Origin: Halichondria panicea | Taxonomy: Eukaryota > Porifera > Demospongiae > Suberitida > Halichondriidae | Direction: 5' to 3' | NCBI RefSeq assembly: GCF_963675165.1 | Contig: NC_087380.1 | Location: 204,001-268,000, forward strand | DNA length: 64,000 bases | In this document: positions 1 to 64,000 of the stretch, in pieces | Layout: every line of letters begins with the position of its first letter | How positions within the stretch are numbered: position 1 is the stretch's first letter | Program-made: the position numbers and the translations under genes | Notes under the pieces: generated by a model | What the model saw: the letters and a program-made list of their open reading frames with translations, nothing else | What the model was told of the DNA's origin: nothing | The model's database searches: none

Positions 1-2000
1 GTAGCTTGTAATCGTAAGTTTAAACAACCTCACAATCTCTTGTTTTTAAGAACCGTTTTTTCCTTTAGTTATTAACTGTGGCGACCTCACTGGCCCGGAC
101 AATGGCTTGGTTACTATACGTATTGGAAACTTTGGTAGCAATGCTTCCTACACGTGTGAAACTGGCTACATGCTGAATGGAGATATGACCAGAATGTGTC
201 AGGATAGTGGAGACTGGAGTGGGTCTGCTCCAACTTGTGATAGTACGTTAAATTATATTGCTCTATACTTTATGATCTCATTCTTATACACTGTAGCTGT
301 TGACTGTGGTGACCTCACTGACCCCACTGATGGAGTAGTGAACACATCCTCTGGAACCACTTTTAATATGAATGCTACTTACAGCTGTAACACTGGCTAC
401 AATCTGAATGGAACAAACACTAGGACTTGTCAGGCGGATAGAATGTGGAGTGGCAATGAACCAGCTTGTGATAGTACGTTATCATCTCTTGTTCATTGTG
501 TACAGTGTTTTAATTGCCTCTTCTTCCCTGCAGTTGTCACCTGCTCAGCCCTCTCTGACCCCACCAATGGAATGGTCAGTGTGCCTAACAACAACTTTGG
601 TACCGTTGCTAACTACACCTGTAACACTGGCTACATGCTGACTGGAGATGTAATTAGAGTTTGTGAGGTTAATGGAGACTGGAGTGGGACTGCTCCAACT
701 TGTGATAGTACGTTATCATCTCTTGTTCATTGTGTACACTGATGGTCCTCTTCCTTCCTGCAGTTGTCACCTGTCCAACTCTCACTGACCCCACCAATGG
801 AATAGTTGATGTACCTAGCAACAACCTTGAAAGTACTGCCACCTACGCCTGTGACACTGGATACAATCTGACTGGAGGCAGCAGCATCAGGACTTGTGGG
901 AGTGATGGAGTGTGGAGTGGCAGTGATCCGACATGTACTTGTAAGTTAAATTAGATAATGATCTTATGAGTCCATTCTCATTCACAATGTAGCTGTTGAC
1001 TGTGGTTCCCTGTACGCCCCCTCCAATGGAGCAGTGGACACATCCTCTGGAACCACCTTCATGATGACTGCTACCTACACCTGTAACACTGGATACACTC
1101 TGACTGGCAGTAACACCAGGACTTGTGGGGCAAATGGAGGCTGGACTCCTAATCCACCCATTTGTGATCGTATGTTGCAAAAGTCTATATTACATCTAAC
1201 ATTTAATTACCACCTTTACCCTCTAAGCTGTTGACTGTGGCCCCCTCACCGACCCCTCCAATGGTATGGTTGATGTAACTACTACCACCTTTGGGAGCAC
1301 TGCTACCTACACCTGTAACACTGGCTACATGCTGACTGGAGACACTACTAGGACTTGTGGGGCTGGTGGACAGTGGAGCTCTAGTGCACCTACTTGTAAT
1401 CGTAAGCTTGTATGGTCTTATGTCCTACTACTGTACCATTACTCAATCCTTATTCTAAATATTCGTACACCTCTTGTGCATAATAGTTTTAATTTTTGGA
1501 TTAATACATGCATGCTCTCAATGCGAAAAATACAAAAATTTCCACACATTAATACGCTATACAATCCTCCTGATTCCCCAGCTGTTGACTGTGGAGCCCC
1601 TCCCACCATTTCTGATGGTAGTAGGACACTAGCTGGTACAACATTTGGAGAGACGACCACCTACACCTGCACCACTAGTGGGTTCAGTATCTCTGGATCA
1701 GCCACCATAACTTGTCAGGCTAATGGGAGCTGGGAACCTGAGCCAGCCTGTACTATGGATCGTGAGTTATTGTCTGAGTGTGTTAGGCTGGTCCAGTTAC
1801 TCTGTTCTGTGCAGCCATTGATTGTGGGACACCTCCCTCTGTCTCTAATGGCTCTCCTGGAGCACCCTCACCTGACACAATGCTCAATGGAGTGGTGACC
1901 TACACTTGTGTCAGTGGGTATGAGGTCTCCACTGGAGTCACCACAGCAATGGCTACCTGTATGGCTAATAGGATGTGGGAGCCTGTACCAACTTGTCAAC
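1..2000 (+). other. Gene A sushi (CCP) exon array
   Basis: Eight complete sushi exons and the tail of a ninth, one domain per exon, each 174-186 bp and phase 1-1. Each has the CCP signature: Cys at the start (VDCG or VTCP), a TYxCxxGY motif, then TRTC, W-S-G, and a final PTC before the splice donor. Symmetric exons of this kind can be added or lost without breaking the frame. The last two (1582-1761 and 1815-2000) are a diverged pair with [16 protein letters not shown] and TAMATCMAN motifs that recurs in genes B, C and D. Confidence 0.93.
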
Positions 2001-5000
2001 GTAAGTTAATGTGATGCGTGTGTACAGTATTATATACACTGCCACTCATTGTTTATATACACTCATTCATAGTCATAGCAACTATAGCTGACATTATAAT
2101 CTGAGTATATTTTTCTCTATAGGCGTGGTTCAGTGTGAAGCTGAAATAGACTCTGTGTGGGAGCTTTCCTTCCCTACCACTTTGGCTGGCTTTTCCTATT
2201 CCCAGCAATGCCCACAATCTGGAAATGGAACAACTTTAGGTATCATTATATCATTCTATGTGACTGTGTGTTGATGCATGTGTATATAGGTATTGCGACT
2301 CGTTTCTGTACACTTGAAGGTGTCTGGGAAGCAGTGAACACTGATAACTGCACTAGGGAAGTGATAATCTCACTTAGTAACACGGTGAGACTTTGCAGTT
2401 ATTGCATGGCTTTACAAAAGAATAACTATATGCAATGCATGTCATCTATATATAGAACGTATATATACTATTGATAACAATCTTTCATGCACCAACTGTA
2501 GTTTCTATTCCTCCCCTTCAGGCAAATGAACTGTTTTCTAGAAATGCATCTCAGAACAATGCATCTCAGAATGAAGTTGACAACCTTCTTGTTTCTCTTG
2601 CGGAGGCTACTAGTGTAAATGCAACAGGAGACTCCACCATATTCCCCCAAGACCTCAGCACTACTAATATGATCGTCAAGTCAAGTGTGAACTACCTCGT
2701 TCAAAACGTTGAGATTGCTAGCCCTGTGTCTTCTCTGAATTTTAGTGAAGTAAGACTATAGTTATACGAAGCACTTCCCTTTTGTTTAAATAGTTGGATC
2801 TTGCAGGAAGTTATGAACATTTTCAACAATGTTCTTGATGAGAGGAATACCGGAGGATGGGAAAGATTACAAGAGGTATAATAATGGCACAGATAAACAT
2901 AAATTTAAGTATCGTAATTTATCGGACACTTCTAATTACCCCGGACACTCTTTTGGGCAATTTTCGTTGTTCTAATACAACGGACACTCCAGTGCTTTAA
3001 TATTACATTTGTTCTAAATATCCGGACAATACTTTGAAAAGTTGAATTACATTCATAGACGGCAAGTAAGACTTAGAGTGCTGCAGTTAGATAGCTTTGA
3101 GTAGCTAGTTTTAGATAGCTAGTGCAACTATTCAGTCGCACACTGGTCTATTAAACTTAGCTAGCTCGTGTGCAGCTGCTTGCTTGTTCTAATTATTCCG
3201 GACACTTCGCATGCTGTATAAAAATCTGTTCCAATTATACCCGGACAATTTCCAAAATAATTATTTTTTGCTGTCCGATAAATTTACGGTATATACTTCA
3301 GGATTCTGCTGCTGAGAGTCAGCAATTGCTGTTGAGTGCAGAGTTATATGGTCAGTATGTGTCATTGGCACTAAGGAGTGAAGCTGTGGATACAGGCAAC
3401 GTGACGGAGATCACACTTGTGAGACAGAACATCGGTATGTGTATACTTCACCATTAGCTTATTATGCTGTGCAAGGGTGATGCATGATAGTATTGCATAT
3501 ACCGTCCAGTTCTATCAGCAATGGAAGTTGACCCCACTAGTTTGGATGACATTATCTTTCCTGAAGTTGTAAAAGTCAGTGAAGAAACAGGCTCAGCTCA
3601 AAGTACCATATCAGCTGCTCTTCTTGCGGAGAGAGGCTCTCAAGGTATTTTATAATTATACACTTTAACCATTGATTTTGTTTATCTCAATCTTCAGAGG
3701 GGAATGTTACAGCAGTCAACATTCTATTTTCCAACTTGGAGGATTTTCTTCCAAACACCAATCTTGAAATGTACAGTACTAAGTCATGTTCTGCTCAGTC
3801 TCATTGTATGCTTACACAGGAACACCACCAGACCAGTATCACAGGTTATTTCTAGTCAAGTCTTCTCCAATGTGAAGTTAAATAACTCTCAGACACGAGC
3901 AACCTTCAGATTCACCACCCAAAAGGTTGTTATAACATAATACCATCAGTTGGACTTACGAGTGACACTTATTCATGCGTGCAGTTTTATGAAGATGAAG
4001 TTGTTGAAAATGCAAGATGTGTATTTTGGAGTGTTTCTAGGTGAGCTGTCCTTCCAATGTCAAATTACACTACACTTATCATTATATTGTGTCAGTGATG
4101 CTGCCAACAGCACGTGGTCCACGGAAGGTGTGACTACAGTCAGTGTGGATGAAGACGAGCAAATGAGAGTATATAATGTTGTCTGTGAGAGCAGTCATTT
4201 CACAGCATTTGCTGTTCTAGTGGATGTCACTGGAGCACTGAATGTGAGCCTCATGCAGCGAATACTATTCATAGTTATAGTTTGTTCTTTTGTAGGACAC
4301 AACTCCTGAGATCAGGTTTGCTCTATCAGTGGTGACTTACGCTGGTTGTTTCATCTCCATCTTTTTTCTTCTTTTGTCTATATTCTATTTCTTGACATTG
4401 AGGTAATTATTAAAGGGAGTTGTATACATATAAAACCTTGCTATGTAGAAAAGAGCTGTTGACCAAGGTTCATAACTTCATCCATCTCAACCTGTCTATT
4501 TCTTTGCTCCTTGGTTATGTGGTGTTCCTGTCAGGAGTGGAGACTGCTGTGGCCAACAAGGTGCAACTTGAGTCATGTAACATGAACTGTGCAGTATATA
4601 TATAATTATAGCTACACTGCAGCTTGTACAGTTCATCATTATGAGCATGCATAATTATGCTGAAGTTGAAGTTTTTCAAATTAATGAGCCTTATGTATAT
4701 GTATATGTACTATATATATATATATACTCCATTTGCGAATGCTTATGACATCGCGAATGTAAATACTCCATGACTTGCAGGTAGCGTGTGTGTTTGTGGC
4801 TGCTCTCCTTCACTACTTGTTCACTACTGTGTTCTTTTGGATGTTGTGTGAGGGAATCATGCTCTATCTCATGTTGGTGGTTGTCTTCAACCGAATATCC
4901 AAGAAATGGTGGATATTCTTTATTATTGGATGGGGTAAATTTTATGTTTGTTTTCAAATTTTGCAAAATGTACAGAGCCGGTAAATTACTTGTATTAAAC

Positions 5001-6188
5001 CCTCAAAGAGGTTCATCCACTTATTTGTAATTATGCATGAGTATATGTTGTTGTTTTTACACAGTTGTTCCAGTGATACCAGTGGCTATATCTGCTGGAA
5101 TTATTCATGACCAGTATGGCACAAAAGAGTAGTAAGTTTACTATCAGGTAGAAAATCTATTACAACGTACATGTACAGCGCTTCCCCCAATTCCAATACA
5201 ATGCGTGTGTGTAACCTTTACATGCAACTGACAATATTGATTTGTCCACTTTATACATTCAGTTGTTGGATTGCTGTTGGTGGCGGTGATAAAGGAGCCA
5301 TATGGGCATTTGTTGTACCAATGCTACTTGTTGTTCTGGTGAGATCTCTATAGCTTGCAATGCATTTCATATAATTATATCAACCATTTCGATTTAGTGT
5401 CTCTTCCGATAATTGTAGCAGCAGTTTTCGAGAGTACACATCTGTATTCATGCATGCAGTTTTTATGACTGAAACCCTTCTCCTGTACATACAGGCGAAT
5501 ATATTCTTCCTCTTGGCTGCTTTGCGCAGTGTCTATAATCTGAAAAAATCAACCATGCAACAAACTGGGAAGAAGGAATCTTTACAGTTATTCTCGTGAG
5601 TGTATATCATACATCTTTCAGTAACATATTGATCCCAATGCTGGTACATGCATGCAGACAACTCTTCAAGGCCACCATAATTCTCCTTCCATTGCTCGGG
5701 CTGACTTGGGTGTTTGGTCTACTTTCAGTCAACAGCAGCACTATTGTGTTTGCATGGTTGTTCTCTATCTTTAACTCACTGCAAGGCTTGTTCGTGTTCA
5801 TCTTCCATGTGCTCAGGAGTGAAAAGGTGCGTGTTTCATTTTGATTTGAGCATTTTATGTCTCTTCTAATTGTTAGGTCACAAACTTCCTAAAGCAGTGC
5901 AGAAAGAGAATTGATAGTACTGCATCAACTTCTACCTCAGGAAAATACCATGCGGTATACCATATAATTATGATTATGTAGACAGTGAAACCCCTATTGG
6001 TATAATTATTATAAAGTATATAGCGTGCATAGGACCCGGCTGTTTCTATTGTAGGTTATAGTGCCATTCTGTGAAATACTTTATTTATGCAGAGCAATCC
6101 GACGAGTGTTTTCCATCTCCAGCGAAAAGTCAGCATGCAAGATGATGAAGACTCATTAAAGCCGATGAGATTGCATCGTATGATATAA
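1..6188 (+). CDS. Gene A: sushi-rich adhesion GPCR, 3' part (5' end outside window)
   Basis: Class B2 (adhesion) GPCR, expected at the plasma membrane. It enters with the last 13 bases of a sushi exon. Exons then run 69-242, 297-473, 534-707, 764-940, 993-1169, 1228-1401, 1582-1761, 1815-2000, 2123-2239, 2290-2384, 2522-2749, 2807-2875, 3302-3434, 3510-3644, 3698-3770, 3856-3925, 3985-4040, 4096-4243, 4296-4402, 4449-4560, 4781-4934, 5065-5131, 5263-5338, 5495-5595, 5658-5826, 5877-5954, 6093-6188 (TAA). All junctions are GT-AG, and the visible exons total 3693 bases, exactly 1230 codons plus stop. Domain order: sushi repeats, hormone-receptor motif, GAIN with GPS, seven TM helices, short tail ending LHRMI. 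It is nearly identical to the 3' part of gene C at 42.34-48.48 kb, including introns. No in-frame defect was found. Confidence 0.9.
2123..4243 (+). other. Gene A hormone-receptor motif, GAIN domain and GPS
   Basis: Exons 2123-2239 and 2290-2384 encode a HormR-like motif with spaced Cys residues ([24 protein letters not shown]). Exons from 2522 to 4243 encode a GAIN-type region opening [15 protein letters not shown], rich in N-glycosylation sequons. It closes with a GPS: CVFWS, NSTWS, then [14 protein letters not shown]. The family's autoproteolysis consensus is His-Leu-Thr/Ser; here it is His-Phe-Thr, predicting cleavage before Thr and a tethered agonist starting TAFAVL. Cleavage itself is inferred. 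Confidence 0.88.
2912..3290 (+). mobile_element. MITE in gene A GAIN intron
   Basis: About 380 bp between exons 2807-2875 and 3302-3434, bounded by inverted ends (CGTAATTTATCGGACA on the left; reverse complement of TGTCCGATAAATTTACGG on the right) next to TA. Internal GGACA-rich motifs recur on both strands. It is present at the same place in gene C (45241-45610) and absent from gene D, where the intron is only about 50 bp. Confidence 0.8.
4296..6188 (+). other. Gene A seven-transmembrane module and C-terminal tail
   Basis: Nine-plus short exons encode the 7TM domain. Family landmarks: TM1 [15 protein letters not shown]2 [20 protein letters not shown]3 [21 protein letters not shown]2 [16 protein letters not shown]6 [16 protein letters not shown]7 [19 protein letters not shown]. 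These match adhesion-class consensus closely. The cytoplasmic tail is short (about 57 residues), Ser/Thr-rich and ends with [18 protein letters not shown]; no PDZ ligand is obvious. Confidence 0.93.
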
Positions 6189-6589
6189 ATTTACACACTT
6201 AATTAAGCTTATAACTAAAGATTTATGATAATTATATGAATATAGCTGCCTATATAATTGTATCACCAGGAGTGCATGTATTCTCAGGACTTTGTACTTT
6301 ATCTAAACTCTTGCATTGGTAAACATCATTATAAACTAATTCAAGAAAACCCTGCAATCTGATTGGGCTGGGATAATAGACTCATATAGTGCCACAACGA
6401 AGGATCCGTGCTATAAACTAGCAAAATATGCTCTGCACTTCATGATCAGTATTACTATATCTCGGCAATCTCGAATGAACTCTATAGACAGTATAATCGT
6501 GATTATTACCAACACACACAATATTAACACACACTATCAAGAGTCTATCTAGGTAAGAGAGTTCTACAGCTAGTCAGTTAGTCAGTGGG
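6189..6589. other. 3' flank of gene A
   Basis: AT-rich non-coding sequence conserved downstream of all three GPCR copies (compare 48484-48869 and 61301-61678). It probably holds the GPCR 3' UTR and the end of the CCDC93 3' UTR on the other strand. No clear AATAAA close to the stop. Confidence 0.5.
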
Positions 6590-6649
6590 TTAGTTGGCCA
6601 GACCCTTGGCCCTCAGCTTGGAGATCAGTATCTCATTCTTGCGACACTC
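6590..6649 (-). pseudogene. Relic terminal exon of CCDC93 (copy 1)
   Basis: On the minus strand a splice acceptor is followed by codons for ECRKNEILISKLRAKGLAN and a stop. This is the same last exon as in the CCDC93 gene at 61679-61738. No other CCDC93 exon lies next to it; the sequence that should follow is interrupted by about 600 bp of unrelated DNA. A left-over from segmental duplication, presumably not expressed. Confidence 0.85.
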
Positions 6650-6659
6650 CTGCAGCACA

Positions 6660-7270
6660 CCATCATAATGAAAGCACCGCAGGTGCTGATGCCTCGGTGG
6701 AGATGCCAAAGCTACATAACATAAAGCTACTAATAGCTGATGAACATTTTTGCAATAATTATTTTGCTGCATGCAAACTCAAAGAATGGGTAATGATCGA
6801 CCATGATTGTTGTTAAAAACATCGATGCCAAAAGTTCAATTCTAAAATTAATGGCTGCCATCAGCAGAGCCTTGCAGCTCTCATCCTCACTCTTGCAGCT
6901 ACCAATAGCTAGCGTTCTAGTACAGAGCTAACTACTAAGTAGAGTAGTAACACACGGTAAACAAGTTTGGCTACGTGCTCTTCTGAAAAGGCTGCAATGG
7001 CATTCCAAGTAAGCAAAACTAGGCATAACTCGAGAACGAAGCATTATTTTGCAAATCCACGAATTAAAATCCAAGTAAACATGACTAGAAGCCTATAGAA
7101 ACTCTTACTTGCACTTGATTCATCCTTGAGCAGCTGTAGCGGTCTACACACACACACACACAGACACACAAACACACTACCGTATACTTCGCTTGCGCAT
7201 GCGCACCGAGGCATAACTGCCTAACTGTTATAAAAGCGAAAACTCGGCCTAGGATCAAGGCTACATCATA
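6660..7270. other. Insertion splitting the CCDC93 relic flank
   Basis: About 600 bp absent from the matching place in the other two copies, where the last CCDC93 exon is followed directly by a CACACA-rich intron. The ends carry ATGCCTCGGTG-like inverted motifs (about 6689 and 7206), suggesting a degraded transposon. It also contains a short CA run (7145-7175). No coding sequence recognised. Confidence 0.5.
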
Positions 7271-7352
7271 ACACACACCACCCACACACCATCACACATG
7301 ACTGACCTCCTGTATCCTGTAAGATTTAAAGGCGTGGCTTCAGGTAATCAAA

Positions 7353-7580
7353 TACCGTATAGCGCGAAATTTTCGAGGGGCTTAATTTTCGCGGATTTCG
7401 TGGGTTAGAATCCTACACGAAAATTAAGTCCACGAAAATTGAATTACCTGCTATAGCATGCATAGATTTAAAGGCGTGGCTTCCGGTAAGCAGTCATTCC
7501 GCGAACATTGTGCAACGAAATAGCTTTTAGAGGCTAATCCACGAAATATAAGTGCCTCGAAAATTTCGCGCTATACGGTA
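7353..7580. mobile_element. Small MITE with TACCGTATAGCGCGAAATTT ends
   Basis: The left end TACCGTATAGCGCGAAATTT is mirrored on the right as AAATTTCGCGCTATACGGTA, giving terminal inverted repeats of roughly 30 bp. A second, partial copy of the right end follows at 7581-7614. Non-coding. Confidence 0.75.
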
Positions 7581-8074
7581 ATTATAAGTGCCTCGAAAAT
7601 TTCACGCTATAAGGATGCGCATGTAGGACCAGAAAGCCAGAAATCGGAAAAAGCGGAAGTGAAGAGTAAATGAGTGGGCATAGCAGGGCAATGCATTCCA
7701 AGGTTAACCCTTGACTTTGCGCAGATGTAATGCATGAGATGCTGTTGCCAGATCACCCTACTAGTATCATGACAGTGTAAGTAAGTAGAAAGCTGGCCAG
7801 CCTAGTTTTAAGAGTCAGGTAAGTAGACTCTTCATTCTCTTCATTGTCTGCAGTATAGACTCGATAATATGGCTAGCTACTTGCACATGTCTGCAGTAGA
7901 CTCTAGCTAGCTACATGCACAATGACTGAATGAATTATGTCTGTACACTGAGCTAGATTTTGTATGAATTTAACATCTATCATTTTTAAGGTGTGTTAAT
8001 TCAGCCAGTCACCTAACTCCTACTTATACTCCCCAATTTATTGTCCTGAGGTTATTTGGCTCTACTGAAACACG

Positions 8075-9050
8075 CCGAGCCACTTTTCTGATTTTCTGAG
8101 AGCCATGATTCGAGAACGGGAACTGGAATAATTATGTTCAGTCCTGATATAATATATAGACAAGCATGTATCAGCCAATAAGTTATGTTGAAATACTTAA
8201 GTTACTTTAATCGACTGGAACGTACTTGCTAAGAAGCTTTTCTGACTTTCCGAGAGCAGTGATTCGTTAACAGGAACCCTGAAAATAATATATTCAGTGC
8301 TGGACTAGACATGCATGCAGATATCAGCCAGTATGTTGATAATTATATACTCTTCTGAGGTTACTTCAATCGACTGGAATTTGCTGAAAAACTTTTCTGA
8401 CTTTCCGAGAGCTGTGGTTCATTAACGGGAACCCTGAAAAATAATATATTCAGTGCTGGTCTAGACATGCATGCATGCAGATATCAGCCAGTATGTTGAT
8501 ATATACTCTTCTGAGGTTACTTTAATCGACTGGAAGTTGCTGAGAAACTTTTCTGACTTTCCGAGAGCAGTGCTTAGTAAACAGAAACCCAGAAAATATA
8601 TTTAGTGCTGGTCTTAGACAACAGGTAGCAGCCAATACGTTGATACACTCTTCTGAGGTTACTTTAATCGACTGGAACTTGCTGAGCAAGAACTAGCTGA
8701 GAAACTTTTCAGACTTTCCGAGAGCAGTGCTTCGTAAACGGAAACCCAGAAAGTATATTTAGTGCTGGTTTTAGACCAGCAGGTATCAACCAATACGTTG
8801 ATACACTCTTCTCGGGTTAATTTAATCGACTGGGAACTTACTGAGCAACTTTTTAGACTTTCCGAGAGCATGCAGTGATTCGTAAACAGAACTTGACCCT
8901 GAAAATGTTCAGTACTGTTCTTAGACAAGCATGTATCAACTAATACCTATAATTATATACCCAAGTTTACAATTCTGAGGTTACTTTAATTGACTAGAAC
9001 TTGTTGACTTTCCAAGAGCAGTGATTCGTAAACAGAAACCCTGAAAATTA
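8075..9050 (-). repeat. Left-arm tandem array, about 7 units of 145-160 bp
   Basis: The core ACTTTTCTGACTTTCCGAGA recurs near 8080, 8237, 8391, 8547, 8705, 8848 and 9008, each followed by a frame of GTAAACAGAAACCC, TTCAGTGCTGG and a GATATCAGCCAGTATGTTGA-like segment. It is the inverted counterpart of the array at 13250-15900. Confidence 0.85.
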
Positions 9051-9823
9051 ATTTTGTTGAACACCCCTTAATAATAACACTAAGGTAAATTCTATACCAG
9101 GATCCAACACAGTAATGATACACAAACAATCTTCATTATATAATCAAGTCCTGTTGTGTATAATTATATTATAGTCTACAGCTATACAATATAGATGTAG
9201 GCATATGGATAAGCAGGACGATATCATGAAGTAGGCAGATGATGCTGCAATACTAGAGATTGAAGAAGATATGAGAGTGAGTGAGGAATACTCAGAATGT
9301 GCTGAATCAGAGGTATATACAGGCATATATAGTTACAACATAAACTGTCGATGTGTACAATGTGTTAATTACGTAATGGTTATGCAATGTTTACTACGTT
9401 TATAGTTTTAGTTTTGTGGTAATACGTGCCAGGCCAGTTTCTTAAAATAATCGTCCCCATATTGGAAGGCAAGCATATCCCTATACCAACGATCGGAGCG
9501 CCCCAATGATAAAGGCTTACTATACCATACACATATTATACCGTGACAATCTGTCAGTGGGTGAAATTGAAACCCATTAACCAACCAGAAAGAAAAGCGC
9601 ATGTGTTACGTACAGAAGAAAAAGGATGCCATCGAAGGGAGATTAAAAAGAAATTCGAGCATTAGAGGTGCAAAAATAATTATATCAATAGTTCCTGACT
9701 CAACCAGAAAATCAAATTAAAGGAAGATTTGATAAAACCATGCTTTAATAATTACGTCCAGTGCAATCCTTAGCATCAAGTTCTAATGAGCATGATAGAC
9801 TATCCTGCATGTAGACATATAAT

Positions 9824-11880
9824 TTAGGTACAATTGCAAGTGGATAATGTCTTGCGCATTGGTGTCTTTTCGAAGTATCTCATTTTGCACAAAGCAACAA
9901 AGCAATCAGCAGTTGCGTCTCCAGATTTTTTTTGCTGATTTTCGATTTTTGTTGATTTTGGATTTCTGGTTCGGCTTGAGTGTGAAAGACGTTCTGAGTT
10001 GTGTGTGTCACTATGACGCTGAAAGTGAAAATTATTCGAAGCAGTGCTATATAATTATACTGAGACATCTGAATCCCAGCTAGGGCAAGGTAACTAGTAC
10101 TGCATGCATAAATTGTTTTATGCTGTAATAATTAACAATGTGCATTCTATATATATAATTATATACTATATAGATCTGCTATAACTGCAATGCTGTTTAA
10201 TTTAGGAACCAATAGATTCTGTGAGGTCAGTTGGTTGTATCTGTACACATTGATGGTGTCCTGCATGCATGCATGCATGCATGTGTCCTATGAGCATTAT
10301 TTATAGAAGAATGGAGTTTGATAATGTCTTCGTTCTTGATGTAATCTGCTGAAGATGTCATGATCAGGTCATTTATGCATATTATATGGGAACATGCAGA
10401 TAAAAAATTCCAGTAGTTTTAAGCATCTAATAGTGTCACACAATTTGTCTCACTTTTTTCAAAACTCAGCTAGTGTATTTAAATAATTATATAGGGCATA
10501 CTCTTTCAAACTGGAAAAGCTCTGTTACCTGTACTATGTGCATGCATGTGAATAGCATTACACACTATTGGTGAACTGATAATTATATGAAAATTATGGC
10601 TGAGTGCATGTTATACATGTATACCCATGGCTATAACTATGCCATGGTATTATGTGAGATACCGTATATACGTATTGTGCTAGAAATAATATTAGTTACT
10701 ATAGATATCATTAATATAGCACTATACGTTAACGGCAAGAGTATAAATAATATAAGAAGAGAAGAGTGTCGAACTACCAATACCTCTATACACAAAACTG
10801 TGCACGATATCCTGTCAATTGCGCAAGCTTGCGCACACATTACGCAACGCACAGAATTTGTTAGCAGTGAGTAAAGAGTGGAAGTGAAGAGGATCAACCC
10901 GACTATTGTCTCTATTTATGATTTTTGTGAAAAGATCGTCTTCTATCAGTGTGCAGTGAGCAGCTCTGAACATTGAACGCAAACGAATATAGCTAGAATC
11001 AGATGTCATTGTACATGCACCCCTAAAAACGTCATGGTTAACATTTTCTAGGAGATTACTAGTAAGTTTACAGTATACTTCATCACGTGCGCGAGTCATG
11101 TTACTTTGTGTATGATGCCGCTGAGTATAAAACACATAATTGTAATGGACAAATACATAACATTATAGGCAGATTGTTAACGCTAGCTATAGTTCTGGTA
11201 AGTTCTTATGCATGCAGTTCACGATACATCTGTTACAAGGGCATAGGTATAGTGGATTTAGAGAACAGCTTTTTGGGGTTGGCTGCTAGAGTTTGTGCTA
11301 TAGGTTTGTGTCATAATCAATTTTAGGATCAGGGATTGGTTTTGTTATTGCAGTTCCTCTAGTTTGCATAGCTTGATAGTAGTGTATATTTCCTTAATCC
11401 ATGCAAGTTTTTAACGTTATGTCTTATTCCTTGGTGAACCAGTTAAGGACGCTGTTGTGGCCGTTGCATGTCTGTATATACAATAGCTGATGTTGTCTGT
11501 TTTTAGTTCTATATAAATAGGCAGTTTTAACATAATTATTGGGAGGCTTAGGGAGATGATTGGGTGGAAGTACTGCTGAAGTTATAATTATAGCTTGAAT
11601 TGTAAAAAAAAGTTACTTGTGGATCAAATAGGCGGATTATAACTATATAGTTGGCTGTGAGAGAGAATAAAACTAAGAAGTGGTCGGAGTATAGTTATAT
11701 ATGATTGATCCACTATACCGGCCTCTCTTGGTGTATCTGTTAAAATATATAAATCTAGAATATTGCCCTATATATGTGTGAGGGAGGCTATCAGTTGGAT
11801 AATTAAGTTTCAACGACACAACAGTATTTTAACAGCCCCGGCCATATTAATTAAAGCCTGTCTGGTATGTACGTTGTATT
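9824..11880. other. Central spacer of the foldback element
   Basis: About 2 kb of AT-rich sequence between the arms, for which I see no inverted partner. Open frames here are short (at most about 105 codons) and resemble no family I know. It contains ATGC and TATAATTATA palindromes. No transposase, reverse transcriptase or RNA gene is supported. Confidence 0.45.
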
Positions 11881-13249
11881 ATTATCTTGCTTTGTATGTC
11901 TACGGGATAGTCCATGCATAATGCTTATTATGAACTTGATGCTATAATTATAATAATTATAAGGATTGCTTGAATGCATTGGATGGTTTATTCTCAAATC
12001 CCTTTGATTTTCTGGTTGAGTCGAGAACTATTGATATAATTATTTTTGCACCTCATCTTCGCTAATGCCAGAACACTTCATGGAATCTCTTTCTTTGACA
12101 GACTTTTCGTCAATGGTTGAAACACCTGTGGCTTGGTGTATTTAATTATAATTATGGTGTAAAAAAATTATTGACATAATTATTCATTTTACATACTGAC
12201 AGATTAATTGTCACAGTATGGTCACGGTATGGTCACGGTACGGCCACGACAGTAGTAAGTCTTTTTTATTGGGGCGCTCCAATCTTTGGTAGAGATATAA
12301 TTACGCTTGCCTTCTATAAAATGTAAGCAACATAAATTATTGTGTCAGGAAGTGCTTTGGATGCACCAGAATCACCTGCATGGGGGGCTTCAGCCTCACC
12401 CCCATTTTCCTATCGCCTATATAATTATATAGGCTTTGCATTACAGCTATTATAGGACATATTATATCTAGAGACGATAGTGTACAATCTACAAGCTTAA
12501 CTATAGCGATTATCATCTACTTGCAATGTAGTTTATGTTGTAACTATATATACGCCTGTATTTATATCCAGTGAGAGTTTTCCTCACTCTCTCTCATAAC
12601 TGTCTTTCAATCGCAGCATCATCACTGCCTACTTCATTGTCACTGCTCGTCCATATACCTATTGTATATAGGACTGGTGTAGACTACGTATATATATACA
12701 CTGCCAGGACTTGACTATAATGAGGATTATTTGTGTATACTGTGTTGCATGGATCCTGGTATAGAATTTAGTCTACACCCATGACACACACTATATTATA
12801 TCAAATTATCAAGACAATACACAGTAATACATCTATTCAAGCAAAATCTATAGTAATTAGCTGCTGACAACACACTATATATATAGATGCATGCATGGTC
12901 ATGCAACAAACCAGGTACATGCACACCAGTCTATCAGCCCAGCAAAATGAAATTATATAGTATAGAGTCTACGTATAGTCCGTACACTTTGATTCAATCT
13001 CTATAGTTTCTCATGATTGAATCTTCTGTCAAGAACTTACTCAAAAGGCTATCTTTGCACTGAGCCGTGAATAATAATCTTGCATCTAGTGAAATTGTAA
13101 TCAACATTTGAATTACTGCCCATGGAACGTCAAGAGTCGTTCTATAGTTGAGTAAAGTAACAATAACTGAAGGTATGGATGGACTGACTGCCTGCATTGC
13201 TTGTCCGAGAAATGCTTTTTATCAATTACAGTTGAATCACTACTCATGA

Positions 13250-15900
13250 AAAGTCTGAAAAGTTGCTCCAGAAAGTTCCATGCAGTCGATTAAAGTATAG
13301 CCTCAGAATTGTAAACTTAGGTATATCAACATAATTATTGGCTGATACCTGCTTGTCTATTATAGGACCAGCACTGAATATATTTTCTGGGTTTCCGTTT
13401 ACGAATCACTGCTCTCGGAAAGTCAGAAAAGTTTCTCAGCAAGTTCCCAGTCGATTAAATAACCTCAGAAGAGTGTATCAACGTATTGGCTGCTACCTGC
13501 TTGTCTAAGACCAGCACTAAATATATTTTCTGGGTTTCCGTTTACGAAGCACAGCTCTCGGAAAGTCAGAAAAGTTGCTTAGCAAGTTCCAGTCGATTAA
13601 AGTAACCTCAGAATTGTAAACTTGAGTATATATCAACATACTGGTTGATATCTGCATGCATATCTATAGACCAGCACTGAATATGTTATTTTTCTGGATT
13701 CCCGTTAACGAACCACTGCTCTCGGAAAGTCAGAAAAGTTGCTTAGCAAGTTCCAGTCGATTAAAGTAACCTCAGGATTGTAAACTTGAGTATATATCAA
13801 CATACTGGCTGATATCTGCATGCATATCTATAGACCAGCACTGAATATGTTATTTTTCTGGATTCCCGTTAACGAACCACTGCTCTCGGAAAGTCAGAAA
13901 AGTTGCTTAGCAAGTTCCAGTCGATTAAAGTAACCTCAGGATTGTAAACTTGAGTATATATCAACATACTGGCTGATATCTGCATGCATATCTATAGACC
14001 AGCACTGAATATGTTATTTTTCTGGATTCCCGTTAACGAACCACTGCTCTCGGAAAGTCAGAAAAGTTGCTTAGCAAGTTCCAGTCGATTAAAGTAACCT
14101 CAGAATTGTAAACTTGAGTATATATCAACATACTGGCTGATATCTGCATGCATGTCTATAGACCAGCACTGAATATGTTATTTTTCTGGATTTCCGTTAA
14201 CGAACCACTGCTCTCGGAAAGTCAGAAAAGTTGCTTAGCAAGTTCCAGTCGATTAAAGTAACCTCAGAATTGTAAACTTGAGTATATATCAACATACTGG
14301 CTGATATCTGCATGCATGTCTAGACCCAGCACTGAATATATTATTTTTCTGGATTCCCGTTAACGAACCACTGCTCTCGGAAAGTCAGAAAAGTTGCTTA
14401 GCAAGTTCCAGTCGATTAAAGTAACCTCAGGATTGTAAACTTGAGTATATATCAACATACTGGCTGATATCTGCATGCATATCTATAGACCAGCACTGAA
14501 TATGTTATTTTTCTGGATTCCCGTTAACGAACCACTGCTCTCGGAAAGTCAGAAAAGTTGCTTAGCAAGTTCCAGTCGATTAAAGTAACCTCAGAATTGT
14601 AAACTTGAGTATAATTATATCAACATACTGGCTGATATCTGCATGCATGTCTAGACCAGTACTGAATATATTATTTTTCAGGGTTCCCGTTAACGAACCA
14701 CTGCTCTCGGAAAGTCAGAAAAGTTGCTCAGCAAGTTCCAGTCGATTCAAAAAACCTCAGAAGAGTATAATTATATCAACATACTAGCTGATATCTGCAT
14801 GCATGTCTAGACCAGCACTGAATATATTATTTTTCAGGGTTCCCGTTAACGAACCACTGCTCTCGGAAAGTCAGAAAAGTTGCTCAGCAAGTTCCAGTCG
14901 ATTGAAGTAACCTCAGAATTGTAAACTTGAGTATATATCAACATACTGGCTGATATCTGCATGCATGTCTATAGACCAGCACTGAATATGTTATTTTTCT
15001 GGATTTCCGTTAACGAACCACTTCTCTCGGAAAGTCAGAAAAGTTGCTTAGCAAGTTCCAGTCGATTAAAGTAACCTCAGGATTGTAAACTTGAGTATAA
15101 TTATATCAACATACTGGCTGATATCTGCATGCATGTCTATAGACCAGCACTGAATATGTTATTTTTCTGGATTCCCGTTAAACGAACCACTGCTCTCGGA
15201 AAGTCAGAAAAGTTGCTTAGCAAGTTCCAGTCGATTAAAGTAACCTCAGAATTGTAAACTTAGTATAATTATATCAACATACTGGCTGATATCTGCATGC
15301 ATGTCTAGACCAGTACTGAATATATTATTTTTCAGGGTTCCCGTTAACGAACCACTGCTCTCGGAAAGTCAGAAAAGTTGCTCAGCAAGTTCCAGTCGAT
15401 TCAAAAAACCTCAGAAGAGTATAATTATATCAACATACTAGCTGATATCTGCATGCATGTCTAGACCAGCACTGAATATATTATTTTTCTGGATTCCCGT
15501 TAAACGAACCACTGCTCTCGGAAAGTCATAAAAGTTGCTTAGCAAGTTCCAGTCGATTAAAGTAACCTCAGAATTGTAAACTTGAGTATAATTATATCAA
15601 CATACTGGCTGATATCTGCATGCATGTCTATAGACCAGCACTGAATATATTATTTTTCAGGGTTCCCGTTAACGAACCACTGCTCTCGGAAAGTCAGAAA
15701 AGTTGCTCAGCAAGTTCCAGTCGATTAAAGTAACTTGAGTATATTAACATAACTTATTGGCTGATATACTTAATTGCTTGTATATAGACCATGGTTGAAC
15801 ATAATTATTCCAGTTCCCGTTCTATAATCATGGCTCTCAGAAAGTCAGAAAAGTGGCTCGGCGTGTTTCAGTATAGAGCCAAATAACCTCTGGACAATAA
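13250..15900 (+). repeat. Right-arm 164-bp tandem repeat array, about 16 units
   Basis: The phrase CTCTCGGAAAGTCAGAAAAG recurs at a regular 164-bp step (13718, 13882, 14046, 14210, 14373, 14537, 14703, 14859, 15023, 15192, 15357, 15514, 15682; diverged edge units near 13411, 13554 and 15832). Spacing varies between about 143 and 169 through small indels, several of them an extra AATT inside a TATATA tract. Non-coding. Confidence 0.93.
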
Positions 15901-16144
15901 ATTGGGGAGTATAAGTAGGAGTTAGGTGACTGGCTGAATTAAAAATGATAATGTTAAATTCATACTAAATCTAGCTCAGTGTACAGACATAATTAATTCA
16001 GTCATTGTGCATGTAGATCTAGCTAGCTAGAGTCTACTGCAGACATGTGCAAGTAGCTAGCTATTATATCAAGTCTATATACTGTAGACAATGGAGAGTC
16101 TACTTAAATCTAGGCTGGCCAGCTTTCTACTTACTTACATAGAC

Positions 16145-16910
16145 CAGAGATACAAAAGAAAGGGGATTGGAAACGACCGCCCACGCCCTATGTAAAAGGA
16201 CTGACATCCGGTGAAGCACTCCGTGTAATTATTGCGCTCGCAAATAATTACATGGAAAAGTTTTATATCCCTGGTTTCTAGCTCTCCTATCCACTAGAGA
16301 TCACTCAGGGCCTGGGAGATACTTGAGAGAAGTAAGCTTATACCACTGACAAGCTCTAAATCCGTTGTCTTTACTCTGTTTCCAATTTTTTTGAGTTTAG
16401 CTTGAATTACTCTATGTCAACTTTTCTCTGTCCCTCCTGTGAAGTCAAAACAGCAAAGGACATTGCTTGACTTGGTTATTATGTATCTAAGTGCTACATA
16501 GAATGGCTTCATGCTATAGATAAGCTGTACTGTTCATAAACGTTTGCAGTATAGTCCTTCAAACTGCTTTAGTATACTTTTAGACACGCCACGGGCCTGT
16601 CCCTCCTACAACTTCATAGTAAAGGCTATTTCTTCTTGCATAGCATTTATTTGTCTAGTAATAGTGGCTGCATGGCTTAGTCGACTTTTTAGAGCTAAAT
16701 TCTCTTTACTTTTTAGAAAAATCAACATTAAAAATGATCAATTTCACTGTTTCTATGTACAGCACATTGTAGAGCAGTCAAGACTGGTAATGAGCATGCT
16801 GACTATAAATATAATCCTTTGTAGTTTTAGCCACGCCCTATAACGCGGAATGCTTCACACAAAAATTTCGTAAAAATTTCGTTTCCAATCCCCTTTCTTT
16901 TGTATCTCTG
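16145..16910. mobile_element. hAT-type MITE nested in the foldback right arm
   Basis: A 766-bp element with a perfect 32-bp terminal inverted repeat beginning CAGAGATACAAAAGAAAGGG at each end. It is flanked by the direct repeat CATAGAC (16138-16144 and 16911-16917). The CAGAG end and 7-8 bp target duplication fit the hAT superfamily. The matching place in the left arm (about 7765-7790) lacks it, giving a natural empty site. No transposase is encoded. Confidence 0.9.
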
Positions 16911-17121
16911 CATAGACTAGTAGAGTGATCAGGCAAGAGGATATCTCTCTGTGCAAAATCAAGGGTTAACCTTGGAATGCATTGCCCTGCTACGCCCACT
17001 CATTTACCTTTCACTTCCGCCTTTTCCGATTTCTGGCTTTCTGGTCCTACATGCGCAGATATGCAGAACTGGCATGGACTGAAACTATTAAACTCAGTGG
17101 AAGAGTACTGAGTCAATCACT

Positions 17122-17163
17122 GTGTGGACTGATCCTGTGTGGACTGATCCTGTGTGGACTGAG
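17122..17163 (+). repeat. 15-bp tandem repeat upstream of the gene B start
   Basis: GTGTGGACTGATCCT occurs twice in tandem followed by a partial third copy, in the probable 5' UTR of gene B. Genes C and D lack this stretch. Confidence 0.8.
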
Positions 17164-17181
17164 GTGTATATGTATGCAGCC

Positions 17182-20100
17182 ATGGCCATGAGTCTTGGTG
17201 GTGCAGTACTGTTGATGCTGATAGCTACTGGAGCAATGGTCTCTGGACAGCAAAGTATGACCGTATATATTAGTATATATTATACATGCAGTATTGTTCA
17301 GTTTGTATGCCATCGCAAAACCAGGACGGTATAATTATTACAGGCAACTCAGATCATATATATATACCACTACGGACATTGTGATATGAATGCGTCGTTT
17401 TACGTGTGTAAAACCTCTAACCACATTAATAATTGCATCATACATGTAAATAAGGGAGAGACAGGGAGTGGTGCACCTACATGACGTTCTACACAGAGGC
17501 CTCGAAAACTATCCTATTTTTTTCTGGGTAACTCGCTCAAAATAAAAAAGTTGTGTTTCCTTGAGATAATTTTTATCGCAATTTATAACACTCATATTTG
17601 TAATACACACCCAGTGAAAGATATGTGCTATTTTAGGGTTTTTTTATTACTAAAGTGTGTTTATTAGTGTAAGCGTGCTTGTTTATTCAAGGGCACTTCT
17701 GTTTCCTGTGATTGCATGCATTGCGCAAACTACACAAAAATGTGTATAATCCAAGTCTGTGGCATTTATGATTATTCAATAAATATTTGTGTGGCGCTTT
17801 AGTCATTTGAATAGACCAGATCTGTTAAAATTTTGCCTCAGTACGTTGGCAATAATAATAATTGTTATTGGTCTAATTATATGCAGTTTGGTTCACCCTG
17901 GGATCAACCACCATCACCACTAACAATACTGAGATCCTCATCACTGACATTGGAGAGGATGCTACTGGTGGTAATCCTCGACTCACTTGCAACACTGACC
18001 TCGCTGCCTGCTGTAGAGATGCTGAGACCGGTGTGGGAGGGCTAGGAGAATGGGCGTATCCTAATGGGAGTTTACTACTGAACAATAGGGACTCAGCGGC
18101 TGCTGGACAGCAGTTCTACAGGCTAAGGAATGACCCTCAACTCATCAGACTGTCTCATAGAGAGAATGCCAACTCCCTCACTCCAACCGGGTCCTACTGT
18201 TGTACTGTACCAACTACTGGAGGAGATAAGACCCTCTGTGCTAACCTGGGTGAGTGAGTGTTTGGGTGGGTAAAGGACGTGTATGTATTGGTGCTGTAGT
18301 TAAGTCCAAACAGTATTTAAAAATTCATGGCATCACTTATTTTTATGGAGGGCCATTTCGGTAAAATAAAGAATGTAACTCTTCTCAAAAGCATTTGAGG
18401 CATCAATTGGAATGCAAGGTAGGTTAATGGGGGGGGGGGGGTCAAATCAGAGATCAAATTGCCACGGCCCAGCCCAACCCTAACCAAGATTTTCTTAAAC
18501 GCGACTCCTGTGCAAGTATCGGTAGTTCACCACTCTTCGCTTCGACAGTATTTTGCCTACAATATTTATTTTTTCCAACAATTTTCATTCTTAAACTATT
18601 ACACACACAGCTTTATTGCTATATTGGTATTTTGTGTTCTCCAGTTGTGTGCCCCACTCTCCCACTGACCAATGGGATGATCTCCTACTCTGACCTAACA
18701 CTGGGTGAGAACACTGTGGCCACTCACACCTGTGAGGCTGGGTCTGCCCTCACCACTGACCTCAGTGCCAGGACCTGTGGAGTGACTAGTAATAGTCTGA
18801 GTGGTGTGGGTGACTGGTCCGGGTCACCTCTGGTGTGTGCAGGTATGGGACCTCCTCACACATACACTACCAACCATTCTCATTATCTCACAGGGGGTGC
18901 CTGTCCAGACCTCACTGCTCTAAATGGAGTGATCAGCTATAGCACTGTATCAGATAATGGCTACAGACGAGTTACTACTGTGGCCACCTACTCCTGTGAC
19001 ACTGGCTTTGATCTAACTGGTGGTGACTCAATGAGGACGTGTACTGCTGGTGCTTGGGATGGCAGTGAACCAACTTGTACAGGTGAGAGTGTTGAATATC
19101 TGAGGCAATCGCTGTTATTATGTTTTTATGAACCTATAATATTTGTTTAAAGCCTTGTGTATATGATTATTGTGCCAGTATAGTGATAGCTACCTCTTGT
19201 ACTCTGTGATGACGGATTTTGCTATTCCATGCACTGTTGAATGACATGCATTTATAACAATCCTACTGATTGCCCATAGGATGTGCAGCTGTTGACTGTG
19301 GAGCCCCTCCCACTATTCCTGATGGCAGTAGGACACTAGCTGGTACAACATTTGGAGAGACAACCACCTACACCTGCACCAGTGGGTTCAGTATCTCTGG
19401 ATCAGCCACCATAGCTTGTCAGGCTAATGGGAGCTGGGAACCTGAGCCAGCCTGTACTATGGATCGTGAGTTATTGTCTGAGTGTGTTAGGCTGGTCCAG
19501 TTACTCTGTTCTGTGCAGCCATTGATTGTGGGACACCTCCCTCTGTCTCTAATGGCTCTCCTGGAGCACCCTCACCTGACACAATGCTCAATGGAGTGGT
19601 GACCTACACCTGTGACACTGGATACCAGATCTCCACTGGAGTCACCACAGCAATGGCTACCTGTATGGCTAGTGGGGCCTGGGGACCTCTACCAACTTGT
19701 TCACGTATGTATCAAATACATCTACTTCTTTACACTTGTACATTACGATGCATGATTAATGGATACAGGTGTCTCATGTGGTGACCCTCCCTCTGGCACC
19801 AATGCAACTCCTGGAGCACCCTCCAGCACAGTGTACCAAGGGACAGTGACCTACGCCTGTGACACTGGATACCAGATCTCCACTGGAGTCACCACAGCAA
19901 TGGCTACCTGTATGGCTAGTGGGGCCTGGGAGACTGTACCAACTTGTTCACGTAAGTATTGTGATGCATATGTTCAGAATACCAGTGTTCACCCACTCAG
20001 CTGTGGTTTGTGGTGTCCCTCCCTCTGTTCTCGTATAGATGCATTCAATTGTTACCATATAGCAGGTAATCTTCGTGGGTGAAAAAATTCATTGAACTTG

Positions 20101-23100
20101 AAACAGCGATGATTTTATTTTGTTTGCTTCTCATTACGTGCATGCACAGCATTGCATGCGTTTTGGTAATGGTTTTCGTGGGTAAAATGTTCGTCGGGAT
20201 CAGTTTTCCCAGAAAAATTACGAATTTTTACCCCACGAAAATTGCCCCACATCACGGTGTATTGGAGCTCTGTATTTATCTTGCATTTCCCATGCAGTTG
20301 TTGACTGTGGAGCCCCTCCCACCATTTCTGATGGCAGTAGGACAATAGCTGGTACAACATTTGGAGAGATGGCCACCTACACCTGCACCACTAGTGGGTT
20401 CAATATCTCTGGATCAGCCACCATAACTTGTCAGGCTAATGGGAGCTGGGAACCTGAGCCAGCCTGTACTATGGATCGTGAGTTATTTTCTGAGTGTGTT
20501 AGGCTGGTCCAGTTACTCTGTTCTGTGCAGCCATTGATTGTGGGACACCTCCCTCTGTCTCTAATGGCTCTCCTGGAGCACCCTCCAACACAATGCTCAA
20601 TGGAGTGGTGGCCTACACCTGTGACACTGGATACCAGATCTCCACTAGAGTCACCACAGCAATGGCTACCTGTATGGCTAATGGGGTCTGGGGACCTCTA
20701 TCAACTTGTTCACGTATGTATCAAATACATCTACTTTCTACTTCTTTAAACTTGTACATTACGATGCATGATTAATGAATGCAGGTGTCTCATGTGGTGA
20801 CCCTCCCTCTGGCACCAATGCAACTCCTGGAGCACCCTCCAGCACAGTGTACCAAGGGACAGTGACCTACGCCTGTGACACTGGATACCAGATCTCCACT
20901 GGAGTCACCACAGCAATGGCTACCTGTATGGCTAATGGGGTCTGGGGACCTCTATCAACTTGTTCACGTATGTATCAAATACATCTACTTTCTACTTCTT
21001 TAAACTTGTACATTACGATGCATGATTAATGGATACAGGTGTCTCATGTGGTGACCCTCCCTCTGGCACCAATGCAACTCCTGGAGCACCCTCCAGCACA
21101 GTGTACCAAGGGATAGTGACCTACGCCTGTGACACTGGATACCAGATCTCCACTGGAGTCACCACAGCAATGGCTACCTGTATGGCTAGTGGGGCCTGGG
21201 GACCTCTATCAACTTGTTCACGTAAGTTATTGTGATGCATATGTATGCCAATCATAATAATGTTCAGCTGTGAACTGTGGCCCACCTCCCACTATTACCA
21301 ATGGCTCTCCTGGACCACCCACTCCTGACACAACTCTTGGAGGAATGGTGACCTACACCTGTAACACTGGTGTGCTGGTGGGAGGGGCCACTGTGACCTG
21401 TGAGGCCAGTGGAGACTGGAGCACTACACCAACCTGCTTAGGTGAGCATGCTACCAGTATACATTGTGCAATGGTTTATGTAATTTTCGGTGAGGTAAAA
21501 AAGATTGTGTGTTAGGTATGATATTGTCCCAGCCCCTATATTGTACTCTGACCTCTGTAGTGATAACCCTAACACTGGCCCCCTCTCCAATGGCTGGTCA
21601 GAGATACACTCTCACATGTGCTGTGACTGGAGGGGACTCTCTGACTCCAACCATCACCTACCAGTTCACTCAAGACAATCCCGGACAGACTGGGGTGGTG
21701 GGGGGAGTGTTGACCACACCCACTCTGACCTTTAACCCCTTGATGCTCTCCAACAGTGGACAGTACAGTTGCCGGGCAACTATCACCTCCCCCCATCTCA
21801 ACACTCCCCAAGTGTTGGGTAGTGGATCACAAGACCTCATGGTTCAAGGTGAGTCTGTGAACTATGTGTGGAAGTGCTCTAGTATTCTCATTCCCCAGTT
21901 ACCACTCCGAGTGTCTCCATTGTGGATCCTGGTAATCTCTTTGTGGCCACCTCCCCTCCTCTCTGGTGTAGTGTGAGTGTGGACTCATCAGTGGTGGATG
22001 TGCCAGTGTCTGCCAGTGTGGAGTGGGATGGCCCCAGGGGAATGGGGTTCTCCTTAGTCAGTGGACCTCTATCAGGAGGATCTACCACTCTCTCTGTTCC
22101 CCTCACCAATGCCATGACAACAGACAGTGGTGACTACACGTGCAGAGCTAGTGTGAGTACAACCTCAACGGCCTACCCTCAAGTAAGCCCCAGTAGTGAG
22201 GGATCTGACAGCAGGAGCATCACTGTCTGTGAGTTACTATCCATTGCTTGTGAGATAGTGTTAATGATATCATTATCCCCCAGATGGTGTCCCCTCTGCC
22301 CCCAGTGTGACTGTGACTGATCGTACCACCACCACCCTCACTTTCTCATGGACACAACCACCAAATGAACTGGTTACTACATACATCCTTGACCTCGACT
22401 ATCGTGGAGACTGCCCTGAGCATATCTCCAACACTCCACAAGAAAGGCTCAATGGAGATGTTACAACATTCACTTTTGGTAGTATATTTCGTCTTGAAGG
22501 GTTCAATGACTACCAGTTGACTATCACTGGGACCAATGGAGCTGGTACCAGTTCACCTGTGTTGGAGACAGCTACTACTTTACCAGCTGCTCCTAATGCT
22601 CCTGTACAGAACTTGAGAGTCAATACCTCTAGATCTAGTCCCATCACCATCCAATGGGATAGAGTTCCTTGTATTAGCAGGAACAGTAAGATCACTGGCT
22701 ATACAGTAACTTATACTCCTCCTCCTACTCTCGATACTGTCTCTGGAACTGACACGAGGGAATTCTCTGTCTCTGTGTTTCCCAGAACACTGTACTCATT
22801 CTTTGTGGCTCCCAACAGTGGCAGTGGAGCTGGACCCAACAGTGAGGTCATCACTCATACAACTGACCCTGCGACTGGTATGTGCTTGTGTTCATGTACA
22901 GTGTGTTATTGTTATTGCAGATGTGAGCTTCCTTGTTAATGGAGAGCTCTTACCTGACAACTCTGTCATCAGACCAGACCAGTTTGGAGAGGACCTGGCA
23001 GCTCTTCATTGCCTCACCCCGTACGAAGATTGCTGTAGAACATCAGACACTGTGGGCCCAGTGGGGGCAGGGCAATGGTTGACCCCTACTGGGGACAATG

Positions 23101-26100
23101 TTGCTTTCTCTAATTCCATGCTCTACATGACACGCAACCCCAGTCGAGTGTCACTCAATAGAGACAGTTCTTTAGCACCAGCTACTGGGATCTACCGCTG
23201 TCAGATTCCAGTGTCAGAGAGCTCTGATCAGACCATCCACATCGGACTCTACCCTGAGGGACAAGGTGAGTAGTAGTCTAACATGTGCCTGTAGTACGTG
23301 TGTGTACTGTAGGTACTCCCACTATACCTGGTGATCTGGTGTTCAATAGATCTACCCTCACTCTGACGTGTGTGTCTAATGGTGGTCCAGCTAGTGAGGT
23401 GGTGTGGACCAGGGATGGAGATACTGTCTCTACTGGATACACTCTCACACAAACTGTGTCTTATATAACCACAACATCTTATGAGAATGTCCTGACTGCT
23501 ACTACCATTGCTGATCTGGTGGGTAACTTCACCTGTACAGTCAGCAACAGCAGAGGCACCAGTGCACAGAGCATACCCATATCTGGTGAGTTGTAGCTAT
23601 TAACTAACCAACTCTTAGACCCCCCCCTGTGCAGGTGTTCGTATCATAGACCCCCCACAGCTAACAGTGGGTCAGTCTGCCACCCTCACTTGTGAGAGTG
23701 ATCTGACTGGTACTATAGAATGGCTGGACTCTGACATGAGTGTACTAGCCACTGGAACTGGATCAGAGCTAGACTACACTATACCTCTGGTCAGTGATGG
23801 CATGCATGGATCCACTCTTATCTGTAGAGCCCCTGGGGGGTCAGAGGTCATCACTCTCACTGTCATAGGTGAGTTGGTGTGTACACGTACAGTGCTTTTT
23901 AATTGATTACTTGATTGTAAATTGTTGAAGCCATAATTATAAATTGTTTTATACAGTGCCTCCTGACATTCTTGATTTCACCATCACCCCTGCTGGTTCC
24001 TCCACTGCTGGCTCTGAGTACTCGTTGCATTGTGAAGTCTCTCTGAGTATCAGTGGACTAGTCAACCCACCCACTGCAGTGTGGACAGCTACTGATAATG
24101 ACTTCAGTGTCATCTCCTCTGGTGATGCCTCCACTCTGACCTTCTCTCCTCTGAGGACCAGTCATGGTAGAGCTGGCTACACTTGTGTTGGTCAGTTAGA
24201 GTCTCCTGCACTTGATCAGGTGATGGAGGATCAGACACAACGTGATGTCATGGTGACAAGTAAGTCAAAGAATATCTCATTCTATTAATCACCATCTCCC
24301 TCCAGTCCCCATCCCTGGAGTATCATTGACCACACCCACTTCCTTGACTGCCGGCACACCCTCTTCCCTTACCTGTACCATCACTGTGGACAATGCTGTG
24401 GATAGAAACGTGGTAGTGGACATTGTGTGGGAGATCTCCACTGACAGTGATCCCATCACCACTGCCACTGGTAGTGTACCAACCTTCACCAACACTCTCC
24501 CCATCCCTGTACTGAGCACTCGCTACACTGGAGTCATCTGTAGGGCTACTGTGAGAAGATCATTTGCTGATTCCTTTGTGTTGTCCAGCTCTCAAGGATC
24601 AGCTTCTGTAGACTTCACAGTGGAGGGTAAGTGTGCACACATGAGTGTATACATGTACTGACCCCCCCCCCACAGCCCCCCTACCCCCTGTGGTGACCAT
24701 CAGTGTGTCTGGTGACTCTGTGGCAGGCTCCTCCCTCTCTCTCCTCTGTACTGCCACGCCCCCTACCCCCCTAGTAACTCCACCCACCATCTCATGGGTG
24801 GGTGTGGTCTCGTCTGATGATGATGTCACTGTTACCAACATCTTGACTGTGGCAGAGTCTAGCACTATGGCAACCTTTGACCCCCTGAGAACCAGTCGTG
24901 GCGGTATGTACGTGTGTGTAGCAGACTACAACATTCCTGGCGCTGATCTCCCTGACCTCTCCAACACTACATCCACCATTGTCAGTGTGCAAAGTAGGTC
25001 TCTGTCTCATTCCAATGTCTCTTATTATGCATTCCTATTTCATAGTCCCGAGACCTGATGCCAGGATCACTTTTGACCCCATGATGGATGGCTACACTGT
25101 TGGCCTATTCCTGACCCTGGGTTGTGAGGTCACTCTATCATCAGCTGTTGATACTATGGTGAACCTTGAACCTACATGGAGAAAGGAGGGTGTCGTACTG
25201 ACCACCAGAGAACAACTCACTGTGGGGCCGTTTAAAAACCTCACTAGAACTAATACTAATGATGACCAGGTGTACACTAGCTTGTTGGAATTCCAGCCAT
25301 TGACAAGAGACTTTATTGGCAATGACACCTTGTATGAGTGTGAGGCCAGTGTAGTGCCTCAGAGTGATACCTTCATCACTGGAACCACCACCAACACATC
25401 CACCACACTCACAGTGGGAGGTGAGGGGGGCTGTAGGGTTAGGGTCTGTACAGTGTATGTGTATTCTGTACATTTATTATTTTTTTTTTTTTCAAGAAGA
25501 AAAATATAGTGTTATAGTATAAAGTTCGAAGTTCTTACCTAGGGGTCTGACCTTCGGCAGCTGCCAGGGTCAGGTTCCCTTCGTAATTGGTTTTGCAAAT
25601 GCAGATCTGGTTCCTCGTATGCACATAATTGCTGATCGAATGATGGCAAAACTTAGCTGACATCTTATCCATCCCATGACAATAGAGTATGGTTTTTCTT
25701 GTTTTCTTGATAACATGTCTGCTAGTCTTTTGTAGAGCGTTGTTCCTTCCTTTCCCGTGCTGCCTGTAGTTGAGAATACGAGAGGTGTAAACACACCATG
25801 TTCTACGTTTTGAACTCTTTGATTGTATTCTCTTTTTTTGGGTGCCTCATGTTGCTTGTGGATGGTGGCGGTGTCTTTGGAGCGATAGCATGGCGCATTT
25901 GGGTGAAATACTCTCACATCCAGGAAAGCTAATGTACGGGTATTGTGTGTACTTACATTGTACATTTTCTTAATTAGTGGTTCACTCTTAATAGTTACTC
26001 TTACATATTGTACAGTGGCTGCCTTTGCTGCCTCCATTAGTCCTGCCTCCACTGTGCTAGCTGGCTCTGAGCACACTCTTATGTGTCAGGGAACTAGAGG

Positions 26101-26755
26101 AGATGACCAGGCTGATGGTACCACACTGGAGGTGGAGTGGTTCAATCGTGATGGTGCCCTCATAACTGGAGAGACTAGTGATGTCATGATAACAGGAGTC
26201 ACTGACATCACTACTAATGCTACCCTCATCAGCTCTCTGATCTTCGCCAGTGTCCAGACATCTCAAGCTGGTCCCTACACGTGTAGAGTCAACCATACTA
26301 TACCTGACAGCACCATCGCTGATCAGAGCATCCTGAGCTCATCAGTGGTCACTGTGCAGAGTAAGCCCCTCTCATTAGCCCTGTGTGTGTGTGTGTGATC
26401 CCCCCTCCAGTTAATACCCCTCAAGTGATGATCAATGCTAGTCGGTCTGCCACACTGTACGAGGGAACTACTGGTCAGGTCCTACGCTGTGTGGTTACCC
26501 CTGACAACGCTGGAGTGAACACAATCACTAGTGTGACACGAGATATAACTGGAGGTGCTAACAGAGACACGACTAGTGACACTGTCAGTGATGGTGTGAT
26601 TAGTGTGGAGGAGGCCATTCAAGTGCTGAGTCTCAGTGACACTGGGACCTACACATGCTCTGCTACTGTGACCTCTGAACCCAACAATATGTACATTATG
26701 TCAGCCACCAATACAGACACTCTGAGCATAACTGTGGAGGGTACGTGTGTGTGTG

Positions 26756-26805
<50 letters not shown>

Positions 26806-29800
26806 TGCGTGCATGGTTCTATCTACTTGACTGTGTTGTAATGTCCCTCCCTGCAGTCCTCCCAGTCCCTGTTGTGGAGATATCACCCAGTAGTCCCCTA
26901 CCAGTGCTGGCTGGGTCCTCCCTCGACCTCACCTGCTCAGTCTCAGTGGAGGACCTTCTCTCTGTGGAGCCACTCATACAGTGGACACTGTCTGACCAGC
27001 CACTATCTGGGGTACTCAATGGCCGTACCAACACACTGACCTTTGACCCCCTCCTCACAACCAACGCCACTCAGTACACATGTACTGCCACTATCAGCAT
27101 ACCTGCAGTGGACATCACTAGTACTGGCAGAAGCTCTATAGCCCTCACAGTGGACAGTAAGCAGTGTCATAGCCTCACTGTCCTTTATCCTACCCCCCAC
27201 AGTCCCCCCTCCCACTGTGAGTGTGTCCTCACCCACCCCCGTCTACCATGGCACTAACCACACCCTCTCCTGTAACGCTGGCTATGACACTAGTGTAGTG
27301 ACGACTGCTGTGACTCTGGACTACTCCTGGACTGGACCCAACCTCATAGCCTCCAGTGATAGTGCTGCTCTCACACTCTCACCAGTGGACCTACCAGCAC
27401 AGAGCAGCGGAGACTACACTTGCACTGTCAGCCTTATCCCAGCAGACTCAACCTTCATCAACCCTGCCACAGACTTTGATACTTACACCCTCACTGTACT
27501 AGGTTAGTGAGTGGGCGTTAGTGAAGACTTCATATGATTCAGTTTCGTACAATACAGTAGGTAGCAGTTGTTAGTGATTTTGTTTATTGTATTATAAGCA
27601 TGTACTAATTTTAGCAAATTTTTGCGAATTTGTAATTAACGCTAAATTAAGTATAGTCCGTGCTAATACATTTTGAATCTCATTAAAAACATTTCTTTTT
27701 TAATGAGAATGTACTTTTGAGAGTATGGCCCTTTTTTCACCAGAGAAAAATCTACTTGTATGTCTATAATAGTGATGCTTTACTTCCTCCCCCCCCCTCT
27801 CCCTCAGCTGCTCCCCCTCCTGAGGTGTTGACTGGTGTGCCTGTGAGGGAGGAGCGTTGTGGACAAGTGTCCTCCATCACCTGTACTGCATCTGTCATTG
27901 ATAACTTTGTAGCCACACCCACCTTCATGTGGAGTGGGTCGGGTGGAGACATTGTGGACTCTGACAACATTCTCAACTTGCCCTCTGAGATGACTGGAGG
28001 AGAGTACACTTGTATGGCTTGTGTGAATGTACCACAAGTCAATATCATCAATCTCTGTACCAACTCAACCATCACCATACAGGACACCAGTGAGTTACTT
28101 GTTAGCCATTGACAGGACTATTCTTAGGGAGGGTGGTCCCTCCTATAGAGCTAGGACTATTGTTAGGGAGGGTGGTCCCTCCTATAGAGCTAGGACTATT
28201 GTTAGGGAGGGTGGTCCCTCCTATAGAGCTAGGACTATTGTTAGGGAGGGTGGTCCCTCATATAGAGCTAGGACTATTGTTAGGGAGGGTGGTCCCTCCT
28301 ATAGAGCTAGTGTTCCAGCTGTTGCATTGATACCTCCTCCTCTCATATACAGCCCCCCAGCCAGTGAGTGATGTGGTGTGTTCCTCCCTCTCTCCCTCCA
28401 CTCTGAGTGTGAGCTGGTCCCCTCCAACTGACCCTGTCCTCAGTTATCAAGTTGAGGTCAAACAGTACAGTAAAGTGGCTGTAGGGAACATAGTCAGTCT
28501 CTCTACTCCATTTGACAGTGAGGACATTATCACCACGACCACTGTGGAGGGTCTAGGTGAGTACTAGAGGGATTGCTGTTGTGTGTTATAATTTATAAGC
28601 TGTATTTTGAATCGGCTCTGTAACTAGAGTTCTGGTGATTCAATTTCAACAATTTTACAATTTTTCTGAAAGTTTAGAAGGAGCTCTTTCAGGTGGTATG
28701 CTCAAATCCCAAATTTGAAACAGGCCATAATTCCCTATTTTCAGGTCGTAGTATTTATCGAAAAAAGGCTTCATAATTATCATCTGAAGGCTTATATACT
28801 TACAAAATTAACGTTATTGGACCAACGTAAAGTTAAGTTATGGTACATATTATATATTGTGTGTGTACTGTGTTTACATGTTTCGAGCTACGTACAGTAT
28901 CGTCATTCTACCATGCTGACTGTACTCCCCCCCCCCCCCATAGCTGCCTCTACCCGGTACCTGGTCAGTGTTGAGGCAGTGAGTGGTGTCGGCTGTAGTG
29001 ATGTCACTGAGATAGACTGCTACACTGAGCAAACACAGCCCCCAGTGGTTACCGGGGTAACTGTAGACAGACTCAACGGGACTGCCATGAATGTCAGCTG
29101 GACTCAACTCAACAAAGCTCAGTCCAATGGCTTCATTCAGAGTTACATAGTGACATACTCTGTTGTCACGACAACACCCAATCGTAAGAGACAAGGCTCT
29201 CAACAAGTGACAGTATCCAGTGACAAGAGTGGTACTATCATTGGAGGACTGGACCCGGGGTCAGAGTACAGTGTCGATGTGAGCGCTAGTGGAGCAGGGG
29301 GAACTTCACAATGTGAGTTGTCCTGTTATTATTATTATAATTAATTATCTTTCTTCGTTCCTATAGCCTCTCCTCCGATAGTGTCCCCCACTATAACCTC
29401 AGTGTTGTTCCAGCTCAGACTTACCAACATCAACAACTGTCCTGACTGGGTCGTGAGTGCAATAATTATAACATTGTGTCGCTTAGAACCAGTCTCCATA
29501 ATTACAGGAACAACCAGACAGGCTAACTGCTGTCACTGAAGCACTGGTGTCTGAGATCCAGGGTCTTTGTCAGTGTTCCTTTGCTCTTAGTGATATCCAA
29601 GAGCCATCCTTCCAATGCTTCCCAGAGTCAAACCAAGCTGTAACCTTCCGTGCCATCACTACCTCCAGCTTCATTGGTGGCATATCACGCTGGATTGCTG
29701 ACGATGGTTTACTGAGAGTACAGAGGGTTTTTATACGAGTGGACAAGACTTGTCAGGTGGAGATATCAAACTTTGAGGACACCGAGTGTAACACTATACC

Positions 29801-30517
29801 TGTGGGTAGTGAGTCATCAGCTGCAGTGATTGGTGGGGGTGGTCATTGTCCTTATCATTGCTGTTACAGTCATAGTGATTGCTGTGCTGGTGTTCAAGAG
29901 CAGGAGAGAGAAGCTGACTGTCCACAGAACAACAAAGTGAGTGTATCCATGTTATTATTCCTTCTGTGTTAATAATAATTGTTCATTGTCTGCTAAAGTA
30001 TAAGCTTCTAAATTCATGCGTTTACTGTCTTGCCCCCCCTCCCTGCAGTGCTCTACCCCCCGTATCCCTAAAGGGTGTGGTCAGTACGGGTGAGATACAA
30101 CCATACGAGATGATAGAAATGGGTGATCATGAATATGAGGAAGTGTCCAAGTTCCAACAACCGAGTGGTGGGGAGTATGAGATGGTGGGAGGCCCATCAG
30201 CTGGCTATGAGAACAGGGCTGCTATAATGGCTACCAAACAAACATCACCGCCCCCTCCACCCCCTCCACAGATGGTGGGAGGCCCATCAGCTGGCTATGA
30301 GAACAGGGCTACTATAATGGCTACTAAACAAACGTCTCCACCCCCTCCACAACCCTCACAACAGGAGACAGTGGATGCCAGGGGTGACTTTGAGGTCACT
30401 GAGTGCATTGCCTACAGCATGACTACCTATGGCCCCCCTCCCCCCAACACTACCACCCATGACCCCCCTCCCCCCAACACGACCAGTGGAGACCCACTGT
30501 ATGCTAACTGCCACTAA
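17182..30517 (+). CDS. Gene B: sushi/Ig/FN3 single-pass receptor with ITAM-like tail
   Basis: Type I membrane receptor, about 2920 residues. Exons: 17182-17254, 17887-18249, 18645-18842, 18894-19082, 19289-19465, 19519-19704, 19769-19951, 20298-20477, 20531-20713, 20785-20967, 21039-21221, 21268-21441, 21561-21848, 21899-22228, 22284-22877, 22921-23265, 23313-23585, 23635-23868, 23957-24259, 24306-24626, 24676-24993, 25046-25420, 26016-26360, 26411-26740, 26857-27156, 27203-27502, 27808-28089, 28353-28556, 28944-29312, 29367-29452, 29508-29936, 30049-30517 (TAA). The start was chosen for its context (GCAGCC before ATGG), giving [19 protein letters not shown] as signal peptide. Domains: Ig-like, 10 sushi, 2 Ig, 2 FN3, 12 Ig, 2 FN3, juxtamembrane, TM, tail. 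Exons sum to one base too many; the excess maps to a G-run at 29835-29839 just before the TM. Ligand unknown. Confidence 0.87.
17887..18249 (+). other. Gene B N-terminal Ig-like exon with paired cysteines
   Basis: A single 121-codon exon, phase 1-1. The core has LTCNTDLAACCRD, a LGEWAYPNGS strand and [15 protein letters not shown]. The LTC and YCC cysteines fit an Ig-fold disulfide; the neighbouring cysteines in CCR and YCC could form a second bridge (inference). The same exon type occurs at 31893, 35062 and 52843. A relative at 22921-23265 has HCLTPYEDCCR and GIYRCQIP. Confidence 0.75.
19999..20035 (+). pseudogene. Truncated sushi exon relic in gene B
   Basis: After an acceptor-like CAG the sequence reads as the start of a CCP domain (VCGVPPSV) and then breaks off next to a small transposon-like segment. 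The same relic is in gene D at about 56511-56550, so it was degenerate, or became so twice, within this family. Confidence 0.6.
20053..20262. mobile_element. MITE-like insertion in a gene B intron
   Basis: Opposed TTCGTGGGTAAAA-like and TTTTACCCCACGAAAATTGC motifs flank the intron upstream of exon 20298. They resemble ends of small sponge MITEs with CGTGGGG/CCCCACG arms. The left end is diverged, so the boundary is approximate. Confidence 0.5.
25500..25990 (-). mobile_element. Retrotransposon-derived fragment in antisense in a gene B intron
   Basis: The minus strand reads LDVRVFHPNAPCYRSKD, then NVEHGVFTPLVFSTTGSTG, YKRLADMLSRKQEKPYS and GWIRCQLSFAIIRSAIMCIR. From general knowledge this pattern resembles the conserved C-terminal region of reverse-transcriptase-bearing elements abundant in sponge and cnidarian genomes. 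It is truncated at its 5' side and lies wholly between exons 25046-25420 and 26016-26360. Exact family not determined. Confidence 0.6.
26741..26812. repeat. TG/CG dinucleotide microsatellite in a gene B intron
   Basis: A GT run with interspersed GC steps (GTGCGTGCGTGC near the 3' side) begins immediately after the donor of exon 26411-26740. Confidence 0.95.
28113..28309 (+). repeat. 39-bp minisatellite in a gene B intron, 5 copies
   Basis: Five near-identical 39-bp units with core TTAGGGAGGGTGGTCCCTCC lie in the intron before the FN3 exon at 28353. Each unit contains a GGGAGGG/CCCTCC inverted pair. The unit is a multiple of three, so it reads open in every copy, but the adjoining exon splices out at 28089 in a different frame. 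Confidence 0.93.
28353..29312 (+). other. Gene B membrane-proximal FN3 pair
   Basis: Exons 28353-28556 and 28944-29312. The first FN3 is split by an intron (TLSVSWSPPTDPVLSYQVEV; then STRYLVSVEAVSGVGC). The second (MNVSWTQLNKAQSNGFIQSY, then GLDPGSEYSVDVSA) is complete. An RKRQ basic stretch occurs in the second, short of a full furin consensus. Confidence 0.8.
29367..29936 (+). other. Gene B juxtamembrane domain and transmembrane helix, with frame break
   Basis: Exons 29367-29452 and 29508-29936. The extracellular part has four or more Cys (CPDW, LCQCSF, FQCFPESN, CQVEISNFEDTEC) and may be a SEA-like fold (inference). The hydrophobic helix VVIVLIIAVTVIVIAVLVF, followed by basic KSRREK, reads only in the next frame, starting at codon 29839. 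The upstream frame ends in IGGGG. The downstream frame splices correctly into the tail, so a single extra G in the run at 29835-29839 explains the break. Confidence 0.72.
30049..30517 (+). other. Gene B cytoplasmic tail with ITAM-like and YxN motifs
   Basis: About 155 residues. Tyrosine motifs: YEMI (30104-30115), YEEV (30134-30145), YEMV (30176-30187), two YENR copies, and YANC near the C terminus. YEMI and YEEV are six residues apart, close to the ITAM pattern YxxI/L-x(6-8)-YxxI/L with Val at the last position. YEN and YAN match the Grb2 SH2 pattern pYxN. Proline runs (PPPPPPP; YGPPPPN) suggest SH3 or WW ligands. A 26-27 residue segment beginning MVGGPSAGYENRA is duplicated in tandem. Confidence 0.82.
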
Positions 30518-30707
30518 TGGACTTTATCACTAACTACATCATTCATACACTCCCATCATGATTGTAGAATTTTTCAGTTTTTTGCAGATACAAATTTTCT
30601 TTTAGATATAAGCATTTGCATAGCGATTGTTTAACCTTAATGTCATTTTGTAGTCATCAAGTTATGATCACTGATCACTTATAGCAAATATATATCATGA
30701 TCAATGC

Positions 30708-30742
<35 letters not shown>

Positions 30743-31285
30743 GAGTATATGAACCCTTGAGTTAAAGCCGCAGAATCGAATAAGTGCATGGTATAATAAT
30801 TATGAGTTTCCCGTATGAACCACCAAAATGTATTCTATTCATGCCTTGCTTTTTTTCAGTCTGTTTTATTTGAGCAAGCTTATAAGATAATGATTACATG
30901 CCAGACTCTATTTTGACGTCCATCTTTAATTACGGATGGTCTAACTGAATGCTGTTCCAGGCTTCAGTTGCCCGATATGGTTCTACCTGTGATTACGTCT
31001 TGTCTCTACAGGTAGAATTCGAACTCATGCATGGGGCTGAGGATCGCTTGAAACTTCGTCTTTTAATCTTATCATGATCATCCATATATAGTGTAAGTGT
31101 GCCCTTGAGACAGTAAAGTAAGCTTCTTGGATCTCTTCTCTTTCCTCTGTTTTAATGAAATTCTGCAAAAGCTCCACTGCCTAGGCATGATCATTGCATT
31201 CATCTGGTATAGTCTATATATAATTATGACTGTGTATGCATGCAGATGGCATAGAATCACCTGAAGCCCTCCCACAGTGCACTAA
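30518..31285. other. Intergenic region between genes B and C
   Basis: AT-rich, with a TTA trinucleotide microsatellite at 30711-30742. No gene, RNA or clear transposon ends recognised. The 3' UTR of gene B is expected in the first few hundred bases. Confidence 0.6.
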
Positions 31286-31440
31286 ACTTGCATGTATTCT
31301 TTAATCTATGTTATGACAGTACATATTTTTGACCAATTGATAAGAGTAAACTGAAGGAGCTAGCCTGTTACATACAGCTCAGCAATGAAGTGTTAATTCC
31401 CATGTTTGTGATGCAGAACTGGAAAGACTATAAAGCAGCC
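31286..31440 (+). promoter_or_regulatory. Conserved 5' flank of gene C (putative promoter/5' UTR)
   Basis: About 150 bp directly upstream of the start codon is shared with the same position in gene D (49816-49990), although surrounding non-coding sequence differs. It contains ATGTTATGACAGTACATATT and a CCAAT box in CCAATTGA about 110 bp before the ATG. No TATA box is evident. Promoter function is inferred from position and conservation. Confidence 0.5.
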
Positions 31441-34400
31441 ATGAGTCTTGGTGGTGTAGTACTGATGATGCTGATAGCTACTGGAGCAATGGCCTCTGGA
31501 CAGCAAAGTATGAGCACTGGACTGGCTATATCTATTATAGTATTGTTCTATTCTTATACTATGCATCACAAACCCGTAAACGCCTGAATAGTAAACACTA
31601 CTAAAATAATCTATGGTGTCGCCTCTATATTCATATTCGGGTTTGTGGCGTTTTAATTTAGACGTTTGCAGTATGTTTTTGATGGTATAAACTTTCGCTG
31701 ATTTAAGCAGTACCGCTAACATTTATACCCACGAATATTAATATCACTGCATACATGCGCCAAAAAGCTGCATGCTGGTAATAAAAGGGTCTCTCCACGA
31801 AAGTTTATACCCTCAAAATATAATAATGTAGTCAGATCTGTAATTAAAATTTGCTTCAGTTAATTGATATTGATATTTATATTGGTATGCAGTTTGGTTC
31901 ACCCTGAGATCAACAAACTATGTCATCACTACTAACAATACTGAGATCCTCATTACTGACATTGGAGAGGATGCTGTGGGTGGTCTCCCTTCTCTCACTT
32001 GTAACACTGACCTCACTGCCTGCTGTAGAAGTAATGCTGACAACAATGGTAATGGAGGACTAGGACAGTGGACGTATCCTGATGGGAGTGTGTTACTGCA
32101 AAATGGTGGCTCAATGAATGCTGGACAGCAGTTCTACTTTGTGAGGAATGCACCTCAGGTCATTGTGCTAAACCGTAGAGAGGCTAACAACTCCCTCACT
32201 CCAACCGGGTCCTACTGTTGTACTGTACCAACTACACTGGGAGAGATGACCTTCTGTGCTAACCTGGGTGAGTGCAGGGATTGCGGTTTGGGTGGGTAAA
32301 GGACAACGTGTATGTACACCGTTGTATCTGTGCCTACTGTATCAACTCATGCATGGGGTTGAGCACCATCTACTACAACATTTAGTCCACGCAGCACTTT
32401 ATATATTGTGTGCTTCCTCTCCAGTTGTGTGCCTCTCCCTCCCTTCCCTCAACAATGGGTGGATATCCTACACTGACTCAACACTGGGCCTGAACACTGT
32501 GGCCACCCACTCTTGTGAGCCTGGCTATAAACTGACTGGTGGTACCTCAATGAGGACATGTACTGTCAGTGGATGGGATGGAACTGCACTTACTTGTACA
32601 GGTGAGAGTGTTGAGTTGGCTCTATCTGCAGCAATATGACATCAGTGTGTGTTTTTTCTCCAGCTATCTGTAATGACTTGACTACTCCAACCAATGGCAA
32701 TGGAATGATAGCCTATAATATGGGGACCATGGATGCTAGACCATTGAACACTGTGGCTACCTACACACTGAGCTGTGACACTGGATACATGCTGACTGGT
32801 GATATAACCAGGGTTTGTGTATATGGAACCTGGAGTGGTAGTGATTCAACTTGTGAATGTGAGTCCACTCAGTGTGGATATATATAATGAAGGCAACATT
32901 AATTATATATTTCACTGATGTGTTCTATTGTAGTGATCTGTCCAAACCTCCCTGTACCAACCAATGGAGCAGTGGTGTACAGTGACACCATCATCCCTAG
33001 AGCTGTTGGCTCCACGGCTACCTACACCTGTACCACTGGCTACCAGATGACTGGACTGATGGTGAGGACGTGTAGTGTCAGTGGATGGAGCACTGGAGGT
33101 GACCCTGTCTGTACTGGTGAGGGGGATGAGTGCATTTGTGCTGACAGTGTGTTGATTGTAAGACCCCCCACAGCTATATGTGATGAGCTCATCCTCTCCA
33201 ATGGAGTAATTAGTTACAGTCCACCCTCCACCCCCATACTAGAGGGAGCCATGGCTACACACAGCTGTACTACCACTGGGTACCAACTGTCCTCATCCAC
33301 TACCACTAGGACCTGTCAGTCTGACAGAACGTGGAGTGGAATACCCATCATTTGTGAAGGTATTTCTCTAGCTACGCATGTACTAGGTATTATTACCCCC
33401 ACAGCTGTTGACTGTGGACCTCTGAGTATTACCAATGGAGCAGTGGACACCTCCTCTGGAACCACCTTCATGATGACTGCTACCTACACCTGTAACACTG
33501 GATACACTTTGACTGGTGGATCTATGACCAGAACATGTCCGGCCAATATGATGTGGAGTGGCAGTGAACCAACTTGTGATGGTGAGATAATTACAAGATG
33601 ATCCCCATATCTGACCCCCCCACCCCCTTCACAGTCCTGTGTCCTCGTGAGCCCTTCTCCAATGGAATGGTGACCTACTCCACTTCTGATGACCCTCCAC
33701 TAGTTGGAGCAGTGGCCACTTACTCTTGTGACACTGGCTATGAACTGAGTGGTGCTAGTACGAGGATTGTGTGGCTGTCAGTGGATGGAGTACATCTCTA
33801 CCTGTTTGCAATCGTTAGTTGAACCATAGATAGAGTAGAAGAGGGATTGGATGGTACTTCACGGAAGTGATTCATTTCAATGAAGTCTACGTAATGCTCT
33901 GGGACCATCCTTATATATCTTCATAACTCCCGGGAAACTTATTGTGTCCACATCTCAGAGCTACCCCCATTACTGAATCACATGCCCCCTGATTAGGTAC
34001 CAATTGGAAATGAAGAAAATATAATCTCGATTGTCGTGAATTAGCTAGTGCCATGCTGTGTCCCAAATGGCCAGTGTTTAGCCCTCGTGTTAAAAGTAAG
34101 CCTCGATTAAAACCGCAGAGATACACAGATGGCACTTCGAGGATACTTCCGTTTCCATTTCCAATCCCTCTTCTATACTATATCTGGTTGAACTGACACA
34201 TGTTTTATGACTTCATATAATAGTTGTTGACTGCAATGACCTCGCTAACCCGGACAATGGAACAGTGGACACATCCTCTGGAACCACCTTCATGATGACT
34301 GCTACCTACACCTGTAACACTGGATACAACATTGCTGGATCAAACACTCGGACTTGTGGGGCCACTGCATTGTGGACTCCAGATGCCCCCACCTGTGCAC

Positions 34401-37400
34401 GTGAGTAACATGACTGACTGTGTACACTGTATATCCACTGTGTTCATATTCCACAGCTGTTGACTGTGGTTCCCTCACTGTTCCTATTAACGGGCAAGTT
34501 AGTACATCCTCTGGAACCACCTTTATGAGCACAGCCACCTACACCTGTAACACTGGCTACACTCTCAATGGAGTATTAACTAGAACCTGTCAAGCTAATG
34601 GAAACTGGGACCTAACCGTACCTACCTGTGATCGTGAGTGTTTCATGTACATACAGCTGTGTATGTAAATCTAACTTTTCTTACACAGTTGTTGACTGTG
34701 GCCCCCTCACTGCCCCCTTCAATGGAGCAGTGAACACATCCTCTGGAACTACCTTCATGATGACTGCTACCTACACCTGTAACACATACAATGGATCCAC
34801 AACCAGGACTTGTGGGGCTACTGGAATCTGGAGTGGCAGTGAACCAACATCTACCAGTAAGTAAAATTATCCGTGTTCATTATTAGTGCTGGTCGTCTTG
34901 TAAATGATTATAATGTACAGCTACCGTATACTGTATGATTGTACGAAATAATTAAATCCAAGTTGTGCTTAATTTAGACGTTTGCAGTATTATGTACATG
35001 GACTAATGATTTGTTGAAATCTTATTTCAGTTGATAATGATATGATTTTTTATTGGTGCAGTCTACCTGACTCTGGGATCAACCTTATATAATACCAATA
35101 ACATTGAGATACTCATCACTGACATTGGACAAGATGACTTAGGTGCACGTGGTGGTCTCCCATATCTCACCTGTCACACTGACCTCACTACCTGCTGTAG
35201 AAATGTTGCTGACAACGGTGGTAATGGACCACTAGGACAGTGGACGTATCTTAATGGGAGTGAGGTACTGAACAATAAGGACTCAACGACTGCTGGACAG
35301 CAGTTCTACAGGCTAAGGAATGAACCTCAGCTCATCAGACTAAACCGTAGACAGAATGTCAACCCCCTCACTCCAACCGGGTCCTATTGTTGTACTGTAC
35401 CAACTACTGGAGGAAGTATGACCCTCTGTGCTAACCTGGGTGAGTGGAGTGTTTGGGTGGGTAAAGGACAACGTGCACTGTTGAATCTGTGCCTACTATA
35501 GTTACCCAGTTTCAGACCTACAGTTCACAGTTACCCAATCTAAGTGCTTGCAATAATTTACATGAGAGTCAATCAATTCACGTCAATATTAATATCAGAA
35601 TTAAGTACTATTAGGCCATGCAGTCGCATATTGATTGTTTTGATCGAATATAGATACAGTCAAGAGTAGATAAGAGTATCTACTCTTGATATGTATATAG
35701 TTTCAGTGAAAGCCCTTATGCAGCTCTAATTCCGGCAAGGAAGGTTTCTATAGGATTTCCTTCCATGCAGCAATTAAGTTGTTATCTATAGCCCTTCCTT
35801 GCAGCCATTATCTGTGAGGGGACCACTTCTATTTTGCAACTTTACCGTAGATGCAATTTCCATTGATTGATACGGGTGTGAATATATTGACTGCTGACTC
35901 TACATCTGTATGCAGCCCAGAATAAATTGTGCACCTAGTCTGTTGCGTGATTTGTGTTCTCCAGTTGTGTGCCCCTCCCTCCCACCACTGATGGATGGAG
36001 TGATCTCCTACTCTGACTCAACACTGGGTGAGAACACTGTGGCCACTCACACCTGTGAGGCTGGGTCTGCCCTCACCACTGACCTCGCTACTAGGACCTG
36101 TGGAGTGACTAGTAGTGGTGTGGGTGACTGGTCCGGGTCACCTCTGGTGTGTGCAGGTATGGGACCTCCTCACACATACAGTACCAACCATTCTCATTAT
36201 CTCACAGGGACTGCCTGTCCAGACCCCACTGATCTACAAAATGGATGGATCAGCTACAGCACTGTATCAGCTAATAGCTACAGACGAGTTACTACTGTGG
36301 CCACCTACTTCAGAAGTTGTACCGTTGGCTTGGAAACTGGCGGTACCTCAGTGAGGACGTGTAGTGGTGGTGTTTGGATTGGCAGTGAACAACCTTGTAT
36401 AGGTGAGAGTGTTGAATTGCCTTTATTTATTATTGTGGCAATCTGACATTAATCTCTTGTGTTTGTGTTATTTATTCTAGCTTCCAATACCACCTGCTCT
36501 CACCACTTGACTGCTCCAACCAATGGAATGATTGGCTATAATGCAGAAACCATGGACCCTAGACCAGTGAACACCGTGGCTACCTACACTTGTATCACTG
36601 GATACACTGTGACTGGCAGCAACACCAGGACTTGTGGGAGTGATGGAATGTGGAGTGGGTCTAAACCCACTTGTACAAGTACGTTATCGTCACTTGTTCG
36701 TTACATACACTATTGCTATGGCCTTTGTCTCTCCTCCAGTTGTCACCTGTCCAACCCTCACTAATATAGCAGTCAACGTACCTAGTAACAACTTTGGAAG
36801 CACTGCAACCTACACCTGTAACACTGGCTACACTATCAATGGAGACACCACTAGGATGTGTCAAGCTGATGGAACCTGGAGTGGGACTGAACCAACTTGT
36901 CAGCGTGAGTCCATTCAGTGTGGATATAATGAAAGCAACATTATTACTATTATTTTGTTGCAGTGATCTGTCCAAACCTCCCTGTACCAACCAATGGAGC
37001 AGTGATGTACAGTGACACCACCATGCCCAGAGCTGTGGACTCCATGGCTACCTACACCTGTAACCCTGGCTACCAGGTGACTGGACTGATGGTGAGGACG
37101 TGTACTGTCAGTGGATGGAGCACTGGAGATGACCCTGTCTGTATTGGTGAGGGGGATGAGTGTATTTGTGCTGACAGTGTGTTAATTGTAAGACCCCCCA
37201 CAGCCATCTGTCCTGACCTCACCCTCACCAATGGAGCAATCAGTTACAGTCCAGCTACCTCCCCCATACTAGAGAGAACCACGGCTACACACAGCTGTAC
37301 TACCACTGGGTACCAACTGTCCTCATCCACTACCACTAAGACCTGTCAGTCTGACAGAATGTGGAGTGGAGTAACCCTCACTTGTAACCGTATGTGATTA

Positions 37401-40400
37401 AAATTGATGTTCCCAATAATATTATGATGATGTCCCTCCCATTCAGCTGTCCCCTGTGGCAACCCTCCTACTGTTATCAATAGTGGCAGGACTTTCACTG
37501 GTACCACATTCGGAGCAATGGCTACCTACTCCTGCAACACTGGGTATCAAAGGTCAGGATCAGCCACGATAACTTGTCAGGCTAATGGGAGCTGGAGTGC
37601 AGCACCAGTGTGTACAGGTAATTTAAGTCTTACATACATGCAGTCATATACCTATTAGGTACAGATAGACTGATAATTAGTTCAACTTGTACAGGTTTGG
37701 TATTTCTCAATAGGCTGTATGTAAAATGTAAATGCTCCTAACAGTGGTTGATTGTGGCTCATTGAGTGCTCCTACCAATGGAGGAGTCATGACAACAGGA
37801 ACCACCTACCAAAGTACTGCTACCTACAGCTGTGACAATGGCTACACACGTAGTGGAGATCAGACCAGGGTTTGTCAGGCTAGTGGAGACTGGAATGGGT
37901 CAGAACCTGCTTGTAATCGTGAGTACACTGTCTATAACCAGAAAGCTTGGCCATGTTTTGTTGTTTAGTTGTTGACTGTGGAGCTCTAACTGTTACCAAT
38001 GGAACAGTGGACACATCCTCTGGAACCACCTTCATGATGACTGCTACCTACACCTGTAACAATGGCTACACTCTGACTGGAGACACCACCAGAATGTGTG
38101 GGGCTGGTGGGAGCTGGACACTCATGGAGCCTACTTGTGTTGGTATGTACAGTAGATGGTTATCTTGTCCTCATGAATGCAGAATCTGTCCCTCAGTTGT
38201 TGACTGTGGCCCCCTCACTGACCCCTCCAATGGTATGGCCGTTAATACACCCACTACCACATTTGAGAGCACTGCTACCTACTCTTGTAACACTGGCTAC
38301 ACTCTGACTGGAAATATGACCAGAACTTGTCAGGCTAAGGGAGACTGGAGTGGGTCTGCTCCAACATGTGATAGTACGTTATCATCTCTTGTTCTCTGTT
38401 TTGATTGCCTCTTCTTCCCTGCAGTTGTCGCCTGTCCAGCTCTCTCTGACCCCAACAATGGAATGGTTGATGTGCCTAACAACACCTTCATGAGCAATGC
38501 CACCTATGCCTGTGTCCATGGCCACAATCTGACTGGAGGCAGCACCACCAGGACTTGTGGGAGTGATGGAGTGTGGAGTGGCAGTGATCCAACGTGTACT
38601 CGTAAGTTAAATTATGTAATGATGATCTGAATCCATTCTCATATACACAATGTAGCTGTGGATTGTGGCTCTCTCTCTGACCCCTCCAATGGAGCAGTGG
38701 ACACATCCTCTGGAACCACCTTCATGAGGACTGCTACCTACACCTGTAACACTGGGTACACTCTGACTGGCAGCAACACCAGGACTTGTCAAGCTGATAC
38801 AGACTGGAGTGGCAGTGAACCAGCTTGTGATAGTACGTAATGAACGTTATCATCTTTTGTTCATTGTGTACATTGTTGCATTGCGGCCTCTTCTTCCCTG
38901 CAGTTGTCACCTGTCCAGCTCTCTCTGACCCCACCAATGGAATGGTTGATGTGCCTAGCAACAACTTTGGGAGCATTGCCACCTACACTTGTAACCGTGG
39001 CCACAATCTGACTGGAGATGCCACTAGGACTTGTGAGGCTACTGGAATGTGGAGTGGCAGTGTAGCTTGTAATCGTAAGTTTAAACAACCTCGCAATCTC
39101 TTGTTTTTAAGAACCGTTCTTTCCTTTAGTTATTAACTGTGGCGACCTCACTGGCCCGGACAATGGCTTGGTCACTATACGTATTGGAAACTTTGGTAGC
39201 AATGCTTCCTACACGTGTGAAACTGGCTACATGCTGAATGGAGATATGACCAGAATGTGTCAGGATAATGGAGACTGGAGTGGGACTGCTCCAACTTGTG
39301 ATAGTACGTTAAATTATATTGCTCTATACTTTGTGATCTCATTCTTATACACTGTAGCTGTTGACTGTAGTGACCTCACTGACCCCACTGATGGAGCAGT
39401 GAACACATCCTCTGGAACCACTTTTAATATGAATGCCACTTACAGCTGTAACACTGGCTACAATCTAAATGGAACAAACGCTAGGACTTGTCAGGCGGAT
39501 AGAATGTGGAGTGGCAATGAACCAGCTTGTGATAGTACGTTATCATCTCTTGTTCATTGGGTGTACACTGTTTTAATTGCCTCTTCTTCCCTGCAGTTGT
39601 CACCTGTCCAGCTCTCTCTGACCCTAATAATGGAATGGTTGATGTGCCTAACAACAACTTTGGGACCGTTGCTAACTACACGTGTAACACTGGCTACATG
39701 CTGACTGGAGATGTAATTAGAGTTTGTGAGGTTACTGGAGACTGGAGCGGGACTACTTCAACTTGTGATAGTACGTTATCATCTCTTGTTCATTGTGTAC
39801 ACTGATGGTCCTCTTCCTTCCTGCAGTTATCACCTGTCCAACTCTCTCTGACCCCACCAATGGAACGGTTGATGTACCTAGCAACAACTTTGAAAGTACT
39901 GCCACCTATGCCTGTGACACTGGATACAATCTGACTGGAGGCAGCAGCACCAGGATTTGTGGGAGTGATGGAGTGTGGAGTGACAGTGATCCAACATGTA
40001 CTCGTAAGTTAAATTATGTAATGATGATCTTACGAATCTATTCTCATACGCAATGAAGCTTTGGATTGTGGCTCTCTCTCTGACCCCTCCAATGGAGCAG
40101 TGGACACTTCCTCTGGAACCACCTTCATGATGACTGCCACCTACACCTGTAACACTGGATACACTCTGACTGGCAGCAACACTAGGACTTGTCAAGCTGA
40201 TACAGACTGGAGTGGCAGTGAACCAGCTTGTGATAGTACGTAATGAACGTTATCATCTGTTGTTCATTGTTGCATTGCGGCCTCTTCTTCCCTGCAGTTG
40301 TCACCTGTCCAGCTCTCTCTGACCCCACCAATGGAATGGTTGATGTGCCTAGCAACAACTTTGGGAGCATTGCCACCTACACTTGTAACCGTGGCCACAA

Positions 40401-43400
40401 TCTGACTGGAGATGCCACTAGGACTTGTGAGGCTACTGGAATGTGGAGTGGCAGGGTAGCTTGTAATCGTAAGTTTAAACAACCTCGCAATCTCTTGTTT
40501 TTAAGAACCGTTCTTTCCTTTAGTTATTAACTGTGGCGACCTCACTGGCCCGGACAATGGCTTGGTCACTATACGTATTGGAAACTTTGGTAGCAATGCT
40601 TCCTACACGTGTGAAACTGGCTACATGCTGAATGGAGATATGACCAGAATGTGTCAGGATAATGGAGACTGGAGTGGGTCTGCTCCAACTTGTGATAGTA
40701 CGTTAAATTATATTGCTCTATACTTTATGATCTCATTCTTATACACTGTAGCTGTTGACTGTGGTGACCTCACTGACCCCACTGATGGAGCAGTGAACAC
40801 ATCCTCTGGAACCACTTTTAATATGAATGCTACTTACAGCTGTAACACTGGCTACAATCTAAATGGAACAAACGCTAGGACTTGTCAGGCAGATAGAATG
40901 TGGAGTGGCAGTGAACCATCTTGTGATAGTACGTTATCATCTCTTGTTCATTACGTACAGTGTTTTAATTGCCTCTTCTTCCTTGCAGTTGTCACCTGTC
41001 CAGCTCTCTCTGACCCTCATAATGGAATGGTTGATGTGCCTAACAACAACTTTGGAACCGTTGCTAACTACACGTGTAACACTGGCTACATGCTGACTGG
41101 AGATGTAATTAGAGTTTGTGAGGTTAATGGAGACTGGAGCGGGACTGCTTCAACTTGTGATAGTACGTTATCATCTCTTGTTCATTGTGTACACTGATCA
41201 TGGTCCTCTTCCTTCCTGCAGTTATCACCTGTCCAACTCTCTCTGACCCCACCAATGGAACGGTTGATGTACCTAGCAACAACCTTGAAAGTATTGCCAC
41301 CTACGCCTGTGACACTGGCTACAATCTGACTGGAGGCAGCAGCACCAGGACTTGTGGGAGTGATGGAGTGTGGAGTGGCAGTGATCCAACATGTACTCGT
41401 AAGTTAAATTATGTAATGATGATCTTACGAATCTATTCTCATACGCAATGAAGCTTTGGATTGTGGCTCTCTCTCTGACCCCTCCAATGGAGCAGTGGAC
41501 ACTTCCTCTGGAACCACCTTCATGATGACTGCTACCTACACCTGTAACACTGGATACACTCTGACTGGCAGCAAAACCAGGACTTGTCAAGCTGATACAG
41601 ACTGGAGTGGCAGTGAACCAGCTTGTGATAGTACGTAATGAACGTTATCATCTCTTGTTCATTGTGTACACTGTTGCATTGCGGCCTCTTCTTCCCTGCA
41701 GTTGTCACCTGTCCAGCCCTCTCTGACCCCACTAATGGAATGGTTGATGTGCCTAGCAACAACTTCATGAGCAATGCCACCTACACCTGTGTCCGTGGCC
41801 ACAATCTGACTGGAGGCAGCAGCACCAGGACTTGTGGGAGTGATGGGGTGTGGAGTGGCAGTGATCCAACATGTACTTGTAAGTTAAATTATGTAATGAT
41901 AATCTGAATCCATGCTCATTCACAATGTAGCTGTGGATTGTGGCTCTCTCTCTGACCCTTCCAATGGAGCAGTTCCCACATCCTCTGGAACCACCTTTAT
42001 GATGACTGTCACCTACTCCTGTAACACTGGGTACACTCTTACTGGCAGCAACACTAGGACTTGTCAAGCTGATACAGACTGGAGTGGCAGTGAACCTGCT
42101 TGTGATAGTACGTAATGAACGTTATCATCTCTTGTTCATTGTGTACACTGTTGCATTGCGGCCTCTTCTTCCCTGCAGTTGTCACCTGTCCAGCCCTCTC
42201 TGACCCCACCAATGGAATGGTTGATGTGCCTAGCAACAACTTTGGGAGCATTGCCACCTACACTTGTAACCGTGGCCACAATCTGACTGGAGATGCCACT
42301 AGGACTTGTGAGGCTACTGGAATGTGGAGTGGCAGTGTAGCTTGTAATCGTAAGTTTAAACAACCTCACAATCTCTTGTTTTTAAGAACCGTTCTTTCCT
42401 TTAGTTATTAACTGTGGCGACCTCACTGGCCCGGACAATGGCTTGGTCACTATACGTATTGGAAACTTTGGTAGCAATGCTTCCTACACGTGTGAAACTG
42501 GCTACATGCTGAATGGAGATATGACCAGAATGTGTCAGGATAATGGAGACTGGAGTGGGTCTGCTCCAACTTGTGATAGTACGTTAAATTATATTGCTCT
42601 ATACTTTATGATCTCATTCTTATACACTGTAGCTGTTGACTGTGGTGACCTCACTGACCCCACTGATGGAGCAGTGAACACATCCTCTGGAACCACTTTT
42701 AATATGAATGCTACTTACAGCTGTAACACTGGCTACAATCTGAATGGAACAAACACTAGGACTTGTCAGGCGGATAGAATGTGGAGTGGCAATGAACCAG
42801 CTTGTGATAGTACGTTATCATCTCTTGTTCATTGTGTACAGTGTTTTAATTGCCTCTTCTTCCCTGCAGTTGTCACCTGCTCAGCCCTCTCTGACCCCAC
42901 CAATGGAATGGTCAGTGTGCCTAACAACAACTTTGGGACCGTTGCTAACTACATGTGTAACACTGGCTACATGCTGACTGGAGATGTAATTAGAGTTTGT
43001 GAGGTTAATGGAGACTGGAGCGGGACTGCTTCAACTTGTGATAGTACGTTATCATCTCTTGTTCATTATGTACACTGTTGGTCCTCTTCCTTCCAGCAGT
43101 TGTCACCTGTCCAACTCTCACTGACCCCACCAATGGAATAGTTGATGTACCTAGCAACAACCTTGAAAGTACTGCCACCTACGCCTGTGACACTGGATAC
43201 AATCTGACTGGAGGCATCAGCATCAGGACTTGTGGGAGTGATGGAGTGTGGAGTGGCAGTGATCCGACATGTACTTGTAAGTTAAATTAGATAATGATCT
43301 TATGAGTCCATTCTCATTCACAATGTAGCTGTTGACTGTGGTTCCCTGTACGCCCCCTCCAATGGAGCAGTGGACACATCCTCTGGAACCACCTTCATGA

Positions 43401-46400
43401 TGACTGCTACCTACACCTGTAACACTGGATACACTCTGACTGGCAGTAACACCAGGACTTGTGGGGCAAATGGAGGCTGGACTCCTAATCCACCCATTTG
43501 TGATCGTATGTTGCAAAAGTCTATATTACATCTAACATTTAATTACCACCTTTACCCTCTAAGCTGTTGACTGTGGCCCCCTCACCGACCCCTCCAATGG
43601 TATGGTTGATGTAACTACTACCACCTTTGGGAGCACTGCTACCTACACCTGTAACACTGGCTACATGCTGACTGGAGACACTACTAGGACTTGTGGGGCT
43701 GGTGGACAGTGGAGCTCTAGTGCACCTACTTGTAATCGTAAGCTTGTATGGTCTTATGTCCTACTACTGTACCATTACTCAATCCTTATTCTAAATATTC
43801 GTACACCTCTTGTGCATAATAGTTTAAATTTTTGGATTAATACATGCATGCTCTCAATGCGAAAAATACAAAAATTTCCACACATTAATACGCTATACAA
43901 TCCTCCTGATTCCCCAGCTGTTGACTGTGGAGCCCCTCCCACCATTTCTGATGGCAGTAGGACACTAGCTGGTACAACATTTGGAGAGACGACCACCTAC
44001 ACCTGCACCACTAGTGGGTTCAGTATCTCTGGATCAGCCACCATAACTTGTCAGGCTAATGGGAGCTGGGAACCTGAGCCAGCCTGTACTATGGATCGTG
44101 AGTTATTGTCTGAGTGTGTTAGGCTGGTCCAGTTACTCTGTTCTGTGCAGCCATTGATTGTGGGACACCTCCCTCTGTCTCTAATGGCTCTCCTGGAGCA
44201 CCCTCACCTGACACAATGCTCAATGGAGTGGTGACCTACACTTGTGTCAGTGGGTATGAGGTTTCCACTGGAGTCACCACAGCAATGGCTACCTGTATGG
44301 CTAATAGGATGTGGGAGCCTGTACCAACTTGTCAACGTAAGTTAATGTGATGCGTGTGTACAGTATTATATACACTGCCACTCATTGTTTATATACACTC
44401 ATTCATAGTCATAGCAACTATAGCTGACATTATAATCTGAGTATATTTTTCTCTATAGGCGTGGTTCAGTGTGAAGCTGAAATAGACTCTGTGTGGGAGC
44501 TTTCCTTCCCTACCACTTTGGCTGGCTTTTCCTATTCCCAGCAATGCCCACAATCTGGAAATGGAACAACTTTAGGTATCATTATATCATTCTATGTGAC
44601 TGTGTGTTGATGCATGTGTATATAGGTAATGCGACTCGTTTCTGTACACTTGAAGGTGTCTGGGAAGCAGTGAACACTGATAACTGCACTAGGGAAGTGA
44701 TCATCTCACTTAGTAACACGGTGAGACTTTGCAGTTATTGCATAGCTTTACAAAAGAATAATTATATGCAATGCATGTCATCTACATATAGAACGTATAT
44801 ACTATTCATAACAATCATTCATGCACCAGCTGTAGTTTCTATTCCTCCCCTTCAGGCAAATGAACTGTTTTCTAGAAATGCATCTCAGAACAATGCATCT
44901 CAGAATGAAGTTGACAACCTTCTTGTTTCTCTTGCGGAGGCTACTAGTGTAAATGCAACAGGAGTCTCCACCATATTCCCCCAAGACCTCAGCACTACTA
45001 ATATGATCGTCAAGTCAAGTGTGAACTACCTCGTTCAAAACGTTGAGATTGCTAGCCCCGTGTCTTCTCTCAATTTTAGTGAAGTAAGACTAATTATGTA
45101 AATATACCCTTTTGTTAAATAGTTGGGTCTTGCAGGAAGTTATGAACATTTTCAACAATGTTCTTGATGAGAGGAATACCGGAGGATGGGAAAGATTGCA
45201 AGAGGTATAATAATGGCACAGATAAACATAAATTTAAGTACTGTATATCTTTTAATTTATCGGACACTTTTAATTACCCCGGACACTCTTTTGGGCAATT
45301 TTCGTTGTTCTAATACAACGGACACTCCAGTGCTTTAATATTATAAATATCCGGACAATACTGAGTTACATTCACAGACGGCAAGTAAGACTTAGAGTGC
45401 TGCAGTTAGATAGCTTTGAGTAGCTATAGTTTTAGATAGCTAGTGCAACTATTCAGTCGCACACTGTTCTATTAAACTTAGCTAGCTCGCATGCAGCTGC
45501 TTGATTATTCCGGACACTTCGCATGCTGTATAAAATCTGTTCCAATTATACCCGGACAATTTCCAAAATAATTATTTTTTGCTGTCCAATAAATTAGAAG
45601 ATTTACGGAATATATACTTCAGGATTCTGCTGCTGAGAGTCAGCAATTGCTGTTGAGTGCAGAGTTATATGGTCAGTATGTGTCATTGGCTCTAAGGAGT
45701 GAAGCTGTGGATACAGGCAACGTGACGGAGATCACTCTTGTGAGACAGAACATCGGTATGGTATACTTCACCATTAATTTGTATTATGTTGTGCAAGGGT
45801 GATGCATGATAGTATTTACCATCCAGTTCTATCTGCAATGGAAGTTGACCCCACTAGTTTGGATGACATTATCTTTCCTGAAGTTGTCAAAGTCAGTGAA
45901 GAAACAGGCTCAGCCCAGAGTACCATATCAGCTGCTCTTCTGGCGGAGAGAGGCTCTCAAGGTATTTTATAATTATACACTTTAACCATTGATTTTGTTT
46001 ATCTCAATCTTCAGAGGGGAATGTTACAGCAGTCAACATTCTATTTTCCAACTTGGAGGATTTCCTTTCAAACACCAATCTTGAAATGTAGTACTAAGTC
46101 ATGTTCTGCTCAGTCTCATTGTTTATGCTTACACAGGAGCACAACCAGACCAGAGTCTTCTCCAATGTAAAGTTAAATAACTCTCAGACACGGGCAACCT
46201 TCAGATTCACCACCCAAAAGGTTGTTATAACATAATATCATCAGTTGGATTTACGAGTGACACTTATTCATGCGTGCAGTTTTCTGAAGATGAAGTTGTT
46301 GAAAATGCAAGATGTGTATTTTGGAGTGTTTCTAGGTGAGCTGTCCTTCTAATGTCAAATTACACTACACTTACAATTATATTGTGTCAGTGATGCTGCC

Positions 46401-48483
46401 AATAGCACGTGGTCCACGGAAGGTGTGACTACAGTCAGTGTGGATGAAGATGAGCAAATGAGAGTATATAATATTGTCTGTGAGAGCAGTCATTTCACAG
46501 CATTTGCTGTTCTAGTGGATGTCACTGGAGCACTGAATGTGAGCCTTGTGCAGCGAATACTATATAGTTATAGTTGTTCTTTTGTAGGACACAACTCCTG
46601 AGATCAGGTTTGCTCTATCGGTGGTGACTTACGCTGGTTGTTCCATCTCCATCTTTTTTCTTCTTTTGTCTATATTCTATTTCTTGACATTGAGGTAATT
46701 ATTAAGGGACTTTGTATACATATAAAACCTTGCTATGTAGAAAAGAGCTGTTGACCAAGGTTCATAACTTCATCCATCTCAACCTGTCTATTTCTTTGCT
46801 CCTTGGTTACGTGGTGTTCCTGTCAGGAGTGGAGACTGCTGTGGCCAACAAGGTGCAACTTGAGTCATTTAACATGAACTGTGCATGCAGTGTATATATA
46901 TAATTATAGCTACAACTTGTACAGTTCATCATTATGAGGATGCATAATTATGCTGAAGTTGAAGTTTTTCAAATGAATGAGCCTTATGTATATGTATATA
47001 TGTACTATATATATATATATACTCCATTTGCGAATGCTTATGACTTGCATGTATATGTATAATTCTCCATGACTTACAGGTAACGTGTGTGTTTGTGGCT
47101 GCTCTCTTTCACTACTTGTTCACTACTGTGTTTTTTTGGATGTTGTGTGAGGGAATCATGCTCTATCTCATGTTGGTGGTTGTCTTCAACCGAATATCCA
47201 AGAAATGGTGGATATTCTTTATTATTGGATGGGGTAAATTTTATGTTTGTTTTCAAATTTTGCAAAATGTACAGAGCCGGTAAATTACTTGTATTAAACC
47301 CTCAAAGAGGTTCATCCACTTATTTGTAATTATGCATGAGTATATGTTGTTGTTTTTACACAGTTGTTCCAGTGATACCAGTGGCTATATCTGCTGGAAT
47401 TATTCATGACCAGTATGGCACAAAAGAGTAGTAAGTTTACTATCAGGTAGAAAATCTATTACAACGTACATGTACAGCACTTCCCCCAATTCCAATACAA
47501 TGCGTGTGTGTAACCTTTACAACTGACAATATTGATTTGTCCCCTTCATACATTCAGTTGTTGGATTGCTGTTGGTGGCGGTGATAAAGGAGCCATATGG
47601 GCATTTGTTGTACCAATGCTACTAGTTGTTCTGGTGAGATCTCTAGCTTGCAATGCATTTCATATATCAACCATTTCGATTTAGTGTCTCTTCCGATAAT
47701 TGTAGCAGCAGTTTTCGAGAGTACACATCTGTATTCATGCATGCAGTTTTTATGACTGAAACCCTTCTCCTGTACATTCAGGCGAATATATTCTTCCTCT
47801 TGGCTGCTTTGCGCAGTGTCTATAATCTGAAAAAATCAACCATGCAACAAACTGGGAAGAAGGAATCTTTACAGTTATTCTCGTGAGTGTGTCAACTCTC
47901 ATGCATCATTCAGTAACATGTTGATCTCCCAATGCTGGTATATGCATGCAGACAACTCTTCAAGGCCACCGTAATTCTCCTTCCATTGCTCGGGCTGACT
48001 TGGGTGTTTGGTCTACTCTCAGTCAACAGCAGCACTATTGTGTTTGCATGGTTGTTCTCTATCTTTAACTCACTGCAAGGCCTGTTCGTGTTCATCTTCC
48101 ATGTGCTCAGGAGTGAAAAGGTACGAGTTTCATTTTGATTTGAGTATTTTATGTCTCTTCTAATTGTTAGGTCACAAACTTCATGAAATGCAGAAAGAGA
48201 ATTGATAGTACTGCATCAACTTCTACCTCAGGAAAATACCATGCGGTATACCATATAATTATGATGATTATGTAGACAGTGAAGCTCCTATTAGTATAAT
48301 TATTATGAAGTATATAGCGTGCATTAGGACCCGGCCGTTTCTATTGTAGGTTATAGTGCCAGTCTGTGAAATACTCTATTTATGCAGAGCAATCCGACGA
48401 GTGTTTTCCAGCTCCAGCGAAAAGTCAGCATGCAAGATGATGAAGACTCATTAAAGCCGATGAGATTGCATCGTATGATATAA
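31441..48483 (+). CDS. Gene C: giant sushi-rich adhesion GPCR
   Basis: 66 exons, about 3576 residues: signal exon 31441-31507; Ig 31893-32267; sushi 32425-34856 (9); Ig 35062-35439; sushi 35965-44336 (35); HormR 44459-44575, 44626-44720; GAIN/GPS 44856-45083, 45136-45204, 45623-45755, 45827-45961, 46015-46087, 46154-46220, 46280-46335, 46391-46538; 7TM 46588-46694, 46741-46852, 47080-47233, 47364-47430, 47558-47633, 47782-47882, 47952-48120; tail 48171-48245, 48388-48483 (TAA). The start is the ATG of [20 protein letters not shown], aligned with genes B and D. One exon (33635-33813) is a base short, and one sushi (34689-34856) lacks its last Cys. I modelled one gene because there is no stop, second signal peptide or TM before 46.6 kb. 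A split at 34.9 kb is possible. Confidence 0.85.
32425..34856 (+). other. Gene C first sushi block (9 exons)
   Basis: Exons 32425-32601, 32664-32858, 32934-33116, 33174-33359, 33405-33581, 33635-33813, 34224-34400, 34457-34633, 34689-34856. The sixth is 179 bp instead of 180: a base is missing near 33765-33770, after which the expected DCVAVSGWS ending reads only in another frame. The ninth has lost three codons around its second Cys loop, and its terminal Cys codon is TCT (Ser). Confidence 0.85.
33831..34180. mobile_element. MITE with TAGAAGAGGGATTGGA ends in a gene C intron
   Basis: The left end TAGAGTAGAAGAGGGATTGG and right end (inverted as TAGTATAGAAGAGGGATTGG) flank about 350 bp without coding sequence. 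A second inverted pair (CTTCACGGAAGT, ACTTCCGT) lies just inside. It sits directly behind the frame-disrupted sushi exon 33635-33813. Confidence 0.8.
35062..35439 (+). other. Gene C second N-terminal-type Ig exon
   Basis: 126 codons, phase 1-1, with [13 protein letters not shown] and [15 protein letters not shown]. It has no signal-peptide exon of its own, but the intron before it keeps a piece matching intron 1 of the gene (AATTTAGACGTTTGCAGTAT near 34974 and 31657). So an Ig-plus-intron segment was duplicated into the middle of the gene. Confidence 0.85.
35440..35964. other. Long gene C intron with two hairpins
   Basis: The 525-bp intron contains a perfect 13-bp stem with a 4-base loop (35660-35689, arm TCAAGAGTAGATA) and a second inverted pair, GCAAGGAAGG with CCTTCCTTGC (about 35735-35802). 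No coding sequence seen. Confidence 0.7.
35965..44336 (+). other. Gene C second sushi block (35 exons)
   Basis: Exons start at 35965, 36208, 36481, 36740, 36964, 37204, 37447, 37745, 37969, 38197, 38425, 38656, 38904, 39130, 39358, 39597, 39827, 40059, 40298, 40524, 40752, 40989, 41222, 41454, 41702, 41931, 42179, 42405, 42633, 42870, 43100, 43329, 43564, 43918 and 44151. Every exon is a multiple of three (165-198 bp) and phase 1-1, with CCP cysteines intact as far as I read them. The central exons form higher-order tandem repeats. Confidence 0.9.
38425..43276 (+). repeat. Higher-order tandem repeat of sushi exons (unit about 1394 bp)
   Basis: A six-exon, six-intron unit starts GTAGCTTGTAATCGTAAGTT at 39063 and again at 40457, then, after a two-exon interruption, at 42337. 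The same unit enters the window at base 1 of gene A. Introns are copied almost exactly as well as exons, so the duplications are recent or homogenised by gene conversion. Confidence 0.92.
45241..45610. mobile_element. MITE in gene C GAIN intron (orthologous insertion to 2912-3290)
   Basis: Same intron position and same GGACA-rich interior as the gene A copy. Here both ends keep a longer arm (CTGTATATCTTTTAATTTAT on the left; inverted TTCCGTAAATCTTCTAATTT on the right). Confidence 0.82.
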
Positions 48484-48869
48484 ATTATTTACACACTTAG
48501 AACTCAAGATTTATGATATATGAATTTTGTACTATAATTATAATAGCTGCCTATAATTATATCACCAGGAGTGGAGTGTATTCTCAGGACTTTGTACTTT
48601 ATCTAAACTCTTGGTAAACATCATTATAAACTGATTCAAGAAAACCCTGCAATCTGATTGGGCTGGGATAATAGACTCATAGTGCCACAACGAAGGATCC
48701 GTGCTATAAACTAGCGAAATATGCTCTGCACTTCATGATCAGTATTTACTATATCTCGGCAATCTCGAATGAACTATAGGCAGTACAACCATAATTATTA
48801 CCAACACCTCCAACACACACAATCAATAGTCTATAAGAGAGTTCTACAGCTAGTCAGTCTGTCAGTGGG
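48484..48869. other. 3' flank of gene C
   Basis: Non-coding sequence homologous to 6189-6589 and, with more divergence, to 61301-61678. Confidence 0.55.
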
Positions 48870-49255
48870 TTAGTTGGTCAGACCCTTGTTCCTCAGCTTG
48901 GAGATCAGTATCTCATTCTTGCGACACTCCTGCAGCGAACACACACCATTATAACACACAACCACACACCATCACACCATCACACCATCACACATGACTG
49001 ACCTCTGGAAGTCCTTGACAGTCTTGTAGTAGCTTCTCTGTTTCTCCACCAGCTCCAGATAGATGGCATTGAGTCGATCCTTCTCGTTCTTCTCATCCTC
49101 CCTCTTACGCTCGAGCTACAGCCAGTATGGTTGTGGGTGGATAGCATCACACTAGTGTTCACTTACCTTGCCTCTGTCTTGTTTAATGCCCTCCAGAAAC
49201 TGCTCCACTGACTTGAGTGAGGAATAATCCCTTGTTCTTCTCAGACTCCATAGCA
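48870..49255 (-). pseudogene. CCDC93 3' exons, duplicated and frame-broken (copy 2)
   Basis: Three minus-strand exons match the terminal exons of CCDC93: 49167-49255, about 49004-49116 and 48870-48929 (ECRKNEILISKLRNKGLTN, stop). Against the intact copy, the first carries four extra bases after the LFLTQV codons and the second lacks one base at TVKDFQ. Both change frame, so this is a pseudogene fragment created with the GPCR duplication. Confidence 0.85.
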
Positions 49256-49378
49256 CTGTGGGGGTAGTGGAGGGGGTGGTGTGATGGTAGTAGAGGGGGT
49301 GGTGTGGGGGTAGTAGTGTGGGGGGTAGTGTGTGTACAGTGTGCATGTGTATAGTGGGGCGGGGGGGGGGGGGGGTAA
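49256..49378. repeat. G/GT-rich low-complexity junction
   Basis: GGGGGTAGTG and GTGTGGG repeats ending in a run of about 16 G. The first part matches the intron of CCDC93 at 62106-62200. Directly after it begins a GPCR fragment, so this is a duplication breakpoint. Confidence 0.85.
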
Positions 49379-49613
49379 TACAATATTCTCTGTGAGAGCA
49401 GTCACTTCACAGCATTTGCTGTTCTAGTGGATGTCACTGGAGCACTGAATGTGAGCCTCGTGCAGCGAATACTATATATAGTTATAGTTTGTTCTTTTGT
49501 ATATAGGACACAACTCCAGAGATCAGGTTTGCTCTATCGGTGGTGACTTACGTTGGCTGTTCCATCTCCATCTTTTTTTTTCTGTTGTCTATCCTCTATT
49601 TCTTGACATTGAG
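49379..49613 (+). pseudogene. Orphan GPS/TM1 fragment of an adhesion GPCR
   Basis: It starts inside the GPS exon ([20 protein letters not shown], exon end 49450). An intron and a complete TM1 exon (49507-49613, [13 protein letters not shown]) follow, then intron homology ends near 49660. No upstream GAIN exons and no TM2 follow. It is the left-over edge of a further partial GPCR copy. Confidence 0.88.
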
Positions 49614-49815
49614 GTAATTATTGAGGGACTATATATTAATGTATAAAACCTTGCTATAATAGCTATTGATGCAGCTCTATATAGAATCATCTTAGATGAT
49701 TCTAGTACTGGTATGCTGGAATCGAAGCCACTGTGGATGCTGTTTTTGTAGATCAACCTCATGAAGCCCTTGCATGTACATGTTATTGTACACACATTGG
49801 GGTAGTCTACACTAA

Positions 49816-49990
49816 GTCTTGCATGTATAGTATTCTTTATCTATGTTATGACAGTACATATTTTTGGCCAATTGAAGTAAACTAACAGTGGGAGCTATAT
49901 AGCCTGTTACAGCTCAGCAATGAAGTGTTCCATACCCATACACCATGTGTGTGATGCAGAACTGGAATGAAGGAAGACTATAAAGCAGCC
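49816..49990 (+). promoter_or_regulatory. Conserved 5' flank of gene D (putative promoter/5' UTR)
   Basis: Matches the 5' flank of gene C, including CTATGTTATGACAGTACATA, a CCAATTGA box about 125 bp before the ATG, and CAGCTCAGCAATGAAGTGTT. Function is inferred. Confidence 0.5.
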
Positions 49991-52900
49991 ATGAGTCTAG
50001 ATCTTGGTATAGCACTACTGGTGATACTGATAGCTACTGGAGCAATGGCCTCTGGACAACAGCAAAGTATGAGCACTATAGTCTCTAATTACATTCCACA
50101 GTTATAGTATTGTGCTCTTTAGTGCATTTGCAAATCGTAAACGCCCGAATTAATTAATAAAGCATCACCGAGGCTAAAAGATAGTTACTTATAATAGCAA
50201 GACTATGATTGTACGAATGCAATCCAAATACTGCTAATCCCGTATACATGTAGCGGGTAATTTCATCAATGCAAATGTTTGTATGAACTATCGAGTTTAT
50301 TGTACAACTCAGAATGGTGACGTAGAACCTATATAATTATTATCCCTGTTTTAATTTTCGAATTATGCTCTACAATAACGAAACATTTCCATAGGAAGGC
50401 CGCATATTTTATATATAGGGCCACTACAATTGGCCTAAGGCTATAGCTAGCATAACCATACTTAATTCAGAGATGTGGTAGTGCCACAAGATATTGTACT
50501 ATAGCTGCAACAACACAGCTAGCTAGCTAGAGATACCTATACTGACTGTCTACCATTGAAGAGAGACTACCCATGACCTCCATGCTGTGTGGACTAGTGT
50601 GTGTGGTCCTGCTCTCTGGGCTCACTGCACTGGTAGGGGGACAACAGCCAAGTGAGTCAGTAATAAACTATGTACATGCAATATTTATTACATGGTTGAT
50701 TAGATGTGTGTGGCTTGTAATGTGATGTGTTGTATGTGTTCACCTTATGAGTTAATAAGTTCATGACAGCTACGTACCAATATTTGAGAATGAGCCAAAT
50801 CCTTTTGCGATCGAACTATTGCGTTCTGGCAAGGATCGTGTGTATTTACCAGTACTAGGTATGTATCGTGTGTATTTACCAAATGTGTGTTCACTATTTC
50901 AGAAGAGTGCTCTGATTTACCATCACTAACGAATGGAGGCATTACCTACACTGATGGATCTACTGACAGCAGACCTATTAATACCATTGCTACCTACACT
51001 TGTAACAATGGCTACACTCTCACTGGAGGGGGTGTCAGAGCTTGTCAGAATGATAGGACCTGGAGTGGATCAGCTCAAACATGTCAAGGTGAGTTCCGCT
51101 ATATCTTAGTTGCTTCACTATTTTTGATACAGTAAACAACACACGTACATTGTCCTTTATCCACCCAAACAGTCCATCACTCAGAGGTAGTAGTTTGTAG
51201 GTTTTTAAATTAATTCAGTTTCAGACCTTACTTACTCCATGAAGTTCAGAACAGCTAGCTAGTACCGTATTCACCCGAATTACCGGGACACAAAAAAATA
51301 ATTACGTCTTGCCAGTGTCCCTTGGAATAGAGCAAGAAAAGTTACGTTAAAGTCGAAGCGTCCCTTGTATTAGGGTGTCCCGTAGTAATTAGAACGAATA
51401 TTTCCCCATTTAAGGTACGTACGCGGCCAGACTCTGTGTACTGTTTGTTTGTTGAGTGTATCGTCTCCCATACAGCTAACTGCCCTGACTTACCCACACT
51501 GACCAATGGGATGATCATGTACAGTGCTGGATCCCCTGACAACAGACCTCTCGGCTCTAGTGCTGTGCACTCCTGCAACACTGGCTACACTCTCACTGGA
51601 GGTATCACCAGGGTCTGCGTTACTGGAGCGAGATGGAGTGAGACTGCTCCAACTTGTCAAGGTGAGCTCTGTAACCACAGCAACAACTCTTGTACAATTT
51701 GCATTTCAAAAAACTGGATATTTACCGCGTGCGTGCACAGCGCGCAGCAGGGATAAAGTGATTGGTGTATGTGGACACAAAGAGCTGTTTGAGCAAACTA
51801 GACACTTTCATGGACTGCTTTAACGAGACAGTAGTTGACAAATAATAGGCTATAGTTGAAACTTGTAGGCGATATTCGAAAGTGACAAAAACACTGTTTT
51901 ATAATTGATCTAATCGTTAGCTTTATAGATTCACGAATTTCCCATAATGATGAACGTTTCTTTACCTACCCCCACCTGTCCTGATCTCTCTGTTCCAACC
52001 AATAATTTGTTGAATGTGCATTCACATTTCAGGACCTTGTTCTGATTTACCACCACTAATGAATGGAGGCATTACCTACACTGATGGACTTACTGACAGC
52101 AGACCTGTTAATACCATTGCTACCTACACTTGTGACAATGGCTACACTCTCACTGGAGGGAGTTTCAGAGCTTGTCAGAATGGTGGGACCTGGGATGGAA
52201 CAGCTCCAACCTGTCAAGGTGAGTTCTGCTACATCTCAACAGTTGCTTCATAAAATAATTACCACAGCCACCACCTGTCCTGACTTGATTACTCCAACCA
52301 ATGGAATGATCAGCTACAATATGGGGACTACTGGTCTGAGGCCAGTGAACACTGTGGCCACTTTAAGCTGTAACACTGGCTTCAATCGAGCCACCACTTG
52401 TCAGGCGGATAGAATGTGGAGTGGCAGTGAAATAACGTGTGAAAGTACGTATCAACTCTTCTTCATTGTGTCACTATGGTATTTTTCTTGTCTCTCTTAT
52501 GCCATTGCAAATCGTAAACGCCTGAATATAAAGCACCACTAAAAGATAGTTACATATAATAGCAAGACCATGATTGTATGGAAACAAATGATAATAATCA
52601 GTACAACATATACCGTATTATACGTGTATAGCGGGTAATTTCGTTGGTCCAAATGTTTGTATGAACTACAGAGTTTAATATTTCTTACTCTAAATATTCA
52701 TACAACTCAGAATGCATGGTGACGTAGAACCTATTGTGCAATATATTATGGAATGATACTCCATAATACAAAACATTTCCTCCATATGAAAATAACCTGC
52801 TATACGGTATTCGTTTAAATGTGTACATGACTTGGTATGCAGTCTACCTGACTCTTGGATATGATCGACGTGTCATCACTACTAACAATACGGAGATCTT

Positions 52901-55900
52901 TATCACTGACATTGGAGAGGATGGTGGTTTACCAACTCTCACTTGTCACACTGACTCCACTACCTGCTGTAGAAGTAATGCTGACAACAATGGTAATGGA
53001 TCACTAGGACAGTGGACGTATCCTAATGGGAGTGTGATACTGCGCAATGGAGCCTCAATGACTGCTGGAGAGCAGTTCTACGTTAACAGGAATGGTTTTG
53101 CTCAGATCATTGGACTAAACCGTAGAGAGGCTAACAACTCCCTCACTCCAACCGGGTCCTACTGTTGTACTGTACCAACTAGTGCAGGAAGAGATGACCT
53201 TCTGTGCTAACCTGGGTGAGTGGATTGTATGGTGGGTATATACAGGACAAAGTTCACTGTTTGTATCTGCCAGTGATCCTAGTACTAAGTGTATAAGTTT
53301 TCAGTTTCAGACATTTTGAAGTTCAATTCATGCATGGTTAATTATAATTAGGGTTACACATCACCACATTACTTGCTCATGCATGTAGCTACAGTACAGT
53401 GTCACAGCTAGCACACAAATATATAATTCACACAGCACTATTGTATCGAGATGTTGCTGTTTTGTGTTCTCCAGTTTTGTGCCCCTCCCTCACACTAATG
53501 GATGGGATGGTCTCCTACTCTGACCCTACACTGGGTGAGAACACTGTGGTCACTCACACCTGTGAGGCTGGGTCTGCCCTCACCACTGACATCACTACCA
53601 GGACCTGTGGAGTGACTAGTGGTGGTGTGGGTAACTGGTCCGGGTCACCTCTGGTGTGTGCAGGTATGGCACCTCCTAACACATACAGTATCAACCATTC
53701 TCATTATATCTCACAGGGAGTGCCTGTCCAGACCTCACTGATCTACAAAATAGAGTGATCAGCTACAGCACTGTATCAGCTAATAGCTACAGACAAGTTA
53801 CTACTGTGGCCACCTACTCTTGTGACACTGGCTTTGATCTAACTAGTGGTACCTCAATGAGGACGTGTAGTGGTGGTGTTTGGGACGGAACTGCACCAAC
53901 TTGTACAGGTATTTAAGACTGCTATACAGTGCCTTCAGCTTTGAGAGTAAATTTAACCACAGAGTGAATTTATCTCAAGATTGGAACATTTCTAAGAAAT
54001 TGTGCTGATACCATTGTGTAGGTGAATAAATAAGCTACAACCTTATTTGAAAATATTTCCCCAAAAGTTGTAGTGGGAAATCATTTTAGGTAAAAATGGG
54101 GGTGATCGTAAAATATAAGTGTAACATGAAATATCTCCGGAACTAAAGTATTTCTGGTCAACTTTTTTGTATCAAAAGATAGAAAATTTAATGTGCAAAA
54201 ACAATTAGACCTTAGCCGACAAATTTGCTTGAGTTTCATCGCTAAGCGAAAAGGCACCTAAAATATCCCATAATTGAGTATTAATCAGTACGTGTACTTA
54301 TGTAAGCTATACGTAACCATGCATGCATATGTTACTAAACTATTTAGGAATGTTGTGCCAAAGTTCCATACCTTAGCCGAAAACAATTGGTCTTTTCCAT
54401 CGCTAAGCGATTGTCCACTATAGAAAAATGTTGGTGTTTTATAAACCACCACATACCCACCACCTTTGGTTTCCATGGAAATATTTTTGGATATGTTTTA
54501 GATAATTTGTTCACCAACACAATGGTATCATCATATTTTCTTAGAAATGTTCCAATCTCAAAATATTTACATTTATCTACTAACACATACCAAATTGCGT
54601 TTATTTACTCTATAGACTAAAGGCACTGTATTAACTGTGGAGTCCAACACAAACTGATTTGCTTTACCCACTATATACCTGCTATACCAGGAATTTTAAA
54701 ATGGGGAGGGGCAGTTTGAAGAAAATGTTTACTACAAAAAAGGTCAACACTTAAGCCCAGCCAGTGTACTTTTCTGATCATGGATTGATTGATGACAGTA
54801 TGACATACATAGTAGCATGAGATAGCAGAAATCGATGGAATCATCTTGCTCTTCAGCTTCAAAAGTCTACAACTAGAGATTGTCTGCATGCTGCAATAAT
54901 TGATTGCTGCACTAAGCCACACCCACTTTGTGAGCTAGTTTTATTCGAGCTGGTCAGAAAGGGGGGGGCACGTGCCCTTGTGCCCTGCACTGGATCCGCC
55001 ACTGATAAATGCGTACCCGGCACTGTGGCCAACAGAAATGTCACAGAGAACGCACAAAGTTGCTAAAATTGACACATGTAGTAAAGCGTAATTTTTCTCC
55101 CTCGCCCAAACGTGTATGAGGGGGATCTTAAGGTGACGAGAAATCCCCTGTTCGAAGGAGCCTGTACTGTTCGCCTTGGTTTGGCAGGCTGTACACGAGG
55201 CTAGAGATCACGTGACAGCACCAAATCCTTTTGAACACACCTAGCAAAAATCACGTGTTTTAATACTGGTGCACTCGGATGGACTCTCAGTTATAATGAA
55301 CCTGAGCCAGCCTGTACTATGGGTCGTGTGTTGAGTTCTTTCCTATACAATAGACCTAGACAGGCTAGTCTAAAGGTTTCTAATCAAAAACGATTGCAGC
55401 TCAGAGCTGAGGCAAAGTTAGACTACTACAAACTAGCAGAGACTATCAAACAAGTTGAAGTTTACTTTCAAACAAATTCTTAGAGATAATAGCGTAACAA
55501 CAACTGACATATTTGGAGCAAAAACAGAACTGACATTAATTAATCAAAGAGGTCCAAAAACATGCTAGGAGCAGAGCCCCTAGGAGGAGTTTCGGTACAA
55601 AGATGAGGCCAAAACCACAATTCAAAATGTGAACAAAGACTGTTATGATGTAATACAACATAATACGAGTGGGTGAGAGTGGATAGTGTAAATTGTGATT
55701 AATTAACATCAGTAAACATAAACATTGTGAGTTATTGTCTGAGTGTGTTAGGCTGGTCCAGTTACTCTGTTCTGTGCAGCCATTGATTGTGGGACACCTC
55801 CCCCTGTCTCTAATGGCTCTCCTGGGGCACCCTCACCTGACACAATGCTCAATGGAGTGGTGACCTACACCTGTGTCAGTGGGTATGAGGTCTCCCCTGG

Positions 55901-58900
55901 AGTCACCACAGCAATGGCTACCTGTATGGCTAGTGGGGCCTGGGGACCTCTACCAACTTGTGCAGGTATGTATCAAATACATCTACTTTCTATTTCTTTA
56001 TACTTACTATACATTACGTTGTATGATTAATCTATACAGGTGTCTCATGTGGTGACCCTCTCCCTGGCAATAATGCATCTCCTGGAACACCTGACCCTGA
56101 CACATTGTACCAAGGATTAGTCCTCTACACCTGTAATACTGGATATTGGATCTCTCGTGGAGCTTTCTCAAGATTTGCTAGCTGTAGGGCTGACAGGACC
56201 TGGGGGCCTCTACCAACTTGTCAACGTATGTGAAGTTGCTATTCTGATTAATAAATTCAGTGAATAGTATACAGTAGTGGATTGTGGCTCCCCACCCTCC
56301 ATTGGCAATGGCTCTCCTGGAACACCCACCAGAACAACCTACCAAGGGACAGTGACCTACACCTGTGTCAGTGGATATGAGATATCCAAAGGAGCAATGG
56401 CTACCTGTATGGCTAGTGGGACCTGGGGACCTCTACCAACTTGTTCACGTATGTTATTGTGATGCGTATAATTATGTTCAGAATACCAGTGTTCACCAAC
56501 TCAGCAGTGCTGTGGATTGTGGTGTCCCTCCTTCTGTCCCTAATGCATATATAGAGCTCTGTGTATTTATAGCAATACCTATAAACTCGCTCGATTTCTC
56601 TACAAACCGAGGTCTAGCCACCGTATTACTAATGAGACAAATCAACAGAAAATGTTATCCTTTGCGATCTAACTATTGCGTTCTGGCAAAAATCGTTAGT
56701 AATAATTTGTCCCACCCACGCAGTTATTGACTGTGGAGCCCCTCCCACTATTTCTGATGGCAGTACGACACTAGCTGGTACAACATTTGGAGAGATGGCC
56801 ACCTACACCTGCACTAGTGGGTTCAGTATCTCTGGATCAGCCACCATAACTTGTCAGGCTAATGGGGGCTGGGAACCTGAGCCAGCCTGTACTATGGATC
56901 GTGAGTTATTGTCTGAGAGTGTTAGGCTGATCCAGTTACTCTGTTCTCTGCAGCCATTGATTGTGGGACACCTCTCTCTGTCTCTAATGGCTCTCCTGGC
57001 ACACCCTCCAACACAATGCTCAATGGAGTGGTGACCTACACCTGTGTCACTGGGTATGAGGTCTCCAATGGAGTCACCACAGCAATGGCTACCTGTATGG
57101 CTAGTGGGATGTGGGAGACTGTACCAACTTGTTCACGTATGTTATTGTAATGTGTATGTTCAGAATACCAATCACACTAATATTTTGCTCACTCAGCTGT
57201 GAATTGTGGCTCCCCTCCCTCTGGTACCAATGCATCTCCTGGAACACCCACCAGCACAACTCTTGGAGGGACAGTGACCTACACCTGTGACCCTGGGTAC
57301 TGGATCTCTCGAGGAGACATCACAACAACGGCTACCTGTATGGCTAGTGGAGTGTGGGAGACTCTACCAACTTGTTCACGTATGTTATATTGTAATGTGT
57401 ATGTTCAGAATACCAACACAGTATTATCTTTCTCTATACACTGCCACTCATACAAACATGCATGGTTTATACACACTCATTCATGGTCATAGCAACTAGC
57501 TGACGTTAATCGGATCGAGTATAGAATCGTTTTTCTTCTCTAGGCATAGTTTGTGAAGCTGAGCGTGATTCTGTATGGTGGCTTTTCGTCCCTGCCACTT
57601 TGGCTGGCACTTCATATACCCAGCAATGCCCACAAAATGGAACTGGAACAACTTTAGGTATCACTATTATTCCATGTGACTGTGTGTGGATGTGCATGCA
57701 TATATCATTATAGGTACTGCGACTCGTTTCTGTACACTGGGTGGTGTCTGGGAAGCAGTGATCACAGATAACTGCACTAGGGAAGTGATAATCTCACTTA
57801 GTAACATGGTGAGACTTTGCAGTTACTTTATATAAATATAATTATGCACTGTCACCTATCTACTGTTCAATACAATCTTTCATGCACCAGCTATCGTTTT
57901 CTATTCCTCCCCTTCAGGCAAATGAACTGTTTTCTAGAAATGCATCTCAGAACAATGCATCTCAGAACGAAGTTGACAACCTTCTTGTTTCTCTTACGGA
58001 GGCTACTAGTGTAAATGCAACAGGAGACTCCACCATATTCCCCCAAGATCTCAGCACTACTAATACGATCGTCAAGTCAAGTGTGAACTACCTCGTTCAA
58101 AACGTTGAGATTGCTAGCCCCGTGTCTTCTCTCAATTTTAGTGAAGTAAGACTAATTATGCAAATATACCCTTTTGTAAATAGTTGGGTCATCTTGCAGG
58201 AAGTTATGAACATTTTCAACAATGTTCTGGATGAGAGGAATATCGGAGGATGGGAAAGATTGCAGGAGGTATATCATTGAATGGCACAGATAAACGAAAA
58301 TTTAAGTATAAACTTCAGAATTCTGCTGCTGAAAGTCAGCAATTGCTGTTGAGTGCAGAGTTATATGGTCAGTATGTGTCATTGGCACTAAGGAGTGAAG
58401 CTGTGGATACAGGCAACATGACGGAGATCACTCTTGTGAGACAGAACATCGGTATGTGTATACTTCACCATTAGCTTATTATGTTGTACACGGGTGATGC
58501 ATGATAGTATTGCATTTACCGTCCATCCAGTTCTATCTGCAATGGAAGTTGACCCCACTAATTTGGATGACATTATCTTTCCTAAAGTTGTCAAAGTCAG
58601 TGAAGAAACAGGCTCAGCCCAGAGTACCATATCAGCTGCTCTTCTGGCGGAGAGAGGCTCTCAAGGTATTTTATAATTACACACTTTCAAATTGGTAACC
58701 ATTGATTTTATCTTCAGAGGGGAATGTTACAGCAGTCAACATTCTATTTTCCAACTTGGAGGATTTTCTTCCAAACACCAATCTTGAAATGTAGTACTAA
58801 GTCATGTTCTGCTCAGTCTCATTGTATGCTTACACAGGAACACCACCAGACCAGTAACACAGGTTATTTCTAGTCAAGTCTTCTCCAATGTAAAGTTAAA

Positions 58901-61300
58901 TAACTCTCAGACACGGGCAACCTTCAGATTCACCACCCAAAAGGTTGTCATAACATAATATCATCAGTTGGACTTACGAGTGACACTTATTCATGCGTGC
59001 AGTTTTCTGAAGATGAAGTTGTTGAAAATGCAAGATGTGTATTTTGGAGTGTTTCTAGGTGAGCTGTCCTTCTAATGTGTTTATTTCAAATTACCACACT
59101 TATAATTATTGTGTCAGTGATGCTGCCAACAGCACGTGGTCCAAGGAAGGTGTGACTACAGTCAGTGTGGATGAAGACAAGCAAATGAGAGTATATAATA
59201 TTGTCTGTGAGAGCAGTCACTTCACAGCATTTGCTGTTCTAGTGGATGTCACTGGAGCACTGAATGTGAGCCTTGTGCAGTGAATACTATAATTATACAG
59301 TTATTAATGTTTGGTCTTTTGTAGGACACAACTCCAGAGATCAGGTTTGCTCTATCGGTGGTGACTTATGCTGGTTGTTCCATCTCCATCTTTTTTCTAT
59401 TTTTTTCTATCTTCTATTTCTTGTCACTGAGGTAAAGGACTATATAACATGTATAAAACCTTACTATGCTGCTGATGTTTAGAAAAGAGCTGTTGACCAA
59501 GGTTCATTACTTCATCCATCTCAACCTGTCTATTTCTTTGCTCCTTGGTTACCTGGTGTTCCTGACAGGAGTGGAGACTGCTGTGGCCAACAAGGTGTAA
59601 CTTGAGTTGTGTACATACATTGTATGGTATATAGCTTGTACAGTTTTATATACCTTAAAAGTTTGATCATGCATGCCGAAGTTGAAGTTTTTGTCTCGAA
59701 TGAGTGAGCCTTATGTGTAATTATGTATCTTAATACAATCTCCATTTGCCAAATGCTATATAATTATGGCATTGTACTTGTATGACATCACGATCTTGCC
59801 TGATAGCGAAGTATCTGCTTATTTGGTAAAGATTGTTCACTCGCAAAACTAACCAGTATACACAGCAGTATATGATCCGCGACTAATTGGCTTTTTACTC
59901 CCAACATGTACTTTGTTTATTGCAGTCCATCATATTCCCCCTATAATTAGCTAGTGAGTGCATCATAATGTTTTCTCTTGACATTCATTGGTGCTCGCAT
60001 ATTAGCAACAGTAGATTCTCGTTGCCAGTATTTCCTTCAGAGAGCTGCATGGATTAGCAAGAGTGTATACTGTATTGAACCTTTATGACTTGCAGGTAGC
60101 GTGTGTGTTTGTGGCTGCTCTCCTTCACTACTTGTTCACTACTGTGTTCTTTTGGATGCTGTGTGAGGGAATCATGCTCTATCTCATGTTGGTGGTTGTC
60201 TTCAACCGAATATCCAAGAAATGGTGGATATTCTTTATTATTGGATGGGGTAAATTTGTATATTTTAAGAGCTGATAAATTACCTAAGAGGATGTAGGGT
60301 TCATCCTAATTATGGGTATATTTCTTGCAGTTGTTCCAGTGATACCAGTGGCTATATCTGCTGGAATTATTCATGACCAGTATGGCACAGAAGAGTAGTG
60401 AGTTTTAATAGACAGCGTTTCCACCAATAAAATTTAAAATTCTGTGTAAAACATTTACAACTGAAATAAGTCGGTTCTATTATATACATTCAGTTGTTGG
60501 ATTGCTGTTGGTGGCGGTGATAAAGGAGCCATATGGGCATTTGTTGTACCGATGCTACTAGTTGTTCTGGTGAGATCATTTATAGCTTGCATGCATTTCA
60601 ATATCAACCACTTGGATTCATATAGCAGCAGATTTTTATGACTGAAATCCTACTGTCTACATGTATACAGGCGAATATATTCTTCCTCTTGGCTGCTTTG
60701 CGCAGTGTCTATAATCTGAAAAAATCAACCATGCAACAAACTGGGAAGAAGGAATCTTTACAGTTATTCTCGTGAGTGTATCTCATACATCATTCAGTAA
60801 CACGTTGATCCCAATGCTGGTATATGCATGCAGACAACTCTTCAAGGCCTCCGTAATTCTCCTTCCATTGCTCGGGCTGACTTGGGTGTTTGGTCTACTC
60901 TCAGTCAACAGCAGCACCATTGTGTTTGCATGGTTGTTCTCTATCTTTAACTCACTGCAAGGCTTGTTCGTGTTCATCTTCCATGTGCTCAGGAGTGAAA
61001 AGGTACGAGTTTCATTTGATTTGAGCATTTTTATGTCTCGTCTAATTATTAGGTCACAAACTTCCTAAAGCAGTGCAGAAAGAGTGTTGCATCAACTTCT
61101 ACCTCAGGAAAATACAATACGGTATATACCATGAATAATAATGATATCAATGCATTAGGACCGGTTTCTATTGTAGGTTATAGTGCCATTCTGTGAAATA
61201 CTTTATTTTTATGCAGAGCAATCCGACGAGTGTTTTCCAGCTCCGAAAAGTCAGCATGCAAGATGAAGTCATTAAAGATGATGAGATTGCATCTGCATAG
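49991..61300 (+). CDS. Gene D: adhesion GPCR with 12 sushi domains
   Basis: Exons: signal 49991-50066 or 50573-50651; sushi 50903-51088, 51476-51661, 52033-52218, 52268-52444; Ig 52843-53215; sushi 53475-53663, 53717-53908, 55780-55965, 56040-56225, 56275-56448, 56724-56900, 56954-57136, 57197-57379; HormR 57544-57657, 57714-57808; GAIN/GPS 57918-58145, 58200-58268, 58319-58451, 58531-58665, 58718-58790, 58874-58943, 59003-59058, 59118-59265; 7TM 59325-59431, 59483-59594, 60096-60249, 60331-60397, 60494-60569, 60671-60771, 60834-61002; tail 61053-61121, 61217-61300 (TAG). About 1570 residues. The Ig exon is one base out of frame near 53185-53195, giving an early stop unless that exon is skipped or the base is an error. 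The GAIN-7TM part is intact, and it is the most diverged of the three copies. It is convergent with CCDC93, 378 bp away. Confidence 0.82.
50067..50902 (+). other. Second signal-peptide exon and flanks in gene D
   Basis: Exon 50573-50651 encodes [20 protein letters not shown] ending GGQQP and, like the first signal exon, ends in phase 1. It leads to sushi exon 50903. Sequence at 50120-50345 (after signal exon 1) is repeated at 52500-52740 (before the Ig exon 52843). So a block of signal exon 2 plus four sushi exons lies between two copies of an ancestral intron 1. Alternative first exons are likely. Confidence 0.7.
51265..51403. mobile_element. Short MITE in a gene D intron
   Basis: The left ATTCACCCGAATTACCGGGA and the right end (inverted, ATATTCGTTCTAATTACTAC then GGGACACC) form diverged terminal inverted repeats of about 25 bp around 140 bp. 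Non-coding. Confidence 0.65.
52843..53215 (+). other. Gene D N-terminal-type Ig exon, frame-disrupted
   Basis: Reads well from [10 protein letters not shown] through [13 protein letters not shown] and [15 protein letters not shown]. It then departs from its paralogues: the expected EMTFCANLG ending is one base out of register after GCAGGAAGAG (53184-53193), and a TAA follows. Length is 373 bp, whereas a phase 1-1 exon must be a multiple of three. Confidence 0.85.
53927..54628. mobile_element. Long-TIR MITE with CAGTGCC ends (Tc1/mariner-like)
   Basis: The element begins CAGTGCCTTCAG and ends AGGCACTG, flanked on both sides by TA. Inverted homology extends over at least 130 bp, including AGATTGGAACATTTCTAAGA near 53980 and its reverse complement near 54540-54560. 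ATCGCTAAGCG motifs recur inside. TA target sites and CAGT ends fit Tc1/mariner-type MITEs. Confidence 0.85.
54690..55004. mobile_element. Transposon remnant ending CTGGATCCGCCACTG
   Basis: The end GGGGGGGGCACGTGCCC...TGGATCCGCCACTG resembles the terminal repeat (CAGTGGCGGATCC) of widespread metazoan DNA transposons. The opposite end is missing or diverged, so the left boundary is uncertain. Confidence 0.55.
55298..55325 (+). pseudogene. Sushi exon remnant split by insertion
   Basis: The bases for EPEPACTM, the end of the exon type seen at 56724-56900, survive here. The rest of that exon is missing upstream. Its intron (starting GTGAGTTATTGTC) resumes only at 55727, after about 400 bp of foreign sequence. 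Confidence 0.8.
55328..55726. mobile_element. Insertion at the donor site of the sushi remnant
   Basis: About 400 bp lying exactly between an exon end and its own intron start, defined by comparison with 1762, 19466, 44098 and 56901. No terminal repeats or coding sequence recognised; calling it mobile is inferred from the clean junctions. Confidence 0.5.
56511..56550 (+). pseudogene. Truncated sushi exon relic in gene D
   Basis: Start of a CCP domain ([12 protein letters not shown]) that runs into unrelated AT-rich sequence. It is the counterpart of the relic at 19999-20035 in gene B. The TTGCGATCTAACTATTGCGT segment at 56660-56680 also occurs near 50805 in the same gene. Confidence 0.6.
57544..59265 (+). 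other. Gene D hormone-receptor motif, GAIN and GPS
   Basis: Same exon plan as genes A and C, but the first HormR exon is one codon shorter ([19 protein letters not shown]). The GPS reads NSTWSKEG and [14 protein letters not shown], with the cleavage triad His-Phe-Thr kept. The GAIN intron after 58268 is only 50 bp and lacks the MITE found in A and C. Confidence 0.88.
59325..61300 (+). other. Gene D seven-transmembrane module and tail
   Basis: All seven helices present, with adhesion-class motifs ([62 protein letters not shown]). The intron between TM2 and TM3 is longer (59595-60095) than in A and C. The tail ends [16 protein letters not shown], different from LHRMI in A and C. Confidence 0.92.
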
Positions 61301-61678
61301 ATACTATACGTTTACACGCTTATAACTAAATATAAAGATTATGATAATATGAATTTTGTGCTATATATATAGCTGCCTATAGTATCACCAGGAGCATACG
61401 TATTCTTGATATTAGACTAGCTATATTGTGTTAATTAACTCTTGGTAAGCATCATGAATAATATTATACTGATTTCGAGTCATTGTTATTTTAGGATCTG
61501 ATTGGACTGGGACAATACACAATCATTTCCTTTTCTGTATACTGTACATGTCAATCTCAAATGAACCAGGCAATATATGATTTATATTCTAACATCTCCA
61601 AACACACAAACACACACTATTATGAGTCTAAGAGAATTCTACAGTTACAGCTAGTCAGCTAGTCAGTCTGTCAATAGG
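61301..61678. other. Convergent intergenic region between gene D and CCDC93
   Basis: 378 bp between two stop codons on opposite strands, AT-rich. The 3' UTRs must be short or overlap. No hairpin terminator expected in a eukaryote, and no clear AATAAA seen. Confidence 0.6.
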
Positions 61679-64000
61679 TTAGTTAGTCAGACCCTTGGCC
61701 CTCAGCTTGGAGATTAGTATCTCATTCTTGCGACACTCCTGCAGTGGACACACACATTATAACACACACCCACACACCATCACACACACCCACACACCAT
61801 CATAACACACACCCACACACCATCACACACACCCACACCATCACTCATGACTGACCTCTTGGAAGTCCCTGACAGTCTTGTAGTAGCTTCTCTGTTTCTC
61901 CACCAGCTCCAGATAGATGGCATTGAGTCGATCCTTCTCATTCTTCTCATCCTCCCTCTTACGCTCGAGCTACAGCCAGTATGGTGGTGGGTGGGTAGCA
62001 TGACACTAGTGCTCACTTACCTTGCCTCTGTCTTGTTTAATGCCCTCCAGAAACTGCTCCACTTGAGTGAGGAATAATCCCTTGTTCTTCTCAGACTCCA
62101 TAGCACTGTGGGGGTAGTGGAGGGGGGGCAGTGTGTGTGGGGGGCAGTGTGTGTGGGAGGGTAGTGGAGGGGGTAGTGTGGGGGGGGGGCAGCGGATGTA
62201 CAGACACACATTATAATTATGCATCACCACTTACATGTCAAACTTCTCGTGAATAGTGCTCAAGATTCCAACCTACACAATGTATAAATGTATCATTGAA
62301 TGATTACAATTATTTTGAGTCGCTGTACCTCTTTCTCCATGTATGCCTTCTGGTCCTCCAGAGTGTTGTAGAGTGAGTAGAACTGCCTGGTCTCATTCAG
62401 AGTAGAGTTCACTGTATAGTGGGCGGGGGGGGGGGTAGTGTGTGTAGGGGGGGGTAGTGTGTGTGTAGGGGGGGGGGATAGTGTGTGTGTAGGGGGGGGG
62501 GGGTAGTGTGTGTGTAGGGGGGGGGGGGGTAGTGTGTGTGTAGGGGGGGTAGTGTGTGTGCATAGTTGGGTAGTGTGTGTGTTACCTTGGTTGTAGAGTT
62601 CAATGAATCGTCTCTGATATTGTGAGAGCTCAGTGCGTGATGGCACTTCATCAATCTTCCTCTGTAGTAGTGCTATCTCCCTGTTCTTACGAGCCTGTGA
62701 CAAGGGAGGGTTACAATAATGTCAACCACCCCCCCACACACACACACACCCACACACACACCTGTAGGGCCTTGATCTTAGTGAGCCTCTCACTGTCAGC
62801 CTGGTAGTGTTGTCTAATGGCTGTCATCCTGTCATCCTCCTCACTCACAATATCCACATCCCCTGCCTCCAGTCTCCTGATAGCATCATCCAGACGACCC
62901 TTCTCATCCTAAGAGGGCAGTAGACACACACACAATGCTGTATCTAAGCACAACGCTGTATCTAAGCACAATGCTGTATCTAAGCACAACGCTGTATCTA
63001 AGCACAACGCTGTATCTAAGCACAAGGATGTATCTAAGCACAACGCTGTATCTAAGCACAAGGATGTATCTAAGCACAACGCTGTATCTAAGCACAAGGA
63101 TGTATCTAAGCACAACGCTGTATCTAAGCACAAGGATGTATCTAAGCACAACGCTGTATCTAAGCACAAGGATGTATCTAAGCACAAGGCTGTATCTAAG
63201 CACAAGGCTGTATCTAAGCACACCACTGGACAGGTATTCTGAGAGCTATATGTATTGCAATTAGTTTTAAAATTGGACACTCTCAACACAAATTATAGTG
63301 GGCTCTGAAAAGTAGCTATCGAATATTGGTAAACCCCTGAGTGGGCAATTGTTTGCTAACCTTGCAGTGAGCTTTGAACTGTAGTTCTTGTTTCTTGAGG
63401 TTTTCATTCATGGCCACCAGAGCACGAAGTTGTTGCAGCACTCTACAGTGAGTGAGTGGGTGGGTGATCACATGACAGCTATGCTAGTCACATGACTTAC
63501 TCTCTATTCTCATCAGTTTCCATTGCATCCAGTTTGTCCATTTCTTCAGCAATCTTGGCACTGTAAGCCTCCACCTTCTCCAGCTGTTGTTGTGCATGAC
63601 GATACTCCTCATAGATGACATCATGTCTGCCCTGGGCCTGTACAAACACACACAGTCATACATTGTAACAAGTAACAAAATTACAAAATAAATATCAGGT
63701 CTTCCTAAGAGCTACTGAACGCAAATTGTACATAGGAATAAGTTATGTCCCCTCAAAGATGGATACTCTAGATAGCACTTACCTCCTCACACTTCTTCCC
63801 CTGTAGAGTGATCTGCTTCTCGAGGGCGGCCACCATTCGAGCATGCGTCTGTGCTCCAGCCACCTTGTCAGGGCGTTTCCCTGCCTCAAGCCCCGCCCTC
63901 TTCTCCTCGTACTCTGACACCATCTGTTGTATCTCAGCTGACTGTAGTCCCACTATGGAGCCCACTGCAGCCTTGGACAGGAACAGACTTCCCTCTGCTT
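61679..64000 (-). CDS. CCDC93: CCDC93 orthologue, 3' part (5' end outside window)
   Basis: In other animals CCDC93 is the coiled-coil subunit of the CCC complex (COMMD/CCDC22/CCDC93), which works with WASH and Commander in endosomal recycling. Minus-strand exons in order: 64000-63783 (partial), 63637-63501, 63442-63361, 62908-62762, 62694-62586, 62411-62329, 62272-62235, 62105-62021, 61969-61856, 61738-61679 (TAA). All junctions and phases agree. Recognition rests on conserved runs known from vertebrate CCDC93: VLQQLRALVAMNENLK, LSQYQRRFIELYNQ, FYSLYNTLEDQKAYMEKE, EQFLEGIKQDRGK and ECRKNEILISKL. Composition is Glu/Lys/Gln-rich coiled coil throughout. It is single-copy housekeeping in type; only its 3' end was duplicated next to genes A and C. 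Confidence 0.93.
62106..62585. repeat. G-rich microsatellites in CCDC93 introns
   Basis: GGGGTAGTGTGTGTG-type repeats at 62106-62200 and 62418-62580, with G runs up to 12-13. On the coding strand these are C-rich polypyrimidine tracts just before splice acceptors. Confidence 0.92.
62938..63230 (-). repeat. 18-bp minisatellite in a CCDC93 intron, about 16 units
   Basis: GTATCTAAGCACAA followed alternately by CGCT or GGAT gives an 18-bp unit with a 36-bp higher-order period. It lies wholly within the intron 62909-63360. Confidence 0.93.

Follow-up and report, generated by a model that had tools for sequence, protein, structure and literature searches.

The 64,000-nucleotide stretch of Halichondria panicea DNA analyzed here (the window, C4:204001-268000) harbors four receptor-like genes, designated A to D, whose exons were predicted with an exon-chaining gene finder trained on the window's own domain cores and splice sites, the models then being checked by hand (Table 1). 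The searched genome comprised 131.5 Mb in 39 contigs, and stretches of it that were compared with the window genes are given L-numbers (L001, L002, etc.). The genes hold a set of binding-domain exons, here termed the kit, which consists of sushi (CCP) exons and a paired-cysteine, V-like immunoglobulin (Ig) exon, here termed pcIg, in which the designation “Ig” is assigned by motif only. Sushi identity was obtained with Pfam PF00084 on one exon (E 5.9e-11), the remaining exons being assigned by pattern and gene model. The signal exons of A, B, C, and D all end in ATGAM.SGQQ.

Table 1. Predicted features of genes A to D (positions within the window)
Gene	Feature	Position	Strand	Basis or remark
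A	3′ part	1..5954	+	52-exon model; Pfam 7tm_2/GAIN/GPS/HRM
A	Sushi exons	up to 2000	+	52-exon model
A	HRM	2123-2384	+	Model and Pfam
A	GAIN	2522-3925	+	Model and Pfam
A	GPS, HF/T site	3985-4243	+	Model and Pfam
A	7TM	4296-5826	+	Model and Pfam
A	Tail	5877-5954	+	Model ends there at donor site
B	Signal-peptide exon, 24 aa	17182..17254	+	
B	pcIg (paired-cysteine, V-like Ig)	17887..18249	+	
B	Sushi (CCP) exons, phase 1-1	18645..21441	+	
B	Ig exons, two FN3 (22284-22877), second pcIg-like exon (22921-23265)	21561..28089	+	
B	FN3 exons and juxtamembrane domain	28353..29808	+	
B	Transmembrane segment	29809..29936	+	Out of frame in assembly
B	Cytoplasmic tail (YEMI, YEEV, YEMV, YENR)	30049..30517	+	
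C	Signal-peptide exon	31441..31507	+	
C	pcIg 1	31893..32267	+	
C	Sushi exons, first set	32425..34856	+	
C	pcIg 2	35062..35439	+	
C	Sushi exons, second set	35965..44336	+	
C	HRM-GAIN-GPS-7TM	44459..48120	+	Exons aligned to A
	Orphan GPS-TM1 fragment between C and D	49428..49613	+	
D	Signal-peptide exon	49991..50066	+	Approximate bounds
D	Sushi exons, first set	50903..52444	+	Best matches short-tail/RPTP genes, 78-94% DNA identity
D	pcIg	52843..53183	+	Frame break near 3′ end
D	Sushi exons, second set	53475..57379	+	
D	HRM-GAIN-GPS-7TM	57544..61002	+	Aligned to A exons

Gene A presents the complete kit ahead of a seven-transmembrane (7TM) end. Its 5′ part (signal peptide, pcIg, sushis, and second pcIg) occupies C4:194961-204013, covering L001 and 13 bases at the start of the window, the signal exon being located upstream of the window at C4:194961-195027. 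The model comprises 52 exons and 3,173 aa, is free of stops, and has GT-AG borders, with the last modeled exon ending at a donor site; it specifies, in order, signal peptide, pcIg, sushis, second pcIg, a long sushi array, HRM, GAIN, GPS, and 7TM, and every intron between the signal exon and HRM2, 35 in total, is of phase 1. Pfam identified 7tm_2 (E 1.9e-53; 181.7 bits), GAIN (E 8.4e-16; 58.5 bits over a threshold of 26.5), GPS (E 4.2e-7; 30.8 bits over a threshold of 22.5), and HRM (E 9.3e-6), and gene A thus combines 7tm_2 and GAIN with GPS, by which adhesion G protein-coupled receptors (GPCRs) are recognized. The GPS of the 7TM end contains SHFT and so retains a possible SHF/T cleavage site, although it lacks two of the four usual cysteines (GV in place of GC, and CESS in place of CxC).

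In gene B, the first 29 introns are of phase 1 and the frame is open for 2,746 residues, after which it is lost at the transmembrane (TM) exon. This exon is shorter than those of four tandem neighbors by 8 nt and than those of two others by 11 nt (counted on the sequence letters), a deletion which places the TM segment and the tail out of frame with the rest of B. All six tandem neighbors read in one frame from the juxtamembrane domain through the TM segment, and among distant copies of the B type the TM segment was caught by pattern in four of six. FN3 domains (E 1e-17) were confirmed by Pfam for two stretches of B, while the juxtamembrane domain, for which the Pfam search yielded no match, has 78 matches across the genome. 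The second pcIg-like copy is divergent, with 33% identity to the first. The possibility that B represents two genes was rejected and B was kept as one gene, because its phases and open frame continue across 30 exons into the 31st and because the same layout is repeated in L003/L004. The latter, a long-tail paralogue adjoining A, contains pcIg, sushis, FN3, the juxtamembrane domain, and an in-frame TM segment, with fewer Ig exons than B; its two stretches were cut one base apart, no exon was modeled in 188.1-191.0 kb, and its signal exon was not found. The assignment of B as a receptor tyrosine kinase was also rejected, as its tail exon ends after 155 aa with no kinase domain; no PF07714 match lies near B among the matches listed (129 of 1,749 candidates scored).

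The pcIg exons of C and D are 64 to 73% identical to the first pcIg of B, and this identity, together with the exon models, confirms the original prediction that B, C, and D share signal, pcIg, and phase 1-1 sushi exons. Their ends were also anticipated correctly in kind: A, C, and D terminate in HRM-GAIN-GPS-7TM, as established by Pfam for A and by alignment of exons to A for C and D, while the Ig/FN3/TM end and tyrosine-motif tail foreseen for B are present, albeit with the TM segment and tail out of frame in this assembly. The GAIN exon of C carries a 22-nt deletion at about position 46137, and a sushi exon of C (33635-33757) contains a frame break where the copy in A is intact. The anatomy is, therefore, as predicted, yet in this assembly only A among the four window genes is free of such damage.

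The pcIg motif comprises a first C, then CC, W, and then GxYxC, with 11 invariant columns in 21 sequences, and its C...W...YxC pattern is compatible with a V domain. Pfam returned no match for the two pcIg exons submitted (a copy from C and the second copy of B), and a profile search against PDB chains gave 14 matches, all of them weak (best E 0.021), nine of which are named as Ig type; an AlphaFold model built from five window sequences was unusable (pLDDT 42.6). A genome search identified at least 150 pcIg matches (150 of 295 candidates scored), 131 of these on C4. Seventy-eight exons were retained, namely, the C4 rows with an E value of ≤1.1e-21 minus one fragment row, the excluded rows being weaker (of the second-Ig type or fragments) or located on C1, C5, or C14. 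Two other families were recorded in the same genome: the SRCR family, with at least 213 matches genome-wide (150 of 1,364 candidates scored), an abundance which, like the compact genome and the HRM-bearing adhesion GPCRs, is compatible with a sponge, and PF00112, searched with silicatein as a sponge marker in mind, with 77 matches, of which the three loci examined (L022 to L024) read CGSCW and look like cathepsins.

The notion of a shared kit with differing signaling ends is well supported, the kit of A itself being situated outside the window in L001, and the two ends originally proposed are too few. Based on exon order, the kit on C4 is predicted to precede at least four ends: 7TM, a long tyrosine-motif tail, a short tyrosine-motif tail, and a receptor tyrosine phosphatase (RPTP). 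When the next same-strand end within 16 kb was assigned to each of the 78 C4 pcIg exons by order and distance, with one position per end gene and among the matches listed, 25 were allotted to the long tail, 21 to the short tail, 16 to the RPTP, and 5 to the 7TM end, with 11 having none. Continuous models are available for A to D, L003/L004, three short-tail units, and three RPTP units. The five 7TM-assigned exons belong to three genes (A, C, and D), making 7TM a minority end, and at least one short-tail assignment, that of the pcIg at 1112344, skips a closer TM exon of its own type. The median distance from pcIg to end was 10.2 kb for the long tail, 2.7 kb for the short tail, 6.0 kb for the RPTP, and 11.3 kb for 7TM. 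A chance origin of the kit is unlikely, since its exon order and sequence are conserved and since, of the 69 pcIg exons with an end within 16 kb, 67 share their strand with the nearest one, whatever its kind.

The long tail marks about 33 genes, seven of which (including B) are located at C4:121-235 kb and 25 at 1.88-2.19 Mb. The short tail marks about 37. In units of the short-tail type, pcIg and sushis are followed by a second pcIg-like Ig, a TM segment, and a tail with YETV, YEEI, and YSTV; models spanning pcIg to tail were obtained for L002, L017, and L010, and fragmentary ones for L018 and L020. RPTP units, which combine pcIg, sushi, a second Ig or Igs, TM, and PTP, were found in L025, L040, and L041/L042. 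Their HCSAGVGRTG catalytic loop is intact in L040, L025, and L042, PF00102 being matched by the loop pieces of L040 and L042, and the L040 and L041/L042 models include a TM segment (identified by eye) and a degenerate second PTP domain. L040 is a compact gene which extends from signal peptide to stop in about 7 kb, its signal exon differing from those of the window except for the GQQ end. The PF00102 matches listed fill C4:335-483 kb and 2.21-2.33 Mb and occur at other sites where an end for the pcIg genes had been missing. Of the 11 C4 pcIg exons with no end within 16 kb, two that were sampled (C4:3.146 and 3.347 Mb) lead into a domain for which Pfam gave no match, and one at C4:4.097 Mb stops after three exons; in the stretch read for the ends of pcIg genes at 2.45 Mb, C4:2463-2468.5 kb contains no gene model. 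A kinase array at C4:2.52-2.76 Mb was considered as a fifth, receptor tyrosine kinase end and rejected, the sampled upstream stretch (L047) being without modeled pcIg or sushi. The 7TM module also occurs on C1, C5, and C10, where the ectodomains in three sampled stretches contain neither a modeled pcIg nor a modeled sushi, and the C4 7TM genes at 1.56 and 1.65 Mb possess sushis with no clear pcIg, which argues against the kit as a fixed set.

Ectodomain exons have been mixed between the ends. For gene D, 9 of the 12 modeled sushi exons and the pcIg were compared with 21 stretches. The best matches of the first four sushis are in short-tail or RPTP genes (78 to 94%), those of the next two in C and B, and those of the last three in the long-tail paralogue L003 at up to 96%, with others close behind; for the five exons compared from the second set, the best matches are C, B, or L003, at 82 to 96%. 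Judged by these matches, D is a mosaic of exons from differently ended genes. Gene B contains a 428-bp block (two sushi exons and an intron) which is 93.9% identical to A and C, and its positions 26009-27523 are 82 to 86% identical to a 7TM-ended gene at C4:3.03 Mb, which carries B-type Ig exons, one sushi in the stretch read, and an HRM-GAIN-7TM end. A pcIg tree, which does not strictly follow the ends, was built from 64 rows (63 of the 78 C4 exons and one from C1, with two rows that hold a stop read as X); few columns were available, its support is approximate, and 33 of the 61 inner branches are open. The tree required 19 end-label changes, the minimum being 3 and the mean for shuffled labels 32.5, a value as low being obtained in none of 200 shuffles. 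By label, clustering was evident for the long tail (0 of 500 shuffles as low), the short tail (1 of 500), and 7TM (2 of 500), whereas RPTP labels were scattered as by chance (14 changes, the shuffled mean being 14.3, with a value as low in 260 of 500 shuffles), and the pcIg rows of L063 (long tail) and L088 (RPTP) are almost identical. As the labels are non-random on the tree, exchange between ends would seem to have been episodic.

B, C, and D may be pseudogenes, given the frame-breaking indels in B (TM), C (GAIN and one sushi), and D (pcIg), with which the orphan GPS-TM1 fragment is in keeping. The broader reading, in which all three are decaying copies in a mainly pseudogene-rich window and only A and the neighboring arrays matter, is considered somewhat unlikely, as A is open through the 7TM, the six long-tail neighbors keep the TM segment in frame, and the GAIN1, GPS2, and 7TM exons of A, C, and D have dN/dS values of 0.18 to 0.27. 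Skipping of phase 1-1 exons also keeps the frame, which would rescue D and the C sushi but not the B TM segment or the C GAIN exon. Long-tail dN/dS values were 0.24 among seven neighbors (including B), 0.34 between near and far copies, and 0.39 among five distant copies, in a comparison of 12 of 13 sequences, caught by pattern, with L032 not caught. These ratios indicate purifying selection on both the long tail and the 7TM block, while the mean short-tail value of 0.73 (45 pairs of 10 sequences) represents weak evidence of constraint. YEEV is present in all 12 long tails, a count which is not independent because the pattern used to pick them requires YEEV, and the first YxxI/M is missing from one of these 12 tails.

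The same anatomy might reflect ordinary exon shuffling and tandem duplication within a family of matrix or cell adhesion proteins, the ends being functionally unrelated and forming no common recognition system. Phase 1-1 sushi and Ig exons shuffle readily, the 7TM module is fused elsewhere to quite different ectodomains, end labels are partly clustered on the pcIg tree, and the relevant parts of two publications report sushi, Ig, and FN3 proteins from sponges (PMC8242945, PMC6208332). Against this stands the recurrence of the kit with four ends, mostly within C4:0.1-2.6 Mb, and with recent cross-end copies, and we regard an explanation through adhesion proteins as unlikely. That the pattern is an artefact of joining exons across neighboring genes whose real transcripts are short and separate is highly improbable: the models derive from DNA alone, with a gene finder trained on the window itself, and some ends were assigned by distance only, but A forms a stop-free 52-exon chain with consistent phases, pcIg-to-end distances differ by end type, and the compact L040 gene is complete from signal peptide to stop.

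The architectures, their linkage, and the mixing of ectodomain exons among the ends can be read directly from the DNA. We propose, as the probable explanation, a tandem receptor superfamily, concentrated mostly on one chromosome, in which phase-1 ectodomain exons, encoding a signal peptide, pcIg, a sushi array, and in some genes additional Ig and FN3, are exchanged among at least four ends and which would serve recognition in a manner resembling paired receptors. The pcIg and sushi tips would bind surface ligands; the YxxI/V tails (YEEI, YEEV, YETV, and YEMI) would, as their tyrosine motifs suggest, be phosphorylated and recruit SH2 proteins; the RPTP end would oppose the tails on the same ligand, erasing what they write; and the 7TM end may sense binding or pull by means of a tethered agonist and G proteins. 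YEEI is a classic ligand of Src-family SH2 domains. The genome holds 71 SH2 exon matches, and the order of matches points to two candidate readers, one an SH2-SH2-kinase locus (C9, about 5.26 Mb) and the other an SH2-SH2-PTP locus (C3, about 8.4 Mb). An ITAM is defined as YxxL/I-x6-12-YxxL/I and an ITIM as S/I/V/LxYxxI/V/L, and inspection of the compared tails by eye revealed no canonical form of either: YEMI-x6-YEEV of the long tail has V as its last residue, the short tail reads YETV-x3-YEEI, and the residue at position -2 is unfit for an ITIM. Such receptors would most likely serve to tell self from non-self or to recognize microbes, in the manner of paired receptors.

Clustered genes with a signal peptide and with Ig and sushi domains outside the cell are described, in the part of the source that covers them, for fester and FcoR of the fuhc allorecognition locus of Botryllus schlosseri, fester having three TM segments and FcoR one TM segment and a tail that can hold Y-x-x-I/L/V (PMC12065747). 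Compared by described architecture, these represent the closest counterpart found. Both systems are clustered and combine Ig and sushi ectodomains with differing membrane ends, and the order in the short-tail units may be comparable (pcIg, which is Ig by motif only, then sushis, second Ig, TM, and YETV/YEEI), although no signal exon was identified in these units and the numbers of parts differ; long sushi arrays, a pcIg without a Pfam match, and adhesion-GPCR 7TM and RPTP ends set the sponge genes apart. Classical RPTPs of the LAR/CD45 type have a single TM segment, an HCSAGxGR loop, a second, degenerate PTP domain, and Ig domains outside. The RPTP-ended kin agree with them in the single TM segment, the loop, the degenerate second PTP domain, and Ig, and differ in a pcIg/sushi ectodomain common to GPCRs and tyrosine-tail receptors and in an I-set Ig predicted after the TM segment. 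Sponge aggregation factors are based on a secreted proteoglycan core with Calx-beta/Wreath domains, unlike the genes reported here, which by architecture encode putative membrane receptors.

Vertebrate paired receptors (KIR and LILR) are clustered, with similar ectodomains and opposing signaling ends, a hallmark of animal self/non-self systems. ITAM/ITIM tails are mentioned for candidate allorecognition genes of Hydractinia in the portion of the literature consulted (PMC12065747). In contrast to both, the C4 family would employ four chemically different outputs rather than an ITIM set against an ITAM adaptor, and no canonical ITAM/ITIM was found in the compared tails. Adhesion GPCRs of Amphimedon, as far as the pertinent section describes them, contain HRM, GPS, and 7tm_2, as do the present genes, with varied ectodomains that include Ig and FN3 (PMC4302439), and a figure legend covering several receptor families of Halichondria names HormR, GAIN, and Sushi as domains, with sushi not being assigned to GPCRs in particular (PMC8242945). 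In the descriptions available from these two sources, there is no mention, for sponge adhesion GPCRs, of a pcIg, of an ectodomain in common with receptors other than GPCRs, or of linked genes with tyrosine-motif tails or RPTP ends (PMC4302439, PMC8242945). The sections of open-access literature that were consulted gave no account of an ectodomain family common to an adhesion GPCR, tyrosine-tail receptors, and an RPTP. The family is, therefore, most likely of a known kind, namely, clustered receptors with shared ectodomains and different signaling ends, to which GPCR and phosphatase arms have been added as new elements.

If the proposed receptor superfamily is borne out, it would provide a concrete candidate recognition locus in an early-branching animal, would extend output swapping beyond ITIM/ITAM, and would include adhesion GPCRs whose ligands could be sought via their non-GPCR siblings. 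The same kind of outside sensor could then send opposite messages inside the cell. A more far-reaching version, in which one pool of binding modules is swapped among four outputs to form a combinatorial, chromosome-scale recognition system that is perhaps the basis of sponge self/non-self recognition, is put forward only tentatively; under it, a single ligand could lead to the writing and the erasure of tyrosine signals as well as to G-protein activation, whether in the same or in different cells.

Some genes that carry the paired-cysteine Ig (pcIg) and sushi exons continue into a further conserved domain (NIQPGYFTCYKS...), encountered in two genome stretches outside the window, L043 and L045, the latter copy returning no match in Pfam. 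This domain possibly represents either a fifth end, beside the adhesion-GPCR 7TM, the long and short tyrosine-motif tails and the receptor tyrosine phosphatase (RPTP), or a secreted form of these genes. In the RPTP-ended gene of stretch L040, an I-set Ig domain (E 5.3e-8; L040 3539-3959, C4:367.5-368.0 kb) is positioned downstream of the predicted transmembrane segment, which is an odd location for such a domain; the same layout is present in stretch L025.

Tyrosine kinase genes are arrayed at C4:2.52-2.76 Mb, on the chromosome which also carries the receptor arrays, and the shared ectodomain kit was not modelled upstream of this array in the one stretch sampled. Candidate readers of the receptor tails are a Syk-like locus with the exon order SH2-SH2-kinase (C9:5.255-5.259 Mb) and an SHP-like locus with the order SH2-SH2-PTP (C3:8.404-8.406 Mb).

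Genes A and B are separated by 164-bp repeats arrayed in tandem, whose copies share 60-98% identity with the reference copy. Two other tandem repeats contain multiple open frames, and the minus-strand pieces flanking the more distal of these resemble an unrelated coiled-coil gene.

Positions of the further conserved domain and of tandem repeats
Feature	Stretch	Position	Strand	Open frames
Conserved domain	L043	3305-3603		
Conserved domain	L045	3322-3614	minus	
164-bp tandem array	window	13526-15789		
Short tandem repeat, B intron	window	28106-28330		more than one
Tandem repeat	window	62884-63264		several, both strands

The 7TM module of the type terminating genes A, C and D was also identified on contigs C1, C5 and C10 (stretches L013-L016), where it is joined to unrelated ectodomains, another and broader instance of modules being swapped.
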